Source: Maribacter aquimaris (GTDB lineage Bacteria; Bacteroidota; Bacteroidia; Flavobacteriales; Flavobacteriaceae). Taken from it: a stretch of DNA of 64,000 nt. The DNA lies in NCBI RefSeq assembly GCF_014596745.1, contig NZ_JABTCF010000002.1:124001-188000 (forward strand). Direction: 5' to 3'. The notes beneath the pieces were generated by a model. That model saw only the letters and a list, made by a program, of their open reading frames with translations, did no database searches and was not told the origin of the DNA. A program made the translations under genes and the position numbers. Each line of letters starts with the position of its first letter. The first letter of the stretch is position 1. Below are positions 1 through 64,000 of this stretch, one piece after another.

Positions 1-2
1 CA

Positions 3-1052
3 GAGACAAATGTTTTGGGTAAAAAGGAAACACCGACCCAATTGTTTACGCATAATATGGATGTAGATCGGCTAAACACTTTAGAGTTGGAAAAACTGTC
101 TGGCCGTTCAAGAAAGTTCAAAGCGGCTACCAAAGGCAATAAAAAATTGGTAGAGACCTTGAAGAAATCCGTTTTGGCCCATGAGTTTCTCGTGTTAAAA
201 ATAGATGCCAAGGTCATGTTCGTCCGCAATAATCCTGAACAAGGCTATGTCAATGGGACTTTGGGTACGGTTATCGATTTTACTGAAGAGGGATTTCCTA
301 TTGTAAAGACTTTTGATAAAAAGAGGATAACCGTAAAGCAAGAAACCTGGGGTATACATGATGATTTTGGTAAGGTGTTGGCAAGCTTGGACCAAATACC
401 CCTACGATTGGCATGGGCCATTACCGTTCATAAATGTCAGGGTATGACCTTGGATACCGCATTGATAGATCTTTCGAAAACCTTTGAACATGGGCAGGGT
501 TATGTGGCGCTTTCCCGTTTGAGGAATATTGAGAATTTACAGCTTTCGGGGTTTAATGAAATGGCCCTAAGGGTCGATGGACTCGCACTCAAGGCCGATA
601 TACGTTTTCAGGAACTTTCCCAAATCGTAGATGCCGAGTATGATGATAAAACTTTGGAAGAAGAAACGAGGCAATTTATCAAAGCATGTGGTGGACTTAC
701 AAATAGTGACGAAATCAAAAAGCACTCAAAAAAAATTAAGGAGAAGAAAGTGAAAAAACTTTCGACTTATGAAATCACCTTGGGGTACCTAAAACAAAAA
801 ATGCCATTGGAAAAAATTGCCGAAGAGCGCGGATTATCCAAAGGAACCGTCGCTGGTCATTTGATTCGATTGCGAAAAGATCACCCGAACGAGGATCTTG
901 ATTTTTACAGACCGGATGCCGAACTGCTTGAAAAAGTTGCAAACGCCAAAAAGAAACTAAAGGAAGATACCACAAGTTTGAAGCCCTTACATTTTGCACT
1001 CAATGGGAAAGTGGATTATGAGGATATTAAATTGGCATTGGCTTTTTTGTAA
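3..1052 (+). CDS. Pif1/RecD-like DNA helicase with C-terminal HTH domain (5' truncated by window)
   Basis: C-terminal part of a superfamily 1B helicase. The reading frame is open to the left edge, so the Walker A and B motifs lie outside the window. Visible are a beta-rich region around VMFVRNNPEQGYVNGTLG (helicase 2B/SH3-like), the motif WAITVHKCQGMTLD, and GQGYVALSRLRNIENL, which are helicase motifs V and VI as in Pif1 and RecD2. After a charged linker rich in Lys there is a helix-turn-helix segment, EKIAEERGLSKGTVAGHLIRL, at the position where Bacteroidota Pif1-like helicases carry an HTH_40-type domain. The role is inferred as 5'-3' DNA unwinding in replication or repair. A TTG at position 15 is not a credible start, because the frame and the homology run through it. 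Confidence 0.85.
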   Translation, partial: ETNVLGKKETPTQLFTHNMDVDRLNTLELEKLSGRSRKFKAATKGNKKLVETLKKSVLAHEFLVLKIDAKVMFVRNNPEQGYVNGTLGTVIDFTEEGFPIVKTFDKKRITVKQETWGIHDDFGKVLASLDQIPLRLAWAITVHKCQGMTLDTALIDLSKTFEHGQGYVALSRLRNIENLQLSGFNEMALRVDGLALKADIRFQELSQIVDAEYDDKTLEEETRQFIKACGGLTNSDEIKKHSKKIKEKKVKKLSTYEITLGYLKQKMPLEKIAEERGLSKGTVAGHLIRLRKDHPNEDLDFYRPDAELLEKVANAKKKLKEDTTSLKPLHFALNGKVDYEDIKLALAFL

Positions 1053-1127
1053 GCTACGGATGTAACCCCTTAGGAAAACTCCCGGTCCAATTTAGGTATT
1101 GGCCATAGCATCCTAGCCAGTTCATAA

Positions 1128-1784
1128 CTACTCTTTGGTAATGATCAGCGTGGCTTTAGAGCCCTCGGACAATAACCATTTATTGGAATAGATCAAATTC
1201 CCCAAATCATCGTACACATCGACCTGTGCGGTATTAGGGCTGGAAGAACCTTCGTTCAGTGCTTCAAAATCCAAACGGTTAAAGCCCTTCTCCAAGTCTA
1301 CGTTTATTCCTTTAAAGCTAGCGGTTAAAAGCACATTGTAGTCTACAATTTCACCGTTCAATGAGATTTTTACACGGTCGCCATCCACGTATTCATGGTC
1401 ACGACAGACGATGCCCACGAATTTTCCATTGCTTTTGATATCACCTAAATACTGATCGCCGAATTTTTCCTTGGAACCTCCCTGTTTCTCGTAGCTCCTT
1501 ATTTTTGGGTCCAGTTTTAAATTATGGCCAGCTTGGAGCATTCCATTATCAAGATTCATATTAACAGGCATTCTGGTGAGTGAATCCCTTAGATTGATAT
1601 TGGGCTTAGGGTCAATTATTGAAGGAATATTCAAGGCAGCACCTTGGGATGTATTATTGTTGTTATCGGGGGTCGTAAGTGGTCCGATTTCCAATGGGGT
1701 ACTATTTGGAATATCGGTTTGTGCCGTCGCATGGAAGGACAGCATCAGCAATAAAGCAAAAATTAAAACAGTTCTTATGTACAT
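1128..1784 (-). CDS. Secreted protein of unknown function
   Basis: 218 residues. The first 21 residues form a typical Sec signal peptide (hydrophobic core, then HATAQ before the mature chain), so the product is probably periplasmic or secreted. No lipobox is present. Residues 22-100 are polar and low in complexity (Asn/Thr/Pro). The second half is predicted beta-rich, with a region KFGDQYLGDIKSNGKF followed by a domain ending in VYDDLGNLIYSNKW, which reads like an immunoglobulin-type fold. I do not recognise a named family. It converges with the helicase gene and is separated by about 150 bases from the downstream cytochrome gene. No catalytic motif is visible. Confidence 0.7.
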   Translation of the reverse strand: MYIRTVLIFALLLMLSFHATAQTDIPNSTPLEIGPLTTPDNNNNTSQGAALNIPSIIDPKPNINLRDSLTRMPVNMNLDNGMLQAGHNLKLDPKIRSYEKQGGSKEKFGDQYLGDIKSNGKFVGIVCRDHEYVDGDRVKISLNGEIVDYNVLLTASFKGINVDLEKGFNRLDFEALNEGSSSPNTAQVDVYDDLGNLIYSNKWLLSEGSKATLIITKE

Positions 1785-1932
1785 TACTTAGCCGTAAATT
1801 TCGGAATAAAGATAGCAATTACCCTGCCATAGGGACTTAAAGCCCTGTTAATTTCGTTTAGTTGTTATGGTTGGGGAACATCTTAGCATACAAAAAAAGA
1901 ATCATGGTATTTTAATACGACTATCATATCCT

Positions 1933-4188
1933 TTATTGTACTCCTTCCAATTGCTGCAGGAATGCCTTGTAATTTGTATTGTTCGGATATAACTGAACAA
2001 GTTGGTTGCCGATTTCCTTGGCTTTTTGGGTTTCGCCGTATTTTGAATAGAAAAATGCCAAGGTGTATAACAGATCCTCATTGGTCGGTGAAACCTTTAA
2101 TCCTTTCAGCAGTGTATTTTTGGCCTTTACCCGCTCATTAGCCTTATCATACAACAAACCGAGATTGTAATATACCCTCATGTTTTCCGGCATATATGTA
2201 ATGGCTTTCTCGAGTTGTGTAACCGCTTCATCGGTTCTTCCTTGTTCGGCCAATAACAATGCCAAAGAGTAATAGGTTGGTCCGTAATCGGGTTCTTGTT
2301 CAATAACTATCTTAAAAGTATTTTCGGCCTTGTCCAAGGTACCATTTCTATAATATAAATTGGCTAGACTGGTTCTGACCATATTATTCAGAGGGTCTAT
2401 TTCCAATGCTTTTTCATAATTATCTATGGCTTTGGGTAGGTCCCCTTTCTTAAGGTAGTAATTGGCTTTTTTGGCCAATCCCCCTACAAAATCGGCAGTA
2501 GCGTCCAAATAGGTAAAAAACTCTTTTTTAACTTTTGCATAGACTTCCTTATACTGGGCCGGAATTTGGTTTTCCTTTAGGTCACCTAAGGCATAAAAGG
2601 CTTTGACCCTTACGGATCTTTTGCCATCTTTGAGTAGCGGTAAGAGGTACGTCGCGTAATCGGTGGTATTGATATTGCCCAAAACGTCGAGAGTGGCCCC
2701 TCTGACCATAGGGGAAGAGTCCTCTAAATAGGTCATTAGATTGTTGAGGTCATTCGCGTTGATATAATATTGTAGCCCGTTTACGGCAGATGCCCGTGCA
2801 ATCTCAGGCTGAAGGGTATCGTGCATTAATTTCAAAAGGGCTTCCTTTCCATTAGGGTCGCCATGAAGACCTGGAGCCAGAAGTTCTGAAAAATGAGTGT
2901 AATCCGGTGTGCCATATTGCTCCTTAAAGGCTTCCCAGGCCCATTCATTGTCCTTGTCCTTATGACAACCGACACAAGCATTCGGAGTGTCATATTTTAG
3001 GCTTAAATCGGGTCTTGGTATTCTAAAGCTATGGTCCCTTCGAAAGTCATTACCCATATAATAACGGCCGGGCATATGGCAATTTATACATTGCCCACTC
3101 TCTGAATCAACGTCATGAAAATGATGTTCCGGAGTGTTGTATTTTTCGGGAATATGGCATTGGGCACATAAATCATTGCCTTTGAATTTAAGCTCAAGGG
3201 AATGCGAATTGTGACAATCAGAACATTTGACATTGTTCTGGTACATCTTACTTTGGACAAAGGAACCGTAAACATAGTCCTCATCAAGAATCTGACCATC
3301 GAGGTAATACAAGCGATCGGTAATCAATTGCGGGTAATAATGGTCTAACATCGTCCCTTCAAAATTGAAGAATTCCGAAATTTGTTCACGTCGCATGTGA
3401 CATCTGGCACATTGATCCACCAACTCCTTGGGATTGGTTTTTGATGTCATATGCATGGCACCGGATGTTTTATAGTTCTCCCCCAATTGGGAGGCTTTTT
3501 CAACATGATCCTTGCCGGGGCCATGACAAGCCTCACAATTCACGTTGATCAAGGCGTATTTGGTATCATAGCCTTTTGTTTTTGGGTCATAATTTTTTCT
3601 GACATTGGTCGAATGGCAATCCGAACACATGGTGTTCCAGTTTAAACCACCCCTTGACCAGTGAAGCCATTCGGAATGAACGACCTTAAAATCAGGGTAC
3701 AGATCAAACCATTTGTTCTTTACGGAATCCCAGGCAGTTCTAAGACATTGGAATCTGCCTTTAGGGAATTCAACAATGTATTGTTGTAGAGGGGTTACGC
3801 CAAAGGTATAGATGATTTTATAATCATGATACTTGCCATCGGGTCCCTCGGTATTCACGAAAAAATCGTCCCCTTTACTGTAAAACCGGGATGTAATGCC
3901 TTGACTCGTATATTTTTCCCCTTTGAAATCGGCCAATATGGTTTCCCTGTTGGCCAATTGCATGGCCTTATCATGGTGCGAGCCTTCCCAATCCTTATAT
4001 TCCTTTTGATGACATTCTTTGCAGGCATCGTCCCCTAAGAAATCAGCATCGGGAATTTGATGGGTCGATGCGAAAATAGTATTCAGGTCTTCGGGAGGTA
4101 TCTCAATGTACTCTTGGTTTTTATCTTCCTTGCAGGAGATAAAAACAATTAAAATGAATACAGTAATGATGCGTAAAAAAATGTTCAT
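1933..4188 (-). CDS. Eight-haem c-type cytochrome lipoprotein with HEAT-like and TPR regions
   Basis: 751 residues. A lipoprotein signal ends in FISC (Cys19), so the protein should be membrane-anchored and exported. Eight CxxCH haem-attachment motifs occur in the first ~420 residues: CKECH, CSDCH, CEACH, CARCH, CSDCH, CAQCH, CINCH and CVGCH. Several have distal His/Met-containing contexts. Residues ~430-560 look like HEAT-type alpha repeats (MVRGATLDVLGNI, SVRVKAFYALGDL). From ~575 to the end there are about five tetratricopeptide repeats (for example KAIDNYEKALEIDPLNNMVR). The family is annotated as TPR multihaem cytochromes; some octahaem relatives reduce nitrogen or sulfur oxyanions, but no substrate can be assigned here. 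It lies downstream of an intergenic AAACCGGTTT palindrome (4223-4232). Confidence 0.85.
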   Translation of the reverse strand: MNIFLRIITVFILIVFISCKEDKNQEYIEIPPEDLNTIFASTHQIPDADFLGDDACKECHQKEYKDWEGSHHDKAMQLANRETILADFKGEKYTSQGITSRFYSKGDDFFVNTEGPDGKYHDYKIIYTFGVTPLQQYIVEFPKGRFQCLRTAWDSVKNKWFDLYPDFKVVHSEWLHWSRGGLNWNTMCSDCHSTNVRKNYDPKTKGYDTKYALINVNCEACHGPGKDHVEKASQLGENYKTSGAMHMTSKTNPKELVDQCARCHMRREQISEFFNFEGTMLDHYYPQLITDRLYYLDGQILDEDYVYGSFVQSKMYQNNVKCSDCHNSHSLELKFKGNDLCAQCHIPEKYNTPEHHFHDVDSESGQCINCHMPGRYYMGNDFRRDHSFRIPRPDLSLKYDTPNACVGCHKDKDNEWAWEAFKEQYGTPDYTHFSELLAPGLHGDPNGKEALLKLMHDTLQPEIARASAVNGLQYYINANDLNNLMTYLEDSSPMVRGATLDVLGNINTTDYATYLLPLLKDGKRSVRVKAFYALGDLKENQIPAQYKEVYAKVKKEFFTYLDATADFVGGLAKKANYYLKKGDLPKAIDNYEKALEIDPLNNMVRTSLANLYYRNGTLDKAENTFKIVIEQEPDYGPTYYSLALLLAEQGRTDEAVTQLEKAITYMPENMRVYYNLGLLYDKANERVKAKNTLLKGLKVSPTNEDLLYTLAFFYSKYGETQKAKEIGNQLVQLYPNNTNYKAFLQQLEGVQ

Positions 4189-4275
4189 TATGAATATGCT
4201 ATGTATAAAAGGACATTTTCGTAAACCGGTTTTTTTCTTTCAATCGAAATTGATACGATTTACATAATTCCTTTT

Positions 4276-6513
4276 TCAATTTATTTTGATTGAAACTTCT
4301 TGAAGGATATTTCTTGAAGAGTTTCCGATTTTTAGGATATATGTTCCCTTTTCCACTACCCAATTTTTTGATGCTTCTTGGTAATAAGCCAATTCCTTAA
4401 CGGGAATGTTGATTACGGTATTCTGTGATTCCCCGCTTTTTACAAAGACTTTTTTGAATCCTTTTAATTCCTTTGCTGCCTTTTCCACAGCCGATCCTGG
4501 ATGGGAAACATAGAGTTGGGCCACTTCTTTCCCGTCGCGGTCCCCAATATTTTTGATTGTAAAATTTATTTGGATTTCATCCTCCTCTGTATACAATTCC
4601 TTGCTTGTTGAAATATCGGAAAACTCGAAATCGGTATAGGATAGACCAAAACCAAAAGGGTATAATGGTTCTATTTTTTTTGTATCGAACCAACGGTAAC
4701 CCACCAATATGCCCTCTTTATAGGTGACTGATTCGTTCCCTGGAAAACTATGTGTAGCATGGGCAGGGGAATCTTCGATTTTTTTAGGCATGGTCCATGG
4801 TAGTTTTCCAGAAGGGTTTACATTTCCTAAAATGACATCAGCCAAGGCATGGCCTCCTTCAGAACCGTTGAACCAACTCCAAATAAGGGTAGATGATTTC
4901 TCTTTAATCATATTGATGTCAAATGGAGCGCCGGCTATCATAACAACAATGGTGTTCGGGTTGACTTCAAGGACTTTCTGGATCAACTCCTCTTGTCCGA
5001 AAGGTAGGGAAAGGTCTTTACGGTCAGAGGCTTCTGTCTCATAATCACGATTGGATCCCGCAAAAATAATGGCCATATCCGAATTTTTTGCCGCTTCCAA
5101 TGCTTCGTTTAATTTGTCTGTATCTAATTCGGTTACGGTTCTAGGGGTGTTCAATGTAAGTTCCGCCTTTTGATCGTTGTCGTTCTGCGTATATCTTTCC
5201 AAATAGCCTTCGGCATAGTTTATCTTGATATTTTCAGGTAGTTTATTCTTAAGTCCATCCAAAGGTGTTACTTCCCTTTTTGTTTTCACCCCGGCACCAA
5301 ATCCGCCCAAGGCATTCTTTTTGGTTGCATTGTTGCCAATTACGGCTATGGAATTGACCTCTTCTAATTGCAGGGGCAATAGGTTACTATCGTTCTTTAA
5401 TAAAACAATGGATTCTGCCGCGATATCATAGGCATCTTTGTAGTGCTCTTCCGTGGCCAGACTTCCTTTTGTCCTAGCTGTACTGTCAATGGCTTTAACC
5501 TGAAATAGCACCCTTAGAATCCGGCGAACATGTTTGTCTATTTCTTCTTCCGAAATCTCCCCGGCCTTTGCTGCGGCTATTAATTTATCGGCCAGGAAAT
5601 ACTCATTGAATGGTTTTCGGGTTCCCATTTCAATATCAAGTCCGTTTTCCAAAGTCTTTACGGTGCTATGCACGGCGGACCAGTCGGAAACTACGATGCC
5701 CCTAAATCCCCATTCATCCCTTAGGATTTTGTTCTGCATATAATCGTTCTCGCAAAGAAAATCCCCCCGGAACTTATTATAGGCACCCATTACACTATAG
5801 GCATTGGCTTCGGTAACCGAAGCTTTGAAAGCGGGAAGGTAGATTTCCCGTAAAGTGCGTTCATCGGTATTCACATCGACAAAATCGCGGTTGGTTTCCT
5901 GATTGTTTACGGCAAAATGCTTGACACAGGCCATGACATCATTATCCTGAATACCCACAATAAAGGGAACTGCCAGTTTCTTGTTTAAAAAAGGGTCTTC
6001 GGTAAAATATTCATAGGTACGGCCACCCAGTGGGGTTCGGATTATATTGATGGCTGGTGATAGTAACATATCCTTGTTTCTGGCTCTTGCTTCTTGTCCA
6101 ACACTGTTGCCGAATTTATAGGATAATTCAGGGTTCCATGTGGCAGCCACGCTTCCCGCAGCAGGATAATACGTGGCAAAATCGTTGTTCCAGCCTGCCG
6201 GGGCCCAACTATCTTGTGATATTTCTTCACGAATTCCTAATGGGCCATCGGTCATATGTAGTTTCGGTATGCCCAAGCGTTCCACACCACCATTGGCGAA
6301 CATACTTTGGCCATGCAACATCCCTACTTTCTCCTCTAGGGTCATTAAGGCAATAAGTGAATCTATTTTTTTTTCGTTGTCCAGGCTAATTTCCTTTCCT
6401 TGGAATTTTGTTTTTATTGTTGTTTCCACCTTAGTGGTTTTCATGCCATCATTGCATGAGATAATTGACAATGTTGCCGCTAAAAACAATAAAAAGACAT
6501 GCTTTGTACTCAT
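4276..6513 (-). CDS. Glycoside hydrolase family 3 lipoprotein (beta-glucosidase-type)
   Basis: 745 residues with the start at 6513. A longer frame upstream lacks signal-peptide character, whereas this start gives a clean lipoprotein signal ending in LSIISC (Cys20). Domains in order: an (alpha/beta)8 GH3 N-domain with KHFAVNNQE near residue 198 and the nucleophile region GIVVSDWSAV (Asp277), then the alpha/beta sandwich, then a fibronectin-III-like C-domain (DGKEVAQLYVSHPG). All standard GH3 parts are present at normal length. It likely cleaves beta-linked gluco-oligosaccharides or beta-glucosides at the cell envelope. No SusCD pair is adjacent, so the substrate is open. It is monocistronic by spacing. 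Confidence 0.9.
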   Translation of the reverse strand: MSTKHVFLLFLAATLSIISCNDGMKTTKVETTIKTKFQGKEISLDNEKKIDSLIALMTLEEKVGMLHGQSMFANGGVERLGIPKLHMTDGPLGIREEISQDSWAPAGWNNDFATYYPAAGSVAATWNPELSYKFGNSVGQEARARNKDMLLSPAINIIRTPLGGRTYEYFTEDPFLNKKLAVPFIVGIQDNDVMACVKHFAVNNQETNRDFVDVNTDERTLREIYLPAFKASVTEANAYSVMGAYNKFRGDFLCENDYMQNKILRDEWGFRGIVVSDWSAVHSTVKTLENGLDIEMGTRKPFNEYFLADKLIAAAKAGEISEEEIDKHVRRILRVLFQVKAIDSTARTKGSLATEEHYKDAYDIAAESIVLLKNDSNLLPLQLEEVNSIAVIGNNATKKNALGGFGAGVKTKREVTPLDGLKNKLPENIKINYAEGYLERYTQNDNDQKAELTLNTPRTVTELDTDKLNEALEAAKNSDMAIIFAGSNRDYETEASDRKDLSLPFGQEELIQKVLEVNPNTIVVMIAGAPFDINMIKEKSSTLIWSWFNGSEGGHALADVILGNVNPSGKLPWTMPKKIEDSPAHATHSFPGNESVTYKEGILVGYRWFDTKKIEPLYPFGFGLSYTDFEFSDISTSKELYTEEDEIQINFTIKNIGDRDGKEVAQLYVSHPGSAVEKAAKELKGFKKVFVKSGESQNTVINIPVKELAYYQEASKNWVVEKGTYILKIGNSSRNILQEVSIKIN

Positions 6514-7053
6514 TTGAATTTGATTGATAATTAAATCGTTGTTACTATTGGGAATCCCCTTGTGTGCCATCTTTATTAAAGGTTTAATCCTTGGTGTAGG
6601 GTTTAAACGATATGGATGGTATACGAAGCAGTAAAAATACAAATTTTCAATGCTTATTTAACCCCTAAACAAGGAGGTTTTATTACCCGCTGGAGTATAT
6701 GTGCAGACCTTGTATCCAATAAGTGTTGTTGAGCGTATAGGTTATCGGTTCTGCTTGTGGATTTATTGTTGATAGCCTTGGTGCCTTACATTGGATATTA
6801 TTGGGTAAGGACTGAAATTCATAATGGAATGCATGAAGAAAGATGGGTTACCATCGATTTGCTGTTAAAACAGCTGAAAGTAAATCGTGAATGGCCATCA
6901 TGTGGAAAAGGTAGGATATTACCCCATGTAAGGGAATGGTTTGAACGGACCTGTAACGTTAGTTTACATTAAATCCAAGTGCCAATCCCTTGCATAGGGT
7001 TTTTTCCAATATGATCTTTGTTTCCGTTGACAATTCAATCTTTACGGGAAAGA
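6514..7053. other. Intergenic region of 540 bases without a supported gene
   Basis: Upstream region of the GH3 gene and downstream region of the korAB unit. A 71-codon frame with a GTG start (6757-6972) is present, but it shows no family resemblance and no plausible initiation context. An 8-bp palindrome GTTTAAAC occurs near 6600. No terminator hairpin with a T-run, tRNA or repeat was recognised. Confidence 0.5.
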
Positions 7054-8064
7054 TTAAAATACATTGTAAATATCGCCAGAGAAAAACAAATCGTCGGTTT
7101 TCTTAAAGTTCGAATCCGATTTGACTTGTGCGGTAAGGGCATCTTCCCTTTCTTCCAAGGTGACGTCATCAAAAGCTCTAATGATACCAGTAACCATGGG
7201 ATATTCCATGCGTACTAACATCTGGTGCAAGGTAGGGTCTTGTTCCTTGGCGTCATGAACCAAAATATCGGTTTCCGTTACTCCGTTCTCACCTATAGTC
7301 ACAACTTCCAATTTTAAGCCATTCAAGACCAGTCCCTTGTTGCGTTCCTTGCCAAAGATCATGGGTTTGCCATGTTCGACAAAAAGCATTCGGTCTTCCC
7401 TGACGGCCTTATCGTTGAATTTGGAATAGGCGCCATCATTGAATATGGGACAGTTTTGTAAAACTTCGATGAGCGAGGTTCCTTTGAATTTTTCGGCATC
7501 GATGAAAATCTGGGTCATTTCCTTGGGTGTATTTCCTGATATTCTTCCAAAAAAACGGGCATGTGCCCCCAAAGCCAATTCCCCTGCGGAAAAAGGAGGT
7601 TGTGTATTGCCATATGGTGATGACTTTGTCTTTTGGCCCACTAATGAGGTTGGTGAAAACTGCCCTTTGGTGAGTCCGTAAATCTCATTATTGAACAAGA
7701 CGATATTCAGGTCGATATTTCTTCGCAACACATGTATAAAGTGATTGCCACCTATGGCCATTGAGTCACCGTCACCTGTGATTACCCAAACACTTAGGTC
7801 TGGATTCGTCAATTTCAGACCCGTTGCAATGGCTGGGGCCCGACCATGGATACCGTGCATCCCGTAGGTGTCCATATAATAAGGAAAACGTGAAGAACAC
7901 CCAATTCCTGAAATAAAGACGACATCTTCTTTTTTCACCCCCATTTCAGGAAGTGCTTTTTGCATGGACCTTAGAATTACATAGTCGTCACAACCAGGAC
8001 ACCATCGTACCTCTTGGTCACTTGCAAAATCCTTGTAAGTATATTCTTTTACTGCTGCTTCCAT
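7054..8064 (-). CDS. korB: 2-oxoacid:ferredoxin oxidoreductase, beta subunit
   Basis: 336 residues, usual length for the TPP-binding beta subunit. The motif WCPGC (Cys22, Cys25) and GIGCS (Cys56) supply cysteines of the [4Fe-4S] cluster. GDGD (residues 97-100) followed by the NNEIYGLTKGQ region is the thiamine diphosphate/Mg2+ motif. Together with the alpha subunit immediately upstream (5-base gap) it should oxidatively decarboxylate a 2-oxoacid, most likely 2-oxoglutarate, to the acyl-CoA while reducing ferredoxin in the cytoplasm. Substrate identity is inferred from similarity in layout to KorAB. The reversible reaction could also carboxylate succinyl-CoA. Translational coupling with korA is likely. 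Confidence 0.92.
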   Translation of the reverse strand: MEAAVKEYTYKDFASDQEVRWCPGCDDYVILRSMQKALPEMGVKKEDVVFISGIGCSSRFPYYMDTYGMHGIHGRAPAIATGLKLTNPDLSVWVITGDGDSMAIGGNHFIHVLRRNIDLNIVLFNNEIYGLTKGQFSPTSLVGQKTKSSPYGNTQPPFSAGELALGAHARFFGRISGNTPKEMTQIFIDAEKFKGTSLIEVLQNCPIFNDGAYSKFNDKAVREDRMLFVEHGKPMIFGKERNKGLVLNGLKLEVVTIGENGVTETDILVHDAKEQDPTLHQMLVRMEYPMVTGIIRAFDDVTLEEREDALTAQVKSDSNFKKTDDLFFSGDIYNVF

Positions 8065-8069
8065 ATTTA

Positions 8070-9923
8070 TTAGACTAGAGATTTAAATTTTTCCACCAAT
8101 TCATTGTTCGCGAATGGCAGACCTTGGATTTTGTTGAATTGAAGAAAATTGAATTCACTGCAATTAATTTTCAATACTTTGACGAATTGTCCACTGTTCA
8201 ACTCACAAACGATTATTTTCTTGTACTTGCTGAATACTTCGCTCGTATTTTTAGGCAAGGGGTTAATGTAGTTGAAATGTGCAAATCCGATATTGTTATA
8301 TCCTTCTTCATTCAATTCCTTTACCGCCGAATGTAAGCTACCATAAGTACCTCCCCATCCTACGACCAATAAATCCCCTTCCTCGGTAAATTCAGGAACA
8401 ATTTCCGGTATGTAGTTTTGGACCCTTTTTACTTTTTCGGCCCTTATTTTTGTCATGTACTCATGATTTTCAGGGACATAGGATACATTGCCCGATACAC
8501 GGTCTTTTTCTAAACCGCCGACTCTGTGCTCCAGGCCTGGGACTCCAGGGATGGCCCAATTTCTTGCTAGTGTGTCCTTATCCCGATTGTAAGGGTGCCA
8601 ATCTTCTTCAGCTTCCTTGATGATGTTGTTCTTTATTTCGGGCATACTGGCCACGGATTTTATTTTCCATGGTGCCGATCCATTAGCGATATAACCATCG
8701 GTTAACAACAGTACGGGTGTCATATGTTCTATGGTCAGTTTTGCAGCTTCATAGGCATATTCAAAACAATTGGAGGGGGTACTTGCCGCGATTACGATAA
8801 TCGGACTTTCACCATTTCTACCATACATGGCCTGTAATAGATCTGATTGTTCTGTCTTTGTCGGTAACCCGGTTGAAGGTCCACCACGCTGTACATCCAC
8901 GATGACCAAGGGTAATTCTATCATCATGGCCAATCCTAGGGCTTCTGCCTTTAAGGCCAATCCGGGCCCTGAGGTTGTTGTTATGGCCAAATCACCGGCA
9001 AAAGAGGCCCCGATTGCAGAACTTATACCTGCAATCTCATCTTCTGCTTGTAAGGTTTTAACCCCAAAGTGTTTGTGTTTTACCAATTCGTGTAAAATAT
9101 TGGAGGCCGGGGTAATGGGATATGATCCCAAGAACAATTCCAATCCTGATTTTTCAGCTGCTGCCAAAAAGCCCCAAGCAGTGGCTTGGTTCCCCATGAT
9201 TATCCTATAGGTGCCCGGAGCCATTTTGGCTGGGGCAATGGTATAGGCATTGGGAATCAATTCCAAGGTTTCGGCAAAATAGAAACCTGCGTTCAATACC
9301 TTGGTATTCGCCTCGATGACCTCGGGCTTCTTTTTAAATTTCTTGTTGAAGAATTCCGTGGTATATTCCCTGGAGCGACCATACATCCAGTAGACCATTC
9401 CCAAGGCGAACATATTCTTACTACGGGTAATGGTTTTATTGTCCAATCCTTCCACTTCCTTCAAGGCTTCCTTGGTTAATGAAGTCATGGCCACTTCTAT
9501 GACCCTATAGTTCTCGAGACTTCCATCTTCCAGTGGATTACTATCATAAAGGGCCTTTTCCAAGTTCTTTTTGGTAAAGGAATCCGTATCCACTATAACC
9601 GTGTGCCCCGGTTTAAGCGCGTGTAAATTGGTTTTTAAGCCTGCAGGGTTCATGGCCACCAATAGATCTACATCATCGCCAGGTGTGTTGATTTCAACAC
9701 TGCCGATATGTACTTGGAAGCCTGAAACCCCATATAAACTACCTTGTGGGGCCCTTATTTCTGCCGGATAATTGGGGAATGTCGCAACATCATTGCCGAA
9801 CATTGCCGATGTATCGGAGAATTGGGTGCCCGTTAATTGCATACCATCTCCTGAATCACCTACAAAACGGATGATTACTGCATCTATAACTTTCTGCTTT
9901 TTCTTTTCTGTGGTTGCAATCAT
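8070..9923 (-). CDS. korA: 2-oxoacid:ferredoxin oxidoreductase, fused gamma-alpha subunit
   Basis: 617 residues. The N-terminal ~200 residues are the gamma (CoA-associated) domain, beginning with RFVGDSGDGMQLTGTQFSD and containing FPNYPAEIRAP. The rest is the alpha pyrimidine-binding domain, with GSYPITPAS and QRGGPSTGLPTKTEQSDL, the signature of 2-oxoglutarate-type KorA proteins. The fusion of gamma and alpha is the usual arrangement of the two-subunit enzyme. The gene lies 5 bases upstream of korB and is divergent from a ferredoxin gene across 151 bases, which supports ferredoxin as electron acceptor. Function: the TCA-cycle step from 2-oxoglutarate to succinyl-CoA with low-potential electron output. 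Confidence 0.92.
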   Translation of the reverse strand: MIATTEKKKQKVIDAVIIRFVGDSGDGMQLTGTQFSDTSAMFGNDVATFPNYPAEIRAPQGSLYGVSGFQVHIGSVEINTPGDDVDLLVAMNPAGLKTNLHALKPGHTVIVDTDSFTKKNLEKALYDSNPLEDGSLENYRVIEVAMTSLTKEALKEVEGLDNKTITRSKNMFALGMVYWMYGRSREYTTEFFNKKFKKKPEVIEANTKVLNAGFYFAETLELIPNAYTIAPAKMAPGTYRIIMGNQATAWGFLAAAEKSGLELFLGSYPITPASNILHELVKHKHFGVKTLQAEDEIAGISSAIGASFAGDLAITTTSGPGLALKAEALGLAMMIELPLVIVDVQRGGPSTGLPTKTEQSDLLQAMYGRNGESPIIVIAASTPSNCFEYAYEAAKLTIEHMTPVLLLTDGYIANGSAPWKIKSVASMPEIKNNIIKEAEEDWHPYNRDKDTLARNWAIPGVPGLEHRVGGLEKDRVSGNVSYVPENHEYMTKIRAEKVKRVQNYIPEIVPEFTEEGDLLVVGWGGTYGSLHSAVKELNEEGYNNIGFAHFNYINPLPKNTSEVFSKYKKIIVCELNSGQFVKVLKINCSEFNFLQFNKIQGLPFANNELVEKFKSLV

Positions 9924-10074
9924 ATGATTTTATTTTTCTTAAACGAATTCTATTAATTTTTGGTAAATTTAGGGACTAAAATTTAATTCACCTTAAGTTT
10001 CGAAATATGATATTTATCATTAAAAGGTATTATCCTATATACTAACTTCGTTATCTTAAATAAAATTAAGCAAA

Positions 10075-10425
10075 ATGGCTATAAAAATTACAGATGAATG
10101 CATTAATTGTGATGCTTGCATTTCTGAATGCCCAAACAATGCGATTTACGAACCAGATCAAGAATGGGCTTATTCCGATGAGACCGCTTTAAGTGGTACG
10201 GTAACTACACCTGATGGTAGGGAAGTAGATGCTGACTCCGAGAATGAACCTATTTCAGATGAGTTCTATTTTATCGTAACCGACAAGTGTACTGAGTGTA
10301 AAGGATTCCATGATGAACCACAATGTGCTTCGGTTTGTCCTGTTGATTGTTGTGTTCCTGATGAGGACCATGTTGAGACAGAGGAGACCTTGTTAGAGAA
10401 AAAAACTTGGTTGCACGGGGAATAG
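10075..10425 (+). CDS. 2[4Fe-4S] ferredoxin
   Basis: 116 residues, acidic. Two cluster motifs are seen: CINCDACISECP near the N-terminus and a second, longer one, CTECKGFHDEPQCASVCP, with an insertion between the second and third cysteines. This is typical of the YfhL/Alvin-type dicluster ferredoxins. A 25-residue acidic insert separates the two halves. It sits between korA (divergent) and the pyruvate oxidoreductase gene (downstream, same strand), making it the probable electron acceptor of both enzymes. The upstream TAACTTCG (10043-10050) differs by one base from the Bacteroidota -7 element. The gene ends before a strong terminator at 10458. Confidence 0.9.
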   Translation: MAIKITDECINCDACISECPNNAIYEPDQEWAYSDETALSGTVTTPDGREVDADSENEPISDEFYFIVTDKCTECKGFHDEPQCASVCPVDCCVPDEDHVETEETLLEKKTWLHGE

Positions 10426-10457
10426 ATTAATAGTCATTCCTCCTTTAAGGTTTATCG

Positions 10458-10496
10458 AATGGGGTATTTTATACTTTATGAAATACCCCATTTTTT
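10458..10496 (+). terminator. Rho-independent terminator after the ferredoxin gene
   Basis: Perfect 12-bp inverted repeat (10458-10469 against 10481-10492; arm AATGGGGTATTT) with an 11-base loop, followed by a run of T. It separates ferredoxin transcription from the pyruvate oxidoreductase gene. Confidence 0.85.
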
Positions 10497-10789
10497 ACTG
10501 GGTATAAAACCCGATCATTTCTTTCTTCTATATTGTAGTGCAATATGTTCCGCACTGGAAATGGAACAGGATTCTTATGTTCTTGTTTCATCACAACTCT
10601 TCCGTCCCTACAGGCGTTAGCCGATTATTTTCTTTTGATTAACCTGACAAATGTCATAGTCTGCCCGTACAACTGTCTCTAATTTTATGGAAATTTTAAA
10701 ACCGATACCTCGGCAATAGGTTTCTGCAAATCGTATAGGGTCCTTTCCCTGATTTTGCTTAGGTGTCTTAAAAACAAGCGAAAATCATC
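10497..10789. other. Leader region of the pyruvate oxidoreductase gene
   Basis: About 290 bases (within a 364-base gene-free stretch) between the ferredoxin terminator and nifJ. It should hold the nifJ promoter. A short imperfect hairpin (GTTCC/GGAAC arms around 10548-10568) is visible. I could not place a clear -7/-33 pair and recognise no riboswitch. Confidence 0.4.
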
Positions 10790-13700
10790 ATGGAAAAAAA
10801 ATCCAAAAAGTTAATTTGTGACGCGAATGAGGCGGTTGCAAGAGTGGCACACAAGACCAATGAGGTTTGTGCCATTTATCCCATCACACCAGCTTCGCCC
10901 ATGGGCGAGCATGTTGATGTGTATAGCTCAAAAGGACTGGAAAACATATGGGGCAATGTCCCCAGGATCGTGGAAATGCAAAGTGAAGGAGGAGCTTCAG
11001 GTGCAGTACACGGTTCGTTACAAGTAGGTGCTTTGACTACGACATTCACCGCTTCCCAAGGGTTGTTGCTAATGATTCCTAATATGTATAAAATGGCAGG
11101 GGAATTATTGCCTTCTGTAATACATGTCGCAGCAAGGACTATTGCTACTCACGCATTGTCGATTTTCGGGGATCATTCCGATGTTATGGCAGCACGTCAA
11201 ACAGGATTTTCCATGTTGTTTAGCGGCTCTGTACAAGAAGCGCAGGATATGGCGTTGATTTCCCAAGTTGCTACTTTGAAATCAAGAATTCCATTCATGA
11301 ATATTTTTGATGGATTTAGGACTTCCCATGAGATTGCCAAAATTGATTCCATTCCAGACGACGTTATAATCGATATGATGCCGGAAGACGAAATAATGGC
11401 ACATAAAAATAGGTCTTTGGACCCAGATAATCCTGTTCTTAGAGGTACTTCACAAAACCCCGATGTATTCTTCCAGGCAAGGGAGGCTGCAAACCTTTAT
11501 TATGATAAGGTTCCTGGGATTGTTGAAGATACAATGGATGAATTTTACAAACATACAGGTAGAAAATATAGTTTGTTCTATTATGTAGGGCATCCTGAGG
11601 CGGAAAAAGTTATCGTTATCATGGGTTCTGGTCAAGGTCCGGTTATGGAGGCTATTGACACCATGGTGAAAAATGGGGAAAAAGTCGGTGCGATTATCGT
11701 GCGTCTCTTTAGACCATTCTCAATTAGTCATTTTGTTGATGCCTTACCGGAAACAGTTAAAAAAGTAGCTGTTTTAGACCGAACCAAAGAGCCAGGTAGT
11801 TTGGGCGAACCACTTTACCAAGACGTTGTCACTGCCTTTATGGAAAGTGATAGGGCTATGCCACAAATTATTGGTGGCCGCTACGGATTGTCTTCCAAAG
11901 AATTTGATCCAGCCATGGTAAAATCGGTTTATGATGAGTTGGATAGGGAGCAACCATTGAATCACTTTACAGTGGGTATCAATGATGACGTTTCATTTAA
12001 AAGTCTTCCACTAGGAGGCAGATTGGAAACTGTCAAGAATACCTTTAACTGTATGTTCTATGGTCTTGGTGCTGATGGTACGGTAGGAGCGAACAAAAAC
12101 TCCATTAAGATTATTGGGGAAACCACGGATAACTATGTACAGGGTTATTTTGTTTATGATTCTAAAAAAGCCGGGGCACAAACCGTATCACATTTGCGTT
12201 TCGGGCCAGAGCCTATCTATTCTACCTATTTAATCCATAAGGCAAACTTTATCGCTTGTCATCAATTTAATTTCATTGAAAAATACGACATCTTAAAAAG
12301 TATCAAAAAGGGAGGAACCTTCTTATTGAACTCTCCTTTTGATAAAGATGCCATTTGGGATGTCCTTCCTAAAAGAATGCAAGAGCAGATTGTTGGGAAT
12401 GAATTGGATTTTTACGTAATTGATGCCACTAAAGTAGCCCAAGACGTTAATTTAGGTAAGCGTACGAATACGGTTTTGCAAACCTGTTTCTTTGCGATTT
12501 CCGGTGTGCTTCCTAAAGATGAGGCCATTAAGAAAATTAAGGAGGCTATTGTTAAGTCCTATTCTAAAAAAGGTGATGCCATTGTTCAAATGAACTTTAA
12601 TGCAGTGGATAAATCCTTGGAGAACCTTCAAAAAGTCGATTATCCTAAACAAGTCACAAGTGATGCCGAGCTTAAACCAATGATGACCGGTGATGCCGAT
12701 CCATTTGTAAAAGAAGTACTTGGAAAAATATTGGCTGGTAATGGTGATGAGCTTCCTGTAAGTGCCTTCCCCGTAGATGGTACGTTCCCAACAGGAACTA
12801 CCCAGTTCGAGAAACGTGGTATTGCGATCAACGTGCCGGTGTGGGATGGTGAGGATATTTGTACACAATGTAATAAGTGTGTGGCCATTTGTCCACATGC
12901 CGCTATTCGGGCCAAAGTGGTTTCCAATGAAGAATTGGCAGGCGCGCCTTCAACCTTAAAATCGGTTCCGGCCAAAGGTCGACCATTTAATGGTGCCGAG
13001 GAATCCTATGTATTGCAGGTTTCTGCCCAGGATTGTACTGGTTGTGATCTTTGTGTAGCTGTTTGTCCTGCTGTAAGTAAGGAGAATCCAGAATTCAAGG
13101 CTATCAACATGCATGATAAGCTCGAAGTTGAGACTGTCGAAGATCAAAATTGGGATTACTTTATTGACCTTCCCGATTATAACAGATCAGCATTACAGAT
13201 CACCAATGTCAAGGGATCTCAGTTCCTTGAACCATTGTTTGAGTTCTCCGGAGCTTGTTCTGGTTGTGGTGAAACACCTTATATTAAACTATTGACCCAA
13301 TTGTTTGGTGACAGTATTTTAATAGCCAACGCTACAGGTTGTTCCTCCATTTATGGCGGTAACTTACCCACAACACCCTATAAGAAGAATAAATTTGGTA
13401 GAGGACCAGCATGGGCCAATTCCTTATTTGAGGACAATGCCGAATACGGATTGGGTATGAAGTTGGCATTGACCAAAAAACAGGAAATAGCGGTCAGCTT
13501 ATTGAAAAGTCTTGAATCTGAGGTAGGCAGCGAATTGATCGAGGCCATTTTGAACAATTCAGAAAAAACAGAGGCTGAAAAACAAGAAAATTTTGAAAAC
13601 CTTGATAAGCTTAGGGCCAAGTTGGCTAATTTAGATAAACCTGAAGCCAAAAAGCTATCGCAGTTGACGGATTACTTACGTAAGAAATCGGTTTGGATAC

Positions 13701-14320
13701 TCGGAGGTGATGGTTGGGCTTATGATATAGGTTACGGTGGGGTTGACCACGTATTGGCCTCTGGTGAGAACATCAATATCATGGTCTTGGATACAGAGAT
13801 TTATTCCAATACCGGTGGACAAATGTCCAAAGCAACACCATTGGGAGCAAGTGCGAAATTCGCCGTGGCAGGAAAACGTACCGGAAAGAAAAGTTTAGCC
13901 TTACAGGCGGTTTCTTATCAAAACGTTTATGTTGCCCAAATAGCGATCGGAGCCAAGGATTTACAAACCCTGAAAGCGCTTGAAGAAGCAGAAGCTTATG
14001 ATGGACCTTCATTGATCATTGCTTATTCACATTGTAACGATCATGGTTACGATCTTAAGGATGGGGCAATGCATCAGGAAAAAGCGGTTGAAACTGGCTA
14101 CTGGCCATTATTTAGATTCGATCCTGCAAAACCAAAAGGTAAGAAGTTTAAATTGGATTCCAAAGCACCATCAGCACCATTAGAGGAGTTTATGTATATG
14201 GAAACACGTTTCTCCAGAGTTGTTAAGGATAATGCCGAATTAGGGGCTGAACTTCTTAAACAAGCCCAGGAAGAAGTGGACTCTAGATGGGAAAAATTGG
14301 AGCTATATAGAGGAATGTAG
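10790..14320 (+). CDS. nifJ: Pyruvate:ferredoxin (flavodoxin) oxidoreductase
   Basis: 1176 residues, the full single-chain PFOR length. Domains in order: pyrimidine-binding alpha domain (YPITPASPMGEH), domain II, gamma domain, an insert with two [4Fe-4S] clusters (CTQCNKCVAICP from Cys691; CTGCDLCVAVCP from Cys749), then the TPP-binding beta domain. The beta domain holds the third-cluster cysteines CSGCG (Cys823, Cys826) and GDGWAYDIGYGG followed by NTGGQ. It converts pyruvate and CoA to acetyl-CoA and CO2 with reduced ferredoxin. The preceding ferredoxin and korAB form a matching set. All cluster cysteines and TPP residues are intact, so it should be active, although such enzymes are oxygen-sensitive in many organisms. 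Confidence 0.96.
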   Translation: MEKKSKKLICDANEAVARVAHKTNEVCAIYPITPASPMGEHVDVYSSKGLENIWGNVPRIVEMQSEGGASGAVHGSLQVGALTTTFTASQGLLLMIPNMYKMAGELLPSVIHVAARTIATHALSIFGDHSDVMAARQTGFSMLFSGSVQEAQDMALISQVATLKSRIPFMNIFDGFRTSHEIAKIDSIPDDVIIDMMPEDEIMAHKNRSLDPDNPVLRGTSQNPDVFFQAREAANLYYDKVPGIVEDTMDEFYKHTGRKYSLFYYVGHPEAEKVIVIMGSGQGPVMEAIDTMVKNGEKVGAIIVRLFRPFSISHFVDALPETVKKVAVLDRTKEPGSLGEPLYQDVVTAFMESDRAMPQIIGGRYGLSSKEFDPAMVKSVYDELDREQPLNHFTVGINDDVSFKSLPLGGRLETVKNTFNCMFYGLGADGTVGANKNSIKIIGETTDNYVQGYFVYDSKKAGAQTVSHLRFGPEPIYSTYLIHKANFIACHQFNFIEKYDILKSIKKGGTFLLNSPFDKDAIWDVLPKRMQEQIVGNELDFYVIDATKVAQDVNLGKRTNTVLQTCFFAISGVLPKDEAIKKIKEAIVKSYSKKGDAIVQMNFNAVDKSLENLQKVDYPKQVTSDAELKPMMTGDADPFVKEVLGKILAGNGDELPVSAFPVDGTFPTGTTQFEKRGIAINVPVWDGEDICTQCNKCVAICPHAAIRAKVVSNEELAGAPSTLKSVPAKGRPFNGAEESYVLQVSAQDCTGCDLCVAVCPAVSKENPEFKAINMHDKLEVETVEDQNWDYFIDLPDYNRSALQITNVKGSQFLEPLFEFSGACSGCGETPYIKLLTQLFGDSILIANATGCSSIYGGNLPTTPYKKNKFGRGPAWANSLFEDNAEYGLGMKLALTKKQEIAVSLLKSLESEVGSELIEAILNNSEKTEAEKQENFENLDKLRAKLANLDKPEAKKLSQLTDYLRKKSVWILGGDGWAYDIGYGGVDHVLASGENINIMVLDTEIYSNTGGQMSKATPLGASAKFAVAGKRTGKKSLALQAVSYQNVYVAQIAIGAKDLQTLKALEEAEAYDGPSLIIAYSHCNDHGYDLKDGAMHQEKAVETGYWPLFRFDPAKPKGKKFKLDSKAPSAPLEEFMYMETRFSRVVKDNAELGAELLKQAQEEVDSRWEKLELYRGM

Positions 14321-14369
14321 TCCGAAGTATAAGTGTAATTACTTTAAAAATTGACTTTGTTTTTTGAAA

Positions 14370-14406
14370 CCATACATTCTGGATTGTTTTAGTTCAGGAT
14401 GTATGG
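14370..14406 (+). repeat. 12-bp inverted repeat upstream of the HEPN-like gene
   Basis: Arms CCATACATTCTG (14370-14381) and CAGGATGTATGG (14395-14406) pair with a single G-U, with a 13-base loop. No T-run follows. It may be an operator, an RNA hairpin in the leader, or a weak attenuator. The ATG at 14399 lies inside the right arm, which argues for starting the downstream gene at 14435. Confidence 0.5.
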
Positions 14407-14434
14407 AACAAAGTTTAATCATAAAATCATATCA

Positions 14435-14818
14435 ATGATGGAAGATAAATCCAAAAAACTGTACGAAGAGGCAGTGGAAAAACTAAAGGAGGCCAACAAA
14501 GAGTTGTGTAGGCCAGAGGAAGATGTGGTAGCACAATTGGTTTGTAATCATGCCCAATGTGCTATTTTAAATTATTTAAGGGGTTTTCTTATGGAAAACG
14601 ATATAGAAACTAGCCCTAATGATTCAATAGAGAATCTTTTTGAGGAATGCAAGATCATTAACCCACATTTTTCAGAAGTAAATCTTTCCGGGTTCAAATG
14701 TAATGTCCATAAGGATGAATCAAGATTCTGCAATGACTCTTCACGGTTCAGCAGATGCTTTGACATCGCGGATAGTTTGGATACTTTTTTAAGACGGGAA
14801 AAAGTAATCGTACAATAG
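14435..14818 (+). CDS. Small HEPN-like protein
   Basis: 127 residues from the ATG at 14435 (14438 also possible; an upstream ATG at 14399 lies in a hairpin). Mostly alpha-helical, beginning EDKSKKLYEEAVEKLKEANKEL. The segment CNHAQCAILNYLRGFLMENDIE resembles the central helix of HEPN/DUF86-type domains. No clear Rx4-6H RNase motif was seen, so a nuclease role is not supported. Cysteines cluster in the C-terminal half (FKCNVHKDESRFCND, RCFDIAD). The gene follows nifJ by 114 bases on the same strand, so it may be an accessory of the oxidoreductase, but that is only context. Confidence 0.6.
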   Translation: MMEDKSKKLYEEAVEKLKEANKELCRPEEDVVAQLVCNHAQCAILNYLRGFLMENDIETSPNDSIENLFEECKIINPHFSEVNLSGFKCNVHKDESRFCNDSSRFSRCFDIADSLDTFLRREKVIVQ

Positions 14819-14838
14819 ATTAAACAAGCATTCAGGAT

Positions 14839-15903
14839 TTATTTCCAGGTTCTTTCTAGGAACCCTAAGAAGTTTTTGTGCATAATGTTTTCAATATCAT
14901 TCGGGGAATAACCCCTTTTTTGAAGCATATTAGGAACTTTTTGAATGTCGGAAATCGTATTGAGGTCTGAAGGACATTGTTCTGTTCCAAAACCTCCATC
15001 CAAATCGGTTCCTATACCCACATGATTTGTGTTTCCTGCCAATTGACAGATATGGTCCATATTGTCGATCATGTTATGAAGGGTTACACCAAGTCCTTTT
15101 GGGGTCGATATACCTCTAATCCAATTTGGGGCCAGCATCCAGGCATCCAAGGCCATTCCAATGACCGCTTGCCTTTTAATAAGCTCCTTGATCTGTAAAT
15201 CGGAGAATTGTCTATTGTGGTCTACGAGGGCCCGACAGTTGTTGTGGCTCGCCCATACGGGTCCGTTAAAGATTTTAAGGGTTTCCCAAAAGCTTTGGTC
15301 ATTCAAATGGGTAACATCCAAAATCAAGTTTAAGCGCTCGATTTCCTTTAAAAGCGTCTTGCCTTTAATTCCTATTCCACCTTCCCCATTGGTACCTTGG
15401 GCATACGTACCGGGGCCATAATGGGCTGGACCAATCGCCCGTAACCCTTGTTCATAGGATTTTTCCAAATAGTGTGTGGAAATAATGGAATCGGCTCCTT
15501 CCAAGCTTAAAATATAACCTATCGGTTTTTTTTCTTTGGGAGTTTCCCAAAGCTGTAAATGGGCCTTCAGTTGTTCAAGATTGCGTATTTGAACCATTTC
15601 GCCAATATCTTCCATGGATTTATACCAAGCCAATTGGCCTTGGGTCTGTGCCCAGGCTTGCTGGGGTGATTTCCATCCGGGAAGTGGGTTGGTCTTTTTG
15701 GAAAACCTCGCAATTTGCGTCGCCACACAAAGTCCGATATTCCCGCGTCTCATGTCTTGTAATGATACCGTATTCTTATTGCGATCCGGTTTATCGGTCA
15801 TACCGATTTCGCTTGTGCGAATGGCCGTTACCGGCCATGTTAATTCCCGGTTCCACTCCATGGCGTTCATGGCCAAGTCTAAATGTGCATCAAATACAAA
15901 CAT
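14839..15903 (-). CDS. Membrane dipeptidase (peptidase family M19)
   Basis: 354 residues, usual length for renal-dipeptidase-like enzymes. The dinuclear zinc ligands are visible: HxD in FDAHLDL (His7, Asp9), the bridging Glu in LSLEGAD (Glu135), and histidines in DVTHLND (His199) and ASHNNCRAL (His220). The motif GIGTDLDGG near the C-terminus is also typical. No signal peptide is seen, so it is probably cytoplasmic. M19 enzymes hydrolyse dipeptides, often with D-configured C-terminal residues. It is the last gene of a four-gene minus-strand unit, 1 base after the PLP enzyme, and probably feeds D-amino acids into that pathway. Confidence 0.92.
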   Translation of the reverse strand: MFVFDAHLDLAMNAMEWNRELTWPVTAIRTSEIGMTDKPDRNKNTVSLQDMRRGNIGLCVATQIARFSKKTNPLPGWKSPQQAWAQTQGQLAWYKSMEDIGEMVQIRNLEQLKAHLQLWETPKEKKPIGYILSLEGADSIISTHYLEKSYEQGLRAIGPAHYGPGTYAQGTNGEGGIGIKGKTLLKEIERLNLILDVTHLNDQSFWETLKIFNGPVWASHNNCRALVDHNRQFSDLQIKELIKRQAVIGMALDAWMLAPNWIRGISTPKGLGVTLHNMIDNMDHICQLAGNTNHVGIGTDLDGGFGTEQCPSDLNTISDIQKVPNMLQKRGYSPNDIENIMHKNFLGFLERTWK

Positions 15904-15904
15904 A

Positions 15905-17023
15905 TTAGATCGTAATTTTTTGGTTTCTCGCAGCGACCTTCCAAGAGCCGGTTATTTTGTGGTTCTCAACAGTGGAAACACTTTCGTATTTTGCCACTGT
16001 GGGACAAATATGCATGGGAATGGCATAAAAGTCATCACCAATTTCATAGTTATTGGCATGTTCACAGCGAACCACCAAATGTTCCTCACTTTGGGCTATC
16101 TGTTCACAATGTTCCAATCCGAAAATTTTTACCCTTGGAAATGGCATTTCGGGAGCAATCGATTTATGCCCCAAATCAAAACAAAGCAAATCGGATCCGG
16201 GCTTGCTGATGATTCGGGTTATTAATACAGATGACGTAAGAAAATACATATCCTTTAATATAGTACTATAACGTTCATCCCATAATAATGTTGTGCCGGG
16301 CGATGTTTCAATATTTGCCCTTTTGCTATGGAAGGGAAAGGTGGGACTTCCTCCAATGACCATATTAACGGGTCCTAAGCCTTTGCTTTCCAATCTTTGT
16401 CTTAATTTTGAAACAGGTTCAAATGCTGCATCACAGACTTTTTTTCGTTCATCGAAATCGGATTGATTAATATGGCCGTCATAGGCATGCAATCCTCTTG
16501 GGTTTATGTAGGGATTGCCACTCATCCTTTCATAAAGTGTTTCAGCCGTCGATCCAACAGGTATTCCCGTGCGATGCATGCCATTGTCAATATCCAACCA
16601 AAGGTCAATTGTAGTGCTTTTTGATTTCGCCTTGTCAATGAACGCATCCAGGGTTTTGGAATTATCGACCAAGGTAGAGAAATTGGATTTTGAATAGGTT
16701 TCCATCAATGTGAAAAATCGATGCATATTGGTTGCGACAGGTTGCATGGCCAAGAGAATATCCTTGGCGCCACATTGGCCAAGCAATTCAGCTTCGGCAA
16801 TAGTGGCACATTTGAACTTGAAGATTCCTGCATCCATCTGTAATTGCACAATTTCGGCCATTTTGTGCGTTTTTATATGGGGCCGTAAGAACTCGGTACC
16901 ACCGGCAATTTCAACCATTTGTTGAATGTTCTTTTTAACCCTGTCAGGATAAACCAATAAGGAAGGGGAAATTACTTCGGAGGTGTCATTTAATTGATAC
17001 CATTTTGAATTCTGCATAATCAT
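15905..17023 (-). CDS. Fold-type III PLP enzyme, D-serine dehydratase / D-threonine aldolase family
   Basis: 372 residues. The N-terminal alanine-racemase-type barrel contains RPHIKTHKM, whose Lys51 is the expected PLP Schiff-base lysine. The C-terminal domain carries the metal site FDLGHKS and MHICPTV (His338, Cys340). In the family, D-serine dehydratases use His and Cys for zinc, while D-threonine aldolases have His and Asp at this position; the Cys therefore points to a dehydratase. The start codon overlaps the stop of the RidA gene (TAATG), and RidA proteins clear the enamine/imine products of such dehydratases, which supports the same reading. Substrate preference (D-serine, D-threonine, 3-hydroxyaspartate) remains inferred. 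An in-frame ATG at 17017 is an alternative start. Confidence 0.85.
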   Translation of the reverse strand: MIMQNSKWYQLNDTSEVISPSLLVYPDRVKKNIQQMVEIAGGTEFLRPHIKTHKMAEIVQLQMDAGIFKFKCATIAEAELLGQCGAKDILLAMQPVATNMHRFFTLMETYSKSNFSTLVDNSKTLDAFIDKAKSKSTTIDLWLDIDNGMHRTGIPVGSTAETLYERMSGNPYINPRGLHAYDGHINQSDFDERKKVCDAAFEPVSKLRQRLESKGLGPVNMVIGGSPTFPFHSKRANIETSPGTTLLWDERYSTILKDMYFLTSSVLITRIISKPGSDLLCFDLGHKSIAPEMPFPRVKIFGLEHCEQIAQSEEHLVVRCEHANNYEIGDDFYAIPMHICPTVAKYESVSTVENHKITGSWKVAARNQKITI

Positions 17024-17490
17024 TATTTGTGTAATTCGAATACTGCTTCTATCTCTACAGGGATATTTCCCGGAAGCATCATACCTACGGCACTGCGTAC
17101 CCCGACTCCGTTTTCATTGCCAAAGACATCGGCCATGAGCTCACTGAAACCATTGATAACCAATGGATGTTGGCCAAAATCGGGTGTTGAATTCACCATA
17201 CCCAATACTTTGATTATCCGTTTTATTTTGTCCACGGAACCAAAATGGGTCATTATGGTCGATAACATAGTGAGTCCAACTTGTTCCGCCGCCAATTTAC
17301 CTTGTCCTAGATTAAGATCTTCACCAACGCGACCGACCATTAAACTGCCATCGGCCTTCATAGGTCCCTGGCCTGAAACATAAAGGAAATTATCGACCAC
17401 CAAAACAGGTTTGTATAAGCCAGCGGGTGGTGGTGCGGGTGGCAGAAGCAGCCCTAAGGCCTTAATTCTTTCTGAAGGTAAATTTTCCAT
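17023..17490 (-). CDS. RidA family enamine/imine deaminase
   Basis: 155 residues from the ATG at 17490; the longer frame upstream overlaps the permease gene and is not RidA-like. The body shows LYVSGQGPMKADGSL, the trimer-forming fold, and near the end GVRSAVGMMLPGNIPVEIEAV, where Arg132 matches the conserved substrate-carboxylate-binding arginine. This branch resembles the longer YjgH/Atu1372-like subgroup rather than archetypal RidA. It probably hydrolyses 2-aminoacrylate-type intermediates to the oxoacid and ammonia. It is located 8 bases after the permease gene and overlaps the PLP enzyme, implying co-translation. Confidence 0.9.
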   Translation of the reverse strand: MENLPSERIKALGLLLPPAPPPAGLYKPVLVVDNFLYVSGQGPMKADGSLMVGRVGEDLNLGQGKLAAEQVGLTMLSTIMTHFGSVDKIKRIIKVLGMVNSTPDFGQHPLVINGFSELMADVFGNENGVGVRSAVGMMLPGNIPVEIEAVFELHK

Positions 17491-17498
17491 ATGATTTT

Positions 17499-18815
17499 TT
17501 AAATAAATATATCCAAAACAAGTACACCTAAAAGTCCCATTACGCCAACGGTGGTTTCCATAACCGTCCATGTGCGCAAGGTGTCTTTGACTGAAAGGTT
17601 GAAATATTCCTTATAGAGCCAAAATCCGCCATCGTTGACATGTGATAACATCAAACTGCCCGAACCAATGGCCAAAACCATTAATTCCGGACTCACCCCG
17701 GACGACGACAATAGGGGCAGGGCTATACCCGCCGCGGTTAAGCCTGCCACGGTTGCGGAACCAACACAAACACGAATGACCGTGGCAATCAACCATGCTA
17801 GGAGTAAGGGTGAAATCGTGGAACCTTTCATTAAGTCGCCAATATATTGGCTTACTCCACTGTCGATTAATACTTCTTTTAACCCTCCTGCCCCCGCAAT
17901 GATCAACAAAACCATGGTTATACCGGCTACCGCGTGTGAAACTGAATCCATGACCTCTTTCATGGTGCGTCCGCGGTTCAAGCCTAAGGTGAAAATTGCC
18001 AAAAGTACCGATAGTAGCATGGCAATAACCGGGTTGCCTATTGTAGAGATGATTTTCAGAAGAATACTTTCCTCGGGTAGGAGCAGATTGGCCAGGGCCG
18101 AAATCCCAATCAAGATTACGGGAAACAGGGCGGTAAGGATGCTGGTTGCCGAACTGGGCATTTCATCCTCAGAGAGTACCTTGGGGTTCACAAATTCCGG
18201 AAGTGGGGTAGCCTTTATGTTTTTGATGGTCCTCGAAAATAAAGGCCCGGCAACTACAATGGCAGGTACTGCTACCACTAAACCATACAAGAGGGTTTTA
18301 CCAATATCGGCATTGAACATGATCGCAATTCCCGTAGGGGCCGGATGGGGAGGTAAATACCCATGAGTGACTGATAGGGAGGCCAACATCGGAAGTCCTA
18401 CGTAGAGTAAAGGCAATCCTGTGGCTGCTGCCACTGTAAAAACCAAGGGTATAAGAATTACGAAACCTACGGTGTAAAACATGGGAATACCAACGATGAA
18501 TCCAGTGAGGACTACAGCCCATTGAATGTTCTTTTTGCCGAATTTATCGATTAATTTGGTTGTGATGCGTTGGGCGGCACCACTGTCGGCCACCAATTTA
18601 CCAAGCATGGCACCAAAACCCAATATCATGATCAAGGATCCCAACGTTTTGCCCACACCCGCTTGGATGGAATCGAGAACCTTGATAAAATCCATTCCCT
18701 CGGCCACTCCGACAACAAGGGATACAATGATAAAGGAGATAAAGGCGTTGAGCTTAAATTGGGCAATAAGTAAAAAAAGCAATAGTATTCCTAAGATTAC
18801 AATGAGTAGTGGCAT
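17499..18815 (-). CDS. GntP family permease (gluconate/D-serine type)
   Basis: 438 residues with 11-13 hydrophobic segments throughout. Typical motifs include ILGFGAMLGKLVADSGAAQ near residue 65 and the conserved SVTHGYLPPHPAP re-entrant region near residue 150. The GntP family includes gluconate/H+ symporters and the D-serine transporter DsdX. Because the next genes encode RidA, a D-serine-dehydratase-like enzyme and a dipeptidase, D-serine or a related D-hydroxyamino acid is the more likely substrate. This is the first gene of the four-gene unit; the terminator of the upstream aquaporin gene means it has its own promoter. Confidence 0.9.
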   Translation of the reverse strand: MPLLIVILGILLLFLLIAQFKLNAFISFIIVSLVVGVAEGMDFIKVLDSIQAGVGKTLGSLIMILGFGAMLGKLVADSGAAQRITTKLIDKFGKKNIQWAVVLTGFIVGIPMFYTVGFVILIPLVFTVAAATGLPLLYVGLPMLASLSVTHGYLPPHPAPTGIAIMFNADIGKTLLYGLVVAVPAIVVAGPLFSRTIKNIKATPLPEFVNPKVLSEDEMPSSATSILTALFPVILIGISALANLLLPEESILLKIISTIGNPVIAMLLSVLLAIFTLGLNRGRTMKEVMDSVSHAVAGITMVLLIIAGAGGLKEVLIDSGVSQYIGDLMKGSTISPLLLAWLIATVIRVCVGSATVAGLTAAGIALPLLSSSGVSPELMVLAIGSGSLMLSHVNDGGFWLYKEYFNLSVKDTLRTWTVMETTVGVMGLLGVLVLDIFI

Positions 18816-18863
18816 AAAAAACGGGATTAATTAAGAGATAATCATTAAATATAACATTTAGAT

Positions 18864-18895
18864 AAAAAAAAGGGGCATTAGCCCCTCTTTTTTTT
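18864..18895 (-). terminator. Terminator of the aquaporin gene
   Basis: Perfect 6-bp stem AGGGGC/GCCCCT (18871-18886) with a four-base loop. It is flanked by a run of A on the left and T on the right, so it can act in both directions. On the minus strand it lies just after the aquaporin stop codon. Confidence 0.85.
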
Positions 18896-19581
18896 TAATC
18901 CTTTTCTGGGGATAAATATTTATATACTACTCCTGCAAGTAGGGCTCCGACAATGGGTGCGACCCAGAATAACCAAAGTTGGTCCAAAGCCCAATCCCCT
19001 ACAAAAAGGGCCTGACTCGTGCTTCGGGCTGGGTTAACCGATGTATTGGTGACCGGAATACTGATGAGGTGGATCAAGGTAAGACAAAGACCAATGGCCA
19101 AACCAGCCAAATACTTGGGAGCCTTGGAATGTGTCGCTCCCAAAATGACAAACAGGAATATAAACGTCATAACCACTTCGCTTACCATGGCAGCGAGTAG
19201 GCTATAACCACCGGGAGAATGTTCTCCATAGCCATTGGCCGCGAATCCGCCAAGCTCAAATCCGGGTAGGCCAGAGGCAATTGTAAATAGGATACCTGCC
19301 CCTGCGATACCACCTAAAACCTGGGCGATAATATAGGGCACCAATTCTTTGCCTTCAAAACGTCCTCCCATCCATAGGCCAATAGACACGGCCGGATTCA
19401 GATGACAACCGGAAATGTGTCCTATGGCATAGGCCATGGTGACCACCGTTAAACCAAAGGCAAGTGCCACGGCGACAAACCCAATTCCCAATTCAGGGAA
19501 ACCTGCTGCCAGTACGGCACTTCCACAACCACCAAGTACCAGCCATAAGGTGCCGATAAATTCTGCTACTAATTTTTTCAT
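18895..19581 (-). CDS. aqpZ: Aquaporin Z
   Basis: 228 residues, standard length. Six transmembrane segments and both half-helix motifs, HLNPAVSIG and [11 protein letters not shown], are intact. The Gly/Ala-rich pattern and [13 protein letters not shown] at the end match AqpZ. It should form a tetrameric water channel in the inner membrane. It is monocistronic, with its own terminator. Confidence 0.95.
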
Positions 19582-19898
19582 TTGTAATGTTTTAGTTAAT
19601 GATTTATTTATGTTAGTGTTCCCTAAGGTTTAAAAATTAAGAATGGTGTTAATAATTCGGAAATGAGAATTTTAGGAGCTATTGAATACTTTGGTTTGGC
19701 CAAAAGTTGAATTATATAAAGGCCTGCCATATAAATGAAGATCAAGAGGGGGTCACTATGGTATTTCAGCAGCAGCTTGGGCGATCAAAGCCAATGCCCG
19801 ATCAATGACGATTGGAACCAAAAATAGCCATCGTTTTCTGAAAGAAACGGATCTTATTATTTAAACATAGGATTAAAAACGATACATCCTGCCCTTTA
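19582..19898. other. Intergenic region of 317 bases
   Basis: Upstream of aqpZ (minus strand) and downstream of the DUF885 gene. A short minus-strand frame with about 35 open codons ends near 19757, but it has no start codon. No promoter pair, terminator or RNA gene was recognised. Confidence 0.4.
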
Positions 19899-21551
19899 CT
19901 ACTTCATTTTGGGAAGTAAATGTGACTTATTGCCCGTCATCTCCCATTGACCCAATGACGTAGGTATATTGCCAATGGCATTCAACCGATCAAAAAATTC
20001 CTTTAACACAAAAGGTTCGTTTTTGGATTCTTTCATCCGTGCAAACTCGGCCATAGCATTTTCAAGAAGGTACTTCCCGGTTATATAGCTACTGCCATAA
20101 CCAGGTTGGCGTAGATATAAATGCTGTTCGAACAACAATAGTTCCTTTTCTGTTTTCATCCATCCACGGGGGGTATATTCGGAGTGGATGCCACCTGCCT
20201 CTTCCATAGACATTTCATTGGCATGGGCGTAAAGCGACCCCAAACCCCTTGCGGCACGTTGGGCGATCATAATATAGACCAATTCCTTCACCCTAGGGTT
20301 GTCTTCGTACAATCCCGCCTGCATGAACATTTCTTCCACTGCGGTAGCGGTTCCTTCATTTCGCGAATCAAAAATATTGTAAAGTAATGGCCCACGTCGA
20401 ATCTCACTTTCGTGGGGTTCATTATCCATTCGTGCCAATTCGAACCAATGGTAAAAATGGGAATATAAGGGTCTTTGGTCATGGTGGGCTATAATCCAGA
20501 AGAAATTCTGTTTTTCCTTAGGGACATATTGTCCTAAATGCTGACGTAATGCGGGTTCGAAATATTCCTTTACGGTTACGATTTCGTCTTTTTCAAGGAA
20601 GTTTAGTAGGCTCTGTGTTGATTTTTCAGCGCTTTCCGCATACATTTCCGGGGAGTTCACCTCCTTGAGTTGGGGCAGGTCCCTGTTTTTGTGCTCTTCC
20701 AATTTTAAGGAAGACCATGCCCGTACAAGTTCGCGTTTCAAAATCATCACCTCATCTTCCCAGGTCAATGGTACTAAATGTACATTTTGTAAATACCAGG
20801 TATAATTTTCCTTTCCGATCCCTGAAGGACCGGTTTTTGAGGGTGCTTCCTTTTGCAGCCAGTCAATAAGACTTTGTGTAGAGCGAATGGCGTTCTGTAC
20901 CGCTTTGGACAAAGCGCGATCCTTTTTTATTTCTGTTCGTTCCAAAAGTCCCTCTAAATCATTGCGTTGGAATTGGATATCCCGAATACCCGCAATCCAC
21001 AAGTCTTTCGCATTTCCATTTAAATTTATTTTTGCCTGTTCGTTCAGGGGCGGAATTACGCTGAGGTCGGTTAACAATCGGGCTTTTTCCGCTTTATCCA
21101 AGGGGAAGTCGTAGGTCCATAATTCTGTTGTGGCATGGTGGGTGGGGCCTTCATGTGCAGGTACGTCACTCCGGTCCATCCATAATGATTTATAAAAAGC
21201 AGGGTCCCTTGCCCAAGGTTTAAGAATGCGGTGGTTGAAATCATAACCATTCATTTCAGCCTTTACCAGATTCCAATCCACTTGCTGGGCTATGGGCCAA
21301 TCCGAAATCTCCATGCCCAATAATCTCGACTGAAGGTCATTAAAAGCTGGCCAGCGTTTTTCAAAAGTGCCTGCGGTATAATCGGGAGCACCTTCCCGTA
21401 ATGGTGGTTTTTCAAAAGTTCGCCACTCCTTAAAAAGTTGTACCAAACCTTCATAAGTATCTGTCGTTTTATTTTGGGCCATCCCGTGTTGACCTAGAGA
21501 TAGGATAAAAATGGTAATTAGGAAAGGAATAAAGGAGTTTGGAATTTTCAT
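19899..21551 (-). CDS. DUF885 family exported protein
   Basis: 550 residues with a Sec signal peptide ending in HGMAQ. The chain is helical and has the family segments [27 protein letters not shown], split here by several aromatic residues, and [18 protein letters not shown]. The latter is equivalent to the EGWxxYxE region in which DUF885 proteins show a gluzincin-like pattern. The usual HxxxH element is not obvious, so peptidase activity is uncertain. Probably periplasmic. Its neighbours (aquaporin, DUF1080) give no pathway clue. Confidence 0.75.
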
Positions 21552-21660
21552 ATTGGTTCTTTGGTATAAGCCTTGGTGGCGTCACAAGATGATAAAATCA
21601 AGCATTAAGGATGTTGCCCTAATTCAGTGTAATGATGGTATGGTCAAGTGGTATGGCCAA

Positions 21661-22449
21661 CTATAGTTTTCTCACCCAAATATTCCTGAATTGGGTTTTA
21701 TTTCCGTGGTCCTGGAGGGTGATCACATCGTCCCCATGGGCCTCGGGATAGTGGTGAAGGCCCGTATAGAGCGTTAATCCGTTAATGGTGACGTTGTTCT
21801 GTACCAAAACCCCATTATGGAAAACAGTAATCCTAGCAGGGGCATCGAGACGGCCATCTGCCTTAAAGCGCGGGGCCGTATAAACCACGTCGTAGGTGTT
21901 CCATTCCAAGGGTCCCCTCATGGCATTGACCAGGGGGGCGTGGTCTTTGTAAATACTTGCGGCTTGTCCGTTGCTGTAGGTGCGGTTATTGAAGGAGTCC
22001 AAAATCTGTAATTCGTATCGTTTCTGAAAAAACACCCCACTATTACCACGACCTTGACCATCGCTCTCCACTTTGTCCGGGGCACTGAATTCTATATGTA
22101 ATTGACAGTCGCCGAACTTCATTTTGGTTTGGATAAAACCAGAGCCTGGGACTACTTCCATATGGTCATTGTCCACGATTTTCCATGGAGCGGGTTGGGT
22201 TGGGTCATTTTGACTTACCCATTGGTCCAAATTACTGCCGTCAAAAAGAACAATGGCATCCGAAGGGGAATCGCCTAATTTTTTGGCTGGTGTTACCACG
22301 GGTACTTCAGGTTCCCAAATCTCTGTCATTTCAGGTTTCATCGGCATTGGGGATACCTCAGGAGGTGTGTTGGGATATTGATGTTGTGCCTGGGCGTTAA
22401 AACTAATGGTAAAAGTGGCTAAGGCTAGCCAAAGGTATTGAGGTTTCAT
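21661..22449 (-). CDS. DUF1080 (3-keto-disaccharide hydrolase-like) secreted protein
   Basis: 262 residues, Sec signal ending in NAQAQ. The DUF1080 domain covers residues ~60-262 with LFDGSNLDQWV near its start, FGDCQLHIEFSAP, RGNSGVFFQKRYELQILDS, and the closing HGDDVITLQDHGNKTQFRNIWV. This is a concanavalin-like jelly-roll that in some members hydrolyses 3-keto-glycosides and in others binds carbohydrate. A Gfo/Idh/MocA oxidoreductase, the usual partner family that makes 3-keto sugars, lies about 4 kb away but not in the same unit, so a functional link is speculative. Confidence 0.88.
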   Translation of the reverse strand: MKPQYLWLALATFTISFNAQAQHQYPNTPPEVSPMPMKPEMTEIWEPEVPVVTPAKKLGDSPSDAIVLFDGSNLDQWVSQNDPTQPAPWKIVDNDHMEVVPGSGFIQTKMKFGDCQLHIEFSAPDKVESDGQGRGNSGVFFQKRYELQILDSFNNRTYSNGQAASIYKDHAPLVNAMRGPLEWNTYDVVYTAPRFKADGRLDAPARITVFHNGVLVQNNVTINGLTLYTGLHHYPEAHGDDVITLQDHGNKTQFRNIWVRKL

Positions 22450-22495
22450 AAATTATGTTGGTTTTAGGAAGTGTAGGTATAAATATATTATAAAA

Positions 22496-22524
22496 TTTGG
22501 TAAGACGTTGATTAAGTATCTTTG
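22496..22524 (+). promoter_or_regulatory. Bacteroidota-type promoter of the DUF481-like gene
   Basis: TTTG at 22496-22499, a 17-base spacer, and TATCTTTG at 22517-22524, which matches the TAnnTTTG consensus. Expected transcription start is only a few bases before the ATG at 22538, so the leader is very short. Confidence 0.5.
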
Positions 22525-22537
22525 TTATTATATTACC

Positions 22538-23308
22538 ATGCCTATGAAGTTATTGCACATTGCTCCTTTAATCTTGTTCTTCTCTGTTCTTTCTGCCAAG
22601 GCCCAATTGGTAAACATAGAGGCAAAACGAATGCAAACCGATTCTACCCGATTTGTACTCAAGAGCGATCTGCTTTTTAACTACACCGATAATAATGGTG
22701 ATTATGTTCTGCAGTTTGATTCAAATATTTCTACCCAAATTAAATCCAAGGATTTGGAAAAGATCTATTTTCTGGTCTTGAATTATAGTTTGGTCCGTAC
22801 CGATGACAAGGATGTTCAGAATGCTTGGTTTTTCCACGCCCGCTACAATCATGAACTTTCCGATTTTTTTAGGTTGGAGGGTTTTATACAGAACCAGAAC
22901 AATACCCAATTGACTATCATCAGCAGAAATCTGGTGGGAGCGGGGATGCGTTTTAAGTTCATCAATAAGGAAAGGACCAAAGCCTATTTTGGAAATGCAT
23001 ATATGTATGAAATTGAAAAATTGAACGGTATCGACCAATGGTTCTACAATCATAGGAACAGTAGTTATCTGTCCCTGACACAAACCTTTGAAAAGATGCA
23101 TCTTGAATTGGTTTCAACCGTTTATTTTCAACCCCTTTACAGCGACATAGGCAACCATAGGGTCTTGGGTCAGCTTAAGGCAGAGATACCTTTAACCGAC
23201 CATATTAGCCTTTCGGCATTATATAATTACTTTCACACGAATTTTTCTTCAACATTGGAAGATGATCGTTCCTCAACCATTAAGGTTGGGATTACCTTTA
23301 ATATTTAA
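22538..23308 (+). CDS. DUF481-like outer-membrane beta-barrel protein
   Basis: 256 residues from the ATG at 22538 (22544 also possible). A longer frame begins inside the promoter and is rejected. The signal peptide ends in SAKAQ. The mature chain is made of alternating amphipathic strands (NGDYVLQFDSNIS, DEWxN-like turns, FFHARYNHELSDFFRLEGF) and ends in KVGITFNI, with an aromatic-containing C-terminal strand typical of outer-membrane barrels. Likely a 10-12-strand salt-induced/DUF481 type barrel; ligand unknown. Transcribed divergently from the DUF1080 gene across 88 bases. Confidence 0.75.
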   Translation: MPMKLLHIAPLILFFSVLSAKAQLVNIEAKRMQTDSTRFVLKSDLLFNYTDNNGDYVLQFDSNISTQIKSKDLEKIYFLVLNYSLVRTDDKDVQNAWFFHARYNHELSDFFRLEGFIQNQNNTQLTIISRNLVGAGMRFKFINKERTKAYFGNAYMYEIEKLNGIDQWFYNHRNSSYLSLTQTFEKMHLELVSTVYFQPLYSDIGNHRVLGQLKAEIPLTDHISLSALYNYFHTNFSSTLEDDRSSTIKVGITFNI

Positions 23309-23470
23309 ATTGAACGGCTGGGTCTTTGATGTTTTTCTAAATTTTCAATGAGGTCTGCAGGCCAAAAAAACACTATGGTTTTTATGCTTTGATAAATATG
23401 GGCCATACCTCCATTCATACATGCTGCAAATTCTCGCAAATGACAGGGAACAGCATTGAAAGGCTACCGT

Positions 23471-23866
23471 CTAATGAAGGATAAAGCCATAATCAATCTT
23501 TTTGGGTCGTCTGTTTTCATCTACCGAGGCAAATACAAAAACACCTTCAATAGCCTTTTCACGGCCTAGTCCATACATTTCTTCAACATGGATTTCAACC
23601 TTAACCCTTAATTTTATGGGATGTGCTCTTTCTATCCGTCCTACAACCTCAACTATGGAATTCGGCTCTATGGCTTTCAAGAACCTGATTTTTTCAGTAT
23701 TGACGGTAAACATTCGTTGGTGGGTAAAACGTGTAGCGGTAATATAGGCTACTTCATCCATCCATTGCATGGCCTGACCTCCAAAAAGAGTATCATTCGC
23801 ATTTAATGTGTTCGGAAAAATGGCCTTAAACTGTCGTGTTTCACTGTTTTTTATATGCTCTTCCAT
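23471..23866 (-). CDS. Acyl-CoA thioesterase, hotdog fold
   Basis: 131 residues from the ATG at 23866; 32 extra upstream codons have no support. The hotdog signature NANDTLFGGQAMQWMDEVAYI contains the Asn/Asp-Gly-Gly active-site helix of the YciA/BFIT-type thioesterases. The second half (SIVEVVGRIERAHPIKLRVKVE) is the beta-sheet, and VFVFASVDENRRPKKI is also a family trait. It should hydrolyse medium or long acyl-CoA in the cytoplasm. Single gene, convergent with the DUF481-like gene. Confidence 0.9.
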   Translation of the reverse strand: MEEHIKNSETRQFKAIFPNTLNANDTLFGGQAMQWMDEVAYITATRFTHQRMFTVNTEKIRFLKAIEPNSIVEVVGRIERAHPIKLRVKVEIHVEEMYGLGREKAIEGVFVFASVDENRRPKKIDYGFILH

Positions 23867-24066
23867 AATTGAAAACAAAATGGTTGAAACAAAAATACGA
23901 TTAGTTATGAGAATATGCTCAAAACTAATCATTTTCTTGAGGCAAGATTGTTGAAATAACAATGTTATGACCGAAAAGTACTGGAATCCTTAGTTCTTTT
24001 TGATTATGAGGAGTCAACACCCTGGCAATCGGTTAGGCGAATGCATGTTTCCCAGTTTATATTTAC

Positions 24067-24285
24067 ATGCATAGATGGAAAATGGGACAATGGAAAAGAC
24101 GGGGTAGTAATGGTACCTGCATTGGTGTTCATTCTAACACAAGGACACCTCATATAAAGGGGAGCTGTAGGGAGGAAAAATGCCCGAAATGTGGTAAACG
24201 GATGTTATGGAAAGGGGGGCGTCATCGGTTATTCCTTGAGAAAAAGAGGAATAAAATATACGTCATTCAATTAAAATTTCCCTAG
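24067..24285 (+). CDS. Possible small zinc-ribbon-like protein (doubtful)
   Basis: 72 codons from ATG to TAG, very basic. Contains CREEKCPKCGKRMLWKGG, which has a CPxCG half-knuckle plus an upstream Cys but no second CxxC pair, so a full zinc ribbon is not complete. It could be a remnant of a longer gene or a chance frame. No start-site signal is seen. Confidence 0.22.
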   Translation: MHRWKMGQWKRRGSNGTCIGVHSNTRTPHIKGSCREEKCPKCGKRMLWKGGRHRLFLEKKRNKIYVIQLKFP

Positions 24286-24386
24286 TTGTTCTAGGATATC
24301 AATCATAGCCATGTAAATTTGATAGGTCGATTACGACTAAAAATCCCGGTATTGTGTTGATACGGATTGAAATGTTCAACATTGAC

Positions 24387-24394
24387 TAAATTTG
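24387..24394 (+). promoter_or_regulatory. Candidate -7 element before the TlpA-like gene
   Basis: TAAATTTG matches TAnnTTTG exactly, with a TTG 17 bases upstream (24367-24369). It ends 6 bases before the ATG at 24401, so the transcript would be nearly leaderless. Confidence 0.35.
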
Positions 24395-24400
24395 TTACCC

Positions 24401-24967
24401 ATGAAGAAGAAGAAACCCAGTTATAGCACGATTATTTTTGCGGTCCTGATCATTTTAATGATCATTCCCCAAACCCGTATGCCCATACAGGAAGGTATAA
24501 GTAAAATCCGTGTGGCCTTGTTCTCCCCATCTGCCATGGATGAGGACGAACAATCCCAATTAGAACCATTTACATATCGATTGGCTACCTTGGAAGGTGT
24601 TCCGGCAGATATTGGGATAGGAAAGGGGAAGGTGACGTTTTTAAGTTATTGGGCCACCTGGTGCCCACCGTGTAGGGCCGAACTCCCTAGTATCCAAAAA
24701 TTGTATGATGATTATGGGGATAAGGTCGATTTTGTACTGATCACCCATGAGGATCCCGATGTCATCCAAGCTTTTTTGAACAAAAAGAAATTTGATTTTC
24801 CAGTGGTGCTACCAAGGATGGAAACCCCTGCAGAACTATTGGAACGCACCATTCCCACAAATTATGTCATTGATAAAACCGGTAAGGTGGTCGTTAAGGA
24901 GCAGGGGGCGACGGATTGGAACAGCCAAAAAATACGCAACACATTGGATACCCTTATTGGGGAATAG
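24401..24967 (+). CDS. TlpA-type thiol:disulfide oxidoreductase
   Basis: 188 residues from the ATG at 24401. An N-terminal membrane anchor covers residues 10-23 (IIFAVLIILMII). The thioredoxin-like domain follows, with active site WATWCPPCRAEL (Cys88, Cys91) and the cis-proline region ERTIPTNYVID. It should act as a membrane-tethered periplasmic reductant, for example in cytochrome c maturation or rescue of oxidised cysteines. The single gene converges with the coiled-coil lipoprotein gene. Confidence 0.9.
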   Translation: MKKKKPSYSTIIFAVLIILMIIPQTRMPIQEGISKIRVALFSPSAMDEDEQSQLEPFTYRLATLEGVPADIGIGKGKVTFLSYWATWCPPCRAELPSIQKLYDDYGDKVDFVLITHEDPDVIQAFLNKKKFDFPVVLPRMETPAELLERTIPTNYVIDKTGKVVVKEQGATDWNSQKIRNTLDTLIGE

Positions 24968-25014
24968 ATTTCCAATAATCAAGAAAGGAACGGGTTGACG
25001 TATGTTGTCAGGTT

Positions 25015-25662
25015 TTATACCCCCAATTCGGTAATTTTTTTTTCGTACAACTTCTTGCTTTCGACCACGGCAACGTTCAGCTCCTGCATAATGCCATCGA
25101 CCCGACCTTCGATGCTCTTCATTTGATCGTTTATGTTGTCAAAGGAATTAAGGGCTGCAGCCACTTCCAAAGCCTTTACCACTTCTACCGCATCCCCGTG
25201 TAATAGTTTCAGTTTGTCAATAGCCTTTGATGTATTGGCCAAGGTTCCATTGTATTTGGTACGGGCCTTATTGATCGCCTTTAAAAGGGTTTTTTTGGCA
25301 GTCTCATCACTTAGACTATTGGTCTGTGTCTCCATAGCGGTAAAAAGGTTTGAAGCCTTTTCCTTTAAATCCTCATATTCCTTATTAAGGTTTTCTACCC
25401 TTTTGTTTACTTTTTCCCAATCACCATAGACTTTGGCGAATTCCTTATCTTCATTTTTGGTGTCCTCCAAGGCACTTTTTAAGGCATTTAAGGTTTCTAG
25501 CCCTTTGTTTACATTCTTATTTGCATTTTCCTTTTTTCGTTCAAAATCCTTGACCTGTGATTTGAACTGTTCTTTAAGGCGAATTAGGTCTTCAGGACTT
25601 TTATCCTTCCAACAGGAAATAAACAATAGGCCCATAAGGGCGAAGAGGGAAACTTTTTTCAT
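25015..25662 (-). CDS. Coiled-coil lipoprotein of unknown function
   Basis: 215 residues from the ATG at 25662 (six upstream codons rejected). The lipoprotein signal ends in LLFISC (Cys17). The mature chain is almost wholly helical and rich in Lys, Glu, Asn and Leu with heptad patterning (KDFERKKENANKNVNKGLE, KVNKRVENLNKEYEDLKEKA). No enzyme motif is visible. Probably a periplasmic structural or scaffold lipoprotein; I do not recognise the family. Confidence 0.7.
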   Translation of the reverse strand: MKKVSLFALMGLLFISCWKDKSPEDLIRLKEQFKSQVKDFERKKENANKNVNKGLETLNALKSALEDTKNEDKEFAKVYGDWEKVNKRVENLNKEYEDLKEKASNLFTAMETQTNSLSDETAKKTLLKAINKARTKYNGTLANTSKAIDKLKLLHGDAVEVVKALEVAAALNSFDNINDQMKSIEGRVDGIMQELNVAVVESKKLYEKKITELGV

Positions 25663-25866
25663 GGTGTAGTGTTTAGGCAAATATGCGCTAAAATAATGAT
25701 TTTAAGCAATTTCGTGTTTTTAAGTTGTCCATGGGTCTTAAAACCAGAAATCAAACCTGACAAAAATCATGTTTATTACTGTGTTTATCTGGTAATTTCG
25801 GTATTTTTAAGGGTCTAAATTTCTTTAGGACTAACCAAACGTATAACCTATTTACATCTTCTGGGT

Positions 25867-26355
25867 ATGGTAAAAATTAGAAATGAAAAGTTTTTAACAA
25901 ATAGTATGGTGCTCTTACGGCTTTTCATCGGATGGCACTTTCTTTATGAAGGCATCATAAAATTATACAATCCTGATTGGACTTCATTTGGATACCTTGC
26001 CTCAGCGCAGGGTCCTTTCCGTTCCTTTTTTATTTGGATGACGGGTGATTCGATCATGGGTATGGCTGATTGGGGCAATAAGATAGCCTTGGTTTTTGTA
26101 GGCCTTACCTTGTTGTTGGGCATTTTTGAGAAATGGGGCGCTATCGTGGCGGCCTTATTATTGGCTCTGTATTATTTGGCACATCCTTCGTTTCCTTGGG
26201 TGGCACAGGTGAATGTAGAGGGCAGTTATTGGTTCGTAAACAAGAACTTGATTGAGCTTGTCGCCTGTTTGGTGGTCTATCAAATACCAACCTCCCACTA
26301 TTTTGGGTTACAGCGCTTGTTCCATAAAAAAGAAACACTGTCCCACGCAAATTGA
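25867..26355 (+). CDS. DoxX family membrane protein
   Basis: 162 residues with four hydrophobic helices. The N-terminal VLLRLFIGWHFLYEGIIKL and the long periplasmic loop with an aromatic-rich segment are characteristic of DoxX/DoxD-like proteins. The function of most members is unproven (quinone- or thiosulfate-linked in some archaea). It lies 95 bases upstream of a Gfo/Idh/MocA gene on the same strand. That pairing recurs in sugar-related Bacteroidota loci as far as I recall, so co-transcription is plausible. Confidence 0.85.
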   Translation: MVKIRNEKFLTNSMVLLRLFIGWHFLYEGIIKLYNPDWTSFGYLASAQGPFRSFFIWMTGDSIMGMADWGNKIALVFVGLTLLLGIFEKWGAIVAALLLALYYLAHPSFPWVAQVNVEGSYWFVNKNLIELVACLVVYQIPTSHYFGLQRLFHKKETLSHAN

Positions 26356-26450
26356 TATATATGAATTACGCTTCATCCTAGGGGGCCGAAAGGTTAGATG
26401 GGATGTGTGTCGAAATATATGTAACACTTAAAAGCATTAAAGATCTACAG

Positions 26451-28037
26451 ATGAAATTTACAAGAAGAGACGCATTAAAGGGTTTAGGCGGTATTCCGCT
26501 AATGGGAGCGGTTTGGTGGGCCGGTGCAGCTAGTAGCGTGGCCAAGAAAAAGGAACGTTCCGCCATTTTGGAGCAATTGAACATACAACCATCCTTACCG
26601 TCGGCCGTACCTGGTATTGGGGGCGAACCCATTCGCGTGGGTGTAATTGGTTTTGGAATTCGGGGGGAACAGCTTTGCCGGGCCTTGGGTTTTGCCACTG
26701 AGGAATGGAAAGAGAAAATGCGCATGGCAGCAAAGGAAGACCCCAAACATACAGCGCTGTCAGATTTTGAGTCCCAAGATAAATTGAATGTACATTTGGC
26801 AGGAATCTGTGATATTTTCGATTACCGAGCGAATAAGGCCTTAAAATCCTTTAATACGCCCGATAATAAGATGGAGCGTTTTCGAACCCATCAAGAGATG
26901 ATCCGTTCAGGTAAGGTCGATGCTGTGGTGATTGCCACCCCAGATCATTGGCATGCACCAATGGCCATTGATGCCTTGGAGAACGATATACATGTCTATG
27001 TTGAAAAACCCATGACACACAATGTATCGGAAACCTATCGTTTACGCGATGTGGCCATGAACTCCAAAGCCGTGCTACAAGTAGGTCACCAACATAGGCA
27101 GACCTTGAGTTTTCAGACGGCCAAGGATATTGTCCACAAAGGAACCATCGGACATGTATCATTGATACAGACCAATACGAATCGTAATGATGATAATGGT
27201 GCTTGGATGTATGAAATACATCCCGATGCCAGTCCGCAGACTATAGATTGGGACATGTTTTTAGGTTCTGCACCTAAAATACCCTTTAATAAGAACCATT
27301 TTTTTAGATGGCGTAAATGGTGGGCCTATGGGTCAGGACTTTCAGGTGATTTGTTGTCCCATGATTATGATCGATTGAACTGTGTTTTGAATATGGGTAT
27401 ACCCAATTCAGTCATGACCTCTGGGGGGATTTATACCCATAGGGATGGGAGAAACGTTCCGGATGTGCTACAGGTAAATATGGAATATCCCAATTTCAGC
27501 ACCGGAAGTAGCCAACCTAAAGGGAAGGAAAAAGGAATGACTTTTGTGTACAGTGCGACCTTAGGTAATGGTTTTAGCCGTCCAACCATTTTAATGGGAC
27601 ATGATGGTACTTTGGAACTAGGGAACGAACTGACCATCTGGCCCGATGGACGGTCAACGCGCTATGCCGATATGATCGAATCTGGAAAAATGAATCCCGA
27701 AGTGCCGATTTATCAATATAATCCTGGGGCTTCAACTCCCGATGGGGTAGCTTCGGCAACCTCCCAATACTTTGCCGATAAAGGGTTGATGTGGACGTAT
27801 ATCAATGGTGCACGGGTAGATTCTACCTTTTTGCACTTGCGGGAATGGTTAAGTACTACCCGTAATGGTGGAAAGGTGAGTTGTGGCGTTAAAGAAGGCT
27901 TTGAAGAGGCGATTTCGTCGCATATGGCCGGACTATCCTATAAATTGGGAAGACGCATAGAATGGGATCCTGAACAAGGAAAATTAAAACCTATAGAAGG
28001 AATTGACTTTGATGAAGCGCTACTTGCTTCCTTGTAG
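26451..28037 (+). CDS. Tat-exported Gfo/Idh/MocA family oxidoreductase
   Basis: 528 residues from the ATG at 26451; the 16 upstream codons precede a clear twin-arginine signal (KFTRRDALKGLGG) and are rejected. The Rossmann motif is VGVIGFGIRGEQLCRAL. The catalytic-domain motif VEKPMTHN supplies the conserved Lys-Pro, and the next domain has GSGLSGDLLSHDYD. Such exported members are NAD(P)-dependent sugar or glycoside dehydrogenases/hydrolases that pick up the cofactor before folding and translocation. The substrate is not deducible. The gene ends before a strong terminator at 28079. Confidence 0.9.
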   Translation: MKFTRRDALKGLGGIPLMGAVWWAGAASSVAKKKERSAILEQLNIQPSLPSAVPGIGGEPIRVGVIGFGIRGEQLCRALGFATEEWKEKMRMAAKEDPKHTALSDFESQDKLNVHLAGICDIFDYRANKALKSFNTPDNKMERFRTHQEMIRSGKVDAVVIATPDHWHAPMAIDALENDIHVYVEKPMTHNVSETYRLRDVAMNSKAVLQVGHQHRQTLSFQTAKDIVHKGTIGHVSLIQTNTNRNDDNGAWMYEIHPDASPQTIDWDMFLGSAPKIPFNKNHFFRWRKWWAYGSGLSGDLLSHDYDRLNCVLNMGIPNSVMTSGGIYTHRDGRNVPDVLQVNMEYPNFSTGSSQPKGKEKGMTFVYSATLGNGFSRPTILMGHDGTLELGNELTIWPDGRSTRYADMIESGKMNPEVPIYQYNPGASTPDGVASATSQYFADKGLMWTYINGARVDSTFLHLREWLSTTRNGGKVSCGVKEGFEEAISSHMAGLSYKLGRRIEWDPEQGKLKPIEGIDFDEALLASL

Positions 28038-28078
28038 GGATCAAGTAATGTTTTCATTACATTTGTTGAATTGGATGT

Positions 28079-28107
28079 AAGCGGGCCCCTTAGGGTCCGC
28101 TTTTTTT
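28079..28107 (+). terminator. Rho-independent terminator of the Gfo/Idh/MocA gene
   Basis: Stem GCGGGCCC/GGGTCCGC (one G-U pair) with a four-base loop at 28081-28100, followed directly by seven T. Confidence 0.9.
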
Positions 28108-28512
28108 AATTTCTATCTTGGGCTTCGTAGGGGTATGCTTTAAAGATTATCTTTTGCGCCTTGTCAACCTATATGGAATTAGGGTAGCAGAACGATGAAT
28201 TTGATTTTTTGCACGACCAAGAATATGGTTTAAAATTTCTTTTGGTACCCTCCTTTTTTTTATCGACTAGGTAGTATGGGAATTAATAATCGTTGATTTA
28301 ATGGGGATTATGATAAGGAATTCTTAAAATCCATTGTCTTTTTATGCCTTTTATAGATTGATTTGTCAGTAGTTCCCCCTTATAATTCACACATCCTTAA
28401 AAAAAATCAAAATGATCATGAATTCAAAAAAATAATTAGTCCAAAACTGATAAATATCATATTTAGACCTCAATAATGATCGTACTTTTGGGTAATTCAT
28501 AAAACAAATGTC
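28108..28512. other. Intergenic region upstream of the TonB gene
   Basis: AT-rich stretch of 405 bases (475 in total between the genes). The only clear signal is TACTTTTG (28483-28490), an exact TAnnTTTG -7 element 22 bases before the TonB start. No RNA gene or repeat was recognised. Confidence 0.45.
28483..28490 (+). promoter_or_regulatory. -7 promoter element of the TonB gene
   Basis: TACTTTTG matches the Bacteroidota TAnnTTTG element exactly and sits 22 bases before the ATG. A clear -33 TTTG is not seen (TTTA at 28462-28465 is the nearest). Confidence 0.45.
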
Positions 28513-29241
28513 ATGCAAGTAAAGAAGAACCCTAGTGCCGATTTAAATAAAAATAGTGGCCTCTACTTTGTCATAGGCTTAACCTTAGTCCTATTCCTCA
28601 CTTGGAGGGCTCTGGAATTTAAATCATACCCGAAACAAGACAAGATAGTTGAGATGTTAAATGTGGTAGAGGATTTGAAGGAAGATGTTCCTATTACAGA
28701 ACAGATCAAAACCCCACCACCACCACCACCCCCATCAGCACCAGAGATTATTGAAATCGTGGAAGATGCAGCGGAAATCGAAGAGACAGTCATCGAAAGT
28801 ACCGAATCGAGCCAGGATCAAGTAATTGAGGAAATTGTTGAGGTTGATGATGTTGAAGTAGGTGAGGAAGAGGAAGAGATTTCAGTTCCTTTCGCCATTA
28901 TTGAGAATGTACCTGTATTTCCCGGTTGTGAAAGCGCCAAAGGAAATGCTGAACGTAAAGCGTGTTTCCAACAAAAAATCCAGGAACATATTAGAAAGGA
29001 ATTCAGATATCCACAAGTGGCTGCTGAAATGGGTATCCAAGGAAGGGTATTCGTACAATTCGCCATAAATTCCAAAGGATATATTGATGCTATCAGAACC
29101 CGTGGTCCAGATCCAGGATTGGAAAAAGAAGCTAGTAGGATCGTATCATCCTTGCCAAAAATGACCCCAGGAATGCAAAGGGGTAGGGCGGTGACCGTAC
29201 CTTACAGTATTCCGGTTAACTTTAAGTTGGCTGACCAATAG
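28513..29241 (+). CDS. Energy transducer TonB
   Basis: 242 residues: a short cytoplasmic N-terminus, one transmembrane helix (LYFVIGLTLVLFLTWRAL, residues ~17-34), a proline run (TPPPPPPPSAPEI) and an acidic Glu/Val-rich periplasmic spanner, then the TonB C-terminal domain (residues ~155-240) with YPQVAAEMGIQGRVFVQFAI and TVPYSIPVNFKL. It couples the proton motive force, through ExbB/ExbD located elsewhere, to TonB-dependent receptors such as the SusC-like protein in this window. It stands as a single gene with its own promoter element. Confidence 0.93.
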   Translation: MQVKKNPSADLNKNSGLYFVIGLTLVLFLTWRALEFKSYPKQDKIVEMLNVVEDLKEDVPITEQIKTPPPPPPPSAPEIIEIVEDAAEIEETVIESTESSQDQVIEEIVEVDDVEVGEEEEEISVPFAIIENVPVFPGCESAKGNAERKACFQQKIQEHIRKEFRYPQVAAEMGIQGRVFVQFAINSKGYIDAIRTRGPDPGLEKEASRIVSSLPKMTPGMQRGRAVTVPYSIPVNFKLADQ

Positions 29242-29287
29242 AGTGTAAATAAGTTCCCCCAATAACACTACGGAACTGTTGGAAGGG

Positions 29288-30193
29288 TTATTCTTCTAAA
29301 GCTATTTGATAATCGATTAGTTTTTGAGGCCCTTCCAGCAGTATACGTACAACTTGCAAAGTGCCATCATCCTTGGTGGCAATTTGCCATTTGATAAGGG
29401 ATATAGTCCCGTTTTCTATTTCGATACCCGTAATGCTACGAGGATGGACACAACTACCATCATTGAAAAAAGGAATATCACCGGGTTCTGGGAATCGAGG
29501 CCTGTGGGTATGTCCTACGATAGTGATCATTAATTGGTTCTTCAATATCCATTTCTTAATACGTCTTTCTACCTTGATCAATTCCTTGTAGTTTCTTGCT
29601 GGGCTCGTTGGGTCGGCAATGCCCCATACTTGTAGGGGCCTCCATAATACCCGTACCAAAAAACGACCCCATCTCCAAAACGTGTAATTCCACCAATCGG
29701 CTTGGTGTCCGTGGGTTAAAAAGAGTTCCTGTTGGGTGTCTTTGTGTTTTAAGATGACCCCTTCATGATATTTAATGCCTTCGAACAGTTCCTTGTCCTT
29801 GTTGTCAATAGGTTCAAAATAACTCGAAAGATTCTTTTTTACATAGGCTTCATCCTTATAGACCATATCGTGATTTCCCCATAGCATGTGTAAACGCTCT
29901 TCGAGATGGAATTTACGTAGCAGTTGAAAAACGTTCTTATGGGCTTCAAAAATCGGTTCAAAGGAAAGGTTTTCCCAAAGTTCATCCCCATCACCAATCT
30001 CACAGTATTGAAATCCGTTATTGTAATAATGCCTTAAGGCATGAAAATAAATGTTTCTATTGTTGGCAAATTCATCGGCAAAACTATTGTCACCCCTGTG
30101 GCAATCACTAAAAAGAATGAATTTTGAAGTGTCGTCAAACGGGACCACTTTAGCATTCGTATAAGCTCTTGATAATCTAAAATTCGATGACAT
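29288..30193 (-). CDS. Calcineurin-like metallophosphoesterase
   Basis: 301 residues from the ATG at 30193. All phosphoesterase blocks are visible: FILFSDCHRGDNS (DxH), EIGDGDELWE (GD), LWGNHDMV (GNHD), LTHGHQADWWN (GH) and IVGHTHRPRF (GHTH). It has no signal peptide and is therefore cytoplasmic or peripheral. The order resembles LpxH-like UDP-2,3-diacylglucosamine hydrolases, but the family is broad and the substrate is not assigned. It converges with tonB and is divergent from the GAF protein. Confidence 0.88.
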   Translation of the reverse strand: MSSNFRLSRAYTNAKVVPFDDTSKFILFSDCHRGDNSFADEFANNRNIYFHALRHYYNNGFQYCEIGDGDELWENLSFEPIFEAHKNVFQLLRKFHLEERLHMLWGNHDMVYKDEAYVKKNLSSYFEPIDNKDKELFEGIKYHEGVILKHKDTQQELFLTHGHQADWWNYTFWRWGRFLVRVLWRPLQVWGIADPTSPARNYKELIKVERRIKKWILKNQLMITIVGHTHRPRFPEPGDIPFFNDGSCVHPRSITGIEIENGTISLIKWQIATKDDGTLQVVRILLEGPQKLIDYQIALEE

Positions 30194-30270
30194 GCCTGAA
30201 ATTTCTATAAATATCCTAAAAAACAGGGAATGACCTAGGGTTGGCAAGATAAAAATCGTTTAGTATTTTG

Positions 30271-30278
30271 TAATTTTG
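30271..30278 (+). promoter_or_regulatory. Candidate -7 element of the GAF-protein gene
   Basis: TAATTTTG matches TAnnTTTG exactly, 27 bases before the ATG at 30306. No convincing -33 motif is visible. Confidence 0.35.
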
Positions 30279-30305
30279 TAGGTCCATTAGAGACAAAGCT
30301 TGTGT

Positions 30306-32678
30306 ATGGGACAATTTTACGATGATGAATTTCCTTTAGACCGTTTGATCAGTTTCAACAAATTGTTGGAAGTGTATGATCGAATGGCGGAAAGCAAGGA
30401 TGAGTATTTAGCTTCCAAAGCTAAATACGTTTTAAAGGCACAGGCGCCATATCCTGAACTTCGGGAAGGTTTTAAGGACCCTTCCTTGCTTAAGAAATAC
30501 GAAAAGGTCATAGAGATTATTTTGCAGGATTCCTTCTCTGAGGTATTGACCCAAAACGAGATCAAGGTAGCTTCCCTACCTTATTACGATTTGATCTTTA
30601 GCGGCTCCCAACGATTTAAGAAAATATTGGAAGCGGCTGGGGACGATTTTGAACTGAAGGCGCGAGGGGTTCCTGAACATCTCACCTATATCATGGGTTG
30701 TACCATAATCTTAAGTTTTTATTACGGTTTCAACCTCGATTTTAAACGCCCGCTTTTTTATGATATTCCTGATGAAAATGGGGTAATGAAACATTATCGC
30801 ATTCTTTATAATGCCGATTTTATGGAATTGATTCCTACCGAGAAGGCTAATAAACTTACGCAGGAAGATGTTGATGAATTATTGGATAATTTCGACAATG
30901 TGGAGGTATGGAAGGAAAAGATTCCACCAGGTAGTTTTATCGCTAGGGGATTTGTGATTTCAAATATGTTCGATGCCACTACGGAATATTCCATATCCGA
31001 GATTAAATCCAGTCTTATTTCCAGGGATAAAAGGGTTAGTGATAATTTCATCAATAACCTACAGGATGTTTTTAGGTCGTTCTTTAATATGAAGGATTTA
31101 AAGGTGGGGTTTGTGGGTTATAATCCTGACGAGGATATATTTGAAAAACTCCACAGTAAGGAAATGACCAGTTATTTGCTGCATGATAAAATGATGGAAA
31201 CCTGTTCCGCTACCTTATGCCAAAGGTCATACAGTAAGCTTTTGGACCAACACGATTATTTTACGGTTGCCAATGTGGATAAGTATTATGAAATGTGTGA
31301 GGGGGAATTACCCGCAAAAAGTCTAAAGGAGCAAGGTATCAAAAGTGCCATTTTTGCACCCATTTCGAATGGGGATAAGCTTTTGGGTATTTTAGAGTTG
31401 GTTTCAACCAAGGTCAATGGACTAAACAGTGTTAATGCCCAAAAATTAGGGGACATAATGCCTTATATCGTTACCGCGGTAATGCGCTCAGCCGCAGAGG
31501 AGGAGAATTTGATCGATGCCGTCATCCAAAAGGAATGTACCACGGTACACCCATCGGTATATTGGAAGTTCAAAGAACAGGCAAAACGGTTTATTTGGGA
31601 TGAATTTGATGGAAAACAGCCTTCTTTTAATGATATCGTATTTAAGGATGTACACCCTTTATATGGCCAAATAGATATTAAGGATTCTTCAAAGGCTAGG
31701 AATTTGTCCATTCAGAAAGATTTGATCATACAACTTTCGAAAATCAATAAGATAATGACGGTAGCTTGGGAAAAGGAAAAGTTGCCCATTTATGAAGAGC
31801 TGATTTTCAGGATCAACAATCTATTGGAAGAAATCGAGGAAGTTCTGAATACCAATAGTGAGCAAGCCATATTTGATTTTATAAAAGTAGAAGTTATCCC
31901 GATTTTCGATTATCTGAAAAGTTCGGATGGACAATTGGAAAGGATGATCTTGGCCTATGAAGAGGTGATTGATCCCAAAACCGAGACCTATTACAATCAT
32001 CGTAAGAAATATGATGATAGTGTAATGATGATCAATAAGAAACTTGCTTCGGTCATCGATAAGAAACAAGAAGATGCCCAAGCGATGTTTCCCCATTACT
32101 TTGAACGGTATAAAACCGATGGGGTTGAGCACAACATGTATGTGGGGCAATCCATCGCCGGTCAGTTACCGTTCAACACCCTGTATTTGAGTAACCTGCG
32201 ATTATGGCAATTACAGGTAATGTGCGATATGGAAAACACCCACTATAAGCTAAAATCAAAATTAGCGGTTCCTTTGGATGTGGCGTCACTTTTATTGGTA
32301 TATAGTACCTCACTTTCGATACGTTTCCGTTTGGATGAGAAACGATTTGATGTGGATGGGACGTACAATGCCCGTTACGAGGTCATTAAGAAACGTATTG
32401 ATAAATCTTATATCAAGGGTACCAACGAACGTTTAACGCAAAGTGGAAAGCTCTCCATTGTATATTCACAGAAGAAGGAGGAATTGGAATACCTGAGATA
32501 TATAGGCTTCCTAAAGGCAAAAGGATATTTCACCAATAATATAGAAATTGTTGAACTGGAAGGTTTACAGGGTGTGACCGGACTTAAGGCAATACGCGCC
32601 GAAATTCTTTATAAGCAAGATAGTGGGGACGGAAAAACGTATACCTACGATGATTTAATGGATGAGCTTAAGGCATGA
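30306..32678 (+). CDS. Large GAF-domain protein of unknown function
   Basis: 790 residues from the ATG at 30306; a TTG two codons upstream is the only alternative. No signal peptide, so cytoplasmic. Residues ~275-410 form a GAF-like domain (AIFAPISNGDKLLGILELVS). The first 270 residues and last 370 residues are alpha/beta and mostly helical with no recognised domain. No kinase, cyclase, GGDEF or HTH motif is visible, so it is a ligand-binding protein without an obvious output domain. It converges with the HD/Pycsar-like gene (23-base gap) and is divergent from a metallophosphoesterase. Confidence 0.75.
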   Translation: MGQFYDDEFPLDRLISFNKLLEVYDRMAESKDEYLASKAKYVLKAQAPYPELREGFKDPSLLKKYEKVIEIILQDSFSEVLTQNEIKVASLPYYDLIFSGSQRFKKILEAAGDDFELKARGVPEHLTYIMGCTIILSFYYGFNLDFKRPLFYDIPDENGVMKHYRILYNADFMELIPTEKANKLTQEDVDELLDNFDNVEVWKEKIPPGSFIARGFVISNMFDATTEYSISEIKSSLISRDKRVSDNFINNLQDVFRSFFNMKDLKVGFVGYNPDEDIFEKLHSKEMTSYLLHDKMMETCSATLCQRSYSKLLDQHDYFTVANVDKYYEMCEGELPAKSLKEQGIKSAIFAPISNGDKLLGILELVSTKVNGLNSVNAQKLGDIMPYIVTAVMRSAAEEENLIDAVIQKECTTVHPSVYWKFKEQAKRFIWDEFDGKQPSFNDIVFKDVHPLYGQIDIKDSSKARNLSIQKDLIIQLSKINKIMTVAWEKEKLPIYEELIFRINNLLEEIEEVLNTNSEQAIFDFIKVEVIPIFDYLKSSDGQLERMILAYEEVIDPKTETYYNHRKKYDDSVMMINKKLASVIDKKQEDAQAMFPHYFERYKTDGVEHNMYVGQSIAGQLPFNTLYLSNLRLWQLQVMCDMENTHYKLKSKLAVPLDVASLLLVYSTSLSIRFRLDEKRFDVDGTYNARYEVIKKRIDKSYIKGTNERLTQSGKLSIVYSQKKEELEYLRYIGFLKAKGYFTNNIEIVELEGLQGVTGLKAIRAEILYKQDSGDGKTYTYDDLMDELKA

Positions 32679-32701
32679 GCATAGTCCATGTATTTCAGCT
32701 A

Positions 32702-33880
32702 TCATTTTCCAATTAACTGAAAAGAAACAGCAAAGGCTATGACGGAAATTACGGTGCCGATCATAAATATGGTGTACGTCCAACGTAAAATCTTATATTT
32801 TCGGTTTAAGACCAATCCCAAGTAATAAAGATCTTTCGTTAAGCTGGAATAGATGTAATCCTTGTCTTTTACCAATTCGGATATTGCCCATTCGTATTCC
32901 GATAATTTCATTTTGTGGAAATTGCCAAAGAACAAGAGGTTTACTTTTTTATTAGCAACATCTTCCTTGCTGAATTCGCCACTTGTCACATTGGGCCTTG
33001 TCGCCAATACGGCCAGAATCATGGAAACAACAGAGGAAAAAACAAAAATCACGGTAGGGATGATCAAATAATTGTTGGATGGATTATCGAGTTTGGGAAT
33101 CAGGTTCGATAATGCCATGGAAATAATAATGGCATTGACAGAGAGTAGAATATTTGCCTTGGTGTCGGCAATGTTACTTAGGGTTAAGTGGTTTTTTAAG
33201 GTAACACGGAATAATGTTTGTATGCCACGATCTGGACTTTCACTTTTAAATTTGGCCTTTAGGGCTTCTTTTTTTGCTATAGTCTTAATCGATTTATATT
33301 CCTTATTGAGTCGTTTGAGGTTTTTGTCCTTACCGGGCTGCCAATGCTCTTTGGCATAATCGGTATAGTATCCATGCTCGTTTCCCAAAAGCATTATGTT
33401 GGTTTTGATCCAATTTTTTTGGCTATACTTGGCAATCCCCAAGAGCGCCAACTCTTCCCGCAATAATTCACAGGTTTCCAAATAACTGTTCTGCGCAAAA
33501 TGGGAGGCATCTGCATCCCTTATTATTTCCTCTTTAAGGTTTGTTGGTATATGGTCTCTTTTTGTGGCTAGGATGAGGCTGCCGATTTCTTGGATCCCTT
33601 CCTTGTCATACCCCTGTTTTTCAAGGAATTCCCCAGCAATGGCAACACTTTTTTCCTCATGGTCTTCACCACCCTGTGTATAGCCGGTATCATGCAACCA
33701 TGCGGCCAGGATCAGGGGCTCGGCCTCTTTGTCCCCAAGGTTGAGGGAATCTAGGATTTCTTTAGTACTTTTAACGACTCGTCGGGTATGGGTTAGATTA
33801 TGGTACAAATAGTTGGGGTCTAACTTACTAGTCAATAAACCTGTAACAAAAGATTTAGTTTTCTCGATTATATCCGACAT
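32702..33880 (-). CDS. HD phosphohydrolase fused to Pycsar-effector-like membrane domain
   Basis: 392 residues from the ATG at 33880. Residues 1-~180 are an HD domain: His31 in LTHTRRVV, the His63-Asp64 pair in AWLHDTGY, and Asp122/Asp124 in RDADASHF. After a basic linker, residues ~222-392 match the Pycsar-effector (PycTM-like) domain, with FRVTLKNHLTLSNIADTKAN (Arg225, His231, Asp239, Lys241) followed by transmembrane helices near 243-261, 270-293 and 366-390. Pycsar effectors respond to cyclic cCMP/cUMP from a dedicated cyclase; none is encoded in this window. The fusion suggests a nucleotide-handling membrane protein; a defence or housekeeping role is open. Confidence 0.8.
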   Translation of the reverse strand: MSDIIEKTKSFVTGLLTSKLDPNYLYHNLTHTRRVVKSTKEILDSLNLGDKEAEPLILAAWLHDTGYTQGGEDHEEKSVAIAGEFLEKQGYDKEGIQEIGSLILATKRDHIPTNLKEEIIRDADASHFAQNSYLETCELLREELALLGIAKYSQKNWIKTNIMLLGNEHGYYTDYAKEHWQPGKDKNLKRLNKEYKSIKTIAKKEALKAKFKSESPDRGIQTLFRVTLKNHLTLSNIADTKANILLSVNAIIISMALSNLIPKLDNPSNNYLIIPTVIFVFSSVVSMILAVLATRPNVTSGEFSKEDVANKKVNLLFFGNFHKMKLSEYEWAISELVKDKDYIYSSLTKDLYYLGLVLNRKYKILRWTYTIFMIGTVISVIAFAVSFQLIGK

Positions 33881-33935
33881 ATATAGCATTTAATAGTAAG
33901 CCAAATTACAAAAATTAGATTTCACTTGATTTAAT

Positions 33936-36900
33936 ATGCATAAATATTACTTTCTGATCACTTTGTTTTTGATAGCGAGCAGTTGTGCTACTTATAAACC
34001 TAAATATGCCGATGAACCGGTGAAGGAAGATATACCTGTGGCAAAGGAGGTTTCCCATACCTTTTATTTAATTGGCGATGCAGGTCAGTCCCCTATGGGG
34101 GATATGAATCCGGCCCTTAAACTTTTTAAGGTAAGATTGGGGCAAGCGGGTACCAATAGCACTGCAATTTTTCTGGGAGACAACATTTACCCAGCTGGAA
34201 TGCCTCATAAGAAAGATTCCACGACCGCCTACCTTGTGGCCAAAAACAATATTATGGCCCAATTGAATACCTTGGATGGTTTTAAAGGGAATCCTATTTT
34301 TATTCCTGGAAACCACGATTGGTACAACGAAGGGGTCAAAGGTTTGGAACGGGAACAAAAGTTCATTGAAAAAACATTGGATAACAAGGAGGTCTTTTTT
34401 CCCAAGGATGGCTGTGCCATTCAAAAAATCGATATAAATGATAATGTCGTTGTCATCGCCATTGACACGGAATGGTACCTTGCCGATTGGGATAAGAACC
34501 CTACGATGAACGATAACTGTGAAATTAAGGATAGGGAAAAGTTCTTTGAGGAGTTAGAGGGGCTGATCAAAAAAAATGCGGATAAAACCACCCTTATCGC
34601 CCTACACCATCCTATGTTCAGTTATGGTCCCCATGGCGGACAGTTTTCCCTTAAAAAACAATTATATCCTTTAGGGAATAAATTACCATTACCGATCATC
34701 GGAAGCTTGATCAGTCTGTTGCGTAAGACCACAGGTGCCCCTGAAGATCTTAACAATAAAAATTATAGGGAACTTAGAAAACGTATTGTCACCCTTGCGC
34801 AATACTCCGAGAAGGTAATCTTGGCTTCTGGGCATGAGCACACCTTACAATACATCGTAGAGGACAATACCCCCCAGATAGTGAGTGGGGCAGGAGCCAA
34901 GGAAGGTGCTACCCGTTTGATCAATGGGAGCAAGTTCTCTACAGGGAAAATGGGTTATGCTATTTTAGAGGTCTATAGCGATGGGTCTTCAAGAATTAAA
35001 TATTATGGGGTAGGTCCCAATGGGGAAGAAGAGTTTCTATATAGCACAGAGGTATTGCCTTCGGATAAGAATACGGGAAGCCATGATTACCCCAAAACAT
35101 TTCCTGCGGAAGTACAAGCTTCGGTCTATACCGAGGAGGAAGTGGATAAAAGTAAGTTGTTCAAGACCATATGGGGTGAACGATACCGCGATGTTTATGC
35201 GAAGAAAGTCACGGCCCCTACTGTGGATCTGGACACGTTGTTTGGGGGGTTGACAGTTAAGAGAAAAGGTGGAGGGCACCAGTCGCGGTCACTGAGATTG
35301 GTTGATCAAAAGGGCCGGGAATATGTTATGAGGGCCTTGAGAAAAAGTGCTGAAATATATCTACAGGCCATGGCTTTTAAAGAGCAATATGTGGTAGGTG
35401 AATTTGAAGGCACCTTTACCGAAAGTATTTTGGAGGACTTTTATACGGGTGCCCATCCTTATGCGCCCTTTACGGTGGGTGAATTGTCCGACGCGGTTGG
35501 TATTTACCATACCAATCCAAAACTGTATTACATTCCAAAGCAGGATGCGATAAAAGATTACACCGATGAATTTGGCGATGAGCTATATATGATCGAGGAA
35601 CGTACTGACGACGGCCATGGAGACCAAAAAAGCTTTGGTTATTCAAATAAAATGGATAGCACTGATGATATGTTGAAAAACCTCAGGAAGGATGAAAAAT
35701 ATCAAGTCGATGAGGAAGCCTATCTGAAGGCAAGATTGTTCGATATGATGATTGGAGATTGGGATAGGCATACCGACCAATGGCGATGGGCCCGTTTTAA
35801 GGATATAGAAAAGGGAAAGGTTATTTATAGGCCTGTGCCCAGAGATCGTGACCAAGTCTTTTCGATAATGGGTGATGGTCCATTGATGAACCTGCTGACC
35901 CGTATTGTTCCGGGACTTACACTTATGGAAGGTTTTAATGAGGAAATACGAAGTGTCAAGGGATTTAACGGGTCGCCTAAAGCCCATGCCTTGGATATGG
36001 TGCTTTTATCAGAGACCACAAGTGATCAATGGTTGAAACAGGCTCATTTTATTCAAGATAACATAACAAGTGAGGTCATCGATAGAGCGTTCAAAGCTTT
36101 TCCGGAAGCCGTACGTGATGGGAACCTTGCTAGAATGAAAAAAGTACTATTGGCTCGGAAGGAAAATCTGTCCAAAACAGCTACTGAATATTTTCGCTTA
36201 CTTAATAAGTATGCCATGGTGACCGGTACCGATAAGGATGATTTTTTTACAATTACCCAAGGAGCGAATGGCCAGGTCCAAGTCGTTGGGCAACGAATTA
36301 AGAAAGGGAAAAAATCGGATGTCTTTTTTAAAAAGGACTTTGATTCCAAAATTACCAAAGAGATATGGATTTACGGCCTGGATGATGATGATGAGTTTGA
36401 GGTTGAAGGAAAAACAGGGGCAATAAAAGTGCGATTGGTCGGTGGCCAGAATAACGATGTATATTTGGTAAATAACAGTAAAAGGGTCTATATCTACGAC
36501 CAGAAAGCAAAAAAGAACACATTTAAGGAAGTAGGGTCTGCCAAGTTGCGATTAACCAACGAGTATGAGACCAATACCTATCAACCCATTAAGTATAAAA
36601 AGAGTACGAATCAAATTATACCGACACTAGGTTCCAATCCTGATGACGGATTTAAAATCGGGTTTACCAATATTTATACCTTTAATGGTTTTCATCAACA
36701 TCCTTTTACCAGCCAGCATACTTTTAATGCAGCCTTTTATTTTGCTACCAATGGCTATGATTTTGGATATAAGGGAGAATTTGCGCACGTATTTGGCAAA
36801 GCGAATTTAATTTTAGGGGCAAAATTCACCAGTCCCAATTACAGTATCAATTTTTTTGGATGGGGTAATGAAACGGATAATTTTGATGATGATTTTGGAA

Positions 36901-37643
36901 AGGATTATAACCGGGTAAAATTAAGGACTTTGGCCCTTACCCCTTCTATTGTATGGCGGGGAGACTTAGGGTCGAAATTGCGTTTTGGTATAAATTATGA
37001 AAGTGTTGAGGTTGAGGAAACCAGGGATAGGTATGTAAATACGTTTTACGTGGCCAGCGGTGAGGAAAACAGTAAAAATTTCGTTGGGGCCGATATGGAA
37101 TATTCTTTTTCCAATACCGATAATGTTGCTTTCCCAACAATGGGAATGTCTACTTCACTTCTTGTTGGGTATAAGACCGGTTTTGAGCATGGTGCACAAG
37201 GATTTGGATATGTGGTTCCAAGTCTGTCATTCGATTACAAATTGGTTCCAAGTGGTAAATTGGTCCTTGGGACCAAATGGAAGGCCCATTTTAATATAGG
37301 CGATTCTTATGAGTTTTATCAAGCGGCCACTATTGGGGGATTGGATGGTCTAAGAGGGTATAGAAACCAAAGGTTTTCAGGAAAAAAATCATTCTATCAG
37401 AATACGGATCTAAGGTATAGTTTCAAACGAATGAAGACAGGGCTTTTGCCTGTGAATATGGGTATTTACGGAGGATTTGATTATGGCCGTGTATGGTTGC
37501 CGGATTACGATTCCAATACCTGGCATACTTCATATGGCGGAGGGTTTTTCTTGAATGCTGCCGATATATTGTCCATGACCTTTGCTTTATTTGATAGTGA
37601 TGATGGTGCCCGGTTTACCTTTGGGTTGGGTTTTGGGTTTTAA
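33936..37643 (+). CDS. Metallophosphoesterase / kinase-like / Omp85-like barrel fusion lipoprotein
   Basis: 1235 residues, lipoprotein Cys17 (FLIASSC). Residues ~40-370 are a calcineurin-like phosphatase: LIGDAGQ (Asp48), FLGDNIYP (Asp82), IPGNHDWY, ALHHPMFSYG, ASGHEHTL. Residues ~440-660 look like an atypical kinase fold: EYVMRALRK as a beta3-like strand, MMIGDWDRHTDQWRW (Asp608, Asp610, His612) as a catalytic-loop-like element and PVPRDRDQVF (Asp637, Asp639) as a metal-loop-like element. Residues ~880-1235 form a beta-barrel of Omp85/BamA C-terminal type, with GGLDGLRGYRNQRFSG near the end and a terminal ARFTFGLGFGF. The phosphatase and barrel assignments are solid; the kinase reading is my inference. 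Divergent from the HD gene with only 55 bases between. Confidence 0.85.
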   Translation: MHKYYFLITLFLIASSCATYKPKYADEPVKEDIPVAKEVSHTFYLIGDAGQSPMGDMNPALKLFKVRLGQAGTNSTAIFLGDNIYPAGMPHKKDSTTAYLVAKNNIMAQLNTLDGFKGNPIFIPGNHDWYNEGVKGLEREQKFIEKTLDNKEVFFPKDGCAIQKIDINDNVVVIAIDTEWYLADWDKNPTMNDNCEIKDREKFFEELEGLIKKNADKTTLIALHHPMFSYGPHGGQFSLKKQLYPLGNKLPLPIIGSLISLLRKTTGAPEDLNNKNYRELRKRIVTLAQYSEKVILASGHEHTLQYIVEDNTPQIVSGAGAKEGATRLINGSKFSTGKMGYAILEVYSDGSSRIKYYGVGPNGEEEFLYSTEVLPSDKNTGSHDYPKTFPAEVQASVYTEEEVDKSKLFKTIWGERYRDVYAKKVTAPTVDLDTLFGGLTVKRKGGGHQSRSLRLVDQKGREYVMRALRKSAEIYLQAMAFKEQYVVGEFEGTFTESILEDFYTGAHPYAPFTVGELSDAVGIYHTNPKLYYIPKQDAIKDYTDEFGDELYMIEERTDDGHGDQKSFGYSNKMDSTDDMLKNLRKDEKYQVDEEAYLKARLFDMMIGDWDRHTDQWRWARFKDIEKGKVIYRPVPRDRDQVFSIMGDGPLMNLLTRIVPGLTLMEGFNEEIRSVKGFNGSPKAHALDMVLLSETTSDQWLKQAHFIQDNITSEVIDRAFKAFPEAVRDGNLARMKKVLLARKENLSKTATEYFRLLNKYAMVTGTDKDDFFTITQGANGQVQVVGQRIKKGKKSDVFFKKDFDSKITKEIWIYGLDDDDEFEVEGKTGAIKVRLVGGQNNDVYLVNNSKRVYIYDQKAKKNTFKEVGSAKLRLTNEYETNTYQPIKYKKSTNQIIPTLGSNPDDGFKIGFTNIYTFNGFHQHPFTSQHTFNAAFYFATNGYDFGYKGEFAHVFGKANLILGAKFTSPNYSINFFGWGNETDNFDDDFGKDYNRVKLRTLALTPSIVWRGDLGSKLRFGINYESVEVEETRDRYVNTFYVASGEENSKNFVGADMEYSFSNTDNVAFPTMGMSTSLLVGYKTGFEHGAQGFGYVVPSLSFDYKLVPSGKLVLGTKWKAHFNIGDSYEFYQAATIGGLDGLRGYRNQRFSGKKSFYQNTDLRYSFKRMKTGLLPVNMGIYGGFDYGRVWLPDYDSNTWHTSYGGGFFLNAADILSMTFALFDSDDGARFTFGLGFGF

Positions 37644-37766
37644 GTCTTAGGGGTTAAGAATCGATGTGCTAATATATTTTTATAGCGGTCAGTAGATAAA
37701 TACTTCCCAAAACAAAATCATAGGATATTGGCAATTAATGATTAGAAAACGCCTATCTGTCCGTTC

Positions 37767-37817
37767 GAGCGCAGTCGAGAACTTTTTGGTCACAACAAAT
37801 AGGTTTCGACTGCGCTC
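37767..37817. repeat. Intergenic inverted repeat, REP-like
   Basis: Perfect 12-bp inverted repeat GAGCGCAGTCGA (37767-37778) and TCGACTGCGCTC (37806-37817) with a 27-base loop, followed by AACCTGACA. From memory, very similar GAGCGCAGTCGA-type elements are scattered between genes in many Flavobacteriaceae genomes. It lies between convergent genes, so a role in transcript ends is possible. Confidence 0.6.
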
Positions 37818-37881
37818 AACCTGACATTCAGCACAAAATTTGCAAAATTCAATAAGTAACTAACTACTGACCTCCATAATT

Positions 37882-38748
37882 TTATTTTGAAATTTTAATG
37901 GAATACAGGTTGCCGCCCGAATTTCCCCTTACTTCATCAGAGAGCAACAAAGTTTCATTATCCAAAAAACTTATAGATTCCAATTGGGTCGAGATTCCTA
38001 GGTCAATGGTCTTCATTTTTCCCTTAGAGAAATCGTCCAATTCAAAGGCAGAGAACAACCATAACTTGCCATATCCCAATAAAGCAATGGTAGATCCATC
38101 GGGGGAAATATCCGCGGCTGTGACCCTGCATTCCCCTTCTTGTTTACATGTAAAAAATTCACCTACGGACGCTGCTTTGTACGTTCCGGGCTTTGCCGGG
38201 ACTTTATAGATCGAGGCTATCCCCGTAAAAGGTTTTGTCCTGTTTTTGGAAATGATATAAAAGGCATCGTTATAATGGAAAAAGGCCTCGGCATCAAAAT
38301 TCATTTCGACTTTTGAAGGGGGGAATTCCTTTTGGTTCGGATAACTGAATTTTATTTTTTCGGCCTTTATTTTTTTGCCTTTTGCTATCTCAGGATTTGG
38401 GATTTTATAAATGGTAAGGTCTTTTCTTTTATTGTCGTTATTCCCGAAATCCCCAATAAACACATTTTGGTTTAAGTCCTTTGTCAGGTCTTCCCAGTCT
38501 TCGTTATGGGCGTTGTCAACTTTTAGTTCCCGAAGCAGGTTTCCTTGAAGGTCTACTTGATAGATTAAGTTCTTGTTGCCATGATCCTCAACCAACCAAA
38601 CTAGGGAGTCGTTCAGGGTAACCATACCCGAATTCTCTTTTAGTTTTTTTGGAAGCTTTGCCACATAGGTGAGCTGACTGTAGTTGGCACAACTGTTGAG
38701 CAAACATACTGAAAGCAGGGTTATTGGTAATTTCCACATTTCGTTCAC
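37882..38748 (-). CDS. Predicted beta-propeller lipoprotein (SdiA-regulated-like)
   Basis: 288 residues from a GTG that overlaps the stop of the haloperoxidase-type gene (GTGA); an ATG three codons later (38739) is the alternative. The lipoprotein signal ends in LLNSC (Cys20). The chain shows repeated beta-strand blocks (NSGMVTLNDSLVWLVEDHGN, NVFIGDFGNNDNKR, GSTIALLGYGKLWLF, ESISFLDNETLLLSDE), typical of a propeller of the SdiA-regulated or phytase-like type. No catalytic residues are assigned. It is translationally coupled to the upstream enzyme and probably serves the same envelope process. Confidence 0.7.
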   Translation of the reverse strand: MNEMWKLPITLLSVCLLNSCANYSQLTYVAKLPKKLKENSGMVTLNDSLVWLVEDHGNKNLIYQVDLQGNLLRELKVDNAHNEDWEDLTKDLNQNVFIGDFGNNDNKRKDLTIYKIPNPEIAKGKKIKAEKIKFSYPNQKEFPPSKVEMNFDAEAFFHYNDAFYIISKNRTKPFTGIASIYKVPAKPGTYKAASVGEFFTCKQEGECRVTAADISPDGSTIALLGYGKLWLFSAFELDDFSKGKMKTIDLGISTQLESISFLDNETLLLSDEVRGNSGGNLYSIKISK

Positions 38749-40097
38749 TTCGAAACCAAATCCTTATCAGTGGTCATTTTTAATTTTTGCAGATGAAATT
38801 GGCCAAGATCACTCCCTTGTTTAATACCGACCTCCACGGCCGCCCTATAATGGATGCCACCGTACATTCTGCTGTATGCAGCCTCCGTAGCGGCTTGGTT
38901 AAAAGAGGTAAAGCTTCTAATGGGGAGGCCGTAGGGTACTTCGGAATCATCATCAAACGCGAAATCATCACCAAAAATATCGGTTAAGGCCGCAGACGCG
39001 GCTCCAGAGACGACGCTATGTCCACTAGTGTACTCAGGAAAAGGAGGCGTTTGTAATACGGGCTTCCAATCCTCATCCAAGTGTTGGTTGATAACGGTTT
39101 CGGGCCGTATTAGGTTACTTCGGTATTTTTCCGCCCAACAACTTATAAAGGCATCTGCTATCGCCATAGAGGTTTTGGTATAGGCATAAACCGTTTGGTC
39201 AAAATCACTATTGGTTTTTCTACTGGCTATTTTGGCAATGCCAAGCCAATGTGCCCCTGGGGAGATTTTCTTAGTGGCAAACATTAAGTGGCCCCGGGTA
39301 ACCGAAACATAAGGGTTGCAATCCCAGAATTGGGCCATTTTGATTTCTTCGGATTCATCACCCTTTTTTGTTATTTCATTTCCTATATCGTAAACTTCCT
39401 TCATTTCCTTATAAAAAGCAGAGCCTTCTTCCAATGAGAATTCCGGTGGCGGTATGGGCTTGAACTGTTGGGCGGAATCCAAGACAAAAGGGCGGATCTT
39501 ATCCCAATGCGGTTCAATACCATCCATGTAGGCCGGTGGGGTGGGTTGCCAACGTGTCTCGTCATCGGTGTCTACCGTAAACTTAGGCATGGTCCGGGTT
39601 TGATTGTAATTGTCTTTGTTCATCCATTTAGCAATATGGTCGGCAACTTCCAATCCATAGTCCTTGGATGCCAAAAAGGTAGTTTCATTTTTATCCTTCC
39701 AAACATTGTAAAGACTATCCCTGAGCACTTCTAAATCCTGTTCTGAGAAAATCAATTTTTTACTCAGTTCCATATGGGCTACCAACGCGGCCAGTTGATA
39801 ATTGATAGGTTTGTTGCCGTCTGGTTTGGGAATGGCCGTAAGTTCCTTTACTTGGCCTTCCAAAGAAACATATTTATCATTGTTTAGCGCAATGATCTCA
39901 TAGGCTGCAATATTAGGGTAGGCAAAAACCCTACTGGCCACAGGGGGTGAGAAAATATCGTGGATCATGATTTCGGTAACCCTATCCACTGAGGCATGCA
40001 ATTCTTCTGGACTTATGACCAAAGGTTCTTCCATTTTTTTATCAACGCAGGAAACAAGAAGCGTGATAACGGTCATTAAGGAAAAAAATCTATTCAT
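38745..40097 (-). CDS. Vanadium-dependent haloperoxidase / PAP2-type lipoprotein
   Basis: 450 residues. Lipoprotein signal ends in LLVSC (Cys17). The vanadate/phosphate-binding residues of the PAP2-haloperoxidase superfamily are all in place: Kx6RP in KYRSNLIRP (Lys324, Arg331), TSGH (Ser358, Gly359, His360) and SRMYGGIH (Arg410, His416). The Asp usually found four residues after the last His is Ala here. It either oxidises halides with peroxide or is an acid phosphatase; sequence alone does not decide. A decayed paralogue lies 3 kb away (43027-43623). The next gene overlaps its stop codon. Confidence 0.9.
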   Translation of the reverse strand: MNRFFSLMTVITLLVSCVDKKMEEPLVISPEELHASVDRVTEIMIHDIFSPPVASRVFAYPNIAAYEIIALNNDKYVSLEGQVKELTAIPKPDGNKPINYQLAALVAHMELSKKLIFSEQDLEVLRDSLYNVWKDKNETTFLASKDYGLEVADHIAKWMNKDNYNQTRTMPKFTVDTDDETRWQPTPPAYMDGIEPHWDKIRPFVLDSAQQFKPIPPPEFSLEEGSAFYKEMKEVYDIGNEITKKGDESEEIKMAQFWDCNPYVSVTRGHLMFATKKISPGAHWLGIAKIASRKTNSDFDQTVYAYTKTSMAIADAFISCWAEKYRSNLIRPETVINQHLDEDWKPVLQTPPFPEYTSGHSVVSGAASAALTDIFGDDFAFDDDSEVPYGLPIRSFTSFNQAATEAAYSRMYGGIHYRAAVEVGIKQGSDLGQFHLQKLKMTTDKDLVSK

Positions 40098-40120
40098 TAT
40101 TTTTCAATTTTCAATTGGAG

Positions 40121-40142
40121 TCCCATTAGACTTTCAATGGGA
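40121..40142. repeat. Short inverted repeat upstream of the haloperoxidase-type gene
   Basis: TCCCATT (40121-40127) and AATGGGA (40136-40142) with an 8-base loop, 24 bases upstream of the start codon. It could be an operator or leader hairpin; function unknown. Confidence 0.3.
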
Positions 40143-40319
40143 TAGTTTAGCAATTTAAAAAATCCCGATGGACTTGAAATATAGAAAATGTTAATATTTC
40201 AATCAAGCTTTCCGGTATAGTACAATAATCCATATAATAATGACCAATAACCAAGGGAAACATTTGAAATAGTCAAAACCATGTACCTTAAGAATAGTTA
40301 TTGGATTTTGGAGGTCTTC

Positions 40320-41972
40320 CTATTTCCAAAAGAGACTGTACAAGACCACCAAAATCAGCATGACCGCAAATGCACCAATGTTGAATGTAGGACTGGTCTT
40401 GAACAATGCTTTGGTCAAAGGAATTCCTTTTTCGTCATTTTTCCCATGATGTTGGATAAGACTTACCGTTGCAATAACAAGCATGGTCAATATTAGCGTA
40501 TAACCCATTTGATCCATAAAAGGAATATCCACGAATAGTGGATTGGTTGACCATCCTTTGGGTCCTACCTTAAAAAACATGGCGATGGGAATGGATGCCA
40601 ACGCACCGATAATAGCACCTTTGTTGGTTGTTTTTTTCCAGAAAAGTCCCAATAAGAATACTGCAAGGATACCAGGACTTACAACCCCCGTATATTCTTG
40701 GATAAATTGAAATGCTTGGTCGATACCTCCCAATAAAGGTGCCATTATACCGGCAATCAATAGGGCAACCCCGGCGGAAATCCTTCCGGTTGTTACGGTG
40801 GCCTTATCACTTGCGTTTTTGTTGATGTATTGCCTGTATATATCCATGGTGAAAATCGTGGACGTAGAGTTGAGCATGGAAGCTAGGGAGGACACTATGG
40901 CGGCAGCCAAGGCTGCAAATGCGATACCTTTTAATCCGGTCGGTAGAAATTGGAGTAGCCAAGGATAGGCTTTGTCGGCTTGACCCAGTGAAGGTAGGTT
41001 ATGCTGGGCTACATCACCCAAACGGGCCATTATTTCAGGATCATTGATGATAACGTAAGCGGCAATTCCGGGAATGACCACGATCAAAGGAAGTATTAAT
41101 TTTAAAAAGGCAGCCAATAGGATCCCTTTTTGGGCTTCCTTCAACGATTTGGCCGCTAACGTACGTTGAATGATATATTGATTGAATCCCCAATAATAGA
41201 GATTGGCAACCCATAAACCTCCGACAAGAACGGCAATACCAGGCAGGTTCCTGTATTCTGGATGTGATTCGTCCAAAATCATTACAAATCGTTCCGGTGC
41301 GGTTTCATATACTATTTTAAAACCTTCAATGACGCCTTCCCCCCCCGAAACAGTATTTAAGGCCAAATAGGTAGTGACCAATCCACCGAGAATCAAAAAA
41401 ACCACTTGTATAACATCGGTCCATGCAACGGCGGAAAGACCACCATAAAGTGAATAGGCGGCTGCGAAAAGGGCAAGTCCGATGACACCATAAAGCATGG
41501 GGATACCCATTATCGTTTCAAGAGCCAAAGAACCTAGGTATAGAACGGAAGCAAGATTGACAAATACATAAAGACCTATCCAGAAGACAGCTAAAATGGT
41601 CTTTAAGTTTGTGGAATATCTTTTTTCGACAAACTCAGGAATCGTATATAATCCCTTCTCAATAAAAACAGGGAGAAAGAACTTGCCGACTATGATCAAG
41701 GTCAAAGCCCCCATCCACTCATAGGAGGCAATCGCCAGTCCTGAAGCAAAACCCGAACCCGACATACCGATGAACTGCTCGGCGGAAATGTTCGCAGCGA
41801 TCAAAGAGGCCCCGATGGCCCACCAAGGCAAGGATTTACTAGCGAGGAAGTAGTCTTCCGCATTTTTTTGATGGCCCTTTTTGTCCCTTGAGACCCATAG
41901 GCCAACACCAAGTATTAATAGGGCGTATGAAATAAATATAAAGTAATCCCAAAATCCGAAAGCTGAAGTCAT
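40320..41972 (-). CDS. Sodium:solute symporter (SSS/SGLT family)
   Basis: 550 residues with about 14 transmembrane helices. Family features include GASLIAANISAEQFIGMSG in the first unwound helix region and ALAAAIVSSLASMLNSTSTIF, the sodium-site helix with its Ser/Thr-rich motif. SGLT-type sugar transporters of Bacteroidota have this length and a similar C-terminus, so a sugar or related polyol is the likely substrate; this is inference. Located in the all-minus block between a GyrI-like gene and the haloperoxidase-type gene, with a long upstream region holding 10-bp direct repeats. Confidence 0.9.
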   Translation of the reverse strand: MTSAFGFWDYFIFISYALLILGVGLWVSRDKKGHQKNAEDYFLASKSLPWWAIGASLIAANISAEQFIGMSGSGFASGLAIASYEWMGALTLIIVGKFFLPVFIEKGLYTIPEFVEKRYSTNLKTILAVFWIGLYVFVNLASVLYLGSLALETIMGIPMLYGVIGLALFAAAYSLYGGLSAVAWTDVIQVVFLILGGLVTTYLALNTVSGGEGVIEGFKIVYETAPERFVMILDESHPEYRNLPGIAVLVGGLWVANLYYWGFNQYIIQRTLAAKSLKEAQKGILLAAFLKLILPLIVVIPGIAAYVIINDPEIMARLGDVAQHNLPSLGQADKAYPWLLQFLPTGLKGIAFAALAAAIVSSLASMLNSTSTIFTMDIYRQYINKNASDKATVTTGRISAGVALLIAGIMAPLLGGIDQAFQFIQEYTGVVSPGILAVFLLGLFWKKTTNKGAIIGALASIPIAMFFKVGPKGWSTNPLFVDIPFMDQMGYTLILTMLVIATVSLIQHHGKNDEKGIPLTKALFKTSPTFNIGAFAVMLILVVLYSLFWK

Positions 41973-42004
41973 GTTGGTTGTGGTTGGTTTGATTTTATTT
42001 GGAA

Positions 42005-42054
42005 ATCGATTAAATTAAACGAAGTATCAAAATAACTGATTTTTATCGATTAAA
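42005..42054. repeat. 10-bp direct repeats upstream of the SSS symporter gene
   Basis: ATCGATTAAA occurs at 42005-42014 and again at 42045-42054, exactly 40 bases apart (about four helical turns), 33-82 bases upstream of the symporter start. Spacing and position suit a pair of regulator-binding sites, but no regulator is identified. Confidence 0.35.
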
Positions 42055-42124
42055 CATATGAATCTTTTATGTTTTCTATTTAATCTTTCATAAGTCGGAC
42101 TACCCTGTAAGAAAAGCCAGACTA

Positions 42125-43021
42125 TTATTTGATTAAAGGTAAATAAACCTCGGTTTTCCATCTGAGTGCATCCCCACCCATATTGGGGTTATTGTGGAAA
42201 ACTTCAACAGGTAATGCCTCTATCTTTAAATTTTTATTTTTGGCGTAATCCAATAAGGCATACCAAGCCCTGTCTGAGGTAATATAATTGCCGTAATATT
42301 CAGCTTTGATTGCCTTTTGGGAAGGGAAGTTCTTATAGGTTAATTCTGGGTGTTGTGGTAATGTTTCAGGTTTTATAATTGGATAACAAAAGTTAAATGT
42401 TATACTGTCTTTAACCCTATCCCAATAGGTGATTTCCAAAAAGGGTCTGCCATTTAATTTCAGTCCATTTTTCACAAGAAAACCATCCAATAAAGGAAAG
42501 TCTTTCATCATGCCTCTTGCTTTGCCAAACTGGGTTGTCGTTTGAGTGGTACAAGCGCAATAAGTTGAGTTGATTTCTTCCTCACCAATTATCTTTACTT
42601 TGAACTGGGAAATATGTTCGTTCAATAATTTATTAAAATCAATTAAGTTTTTTCGAGTTCGTTTTTCAAAATCGGTATCTGAAAATGGTATAGCTAGCTT
42701 ATTCTTAAAGCTATGTTCAAAATCTTTAGCATATACCTTCACATTTGAGGTTGAGTCTGTTTCAGGAATAATATTCCATGTATAAATATGGATGGAATCC
42801 CCGAATTGAAATTGTTGTTTCAACTCCAATAAATCTTCGTTGCCACTTTCGAGTAATTCTGAATTATCACTGGTACTACTCCAAGTCTTGATCATTTGAT
42901 TAATCGGTCCAGGAAATGTTTTGGCCTTGAAATTAACCTGATAATCGTGAGGTTTGATGAATAAATACCAAATAGTGGTTCCGATAAGGATGATTCCTAT
43001 ATAAAAAATGATTTTCTTCAT
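42125..43021 (-). CDS. Membrane-anchored GyrI-like effector-binding domain protein
   Basis: 298 residues. An N-terminal hydrophobic segment (IIFYIGIILIGTTIWYLFI) anchors it. Residues ~25-130 resemble an SRPBCC/START-like domain (FPGPINQMIKTW, FGDSIHIYTWNI). Residues ~145-298 are a GyrI-like/AraC effector-binding domain, with AIKAEYYGNYITSDRAWYAL and a closing RWKTEVYLPL. No DNA-binding domain is present, so it is not a classical regulator; small-molecule binding is likely. It lies immediately downstream of the haloperoxidase remnant. Confidence 0.8.
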   Translation of the reverse strand: MKKIIFYIGIILIGTTIWYLFIKPHDYQVNFKAKTFPGPINQMIKTWSSTSDNSELLESGNEDLLELKQQFQFGDSIHIYTWNIIPETDSTSNVKVYAKDFEHSFKNKLAIPFSDTDFEKRTRKNLIDFNKLLNEHISQFKVKIIGEEEINSTYCACTTQTTTQFGKARGMMKDFPLLDGFLVKNGLKLNGRPFLEITYWDRVKDSITFNFCYPIIKPETLPQHPELTYKNFPSQKAIKAEYYGNYITSDRAWYALLDYAKNKNLKIEALPVEVFHNNPNMGGDALRWKTEVYLPLIK

Positions 43022-43026
43022 TTCTT

Positions 43027-43623
43027 TTAAGTTGATTTAAAATATTGATTTGAATTCATTTTAAGATTGTTCCTGTTGAATATCCCAAAATTCCCGTGTT
43101 TTTCATCCCAGCATTTGGAAACTGCTATTGTATGGTTTTTATGTACATAAATTTTCTTATCGAAGGAGGTGTCACTGCTTTCGGCAATATTCATCCCCAT
43201 GTCATGGACATCCTTGGATGCTTTGTGGAAATCTGTTCCTTTTTTCATTGAAAATGGGAGGATGGTTAAAATTGACTAAGGGAAACTATTGCATTCAGGT
43301 ATATTTTATTTCAATGGTTTTGATGCCATTCATGAATGCTGGCGGTGTTGGTTGTCGTCTAGAAAAACCATTGGTGCCCCCCCCGAATATTTCGGCATCC
43401 TAAGGGTTTGGTCAGAATTGTCAGTATTCATCCATTTGTTTTGAAGAACATTGACTGTTATGGCATATTCCTTAGGGTCATTGACCGGTTCCAAATTGGT
43501 GTTGCTCCAAACCCCATCAAATCTATCCCGTAAGGTTGTTGTCCTTTCTTTAGGTATAAACACGGACTTGCTAATATTGTTATAAACTATTAAAGTAGTT
43601 AATTGAGGATTTATGTTTTTCAT
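43027..43623 (-). pseudogene. Decayed haloperoxidase/PAP2 paralogue
   Basis: Broken minus-strand remnant of a protein like the intact enzyme at 38745-40097. In order, with frame shifts and an in-frame stop, it aligns with intact residues ~98-265. NINPQLTTLIVYNNISKSVF matches NYQLAALVAHMELSKKLIF; LRDRFDGVWSN matches LRDSLYNVWKD; NKWMNTDNSDQTLRMPK matches AKWMNKDNYNQTRTMPK; PTPPAFMNGI matches PTPPAYMDGI; and GTDFHKASKDVHDMGMNI matches GSAFYKEMKEVYDIGNEI. The N-terminal signal region and the whole catalytic C-terminal half are missing. It starts 12 bases after the FG-GAP gene stop, so an intact copy once probably followed the FG-GAP pair directly. Confidence 0.85.
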
Positions 43624-43634
43624 ATTTCTGTCAA

Positions 43635-46600
43635 TTACTTTATCAATCCATATACTTGAATACTGTCATTATTTATGGTTACCAATAAATAATCCCGATT
43701 GTTCCAGTTTATGATATTCAGATGTCGTACGGACTTTAGGGTTAAATCCAAGCCAAGATTATCTCCTAATGCGATATCATTTTTGCTTTTAACCAAGGCC
43801 CCGGAAAATGAATCAAATCTGCCATGAAAAGGTTTTACACCAAAATAGTTACCAGCCAAAAGAGCTTCTTTTTTACCATCAGAATCAAAATCGAATATTA
43901 ACATGGCTGTTATTGGGGAGACTTGTAACATGTCAGTAAAGGGGACGAATGAATAATTGCCGTTGTTATTTTCAAGATACCCGGAACGCAATTCATTAAC
44001 TTCAAGAACAGTTGCCTTGTTTAAAGTTTTACTATCCCAGATTTCATCAATCGATTTTCCCGCGAAACTATAATATGTGACGAATTTTTTTCTAAGATAC
44101 TCCATTTGGACAGCCAAGGCATCCAACCCTTCAATAGGATAGTATTTCCCATTTTTCTCTATGGCGACAATAGTTTCAGTACTTCCATTATCGTCTATAT
44201 CATCATAGTACATTTTCATCGGCGATTTTTCCGAAGCTTTGAATTTGCTATTGGCCCCCCAATTCCCTAAAAGATAATCAATATCCCCATCTTGGTCGAT
44301 ATCGAAAGGTGCGATACTCTGCCAAAGACCGTTCAATTTTTTGTCTAGGAGGCTCACTTGGGATAATTCCCCATTCTTGTTTTTGAAAAATTTTGGTGAC
44401 ATCCATTCCCCTATCACAATAAGGTCTTTTACCCCGTCATTATCAAAGTCATCCCATAAAGCATCGGTAATCATACCAGCATGTTGAAGCTCTGGATTGT
44501 CGACAATGGTAAAGTTTCCTTGGTTGTTTTTTAAAAGATAGGAATTAGGGGTTTTAGCAAAATCATTGGTAATCACCTGATTCCCCAAAAACAGATCTAA
44601 ATCTCCATCCCCATCATAATCATAAGGCTTAAGTGTAGAAGCGTTCTCAAAATATACAGGTAAGGGTTGATGCTCAAAACCATCGTTTTTTTGAGTGTAA
44701 TAACTATCGCTTAAAGGTTTCATTTGACCATAAAAATCAGCTCCACCAGTTCCTATAAACAAATCTGGTTTGTGATCCGAATTAAAATCCTCTATAACGG
44801 CGCTAATATCTTCTTTTACAGAATCCTTTGCGATTTCCATTATCCTTCTTTCTACAAAAGCTGAATCTGTTTGAAAATAAATTTTAGACGAGTGGAACTT
44901 TGATCCTCCAAAAAAGATGTCATCCTTATTGTCATTATTTAAATCACCAATTGCCGTGGCAGGTCCCCGATCGGAAAGTTGGTACGGGATTAATTTCTGT
45001 CTGTTGAAATCTATATAATTATCCTCGATATGGATAAAATCTACACCTAGTTTGTCTTCTATTTTATTGAACAGCTGTTTGGCCTTAGGGTTTAATGAGG
45101 CGTAATCAAATGGTGCTGTGTTTTCTGGCGTAATCGTAATGGTCTTGTTTAGGCTTACGTTTTTTACCACCTGATAAGACTTGTCTGGCCATATTATTTT
45201 TAACGAATCGACTTTATTTGCTATACCATACCCAAAATGGATTATAGGTTCAGAGGAAGCTTGAAATCCTCGAGCGGTATAGAGCTCTTTATATTGTAAT
45301 TTACCTTGATCGTATGAAAAGACTTTAGTTCCAATCCCGAACTTATTGGGTTTTTTATAATTGAACTTTATCTTAAGGTAATTGGCATTTGCATTGGTCT
45401 TGTTGATATATACCGTCGCGGGGAGATTAATGTTATTGGTTACAATATCGATATCACCATCCAGGTCCAAATCTCCAATGGCCGTTGCTCCAGAGATTAT
45501 TGTATCGTTGACTATCCAATTGGCCGACATGTCCTCAAAATGTAGATTTTCATTCCCTTTGAATATATAATTATGTACAGCTCCTGAGGGCATCATATCC
45601 AATGCTATTGGGTCAACTAATTTTGTGTTATTGATTTTAGTCCTGATTTGGTCATTAGAGAGGAAATTAATATAGTCAAGATCGTTAGGGCGTTTAGGAA
45701 TGCCATTGGCAATAAAAAGGTCTTGTTCTCCATCCTGATTGTAATCCCCAAACAAGGCACTCCAACTCCAATCTGTCGCTGCTACACCGGACATTAAGGC
45801 AATTTCCGTATAGGTACTATGGGGTTGGTTCAAAAATAGCATGTTTCGTTCAAATTGATAGTGATATCCAAAACGTTCAATTTTCATTTTTTGGATCTGT
45901 ATATCAGTGCTGTTTTCTGAAGATTTCAATACTTTTTCGTCTTCTGGAAGCATATCCAATGAAATGATATCTGGCCATCCATCATGATTGATATCACTCA
46001 CATCATTTCCCATTGAAGAGCGGGTGGTATGCCCAAAATACTTTTTTAAACTCTCGGTAAATGTTCCATCAGTGTTGTTGATATAATAATAATCATCTTC
46101 TTGGAAATCGTTGCCAACATAAATATCCGGAAAGCCATCTTGGTTGAAGTCGGCTACAGCGACACCTAGTCCATAACCATTTATACCTCCATAAATACCC
46201 GCAATTTCACTGACATCGGTGAATTTTCCATTATCATTTCGAAGAAGTTTGTCACCTGCCTGAAAATTTCTTTTAAGTCGTATGTTGGAGTTTCCGAAAG
46301 ATTCCTGGGTGTGTATCGCATGGTTGAGTAAGTATATATCCAAATCACCATCCAGGTCATAATCAAGAAAAGCTGCGGAAGAACTGTAGGTATCATAATC
46401 GAGACCATATTCTGATGCACTTTCGGTAAACGTTGCATTTCCATTATTTATATAAAGTTCATTGTAACCATTGAATCCTTTAATGCCTACAACCGCACAT
46501 ACATAAATATCCAATAATCCATCACCGTTGACATCGCCCATTATTGCCCCAGTGTTCCAGGTGCTATTGCCCTCTACACCCGCAGAAAGCGTAATATCTT

Positions 46601-46886
46601 CAAATTGCAGGTTTCCTTTATTAAGGTACAATTTGTTTTTCACTTGGTTGCCGGTAAAGAAAATATCAGGAAGTTCATCCCCATTGATATCCCCGATGGC
46701 TACACCTCCACCATTGTAGAAATATAAATAATCCAAAATATTCAGGTCTTCTGTTTCGGTTAAAACATTCGTAAAGGTGATACCGGTTTGAAGCTTGTCT
46801 GGAGTTCTAAATAATGTCCCTTCTTTATCGGTACATCCTACAAAAAGTAATGAGACAACAACTATTCTAAAAAAGGAATTATTCAT
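43635..46886 (-). CDS. FG-GAP/VCBS repeat lipoprotein with ASPIC/UnbV domain (second of a pair)
   Basis: 1083 residues from the ATG at 46886, which overlaps the upstream gene by 8 bases; ten earlier codons are rejected. Lipobox Cys18 (LLFVGC). A first block of FG-GAP blades (~50-330) carries calcium-type loops such as DINGDELPD, DVNGDGLLD and DYDLDGDLD. An ASPIC/UnbV domain (~500-590) follows: KFGIGTKVFSYDQGK, ARGFQASSEPIIHFGYG, KIIWPD. A second FG-GAP block (~640-1000) follows. Integrin-like propellers of this type bind ligands outside the cell; no enzyme motif is seen. The probable role is surface binding of a large substrate with the SusCD pair upstream. Confidence 0.88.
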   Translation of the reverse strand: MNNSFFRIVVVSLLFVGCTDKEGTLFRTPDKLQTGITFTNVLTETEDLNILDYLYFYNGGGVAIGDINGDELPDIFFTGNQVKNKLYLNKGNLQFEDITLSAGVEGNSTWNTGAIMGDVNGDGLLDIYVCAVVGIKGFNGYNELYINNGNATFTESASEYGLDYDTYSSSAAFLDYDLDGDLDIYLLNHAIHTQESFGNSNIRLKRNFQAGDKLLRNDNGKFTDVSEIAGIYGGINGYGLGVAVADFNQDGFPDIYVGNDFQEDDYYYINNTDGTFTESLKKYFGHTTRSSMGNDVSDINHDGWPDIISLDMLPEDEKVLKSSENSTDIQIQKMKIERFGYHYQFERNMLFLNQPHSTYTEIALMSGVAATDWSWSALFGDYNQDGEQDLFIANGIPKRPNDLDYINFLSNDQIRTKINNTKLVDPIALDMMPSGAVHNYIFKGNENLHFEDMSANWIVNDTIISGATAIGDLDLDGDIDIVTNNINLPATVYINKTNANANYLKIKFNYKKPNKFGIGTKVFSYDQGKLQYKELYTARGFQASSEPIIHFGYGIANKVDSLKIIWPDKSYQVVKNVSLNKTITITPENTAPFDYASLNPKAKQLFNKIEDKLGVDFIHIEDNYIDFNRQKLIPYQLSDRGPATAIGDLNNDNKDDIFFGGSKFHSSKIYFQTDSAFVERRIMEIAKDSVKEDISAVIEDFNSDHKPDLFIGTGGADFYGQMKPLSDSYYTQKNDGFEHQPLPVYFENASTLKPYDYDGDGDLDLFLGNQVITNDFAKTPNSYLLKNNQGNFTIVDNPELQHAGMITDALWDDFDNDGVKDLIVIGEWMSPKFFKNKNGELSQVSLLDKKLNGLWQSIAPFDIDQDGDIDYLLGNWGANSKFKASEKSPMKMYYDDIDDNGSTETIVAIEKNGKYYPIEGLDALAVQMEYLRKKFVTYYSFAGKSIDEIWDSKTLNKATVLEVNELRSGYLENNNGNYSFVPFTDMLQVSPITAMLIFDFDSDGKKEALLAGNYFGVKPFHGRFDSFSGALVKSKNDIALGDNLGLDLTLKSVRHLNIINWNNRDYLLVTINNDSIQVYGLIK

Positions 46887-49800
46887 TAATGGTAAATATT
46901 TTTGGTTTACTATCATTTATAGCCGCAACTAGGTAGATTTTACCCTTTTTATCCTTGAATTGTCTTAAATGTTTTATCTCCTCCCGAACGAACAATCCGC
47001 TCATGTTGTAATCTTGCCATTCAAAACTTAATTTCCCATCACCTAATAGGATACTACCATAATTGGCATCCAATCTAGAATATTGCGGTTTAAACTCAAA
47101 GTTGTTGCCTCCCAAGATTAAATCTAAATTACCATCATTATTGACGTCTGTACATGTAATACCACATACGCAGGAGAGTTGAACCTTGTAGGGTAGTTTA
47201 ATAATCGTGAATTTGCCACCACCATCATTGACAGCGATTACGGATTCGGAAATAGAGGATAATTTTACAATTGAATTTTGAATTATTTCATTTGAAAACA
47301 ATTCATTGACTGTTTTAATCGCATATTCCGAGGCTCTTAAATTCTGTTTCTTTAACAATGTAATTTGCTGGGTCAATTCTTTTTTCTGATGTATGGGATA
47401 ATCCTTCCCATCAATATTTTGCGTTACGATTTGCTCAATGGTGCCATTGTTATCAAAATCGTTGATCCACATTTTCATCGGATTTTGTATCGAAGGTTTA
47501 TAGTGTAGGTTGTTTCCTTGGTTCCCTAAAACGAGATCTTGATCCCCATCACCATCCAAATCAGCGGTTTCAACAACATTCCACATACCATAAAGGCTAT
47601 CCAATGAAGTCTTTAATAGGGACAGGCGCCTACCAGAGTTTTTATAGATTCTCGGGGTTCCCCATTCAGAAACGGTTACAAGGTCTTTTATGCTATCCCC
47701 ATCGATATCGGACCATGATGCATCTGTAATCATACCGGCATCTTTTAAGTCATATGCCAGTCTTTCTGAAGCATCTGTAAAGGTGCCTTTGCCATTGTTT
47801 TCCAAGAAAAGATGATTAGGGTCAACCCCATAGGTACCTACAACACTTCTTGAGCCAATAAATACATCGATATCTCCATCAGCATCAAAATCGAAAGGAT
47901 TTATTGTGGATATGTTCTTAAATGTAGAGGGAAGTTGTTGTGTTGATTTTTCAAAAACACCTTTGCCATTGTTCAGATATAATCTGGCACGATAAGTTTG
48001 TTCTTCACCAACTTGATTACCACCAGATCCAATCATTAAATCCATATCATTATCTCCATCTACATCAAAGAATGCGGCAGCAGTATCTTCATATGTTGCA
48101 TCGGATGATAATGCAGGTTGTTTACTGGGACTTAATTTTCCGTTACCAGAATGTTTGTATACAACACCTGGCATGCCTTTAGCACCTCCAATGAAAACGT
48201 CTTCATTTCCATCCCCGTCAACATCTGCTACCGCCAGTGAGGGACCTTCCTGAGAGAGTAATTTATTGATCAGGCCTTCATTGTCAAAGTCACGGTAATT
48301 GTTTTCCTTGTGGGTAACCAGGGGTGCATTTGACAATTCCTTTAACAGAGGTTTGATGTTATTTTCCTTTGTTGGAGTATACTTTCCGGTAGCTTCCGAA
48401 ATTTTTAGATTAAGGGTTTGATTCGTATTTATCGAAAGCAGCTTTTGTGTGCTGTCATCTGGCCAAATAACCCTGATAGAGTCCAATACCGCAATATTTC
48501 CTAAACCTATGGTCATTCCATAATCCATTGAGGATTGAAATCCTCTAAACGGATTCAACTCTTGTAGGAATACCTTGTCTTCGGCATAAAGTAGAACCGA
48601 AGTGCCTACCGCAAATTTATTCTTGTCCGATCCTTCAAAATGGATTTTTAAATACTTGTTCGTTAGCTGTTCATTGGTTTTGTTTTCATAGACAAAAGCT
48701 TGCATATTAACATTGTTGACCACAATATCGAGATCCCCATCATTATCAAGATCCCCATAGGCAGCTCCGTTTGACATGCTTGGTTTTTCAAAACCCCAAT
48801 CAGAATTGGCGTTGGAAAACGTAATATCGCCATTGTTCTTATATGCGTAATTAGGTTGGGGTCTTATGGGCATTTTATTGATAATGGAATCTATTGATTC
48901 CTCTTTACCCGTCAATACCATCCTTTGAATGATCTTATTCGCAAAAAAATCAATAAAATCCAAGTCGGTAAGATCGTGATTAATGCCATTGGTAATATAA
49001 ATATCCCGCAATCCATCATTGTTCATGTCAAACAACAATCCTGCCCAACTCCAATCAGTGGCATCAACGCCGCTATAATAGGCGACTTCTGAAAATGAGC
49101 CATTACCGTTATTTAGTTGTAGTGTATTTTGTATGTATTGCTGATAAAAATCCTTACTCTGTTTTAATTTATAAACATTGTATCCTTCGAACTCCATTAC
49201 CGCCTTTACGCGTTTGTCTTCTTCCGGCAACATATCCGTAATAAAAATCTCAACATTGCCATCATTATTGATATCGGCCATATCCACTCCCATTGCGGAT
49301 AACGATAAGTGGGAAGTCCATTTCTTGATTTCTTCCCTGAAAGTTCCATCTTGATTGTTTATGTATAAATAATCCCTTTCATAAAAATCATTGGAGACAT
49401 AAATGTCAGGATATAGGTCTTTGTTCAGGTCAGTTATGACTACGCCCAGCCCAAAACCGATAAGGCTGCCATAGATTCCTGCTTTTTCGCTGACATCAAC
49501 GAATTTTCCATTATCATTTCTCAATAGCATGTCGCCAACACCTTTAAAAATATCCGGAACACCCTCCCAATCCTGAGCCCTAACTTCTCGTTGTTCTGCA
49601 TAGCCTAAGCTGCTCACCGGGATATTGCTATTGTTCAAGATATATGCATCAAGGTCCCCATCCTTGTCGTAGTCAAAAAAAGTGGCATGTGTAGAAAAGC
49701 CTGTTTTAGCTAAGTTGTATTCATTTGCTTTTTCAGTAAATGTCAAGTCCCCATTATTAATATAAAGGTCATTATCATGATTGTTACCTTTCATGTTTCC

Positions 49801-50238
49801 GGCATTACTGACATAAATATCCAAAAGGCCATCCTGATTAATATCGACCATGGCGACACCGGTAGACCATGGTTTGTTGCCTACGACACCTGCTGCCAAA
49901 GAGATGTCCTCGAATTTAAGATTGCCTTTATTCAGATATAGTTTGTTGTCTCCCATATTGGCGGTCATGTAAATATCCACGAGACCATCATTATTGATAT
50001 CGCCAATTGCAACTCCGCCCCCGTTATAAAAATTGCGGTATTTGAAGATGTTGAAATCTTTCTGATTTTTCACTTCATTTATAAAATCAATTCCAGTTTT
50101 CTCAGAGGAAAGTAATGAGAATAGTTTATCGTCCTTACTGTCCTTACCTGGATCCACTTTTGCCTTAGTGGTACAAGAAACATATAAAAAAAGTAATATT
50201 AAAAAGCTTACTACTTTAAGGATTTTTTGTTTTGTCAT
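46879..50238 (-). CDS. FG-GAP/VCBS repeat lipoprotein with ASPIC/UnbV domain (first of a pair)
   Basis: 1119 residues, lipoprotein Cys22 (LFLYVSC). Same plan as its neighbour: FG-GAP blades with DINNDGLVD, DINQDGLLD and DYDKDGDLDAY loops, then ASPIC/UnbV (~535-620; KFAVGTSVLLYAEDK, FRGFQSSMDYGMTIGLGN, RVIWPDD), then further FG-GAP blades (DVDGDGNEDVFIGG, DFDADGDIDVFIGS). The two proteins align along their whole length but are clearly diverged, so the duplication is old. An exact TAnnTTTG element (TACTTTTG on the minus strand) lies 41-49 bases upstream, so the pair can be transcribed apart from susCD. Confidence 0.88.
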   Translation of the reverse strand: MTKQKILKVVSFLILLFLYVSCTTKAKVDPGKDSKDDKLFSLLSSEKTGIDFINEVKNQKDFNIFKYRNFYNGGGVAIGDINNDGLVDIYMTANMGDNKLYLNKGNLKFEDISLAAGVVGNKPWSTGVAMVDINQDGLLDIYVSNAGNMKGNNHDNDLYINNGDLTFTEKANEYNLAKTGFSTHATFFDYDKDGDLDAYILNNSNIPVSSLGYAEQREVRAQDWEGVPDIFKGVGDMLLRNDNGKFVDVSEKAGIYGSLIGFGLGVVITDLNKDLYPDIYVSNDFYERDYLYINNQDGTFREEIKKWTSHLSLSAMGVDMADINNDGNVEIFITDMLPEEDKRVKAVMEFEGYNVYKLKQSKDFYQQYIQNTLQLNNGNGSFSEVAYYSGVDATDWSWAGLLFDMNNDGLRDIYITNGINHDLTDLDFIDFFANKIIQRMVLTGKEESIDSIINKMPIRPQPNYAYKNNGDITFSNANSDWGFEKPSMSNGAAYGDLDNDGDLDIVVNNVNMQAFVYENKTNEQLTNKYLKIHFEGSDKNKFAVGTSVLLYAEDKVFLQELNPFRGFQSSMDYGMTIGLGNIAVLDSIRVIWPDDSTQKLLSINTNQTLNLKISEATGKYTPTKENNIKPLLKELSNAPLVTHKENNYRDFDNEGLINKLLSQEGPSLAVADVDGDGNEDVFIGGAKGMPGVVYKHSGNGKLSPSKQPALSSDATYEDTAAAFFDVDGDNDMDLMIGSGGNQVGEEQTYRARLYLNNGKGVFEKSTQQLPSTFKNISTINPFDFDADGDIDVFIGSRSVVGTYGVDPNHLFLENNGKGTFTDASERLAYDLKDAGMITDASWSDIDGDSIKDLVTVSEWGTPRIYKNSGRRLSLLKTSLDSLYGMWNVVETADLDGDGDQDLVLGNQGNNLHYKPSIQNPMKMWINDFDNNGTIEQIVTQNIDGKDYPIHQKKELTQQITLLKKQNLRASEYAIKTVNELFSNEIIQNSIVKLSSISESVIAVNDGGGKFTIIKLPYKVQLSCVCGITCTDVNNDGNLDLILGGNNFEFKPQYSRLDANYGSILLGDGKLSFEWQDYNMSGLFVREEIKHLRQFKDKKGKIYLVAAINDSKPKIFTINE

Positions 50239-50279
50239 GTTTGTTATTTGCGCTTTTTAAACAAATTATTTTTTGTATT

Positions 50280-50287
50280 CAAAAGTA
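50280..50287 (-). promoter_or_regulatory. Candidate -7 element of the FG-GAP pair
   Basis: TACTTTTG on the minus strand, an exact TAnnTTTG match, 41 bases upstream of the first FG-GAP gene's start. No -33 element is visible. Confidence 0.3.
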
Positions 50288-50773
50288 TTTTAATGACCAA
50301 TTATATTAATATTTATATTCTAAATATTGAAGTTTTTATATACGGTCTGATTTCATTAAAATTATGGGTTAAAATCCAATGAATTCTTATTTAGGACATT
50401 TCGTAAATTTACTGTTCTTAAGGTTTTTATCCTACTTGAAAAGGGGCTAATTTGGTGTGAAATCCCAATATTTAACTCATTGTGTCAACCAAGTATCAGA
50501 GTTATGGAACCTGATGCATACCCAGTTAAATAAAACATTGGAAGCGAAAATCCTTAGGCTATCGATGAATGTTGATCATTTGTTCATAGTACATAACGGA
50601 TCGTTGAAAATCAGTCTTTTTCCAAAAGTGATTTTTAAAAATCGTGTAGCGTTCTTTTGACACCGACTTATCAAAGTATTCTAAGTTATAAAAATCGATC
50701 GATGCCAAGAACAAAGAAAAGGCTCGATGGTTTTCGATTGAAGGAAAGCTATACATGCAGGGTGGTCATAAGC

Positions 50774-50805
50774 AAAAAAACCCCGACGCTAAACGTCAGG
50801 GTTTT
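50774..50805 (-). terminator. Terminator of the susCD unit
   Basis: Hairpin CCCTGACG/CGTCGGGG on the minus strand (50781-50801, one U-G pair, five-base loop), extended by A-T pairs and followed by seven T on the minus strand. It sits about 20 bases after the susD stop. Confidence 0.85.
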
Positions 50806-50825
50806 ATTATTGTAATGGATAAATA

Positions 50826-52415
50826 CTAATACCCTGGGTTTTGTACTAAGTTTGGATTGGCTAGTACATCAGCAGTTGGTATGGGAAATATCTCTAAATG
50901 TGCGTCACCAGCATCTTTAAGATTCCATGCACGCAAGTATTGACCGAATCTAATAAGGTCTTGCCTTCTTGCCAATTCTTGGTATAATTCTCTACCTCTT
51001 TCTGCCAATAATTCTGCCTCACCGGCTGAAGCTAAATCTTCAGCTCCTCTTAAACTTCTTAGGTCGTTGATCATTGTTGTTACATCACTTCCCATTCTAT
51101 ACATAGCCTCGGCTTTCATTAGGTAGGCATCAGCATATCGATATCTAATAAGGTGTCTTCTGCTAGCTCCCCCTTCTTCATTAGGGTGATATTTTAACAT
51201 TCTTATTCCAGAAGTTTCCAATAGGGCATTATCTCCGGGAGCTGTATACTCTGTTTTCTCAACTTCTCTAGTAAAGACCAAAGGAACACTACCTACTTCT
51301 GCTCTTGCGGTCAACGGTGTTCCGTCTTGTTCATATTGTTGGCCAATTAGGAAGCCATACCCAATACCAAGATTATCCGCATTTGCCGTTGTGGCATCTG
51401 GCACCCATCCTCTTCGTTCTTCTTGTCCGTCACCTACATAATTGGTATTAGGATCCCCTTCAAACGAATCATAGAATTCTGAGAGCGTAGCAAAACCATT
51501 CCAACCACCACCAGTATTGTCGGGGGAGTTAAGGTTGTAATGTAGTGTATGCCACATAGATGGCCCTACATCAGCAGGGGACCACCAAATAGTTTCTACA
51601 TCATTACTAGGTCTAAAGATGTCAAAGAAGTCTCCAGCAGCTGCTAGTGTATAGTTATCTGCGGTAATTTCATCTACTGCGTTAATGACAACTTGCATAT
51701 CTGTATCTTCTGGGGATGATCCTAAATAGATATGTTTGTTTAAATAGAGTTTGGCCAATAACAGGTTTGCTGCAGCCTTGGTAGGTGCTGATTTTAAACC
51801 AATAGCATCGCCGGCAGTCACTGCAGGAAGATCTACTAGTGCAGCATTCAGGTCTGCTGTTATAAAATCTATCGCAGCTTGCCCAGTTAACACCTCTGGA
51901 ATTTCACTATTGGGTAAATCAACATCCCTAAAAGGGACTTGTCTCCACATATCCAGTATCCAAGTCATAGCCCAAGCTCTATAAAACCTTGCTTCAGCCT
52001 TTAACTCAGTTACGTCGCCACCGGCAGTACTTACACTTTTCTCATTAATAACACGGGTAGCATTAATAGTTATACTGTTAAGCTCCTGCCAAGGTTTAAC
52101 TATATCCGCAAGTTCCTCGTTCCATGTCTGTTTATGTATAGACAACCACCTGCCATTATCACCCCAATCGGTTCCTCTGGTAGGCACCATGTATTCATCT
52201 GAAGAAACTTCATTCAAAGCAAAAAGGCCTTCTTGATTTGCAAGATTTCCTCCAGCAATAATGTTAGAAATATTTGCAACCTCACCTTCAACATTGGCAA
52301 CACCTGCAAAACCCTCGCTAATCAACGAGTCTGTCCCTTCTATTTCCAAATCGGTACAAGAAAAAATCAAGACGATTGGGAGCGTTAGACACATATAATT
52401 TACTATTTTTTTCAT
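50826..52415 (-). CDS. SusD/RagB family outer-membrane lipoprotein
   Basis: 529 residues, lipoprotein Cys20 (LIFSC). Helical SusD fold with TPR-like segments: KAEARFYRAWAMTWILDMW, KAAANLLLAKLYLNKHIY and RYRYADAYLMKAEAMYRMG are the usual landmarks, and the C-terminus IPTADVLANPNLVQNPGY is typical. It binds the ligand at the cell surface and caps the SusC channel. Located 17 bases after susC in the same unit, and followed by a terminator. Substrate is not evident from sequence; the neighbourhood has no polysaccharide lyase or GH on this side. Confidence 0.95.
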   Translation of the reverse strand: MKKIVNYMCLTLPIVLIFSCTDLEIEGTDSLISEGFAGVANVEGEVANISNIIAGGNLANQEGLFALNEVSSDEYMVPTRGTDWGDNGRWLSIHKQTWNEELADIVKPWQELNSITINATRVINEKSVSTAGGDVTELKAEARFYRAWAMTWILDMWRQVPFRDVDLPNSEIPEVLTGQAAIDFITADLNAALVDLPAVTAGDAIGLKSAPTKAAANLLLAKLYLNKHIYLGSSPEDTDMQVVINAVDEITADNYTLAAAGDFFDIFRPSNDVETIWWSPADVGPSMWHTLHYNLNSPDNTGGGWNGFATLSEFYDSFEGDPNTNYVGDGQEERRGWVPDATTANADNLGIGYGFLIGQQYEQDGTPLTARAEVGSVPLVFTREVEKTEYTAPGDNALLETSGIRMLKYHPNEEGGASRRHLIRYRYADAYLMKAEAMYRMGSDVTTMINDLRSLRGAEDLASAGEAELLAERGRELYQELARRQDLIRFGQYLRAWNLKDAGDAHLEIFPIPTADVLANPNLVQNPGY

Positions 52416-52432
52416 AATTGTTTTTTTGTTTT

Positions 52433-55400
52433 TTAAAAGGTAACGTTTAATCCAAAACTAAATGTTCTTGGTCTTGGGTAGGAAAGATAATCTATCGCAG
52501 CAGATGGTAATCCATTTGCAGGGATGTCAGAAGTACTAACCTCTGGGTCTAACCCACTATAATCAGTGATTAAAAACAGGTTCTGTCCAATGGCGCTTAA
52601 ACGCATACTTTTGAACATTCCCGCTCCGCTTAAAGGCACATTGTAGGAAATCGATGCCGTTTGAAGTCTGACAAAGTCTCCTTTTTCCAAGAAGAAGGTA
52701 CTTGGGTTCGTTGCGGATAAGATAATCCCATTGTCAACAACACTTTTTAAATTATTCCTATTTCCTATCTGAGGCGATGCAAAAAGTGCATTAGCCGTAT
52801 TATTATATACATAAAAGCCAAATTGACCTGAGAAAAACAAGGAAGCATCCCAGTTCTTGTAATTTACACTAGTAGATAATCCACTAATGATTTTTGGGAG
52901 CCCGGATTTATCCAGTATGGTAGGATTGGCATCTACATTGTAATTTTCATCTACCAAACGAAGGTTATAGGTATACAATGGCTTTCCGTCTGTTAAGACT
53001 TGGGAAGTACTACCAGAAAGACCTTGGCCGTATAAATTACCCGCTTGTATATTCGGACCATTGTAGTCGGTAAGTTCATTTTCGTTGTACGAGATATTAA
53101 AATTAGCATTCCAGTTGAGATTTTCAGATGCTATAATATCATAATCCAGCCCCAATTCTATACCTTGATTTACGATAGTACCATCAACGTTTTGGAAAAC
53201 GAAAGGGGAAGTGGCTGGCTGCACTGCGGGTAGATTTAAAAGGATATCCGTTGTCTCTTTTCTATATACATCGATATTCGCGGTAAAGCGGTCATTGCCG
53301 AAACCAAAGTCAATACCGAAACCATATTGTGCAGTCTCTTCCCATTTAAGATCGGGGTTCGCAAAAGCAACCTCGGAGGTAGCAGGTTCAGACAGTAGGG
53401 AACCGGCATCAATTCCTAGCTGTTTCCATCTTGTTCTGTTGACAAAATTACCATAGCCAAGACCATCTTGGTTACCGGTAATACCCCAGCTTAGTCTTAG
53501 CTTAAGGGTAGAAAAAACTTCTTCATTTATAAAATCTTCCTGATTTAGTTTCCATGCAAAAGCCGCAGACGGAAAATATCCATATTGGTTATTGCTACCA
53601 AATTTTGAAGAACCATCAGCCCTAAAGGTGGCCGTAAACAAGTATTTATCATACAGCGTGTAATTCATTCTTCCAAAAAACGATTGTAACTCGTCTGTAT
53701 TGTCAAAGGTATCTACTGAAAAGGCATCGATTGGAATATTAGGTAAACTTTCTGTGTTTTGGTTAATATTCGGAAACAGTCCCAATGTTCTGAATTGATC
53801 TCCAGCAGCCGTATCGTCTTGGAAGGTTCCTATTCCATAACCTTGGTAATTGCTTGCAAGATTTTGGGTGGCATCATAGGTTTGTTCAGTAGAACTTACG
53901 ATTCTGTTTAAATCAGATGATCCATAGCCTTGCCCCAGAATATTTTGACCACTTCTATTGAAATCTTGAAAAGAATAACCTACAAGCAAGTCCAAATTGG
54001 AATTTTCAAATTGTTTCTTGTAGTTCACTGTGATCTCCATCAAATTGTTTTGGGTATCCAGATTACTGACTGCTGACTTTCCATTATTCTCAGCACCATT
54101 ATCAAATGCAAGAATTTGAGGGCCTACAACTTGGCCCCTTGTGGATTCTGATGTGTCAACTCCTAAATTTAGTTTTGCAGAAAGTTCGTCTGTAAAGGAA
54201 TAATCGAAAGATATATTCCCAAGAAATCTATCCGTATGGGTGTTGTCGTCGTAATAGGCCAAAAGGTTTGCTGGATTTCTGTCCGGTGCAGCACTAGAAT
54301 TTGCATTTGCATTCCTCGTAGGATTGGAGTAATAGGCGGCAGCTAATAAATCCCCGGTACTTCCTGATGTTCTACTAATGAAAGGAGCATGGTCATTTAT
54401 TCTTGAAATAGTTGTTTGCACACCAACCTTTAACTTGTCATCAAAGAATCTCTGGTTCCAATTGATCCTGCCCGTGACACGTTCTAAATCTGTGTTTTCA
54501 ATAATACCAAATTGTTTGGAATATCCGAAGGTAGCCCTAATGTTTCCAGATCCGTAATTTCTGGAATAAGACAAGTTATTGTCCGTTGATGCACTAGTCC
54601 TGAATAAAAAGTCTTGCCAATCGGTTGCACCACCGAGGTTAGCACCACCTGCGGCAATGAATTCTTGCGTCGTTAAAAGGTCATAACGGTCTGCAGCCTT
54701 AGAAATATTCAAGGTGCTGGAAAAGCCCCATTGTCCATCTGTTCCACCACCTTTTCCGGATTTTGTTGTAATAACCACAACACCGTTCGCTCCTCTAGAA
54801 CCGTAAATGGCAGTAGCGGAGGCGTCCTTAAGAATACTCATGCTTTCAATGTCACTGGGGTTCAAGAAATTCAACGGGTTTTTAGAGCCACTGGTTCCGG
54901 CTCCAACATCCGCACCACTTGCGGAAACACTTTCATTGGAAACAGGAACACCATCAATGACAAACAATGGGCTGTTATTACCTCTAACCGATCCAGTACC
55001 TCTTATTCTCAGCGCTATACCTGCACCAGGTTCACCACTGGACTGTGATATCTGGACTCCGGAGGTTTTACCTTGAATCAACTGTTCAGGTGAGGAAATA
55101 ACACCTTGGTTGAAATCTTTGGAGGTAACTGAGGAAACAGAGCCGGTTGCATCTTTGACCGTAGTCGTTCCATAACCGATTATTATGACCTCTTCCAATG
55201 CCTGGGCATCTTCAGCGAGCGTAACAACGATATTGGTTTGTCCGTTTACAGCTATTTCCGTAGTACTGAACCCTACATAGCTAATGACCAAAGTGGCATT
55301 TTCACCAACGTTGATGGTGAAATTACCATCAAAATCGGTTTGGGTTCCGTTTGTTGTCCCTTTTTCGACAACACTTGCCCCTGGTAAGGGACCATTGGCA

Positions 55401-55495
55401 TCCGAAACTGTTCCGGATACCTCCTGAGCCTGTGCCCATCCAAAGCAAATAAATGCCCCGACAAGCAGTAAGCTGCGAAGTAATGTAATCTTCAT
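52433..55495 (-). CDS. SusC/RagA family TonB-linked outer-membrane receptor
   Basis: 1020 residues: signal peptide ending in GWAQAQ, a carboxypeptidase-regulatory-like domain (EVSGTVSDANGPLPGASVVE, residues ~25-110), a TonB box-like segment (EEVIIIGYGTTT), plug domain, and a 22-strand barrel ending in RPRTFSFGLNVTF. The plug contains the family signature SILKDASATAIYGSRGANGVV. It imports the ligand bound by SusD using TonB. A perfect 16-bp palindrome lies 93-108 bases upstream, between this gene and a divergent LacI-type regulator, so repression or activation by that regulator is likely. Confidence 0.96.
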   Translation of the reverse strand: MKITLLRSLLLVGAFICFGWAQAQEVSGTVSDANGPLPGASVVEKGTTNGTQTDFDGNFTINVGENATLVISYVGFSTTEIAVNGQTNIVVTLAEDAQALEEVIIIGYGTTTVKDATGSVSSVTSKDFNQGVISSPEQLIQGKTSGVQISQSSGEPGAGIALRIRGTGSVRGNNSPLFVIDGVPVSNESVSASGADVGAGTSGSKNPLNFLNPSDIESMSILKDASATAIYGSRGANGVVVITTKSGKGGGTDGQWGFSSTLNISKAADRYDLLTTQEFIAAGGANLGGATDWQDFLFRTSASTDNNLSYSRNYGSGNIRATFGYSKQFGIIENTDLERVTGRINWNQRFFDDKLKVGVQTTISRINDHAPFISRTSGSTGDLLAAAYYSNPTRNANANSSAAPDRNPANLLAYYDDNTHTDRFLGNISFDYSFTDELSAKLNLGVDTSESTRGQVVGPQILAFDNGAENNGKSAVSNLDTQNNLMEITVNYKKQFENSNLDLLVGYSFQDFNRSGQNILGQGYGSSDLNRIVSSTEQTYDATQNLASNYQGYGIGTFQDDTAAGDQFRTLGLFPNINQNTESLPNIPIDAFSVDTFDNTDELQSFFGRMNYTLYDKYLFTATFRADGSSKFGSNNQYGYFPSAAFAWKLNQEDFINEEVFSTLKLRLSWGITGNQDGLGYGNFVNRTRWKQLGIDAGSLLSEPATSEVAFANPDLKWEETAQYGFGIDFGFGNDRFTANIDVYRKETTDILLNLPAVQPATSPFVFQNVDGTIVNQGIELGLDYDIIASENLNWNANFNISYNENELTDYNGPNIQAGNLYGQGLSGSTSQVLTDGKPLYTYNLRLVDENYNVDANPTILDKSGLPKIISGLSTSVNYKNWDASLFFSGQFGFYVYNNTANALFASPQIGNRNNLKSVVDNGIILSATNPSTFFLEKGDFVRLQTASISYNVPLSGAGMFKSMRLSAIGQNLFLITDYSGLDPEVSTSDIPANGLPSAAIDYLSYPRPRTFSFGLNVTF

Positions 55496-55828
55496 AAAGA
55501 ATTGATTTAAGTTGAGTTAATTATAATCTAGTTTCTAAATATATATAAATAAATGTTAAAAAACGGTTGTAGGAAATTCAAAACAGTACGAAAACGTTTT
55601 CGTGTTGATAACTTTAATTATTTGTGATAATACTAAAAATGGACTTAGAGGAGTGGGGATAAAATAAATATAGTTTTAAAAAAATAGGGATATCCAATCT
55701 TGATTCAAATATATGCATTTTATTTTTGTGGGTAATATATAGGTTTTAGTACCAAAAATACCTTAACTTTCATACGGGAAATTTTGTAATTAATTTCGGT
55801 GGATACCATAAAATGAGGGCATTTCAGT
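55496..55828. promoter_or_regulatory. Divergent susC / LacI control region
   Basis: 333 bases, very AT-rich, between susC (minus) and the LacI-type gene (plus). It contains the 16-bp palindrome listed separately. I could not place an exact TAnnTTTG element for either gene. Confidence 0.55.
55588..55603. promoter_or_regulatory. Perfect 16-bp palindrome, likely LacI-family operator
   Basis: ACGAAAACGTTTTCGT reads the same on both strands. Its central CG and A/T flanks are typical of LacI/GalR-family operators (compare the AANCGNTT core). It lies 93-108 bases before the susC start and about 225 bases before the regulator gene. Confidence 0.75.
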
Positions 55829-56869
55829 ATGAAAAGGAAGATGACATTAAAAAACATTGCCCGGGAGTTGGGTGTTTCGATATCCACAGTTTCGAAGGCC
55901 CTAAAAAACAGTAATGAAATAGGTGCTGAAACGATAGAGAGGGTTCAGGCTTTTGCAAAATTGTACAATTATAGGCCCAATAATCTTGCTATTAGCCTAA
56001 AAAATAAACGAACCAATAATATCGGGGTGATCATACCGGATATTGTACATTATTTTTTCACTACGGTATTCAGGGGTATAGAGCAGTATTCAAAAAAGCA
56101 TGGATATAATGTTATTGCTTGTGTTACTGATGAATCCCTTGAAAGGGAGGTTGTTAATATGGAAATGTTGGCAAATGGTAGTGTAGACGGTTTTATAATG
56201 GCCTTATCCGCGGAGACACAAAAAAAGAATCATTTTGATCATTTAAAACGGATCAATGAATTGGAAATTCCTTTGGTTTTATTTGATCGAGTGACCGATG
56301 AAATTGAATGTGATAAGGTTTTGATCAATGACCGGGAAGCCGCTTATAATGCTGTCATGAAATTTATCGAAAACGGTAGAAGAAAGATTGCCTTGATTAC
56401 TACCGAGGATTATTTCAGTGTTAGTCAAGGGCGTGAGGCAGGCTACAGACAAGCTCTTGAATCATTCGGATTGCCTGTGGACGAGGCCCTTATTCTAAAA
56501 TTGCCTTTTATGGATTTGGATGAAATCCTTATCAATACTTTTTTCGATTCACAAGATATCGATGCCGTTTTGTGTGTGAATGAAATTTTCGCTATCCATT
56601 CTATGAATCTCGTTCAGAAAAAGGGCGTCAATGTACCTGAAGAAATGGAATTTATAGGTTTTACCGATGGTATTTTGTCTAAATACGCAAAACCGGGTCT
56701 TACATCCATGGCGCAGCACGGATTTCAGATGGGTGAGATTGCTGCAAAAATGCTGATTGATAGGATCCAAAGTGGGCTTAGTGAAAAGGAAGAACCCTGC
56801 CGAACCGAGATTATTGAATCTACCCTAATAGAAAGGGAATCCACCATAAATGCAATTCCCGTTTTATAG
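55829..56869 (+). CDS. LacI-family transcriptional regulator
   Basis: 346 residues. N-terminal HTH: TLKNIARELGVSISTVSKAL, followed by the hinge helix region YRPNNLAISLKNKRT. The periplasmic-binding-protein-like effector domain covers residues ~62-340 (NIGVIIPDIVHYFFTTVFRG ... PEEMEFIGFTDG). Complete and of standard length. Given neighbours on both sides it may control the alpha-glucan genes at 56.9-64 kb, the susCD unit, or both; the palindrome in front of susC favours at least the latter. The effector is probably a sugar. A hairpin lies just after its stop codon. Confidence 0.95.
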   Translation: MKRKMTLKNIARELGVSISTVSKALKNSNEIGAETIERVQAFAKLYNYRPNNLAISLKNKRTNNIGVIIPDIVHYFFTTVFRGIEQYSKKHGYNVIACVTDESLEREVVNMEMLANGSVDGFIMALSAETQKKNHFDHLKRINELEIPLVLFDRVTDEIECDKVLINDREAAYNAVMKFIENGRRKIALITTEDYFSVSQGREAGYRQALESFGLPVDEALILKLPFMDLDEILINTFFDSQDIDAVLCVNEIFAIHSMNLVQKKGVNVPEEMEFIGFTDGILSKYAKPGLTSMAQHGFQMGEIAAKMLIDRIQSGLSEKEEPCRTEIIESTLIERESTINAIPVL

Positions 56870-56872
56870 AGG

Positions 56873-56899
56873 CAAAAAGAAGGGCGTTTTGCCCTTCTT
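56873..56899 (-). terminator. Terminator hairpin between LacI and GH13 genes
   Basis: Nine-bp perfect stem AAGAAGGGC/GCCCTTCTT (56877-56899) with a five-base loop. The T-run is on the minus strand, so it mainly terminates the GH13 gene, and it may also serve the convergent regulator gene. Confidence 0.8.
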
Positions 56900-56926
56900 G
56901 ATTAACAAATTTGGGATATGAAAGCC

Positions 56927-58783
56927 TTATTCTACTTCAATGATCATTGAGCTCATGGCCTTGATCCGTATTTTTTTGGCCCCATTGAACTCAGTACCAT
57001 ATAAAATATCCTTTCCGGTAAGTTGATCACCAAGAATTTCTTGATAGGGTTTAAGGTCCAATTCCATGTCTTTGTTGTTCTTGTTTAAAATAATCATGAC
57101 CTTTTGATTGTCATCATATCGGAACAGTACATAAATCTCATCTTGGTTTTTAGGGGCAAAATGCATCAATTTACCATGATGGATGACAGGTGAATTCTTT
57201 CTCCAAGTCATCAACTTTTGAACGAACTGCTGTGCTTCTTTCTCTTTTGGGGATAACCCTTTTCCCGTAAAGGCATTTACTTTGTCTTTATTCCATCCAC
57301 CGGGAAAATCGGACCGAATGATTCCATGGTCTTCGGTACCGGGGTTTTTCATCAATATTTCAGTACCGTAATAAATTTGTGGTATACCGCGAACCGTGGC
57401 AATATAAGTCAGGGCCAATTTGTATTTGTCAAAATCCTCGTTCAATTGGGTGAAGATCCTGCTCATATCATGGTTATCAGGAAAAACCACTAGGTTATTG
57501 GGTTCGGGATATAGATAATCCTGCCCTAGGGTTTCGTAAAGGTCTGTCCAGGATGAGGCCCACGTTTTTTCTTTGTTCAATGAAGTAACCAAGGCATTTT
57601 GTAATGGAAAATCCATAAGACTCTTTAAATAAGAAGTATAGCCATTGTGGTTTTTCTTTCCTTTTTGCCAATAGGAAACTATGGTTGGCCGTGTCACCCA
57701 TTCTTCCCCCACAATATTGAAATTGGGATATTCATCCATCACCGCTTTGGTCCAGTCGCTCATGAAATACATGTCGGGATAGGGGTAAGTATCCATTCGA
57801 ATACCGGAAATACCGGAATACTCAATCCACCAAAGCGTGTTCTGTATCAGGTATTTGGCCATCGATTCGTTGCGTTGGTTCAAATCGGGCATACTAGGCA
57901 CGAACCATCCATCGAAGAATTGTTTATAATCCATTTTGGATGCATAGGGATCTAGGATAACGGTCTTTTTATGATTGGTCTCAGTATATTCTGGCCATTG
58001 GTTGATCCAGTCCTCGGATGGTAGGTCTTGCATCCACCAATGATCCAATCCACAATGGTTGGCAATCATATCCATAATGACCTTCATACCTTTGTCACTA
58101 GCTGTTTTACATAACGATTTAAAGGATTCATTACTGCCATACCTGGGGTCTACCTTATAAAAATCAGTGGTAGAATAACCGTGGTAACTATAGGTTTCCA
58201 TATCATTTTCCAAGATAGGGTTGATCCAAATGGCAGTGAAACCCAAATTTTTGATATAGTCAAGGTTTTCTACGATGCCTTGTACATCACCACCATGTCT
58301 TCCACCTTTAAAAGAACGGTTCGCTTTTTCTTTCAATCCATCTACATTGTCATTTGAAGGGTCTCCATTGACGAATCTATCCGGGGTAATCAGGTAAATG
58401 GCATCTGAGGAATTAAAACCTGCTACATTTTTGCTTTCCGGATCTCTTTTCAATAATGGGTAGGAGTGAATTACGGGTTCGGCTTCATTTTTAGTAAATC
58501 GGATAGTAAGGTTTCCAGGTCGTGCATTCCCATCGATCTTCAAATCTAAAAACAGGTAATTTTTGTTCGGTACCTGTTTGATTTGTTTTAAGGTAACCCC
58601 CTTGTATTCATCCAATGAAACGGAATAGGAGGCTATTTCCTGTCCATAAACGAGCAACTCTATTTCATTGTATTGCATTCCGATCCACCAATTGGGTGGT
58701 TCAACACGATCTATGGGTTGCTGGGCAAGGCCTATGGAACACTGCAGAAGGCCTATTGAAATAAAAAATAGGATTCTTTTCAT
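56927..58783 (-). CDS. GH13 alpha-amylase family enzyme (neopullulanase/cyclomaltodextrinase type)
   Basis: 618 residues, Sec signal ending in GLAQQ, probably periplasmic. An N-terminal beta-domain (residues ~25-110, VEPPNWWIGMQYNEIELLVYG) is typical of the cyclomaltodextrinase/SusA-like subfamily. The GH13 barrel follows: DMIANHCGLDHWW (region I), GIRMDTYPYP with nucleophile Asp331, IVGEEWV with acid/base Glu360, and FPDNHD with Asp439. A C-terminal beta-domain ends the chain. It should cleave imported malto-oligosaccharides, pullulan fragments or cyclodextrins. It is the last gene of the block and 41 bases after the fibronectin-type lipoprotein. Confidence 0.93.
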   Translation of the reverse strand: MKRILFFISIGLLQCSIGLAQQPIDRVEPPNWWIGMQYNEIELLVYGQEIASYSVSLDEYKGVTLKQIKQVPNKNYLFLDLKIDGNARPGNLTIRFTKNEAEPVIHSYPLLKRDPESKNVAGFNSSDAIYLITPDRFVNGDPSNDNVDGLKEKANRSFKGGRHGGDVQGIVENLDYIKNLGFTAIWINPILENDMETYSYHGYSTTDFYKVDPRYGSNESFKSLCKTASDKGMKVIMDMIANHCGLDHWWMQDLPSEDWINQWPEYTETNHKKTVILDPYASKMDYKQFFDGWFVPSMPDLNQRNESMAKYLIQNTLWWIEYSGISGIRMDTYPYPDMYFMSDWTKAVMDEYPNFNIVGEEWVTRPTIVSYWQKGKKNHNGYTSYLKSLMDFPLQNALVTSLNKEKTWASSWTDLYETLGQDYLYPEPNNLVVFPDNHDMSRIFTQLNEDFDKYKLALTYIATVRGIPQIYYGTEILMKNPGTEDHGIIRSDFPGGWNKDKVNAFTGKGLSPKEKEAQQFVQKLMTWRKNSPVIHHGKLMHFAPKNQDEIYVLFRYDDNQKVMIILNKNNKDMELDLKPYQEILGDQLTGKDILYGTEFNGAKKIRIKAMSSMIIEVE

Positions 58784-58824
58784 CTGTTTTGGATTGTATT
58801 AAAAAATGAAAGTACTCTAGAAAA

Positions 58825-59529
58825 TCAATTCACTTTAAATTGGAATATTTCAGAGTTTGATGAATTACCGGAGGCATCTTTTGTTGTCACTTTCCAATAG
58901 TAAACCTTTCCGGATATGGCCTCAAAATCAATGCCGCTCGAGGTGGTGTTTCCTAATAAGGTTGATGGCGGATTGTTTTCATCAATATAGATGTCATAAG
59001 AATCAATATCGTTATCAACATCACTACCTTCCCAACTTAAGGTAATACTCCCCGCATCAATACTTGAGCCCATGGTGGGGTAAATGACATCTGCGGGAAA
59101 TGGGGCGTAATTCTCTACGGCCGGTCCTGCGTTATAGAATTTCCAGAGGTTGCTTTCGGCAGTTTCATCGGTGTCGTCCGCTTTGGAGGTAACCGACCAA
59201 GAATAAGGGGTTCCCCGCATAAGGGTAATCACGAGTTCGTTTGTACTGGCACTCAAGTTTTGGGAAGTGTTGGTGTCCAAATTTCGGAGATTAACGGTAT
59301 ATGAATCCGTATTTTCAGAAGCATTCCATAAGAAGGTTACGCTACTTTCAGTGTCGGAAATAATGGTACCCTCAATACATTCCGTATTATTCTCAGGAAA
59401 TATCAATGTGGCAGCCTCTGGGGGAGAAACAATCACAGGGTCTGGGTTGTCATCATTGCCATCGCCTCCGCATGAAATTAAAATACCAATGAGGATTACT
59501 GGGAGTATATATTTTACGGTTTTCATCAT
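58825..59529 (-). CDS. Fibronectin-type-III-like lipoprotein
   Basis: 234 residues. Lipobox Cys20 (GILISC) followed by GGDGNDD, an acidic stretch seen in surface-exported Bacteroidota lipoproteins. Two beta-sandwich modules follow: residues ~45-130 (VTFLWNASENTDSYTVNLRN) and ~140-234 (ITLSWEGSDVDNDIDSYDIY ... YYWKVTTKDASGNSS). No catalytic residues. Its start overlaps the stop of the upstream GH13 gene (ATGATG containing TGA), which implies a coupled product, perhaps a surface alpha-glucan-binding or scaffold protein. Confidence 0.75.
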   Translation of the reverse strand: MMKTVKYILPVILIGILISCGGDGNDDNPDPVIVSPPEAATLIFPENNTECIEGTIISDTESSVTFLWNASENTDSYTVNLRNLDTNTSQNLSASTNELVITLMRGTPYSWSVTSKADDTDETAESNLWKFYNAGPAVENYAPFPADVIYPTMGSSIDAGSITLSWEGSDVDNDIDSYDIYIDENNPPSTLLGNTTSSGIDFEAISGKVYYWKVTTKDASGNSSNSEIFQFKVN

Positions 59530-62500
59530 TTTACGATTTTGTAGTGATAGGTTTTTTGTGCGGTATGTATTTTCAAAACATACAATCCGTTAGGAATGTT
59601 CGATACATCGATTTGTACCTGACCGTTGTTAACGTAATGATCCGATGTGGAAATCTGTCGGCCCGAAAGGGTATAGATCTCGACATTTACAGAAGGGTCA
59701 CTTATGTTTCCAAGTTCTAAATACAACAAACTGTCAGTTACCGGATTGGGATGTACCGATATTTCATTTGCCAAGACAATGGTTTCTTCATAGAAACCTT
59801 GGCAATCGTAATCGGTTGAAACACGTATGGTGTTTGTTTGGGCTTCCAAATTCAAGGTAATTTCATTTTGGGAAGTGGTGAAGGATTCCCCATTGAGATT
59901 AATGGTATAAACTTTACCGCCTTTTAAGCTCAAGGAAACCTTGCCTGTATTGGTATTTACCTTGGAACTCACTGATAAGTCCTCTGGCTCGGTAATCGAC
60001 AAATCGTAACATTGCTCGTAATCCGTTTGCCCCTCAATGGTTATGCATAGGGTGTAATCACCAGCGGAAAGTCCTGAAAACTCCGTTGCCGAGGTAAATG
60101 CATTTGTAGCATCGGATGTTCCGGAAAGGGTTGCCGAATAGTTGTAATTTTCTTTGGCCGCGATTGTTATACTTCCGTTATTACTGGAACGGCATGTTTC
60201 GCTGCTCGATTTAATACTGAAATTATCTACTGCTAAGGAAAATATTTCACAACCATTGACATCAACGGTTGCCCCAAAAGGGGTGTCCGCACAAAGGTCA
60301 TCGGTATTGGGGACACCATCGGCATCCAGATCGTCGGGATCAATTAATGCGAGACTGGGATTATCCGCAAAAACGATGAATTCCCCAGGTTGAAGTGCAA
60401 TAGTGCTGGTAGTATTGGTTACTTCCCTGGGGTCATTATTTTTCAATAGATTATACCAAGTTCCCGTTTCTTGAAAATCGGGAACGATCTCTTGTGATGT
60501 AACACCAAAATTCCCAACAATGGTAACGTATTTGATTTCATCACCTGTAGCGGTGTTGTCTGTTAGGTGAATGGTTTTTAGTCCAGTTGCTGCATTCACA
60601 TCCAACGAAAAGTCGGAGGTTTCAAAAATGGGTTCTTTCAATTTTAATGCAATCAGATCTTGCCATGTTTCATAGATAGCAAAGCGGTCGGGCTCATTGG
60701 TGTATTCCCAAAGAATCGGTTTGTTCCCCGTTCTACCACCTTCCTCAATAGATATGTCATAACCCAATTCGCCAAATTGCCAGATCATTTTTGGTCCGGG
60801 AACCGTAAAAAAGAAAGCTCCTGCGGTCTGCATTCTACTCAAGGCAGTACTTTCATCAGTGACATCATAGGAACCCTCGGAATTACCGTAAAGTAGGTTT
60901 TTATACATAAGACGTTCCTCATCATGGCTTTCCATATAGGATACGACTGAAGGTTGGTCAAAACCTTTTGAAACATAGGAAACATTGGAAAAATCGGATT
61001 TGCTACTTTCGTTGTAACCCATGGTAGCCTCGTTATAGGGATCGGACATTTTGTTCCATAAAAGGATGCCCTTGCCTTCATCAACCCTATAATTGGCCCA
61101 TTGTTCTTCTTCCTCGATTTGTCCCAAATGTTCAAAAATCACATAAAAATCCTCGTCGGAAGCCCATTGGTTGTCCGCATAGCCCTTTAACACCTCGACT
61201 CTATCTGCCTGTGGGCTATTGGTGCAACTATCGTCTGATGAGGTGCAATTTTGTGTAAAACCTTTGGTAAGGTCCCAACGCATTCCATCAATCTTGAATT
61301 CCTCGATCCAATAGGTCACGGTTCGGTTTACATAATCTTTTGTGGCCTGTTGTTGATGGTTGAAATCGTTGAAGACACTATAGGAATGGGTAGCGGTGGC
61401 ATTAAAGAACGGATTGTCTGCCGATGCCTGTCCGCCAGTGCCCCCATTATCGGTATTCCACATGCGGTAATACGGATTTTGACCAGTAGCGTGATTATAG
61501 ACCACATCCAAGATTACGGCCATACCTCGGGAATGGCATTCGTCTATAAATGATTTAAAGGCCTCTTTGGTGCCGTAATATTTGTCCAGCGCCATATGGA
61601 ATGAAGGATTATACCCCCAACTCTCATTACCATCAAATTCACTTACAGGCATTAGTTCAATGGCGTTGATGCCTAATTCCTCCAAATAGTCCAGTCTGTT
61701 TTTTACCGCATCGAAAGAATGTAGTGCATCAAAATCACGTAACAAAATCTCATAAACAACCAAATCTTCTTTTGCCGGTGGGGTAAAGTCCGTTGTTTGC
61801 CATGTATAGTCTGTTTCATCGGTTCTTAAAACGGTAATCGCTTCGGTTTGACCGGACGGATAGGTAGGCAGGTCAGGATACGTAGTGTCTGTTATATATG
61901 CATCATTTCCATAACCGTCAAGAATCAAAGTAGCGTATGGGTCGGCAATGTTGATGTCGAATTCAACCAAATATTGGTATAGATGGTTGTAATTTGGTGT
62001 AAGTCCCGTCAATTCAATCCAAAAACGATCTTGGGACGAATCTTTTTTCATCAGATAAGCATTGTCTATCGTCCAATCGTTAAAATCCCCAATGACGTGC
62101 ACAAATTCCTTTCCTGGTGCATAGAGGACCAAGGTAGCCTTGGTTGGGTCACTTTCGTTAAAATTGATGCCGTCCAAAAGTCCATCGGGAAGGGCTTCTT
62201 CCGTAACTGTTGGACTAACGGCCAATGTAAAGTTTTCTGTAAGGGTTTCCGTGCCATTGGCAACGGTCAATTCAAAATTGGTGGTTGAATTTACGGTATA
62301 ATCAAATGAATATGTTGTTGCCGAAGTAACGGAATTGTCGACCATAGAGCCGTTAGCGGTTAGAACAAAACTTGAATTTGCTGATGCCGTTGCTTCGATG
62401 GTAAAATCTGTTCCGCCGGAAACAATGGTTGTTGTTTGGGTAGGGGCTGTCAATACCAATTGGTAACCTCCCACCTCTTTGGTGAAATCCTGTGTTTTTT

Positions 62501-62876
62501 TATCTCCTGTACCATCTTTGGCCTTTACGAGCATTCCAATTTGGGAAATACCGGTAGCGCCATAAAAGGTTGAGGGAATCATGGTGTAACTATAGGTGCC
62601 GTCACCATTGTCGGTCATTTTTTGGGTGTCATCGGAGCTTGTCCACGAACCATTGGTTGGGGAATCTGCTTGGTTTCCATTGCTGTCTGCATACCATGCC
62701 CATAAATATACATCAGATACACTCCATGCCGTAAGGTCTAATCCGGAAACCGTAATGGTTATTTCGTCGTTTTCGGTAAACGTTGTGGGTGTTGTGGAAA
62801 AAACACCATTTTGAACTTGGGCAAAACCGAAGTTCAGGGAAAGCGTAAACAGAATTAAAGCGTATAACTTTTTCAT
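59526..62876 (-). CDS. Type IX-secreted multidomain GH13 alpha-amylase
   Basis: 1116 residues, signal ending in FGFAQ. Order: an N-terminal beta-sandwich (~25-135), a second Ig-like module (~140-222), a CBM48/E-set-like module (~240-330; KEFVHVIGDFNDWTI), then the GH13 barrel (~370-760) with GMRWDLTKGF (nucleophile Asp535), IFEHLG (acid/base Glu582) and SHDEERL (Asp652). After the catalytic C-domain come a thrombospondin-3-like calcium loop (DPDDLDADGVPNTDD), a further beta-module, and a type A type IX sorting domain of ~75 residues (SVHPNPVTDSLLYLE ... HYKIVK). It acts outside the cell or at the surface on starch-like glucans. Followed with overlap by the fibronectin-type lipoprotein. Confidence 0.94.
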   Translation of the reverse strand: MKKLYALILFTLSLNFGFAQVQNGVFSTTPTTFTENDEITITVSGLDLTAWSVSDVYLWAWYADSNGNQADSPTNGSWTSSDDTQKMTDNGDGTYSYTMIPSTFYGATGISQIGMLVKAKDGTGDKKTQDFTKEVGGYQLVLTAPTQTTTIVSGGTDFTIEATASANSSFVLTANGSMVDNSVTSATTYSFDYTVNSTTNFELTVANGTETLTENFTLAVSPTVTEEALPDGLLDGINFNESDPTKATLVLYAPGKEFVHVIGDFNDWTIDNAYLMKKDSSQDRFWIELTGLTPNYNHLYQYLVEFDINIADPYATLILDGYGNDAYITDTTYPDLPTYPSGQTEAITVLRTDETDYTWQTTDFTPPAKEDLVVYEILLRDFDALHSFDAVKNRLDYLEELGINAIELMPVSEFDGNESWGYNPSFHMALDKYYGTKEAFKSFIDECHSRGMAVILDVVYNHATGQNPYYRMWNTDNGGTGGQASADNPFFNATATHSYSVFNDFNHQQQATKDYVNRTVTYWIEEFKIDGMRWDLTKGFTQNCTSSDDSCTNSPQADRVEVLKGYADNQWASDEDFYVIFEHLGQIEEEEQWANYRVDEGKGILLWNKMSDPYNEATMGYNESSKSDFSNVSYVSKGFDQPSVVSYMESHDEERLMYKNLLYGNSEGSYDVTDESTALSRMQTAGAFFFTVPGPKMIWQFGELGYDISIEEGGRTGNKPILWEYTNEPDRFAIYETWQDLIALKLKEPIFETSDFSLDVNAATGLKTIHLTDNTATGDEIKYVTIVGNFGVTSQEIVPDFQETGTWYNLLKNNDPREVTNTTSTIALQPGEFIVFADNPSLALIDPDDLDADGVPNTDDLCADTPFGATVDVNGCEIFSLAVDNFSIKSSSETCRSSNNGSITIAAKENYNYSATLSGTSDATNAFTSATEFSGLSAGDYTLCITIEGQTDYEQCYDLSITEPEDLSVSSKVNTNTGKVSLSLKGGKVYTINLNGESFTTSQNEITLNLEAQTNTIRVSTDYDCQGFYEETIVLANEISVHPNPVTDSLLYLELGNISDPSVNVEIYTLSGRQISTSDHYVNNGQVQIDVSNIPNGLYVLKIHTAQKTYHYKIVK

Positions 62877-62942
62877 GTTTTGTAGTTAATGATTCGAATA
62901 ATGGTAAAAACCCAATTTTTTAATACCTAGGGAAAATAAGGT

Positions 62943-62972
62943 AAAAAGGGCTGTGTTGAACAGCCCTTTTTT
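62943..62972 (-). terminator. Terminator between SusE-like and amylase genes
   Basis: Perfect 11-bp stem AAAAGGGCTGT/ACAGCCCTTTT (62944-62970) with a five-base loop. T-runs lie on both strands. It follows the SusE-like stop and precedes the amylase start, so the amylase genes may get only part of the upstream transcripts. Confidence 0.85.
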
Positions 62973-62994
62973 TAAAAATTAAATTTGAGACTTA

Positions 62995-64000
62995 CTATTT
63001 GGCAGTAAGTGTGTATGTTAAATCATTGAAATTGATAGAGATGTCGTACACACCTGCTGTAACGATAATATTATTGTCGGATTCTTGATCCAAGATACCA
63101 TCGCTATTAAAATCACCATAGTCACCACCCCAGTCATCGTTTATACGAAATTTCATGTCACCATCAAGCAAGGTAATATCCTTCAAATCCCATTTGCCTG
63201 GGTTTGAAAAATCAGGGACAAACTTTACGTCTGGCCCGTCCCAACCATTTGGTGCGGCTGAGCCCACTACGCCCCAGATTTCGGTTTCTTCAATTGAATA
63301 TTCAAGTGTGTTGAAGTTAACGGTGACTAAATAATATCCTGCTGTTACAGCGATATTATTCTCATTTTCCGTATCTAAAATACCATCTCCTGTTAAGTCA
63401 CCATAATTAATATTGGGATCGTCCCAACTATCGTTCATTCTGATTTTCATCTCCCCATCTACGAGTTGAACAACGGTTTTAAACGTATTTGTTGTATAGT
63501 CATATGATAACTTTACATCGGGTCCATCCCAAGCATTTGGGGTTGCAGATCCTACTAGCCCCCAATAAAATTCTTCAATACTATAGGAATTATCATTTAA
63601 ATTGATAGTTATCTTATATGTTCCAGCAGTAACATCAATATTATTATCATTCTCTGTATCTAGAATGCCATCTCCTGTTAAATCTCCATAATTAATATTA
63701 GGATCATCCCAACTATTATTTTGACGGAATTTAATTTGCCCATCAATTAAAGAAGCATACGCTACTATAATATTATTCTCATTAGTAGTGTAAAAAGGAA
63801 CATCTGGCCCATCCCAAGCGTTTGGTGCGGCAGATCCAACGATACCCCAATCAGAAATTTCTATTTCGGAAGAACCACTGGTCTCTTCCAATATTGAAAT
63901 ATTCAAGGTCATAACATCGGAATAAGAATCAACGGCATCTGCACCTTCACCCGAACCAGCAAAGGCCCTAGCCCTAAAATACACTTGACCACTGTCACCG
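62995..64000 (-). CDS. SusE/SusF-like outer-membrane starch-binding protein (5' end outside window)
   Basis: At least 334 residues visible; the frame stays open to the right edge, so the N-terminus, lipoprotein signal and probably one Ig-like domain are missing. The visible start at a GTG (63984) is not a real start. After the end of a fibronectin-like domain (VYFRARAFAG) there are three tandem modules of 95 residues, each beginning near WG(I/L/V)VGSAAPNAWDGPDV and containing MK(F/I)R(M/I/Q)N(D/N)(S/D)W and DGILDxExxNNI. These match the alpha-glucan-binding modules of SusE/SusF. It should bind starch-like glucans at the surface for the GH13 enzymes downstream. Confidence 0.9.
   Translation of the reverse strand, partial: GDSGQVYFRARAFAGSGEGADAVDSYSDVMTLNISILEETSGSSEIEISDWGIVGSAAPNAWDGPDVPFYTTNENNIIVAYASLIDGQIKFRQNNSWDDPNINYGDLTGDGILDTENDNNIDVTAGTYKITINLNDNSYSIEEFYWGLVGSATPNAWDGPDVKLSYDYTTNTFKTVVQLVDGEMKIRMNDSWDDPNINYGDLTGDGILDTENENNIAVTAGYYLVTVNFNTLEYSIEETEIWGVVGSAAPNGWDGPDVKFVPDFSNPGKWDLKDITLLDGDMKFRINDDWGGDYGDFNSDGILDQESDNNIIVTAGVYDISINFNDLTYTLTAK
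62998..63860 (-). repeat. Three tandem 285-bp modules within the SusE-like gene
   Basis: The landmark CCATCxCxxTTAA recurs at 63098, 63383 and 63668, exactly 285 bases (95 codons) apart. The two upstream modules are nearly the same over long stretches at the DNA level, and the last (C-terminal) is more diverged, with GGDYGDFNSDG in place of NINYGDLTGDG. Confidence 0.8.

Follow-up and report, generated by a model that had tools for sequence, protein, structure and literature searches.

The closest described relative of the enzyme discussed here is zgVIPO1 from Zobellia galactanivorans (PDB 4CIT, 4USZ), a vanadium iodoperoxidase that is reportedly strictly iodide-specific. To our knowledge, the bacterial vanadium iodoperoxidases have no settled physiological role, despite one crystal structure, and the operon context reported here was not found in the literature searched. 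Iodine uptake by Arenibacter C-21, likewise of the Flavobacteriaceae, depends on glucose, oxygen and calcium; the glucose can be replaced by a system that generates peroxide or oxidises iodide, and the genome of this strain encodes at least five zgVIPO1 homologs (PMC5064120). A second point of comparison is offered by the CRTAC1/ASPIC-UnbV proteins, which share the FG-GAP_3 and UnbV_ASPIC domains with two large proteins of our locus, one of them (FG1) being matched by the cartilage acidic protein 1 structure 9etn. Unlike CRTAC1, these two are lipoproteins of about 1100 residues in which the repeats flank the ASPIC domain on both sides, and proteins of their type are recurrently paired with a vanadate haloperoxidase (VHPO) and SusCD. 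The third is the Bacteroidota polysaccharide utilisation locus, with its SusC/SusD pair, LacI regulator and sugar symporter. Our locus has all of these and, in some relatives, hydrolases beside it, but its core consists of an iodoperoxidase and FG-GAP/ASPIC proteins.

The window, a 64,000-nucleotide stretch of Maribacter aquimaris contig NZ_JABTCF010000002.1, contains a row of nine minus-strand elements at 37882-55495 (Table 1). A preliminary description had listed a SusC/SusD pair, an FG-GAP pair, a PAP2 enzyme with a decayed copy, a GyrI-like protein, an SSS symporter and a propeller protein, and all of them were recovered where it had placed them. The genes susC and susD adjoin, 17 bp apart, as is expected of a polysaccharide utilisation locus. 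No hydrolase occurs among the nine module genes of the window; two GH13 genes (56927-58783 and 59526-62876) and SusE/F (62995-63984) lie only across the LacI gene. Locus L095 has the identical divergent arrangement of LacI and SusC.

Table 1. Features of the SusCD-FG-VHPO locus and its flank in the M. aquimaris window
Feature	Coordinates	Strand	Evidence
LacI-family regulator	55829..56869	+	PF00356/PF00532; divergent from susC
SusC-type TonB-dependent transporter	52433..55495	-	TIGR04056, 670 bits
SusD-type surface lipoprotein (predicted), module's own clade	50826..52415	-	PF07980
Terminator-like hairpin after SusD	50777..50805	-	13 pairs, 6 G-C, T tail
FG1, FG-GAP/UnbV_ASPIC lipoprotein	46879..50238	-	PF13517, PF07593; 14 DxDxDxxxD-type calcium motifs; lipobox C22
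FG2, FG-GAP/UnbV_ASPIC lipoprotein	43635..46916	-	PF13517, PF07593; 14 calcium motifs; lipobox
Decayed VHPO remnant	43022..43634	-	tblastn best E 1e-21; slot flanked by FG2 and GyrI, canonical for VHPO
GyrI-like protein, N-terminal membrane anchor	42125..43021	-	PF06445 (30 bits, cut-off 26); AlphaFold; Foldseek
vSGLT-like Na+/sugar symporter (SSS)	40320..41972	-	PF00474; 2xq2 803 bits, 3dh4 750 bits
Intact VHPO, vanadium iodoperoxidase homolog, lipoprotein	38745..40097	-	PF01569 40.3 bits (cut-off 27.2); 4CIT/4USZ E 4.7e-236
Beta-propeller lipoprotein without family name	37882..38748	-	AlphaFold pLDDT 90.2; Foldseek propellers

That these genes form one locus, as had been claimed, is borne out by a conserved gene row, SusC-SusD-(FG0)-FG1-FG2-VHPO-GyrI-propeller, which recurs across the Flavobacteriaceae. 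The preliminary description had staked its case on the neighbourhood being retained in related genomes, and it is. Among 95 close VHPO copies in 249 sampled Flavobacteriaceae genomes, an FG2 ortholog stands immediately upstream of the VHPO in 67 and a GyrI gene immediately downstream in 65; 69 of the 72 GyrI orthologs in these genomes have a VHPO no more than 6 kb away. The junctions are tight, with medians of 5 bp for FG-VHPO (n=92), 2 bp for VHPO-GyrI (n=62) and -8 bp for GyrI-propeller (n=25). An earlier emphasis on the overlapping reading frames of FG1 and FG2 stands in part: the overlap amounts to 38 bp by the longest start, but it is nothing special among 119 FG-FG junctions, whose median is -8 bp. 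The 55 named module loci come from 16 genera. A chance origin of the VHPO-FG neighbourhood was dropped, FG-GAP neighbours being found for none of 15 distant VHPO/PAP2 homologs in the same genome sample.

The enzyme had been described as being of the vanadate haloperoxidase kind, and this can now be narrowed. The window VHPO is 76% identical to zgVIPO1 in the aligned part, and the structure search matched the two over 438 residues. It has all seven vanadate-site residues (K, R, S, G, H, R, H), and these are the same in every one of the 115 close sequences compared. The nearest homologs of zgVIPO1 are themselves found in loci of the window's type: the VHPOs of canonical loci L093 and L023 (Zobellia barbeyronii) share 87% and 85% identity with it, and the three group together in the tree with support 1.0. 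Similarity, tree and vanadate residues thus place the window enzyme, at the level of sequence, in the bacterial iodoperoxidase (zgVIPO) clade. It differs from zgVIPO1 in one position of the CWDEK motif, which is not known to be a hallmark of the family: the Asp beside the conserved Trp, present in 84 of 91 close sequences including zgVIPO1, is Ala in the window VHPO and in four others, the Maribacter copies L016-L018 and L020. The activity of the window enzyme may therefore differ from that of zgVIPO1.

Its gene also departs from the canonical order. The suspected decayed second copy is real: the stretch between FG2 and GyrI has stops in all three frames and aligns to about residues 92-340 of the VHPO, reaching a degenerate form of CWDEK, the first vanadate-site motif, and no SGH or SRX5H motif was found within it. 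By sequence, then, the remnant occupies the canonical VHPO slot, and the intact gene is a displaced copy behind the vSGLT-like symporter.

The carbohydrate link comes from the relatives. GH97, GH13, GH37, GH100, arabinofuranosidase/GH43 or GH2 genes lie beside the module in some of them, as do genes for trehalase, invertase, xylose isomerase with an FGGY sugar kinase, and sucrose-type transporters; the locus therefore appears to be linked to carbohydrates. Sugar-related labels occur within 7 kb of 65 of 108 FG-linked loci (48 when symporters are left out), as opposed to 2 of 15 control loci. The previous argument that the lack of a glycoside hydrolase sets this locus apart from standard polysaccharide loci is not supported, with hydrolases adjoining the module in some relatives and GH13 next door in the window itself. 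We tentatively read the row, with a confidence a little short of even, as a conserved flavobacterial operon that couples machinery for carbohydrate uptake with a vanadium iodoperoxidase, and in which surface oxidation of iodide with peroxide would serve the uptake of sugar.

Lipoprotein signals fit this reading. Lipoboxes are present in 108 of 114 VHPO, 184 of 201 FG and 41 of 43 SusD sequences, followed on average by 1.1, 1.15 and 2.0 acidic residues after the Cys, respectively, versus 0.05 for the propeller protein; we infer that the VHPO and FG-GAP proteins are surface lipoproteins. FG1 and FG2 exceed the curated Pfam cut-offs for both of their domains, and their calcium motifs were counted alongside shuffled sequences. 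In the proposed mechanism, SusCD would import a sugar or oligosaccharide, and two or three FG-GAP/ASPIC proteins, whose repeats lie before and after the ASPIC domain, would form a calcium-rich surface scaffold next to it, possibly as a physical complex. The VHPO, alongside SusD and FG, would use hydrogen peroxide to turn iodide into hypoiodous acid or iodine at the feeding site, which could clear algal or metabolic peroxide and hurt competitors. The GyrI-like protein, with its anchor in the inner membrane and its domain on the periplasmic side, might bind or clear aromatic or electrophilic by-products, and in the window the symporter behind it would take up a glucose-type sugar, the intact VHPO acting as the displaced copy of a decayed canonical-slot counterpart. 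The propeller gene lies downstream of GyrI or VHPO in relatives; its product has no Pfam family at E<=0.001, and its model is nearly all beta past the signal helix, with beta-propellers as top Foldseek matches (TM 0.4-0.5). For P0001, no solved relative was found by sequence below E 0.3.

Several observations count against this reading of iodide oxidation in the service of sugar uptake, the Ala in the CWDEK motif of the window VHPO among them. A strong terminator-like hairpin and a 587 bp gap separate SusD from the FG genes, so that SusCD and FG may be split transcripts in M. aquimaris. A sigma-70 promoter scan found 56 sites versus a shuffle mean of 63.8; as Bacteroidota promoters differ from the sigma-70 type, this lack of excess is uninformative. 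A sugar-related label is missing at 43 of the 108 FG-linked loci, and neither an FG2 nor a GyrI ortholog is near 22 of the 95 close VHPO copies; for 5 of the 19 such loci that were fetched, no FG gene was in view. No peroxide-forming oxidase or halide transporter was seen among the annotated genes of the module and its flanks. Many Flavobacterium species also carry such loci, and several of these species live in fresh water, ice or soil, habitats poor in iodide.

The GyrI-like protein brings in a different explanation. Its AlphaFold model (pLDDT 92.7, helix 2-22) has a domain closest, by Foldseek, to those of CTR107, CtaZ and EcmrR, the first solved with rhodamine and the second with closthioamide, hinting at an aromatic ligand. 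The locus might then handle phenolic glycosides, with hydrolases and transporters using the sugar, the VHPO oxidising or iodinating the freed phenol outside, and the GyrI-like protein capturing what enters the periplasm. The near exclusivity of GyrI orthologs to VHPO loci suits such a scheme, as does the variation of the sugar genes by lineage. However, GyrI is near just 1 of 24 mid-scoring VHPO copies, and no phenol-specific gene was recognised among the annotated neighbours; we consider this scheme unlikely.

Iodine itself could be the goal, with SusCD and FG importing iodinated organics or VHPO-made iodine and the sugar genes as mere neighbours. The peroxide-dependent iodine accumulation of Arenibacter C-21 (PMC5064120) speaks for it, but sugar genes recur beside the loci, the best solved match of the window SusD is the starch-locus SusD 3ck7 (at 71 bits only), and the symporter is vSGLT-like. 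A sodium/iodide symporter reading of this gene was dropped, the cotransporter 7uuy scoring 101 bits versus 803 for vSGLT. Iodine acquisition seems improbable to us.

Quite improbable, too, is a role as a phosphatase, in which the PAP2-fold enzyme would release sugar from phosphorylated compounds at the cell surface ahead of uptake. The PF01569 family also includes acid phosphatases, and the KX6RP-SGH-SRX5H motif is present in the window VHPO; the closeness to zgVIPO1 argues the other way, and so does the position at which the phosphatase-type HX3D motif has its Asp: of 91 close sequences, 89 have Ala there and the other 2 have Ser.

Finally, SusCD might belong to the neighbouring starch locus, its adjacency to the FG-GAP genes accidental, as the GH13 and SusE/F genes, the terminator and a best NCBIfam SusD model of the starch type (below cut-off) might suggest; this is scarcely credible, with the window SusD scoring 498 bits on a module profile built without it (180 for the starch-locus SusD of L009, a locus with its own SusCD) and having orthologs of 75-77% identity in module loci L068, L090 and L094. 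Sixteen other module SusD proteins score 494-772 bits on this profile and other FG-linked SusD at most 68, while the window SusC reaches 607 bits on its own such profile, against 363 for the starch-locus SusC of L009 and 377 for the SusC of L014. The claim that SusCD is part of the locus is thus upheld by clade profiles, and these profiles, together with the conserved gene row, led us to abandon the idea of an accidental grouping, with horizontal replacement as its sole escape. Two other loci of the M. aquimaris genome, L010 and L014, likewise have SusC-SusD with FG-GAP/ASPIC genes, but lack a VHPO, carrying instead a 512-residue protein without a Pfam match and a fasciclin protein, respectively; their SusD proteins score 64-68 bits on the module profile. 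The SusCD-FG pairing is more widespread than the VHPO module.

A description of this operon was not found in the literature searched, largely at the level of titles and abstract beginnings, nor was a paper joining FG-GAP with SusD and ASPIC, or FG-GAP with SusC and TonB-dependent. PMC2668756 mentions FG-GAP and SusD separately, and passages of PMC10643221 contain nothing on this SusCD-FG-VHPO locus. It is possible, though we doubt it more than we believe it, that the module is an unnamed "iodine-armed" nutrient-uptake machine, with SusCD, a calcium-binding propeller scaffold and an iodoperoxidase in one operon, combined with varied sugar pathways (xylose, sucrose/trehalose, alpha-glucans, arabinan). 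The work places the FG-GAP/ASPIC lipoproteins, which are abundant in Bacteroidota, and the membrane-anchored GyrI-like protein in a genetic context. It would also join flavobacterial sugar foraging with the microbial iodine cycle, between which no link was found in the literature searched. The recurrent operon partners of the VHPO point to nutrient uptake at the cell surface, a testable lead on the purpose of bacterial iodine oxidation; if the reading is true, iodide oxidation by these bacteria would belong to foraging and be bound to the supply of sugar, instead of being the work of a free-standing enzyme of stress or halogen metabolism.

All nine minus-strand elements of the preliminary description were found at the positions claimed for them (table). 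Both of the large lipoproteins, FG1 and FG2, carry FG-GAP_3 repeats and a UnbV_ASPIC domain well over the cut-off, and each has 14 calcium-type DxDxDxxxD motifs, of which composition-shuffled versions contain about 0.6 on average. The decayed second haloperoxidase copy is a genuine remnant, in which residues ~92-340 of the vanadium haloperoxidase (VHPO) can be aligned (best E 1e-21), all three frames are interrupted by stops, and a degenerate CWDEK motif is left with its Asp kept; neither an SGH nor an SRX5H motif was found in it. It occupies the slot that VHPO holds in the canonical order, SusC-SusD-(FG0)-FG1-FG2-VHPO-GyrI-propeller, and the intact VHPO is displaced behind the symporter. Against the M. 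polysiphoniae locus L016, the window FG1 compares at 97% and the window VHPO at 89%. The 4.86 Mb host genome holds 12 UnbV_ASPIC and 4 PAP2 matches, three of the latter in frames of 197-280 residues and one in a haloperoxidase-size frame.

Features of the window and of compared loci (window positions unless a locus is named)
Feature	Positions	Strand	Remarks
SusC	52433-55495	-	
SusD	50826-52415	-	
FG1	46879-50238	-	1119 residues; 14 DxDxDxxxD motifs
FG2	43635-46916	-	1093 residues; 14 DxDxDxxxD motifs
VHPO remnant	43022-43634	-	
GyrI-like	42125-43021	-	
SSS symporter	40320-41972	-	vSGLT-like
VHPO	38745-40097	-	
Propeller lipoprotein	37882-38748	-	
Calcineurin-like phosphoesterase	33936-37643	+	weak C-terminal ShlB-type match (PF03865, below cut-off)
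HD domain + PycTM	32702-33889	-	PF18967, E 1.5e-37
Starch/maltodextrin-type locus	56927-63984		two GH13, fn3 protein, SusE/F
Starch/maltodextrin-type locus	L009 407-12155		SusD, SusC, LacI labelled
SusCD-FG locus, host genome	L010 5633-18995		512-residue protein
SusCD-FG locus, host genome	L014 7859-17972		fasciclin protein
~190-residue protein between FG genes	L018:775-1368, L067:2787-3353, L082:17222-17800		

Two further window genes recur among the 56 compared stretches, window included: the HD gene with a Pycsar effector transmembrane domain (family in 23) and the metallophosphoesterase, an unusual fusion (family in 24). The starch-type locus adjoins the present one.

The neighbourhood, whose absence from relatives had been named as what would speak against it, is conserved. 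Used as query on named genomes, the VHPO protein gave 55 loci, in 46 of which VHPO is directly flanked by an FG gene and GyrI; the remaining nine are four SSS-VHPO-propeller loci, two whose neighbours carry no label, and three FG-VHPO pairs with a different or no next gene. FG adjoins VHPO in 49/55 and lies within five genes in 53/55. The genera include Maribacter, Zobellia, Kriegella, Allomuricauda, Robiginitalea, Flavobacterium, Aquimarina, Galbibacter and Sinomicrobium, and FG-VHPO is also present in L067, a MAG labelled Rhodothermaeota. A SusD label was seen in 19/55, a lower bound as many loci end too near FG1 to show SusD; some loci, e.g., L019 and L030-L032, have other genes upstream of FG1.

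VHPO above 600 bits occurred in 8/148 genomes of an order-wide draw, and a family-wide draw of 249 genomes was then queried with VHPO, FG2 (E<=1e-250) and GyrI. In it, 95 VHPO copies, spread over 94 genomes, reach 550 bits or more; on the same strand within 6 kb, FG2 accompanied 69 of them, GyrI 68, both 64 and neither 22. FG2 is the direct upstream neighbour (<=200 bp) of 67 copies and GyrI the direct downstream neighbour (<=200 bp) of 65. Conversely, of the 72 genomes in which GyrI has an ortholog (>=120 bits), 70 contain a VHPO scoring 300 bits or more, and such a VHPO lies within 6 kb of 69/72 GyrI places and 70/80 FG2 places. Fisher tests gave p = 2e-29 and 9e-35, uncorrected for the kinship of these genomes. 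Among 19 of the 22 "neither" copies that were examined, FG genes on the same strand were in view for 14, counting L075, where just a weak 34-bit fragment stands at the end of a contig, and in several an FGGY-type kinase, xylose isomerase and symporter separate FG from VHPO; none were in view at L071, L073, L081, L086 and L089.

All 24 VHPO copies at 300-550 bits (sample loci of model score 400-700) were examined: 16 have an FG gene next to them, and 18 have one no more than five genes away. Of the 24 copies below 300 bits, 20 were examined: FG is adjacent in 5/5 at model score 160-400, in the order SusC-SusD-FG-VHPO-FG where the contig is not cut, and an FG partner lies within five genes in 0/15 below 160. 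This lowest class, drawn from the same genome sample and fold family, serves as an internal negative control. GyrI largely keeps to the close VHPO clade, being near 68/95 close vs 1/24 mid-scoring copies. A second VHPO-FG system, of a distant VHPO clade (L131-L135), has the order SusC-SusD-FG-VHPO-short FG, and its residue after HX3 is Asp, which PAP2 phosphatases also have there. The ~190-residue protein between FG genes of some VHPO loci has no Pfam match in its L018 and L067 copies.

Gene junctions across L016-L150 are tight, with median gaps of 11 bp for SusC-SusD (n=37), 156 for SusD-FG (n=33), -8 for FG-FG (n=119), 5 for FG-VHPO (n=92), 2 for VHPO-GyrI (n=62) and -8 for GyrI-propeller (n=25). 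The window's version of the operon is looser, because of its gaps at SusD-FG1 (587 bp, with a terminator-like hairpin), GyrI-SSS (152 bp) and SSS-VHPO (222 bp). L095 repeats the window's divergent LacI, SusC, SusD and symporter (82% identical), with VHPO in the canonical slot. A SusD profile from 18 module sequences, with the window and L068 left out, gave 498 bits for the window SusD and 494-772 for 16 other module SusD (L065 and L069 among them belonged to the training set), vs 180 for the nearby starch-type L009 and at most 68 for SusD of other-FG or distant-VHPO loci; L112 was intermediate (239). The SusC profile gave 607 for the window vs 363, 377 and 350 for L009, L014 and L010, and truncated module SusC scored lower. 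The window SusCD is therefore the module's own, as had been proposed. The 512-residue protein of L010 has no Pfam match. With this protein in L010 and a fasciclin protein in L014, SusCD-FG seems to be a platform on which the partners can be exchanged.

The enzyme is indeed of haloperoxidase type: a search of solved structures matched it to zgVIPO1, the Zobellia galactanivorans vanadium iodoperoxidase (4CIT/4USZ), at E 4.7e-236 over 438 residues, with 76% aligned identity. Within an alignment of 135 VHPO-type sequences including zgVIPO1, the vanadate-site residues K, R, S, G, H, S, R, H are kept in 115/115 close sequences (91 high-scoring and 24 mid-scoring). At the zgVIPO1 Asp beside the conserved active-site Trp, Ala is found in the window and, among the 91, likewise in L016, L017, L018 and L020, that is, in displaced Maribacter-type copies and in the canonical L020. 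By Fournier's 2014 account, zgVIPO1 is reportedly strictly iodide-specific. It is 87% identical to the VHPO of L093 and 85% to that of L023 (Zobellia barbeyronii), both loci in FG-VHPO-GyrI order, and the three form one clade (support 1.0); the Zobellia enzyme is placed as an iodoperoxidase in PMC13198595.

A simple pattern found a lipobox in 108/114 VHPO, 184/201 FG, 41/43 SusD and 42/44 propeller proteins, and in 0/67 GyrI. In Bacteroidota, acidic residues after the lipobox Cys are a mark of surface export, and because their means at +2 to +6 are 1.1 for VHPO, 1.15 for FG, 2.0 for SusD and 0.05 for the propeller protein, a surface location is probable for VHPO and FG, alongside SusD, and improbable for the propeller protein. 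In the predicted model of GyrI, a helix spans residues 2-22 and the soluble part is confidently modelled (pLDDT 92.7); the GyrI domain in it is similar to CTR107 and CtaZ, solved with rhodamine and closthioamide respectively, and to EcmrR. From the N-terminal helix and basic N-terminus we infer that it faces the periplasm.

The neighbours of the module in some relatives are GH100, PfkB kinase, GH37 trehalase, xylose isomerase, a sucrose-symporter-like MFS (TIGR01301, below cut-off), a sucrose-phosphorylase-like GH13 (slightly below cut-off), GH97, GH13 with a SusG C-terminal domain, arabinofuranosidase, GH43, GH2, sulfatase and FGGY kinase. At least one sugar label lies within 7 kb of 65/108 FG-linked loci (48/108 excluding symporters), 4/12 VHPO loci without FG and 2/15 control loci (symporters only), counts that are descriptive because the labels were chosen from recurrent neighbours. 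An indirect link to physiology comes from Arenibacter C-21, in whose genome zgVIPO1 has five or more homologs: its iodine uptake depends on glucose, oxygen and calcium, and the glucose can be replaced by a peroxide-generating or iodide-oxidising system (PMC5064120). In Zobellia, vIPO3 is induced on fresh Ascophyllum vs alginate (PMC9296495). Our literature search, which mostly excludes subscription papers, found nothing joining FG-GAP with SusD and ASPIC, or with SusC and TonB-dependent, and such an operon is not described in the portions consulted of two papers that mention both haloperoxidases and polysaccharide utilization loci. The idea that the module couples surface iodide oxidation to sugar foraging has two points against it, in that no gene annotated nearby could be identified as a source of peroxide and that Flavobacterium species are numerous among the carriers; it is nevertheless the best-supported reading of what the module would do.
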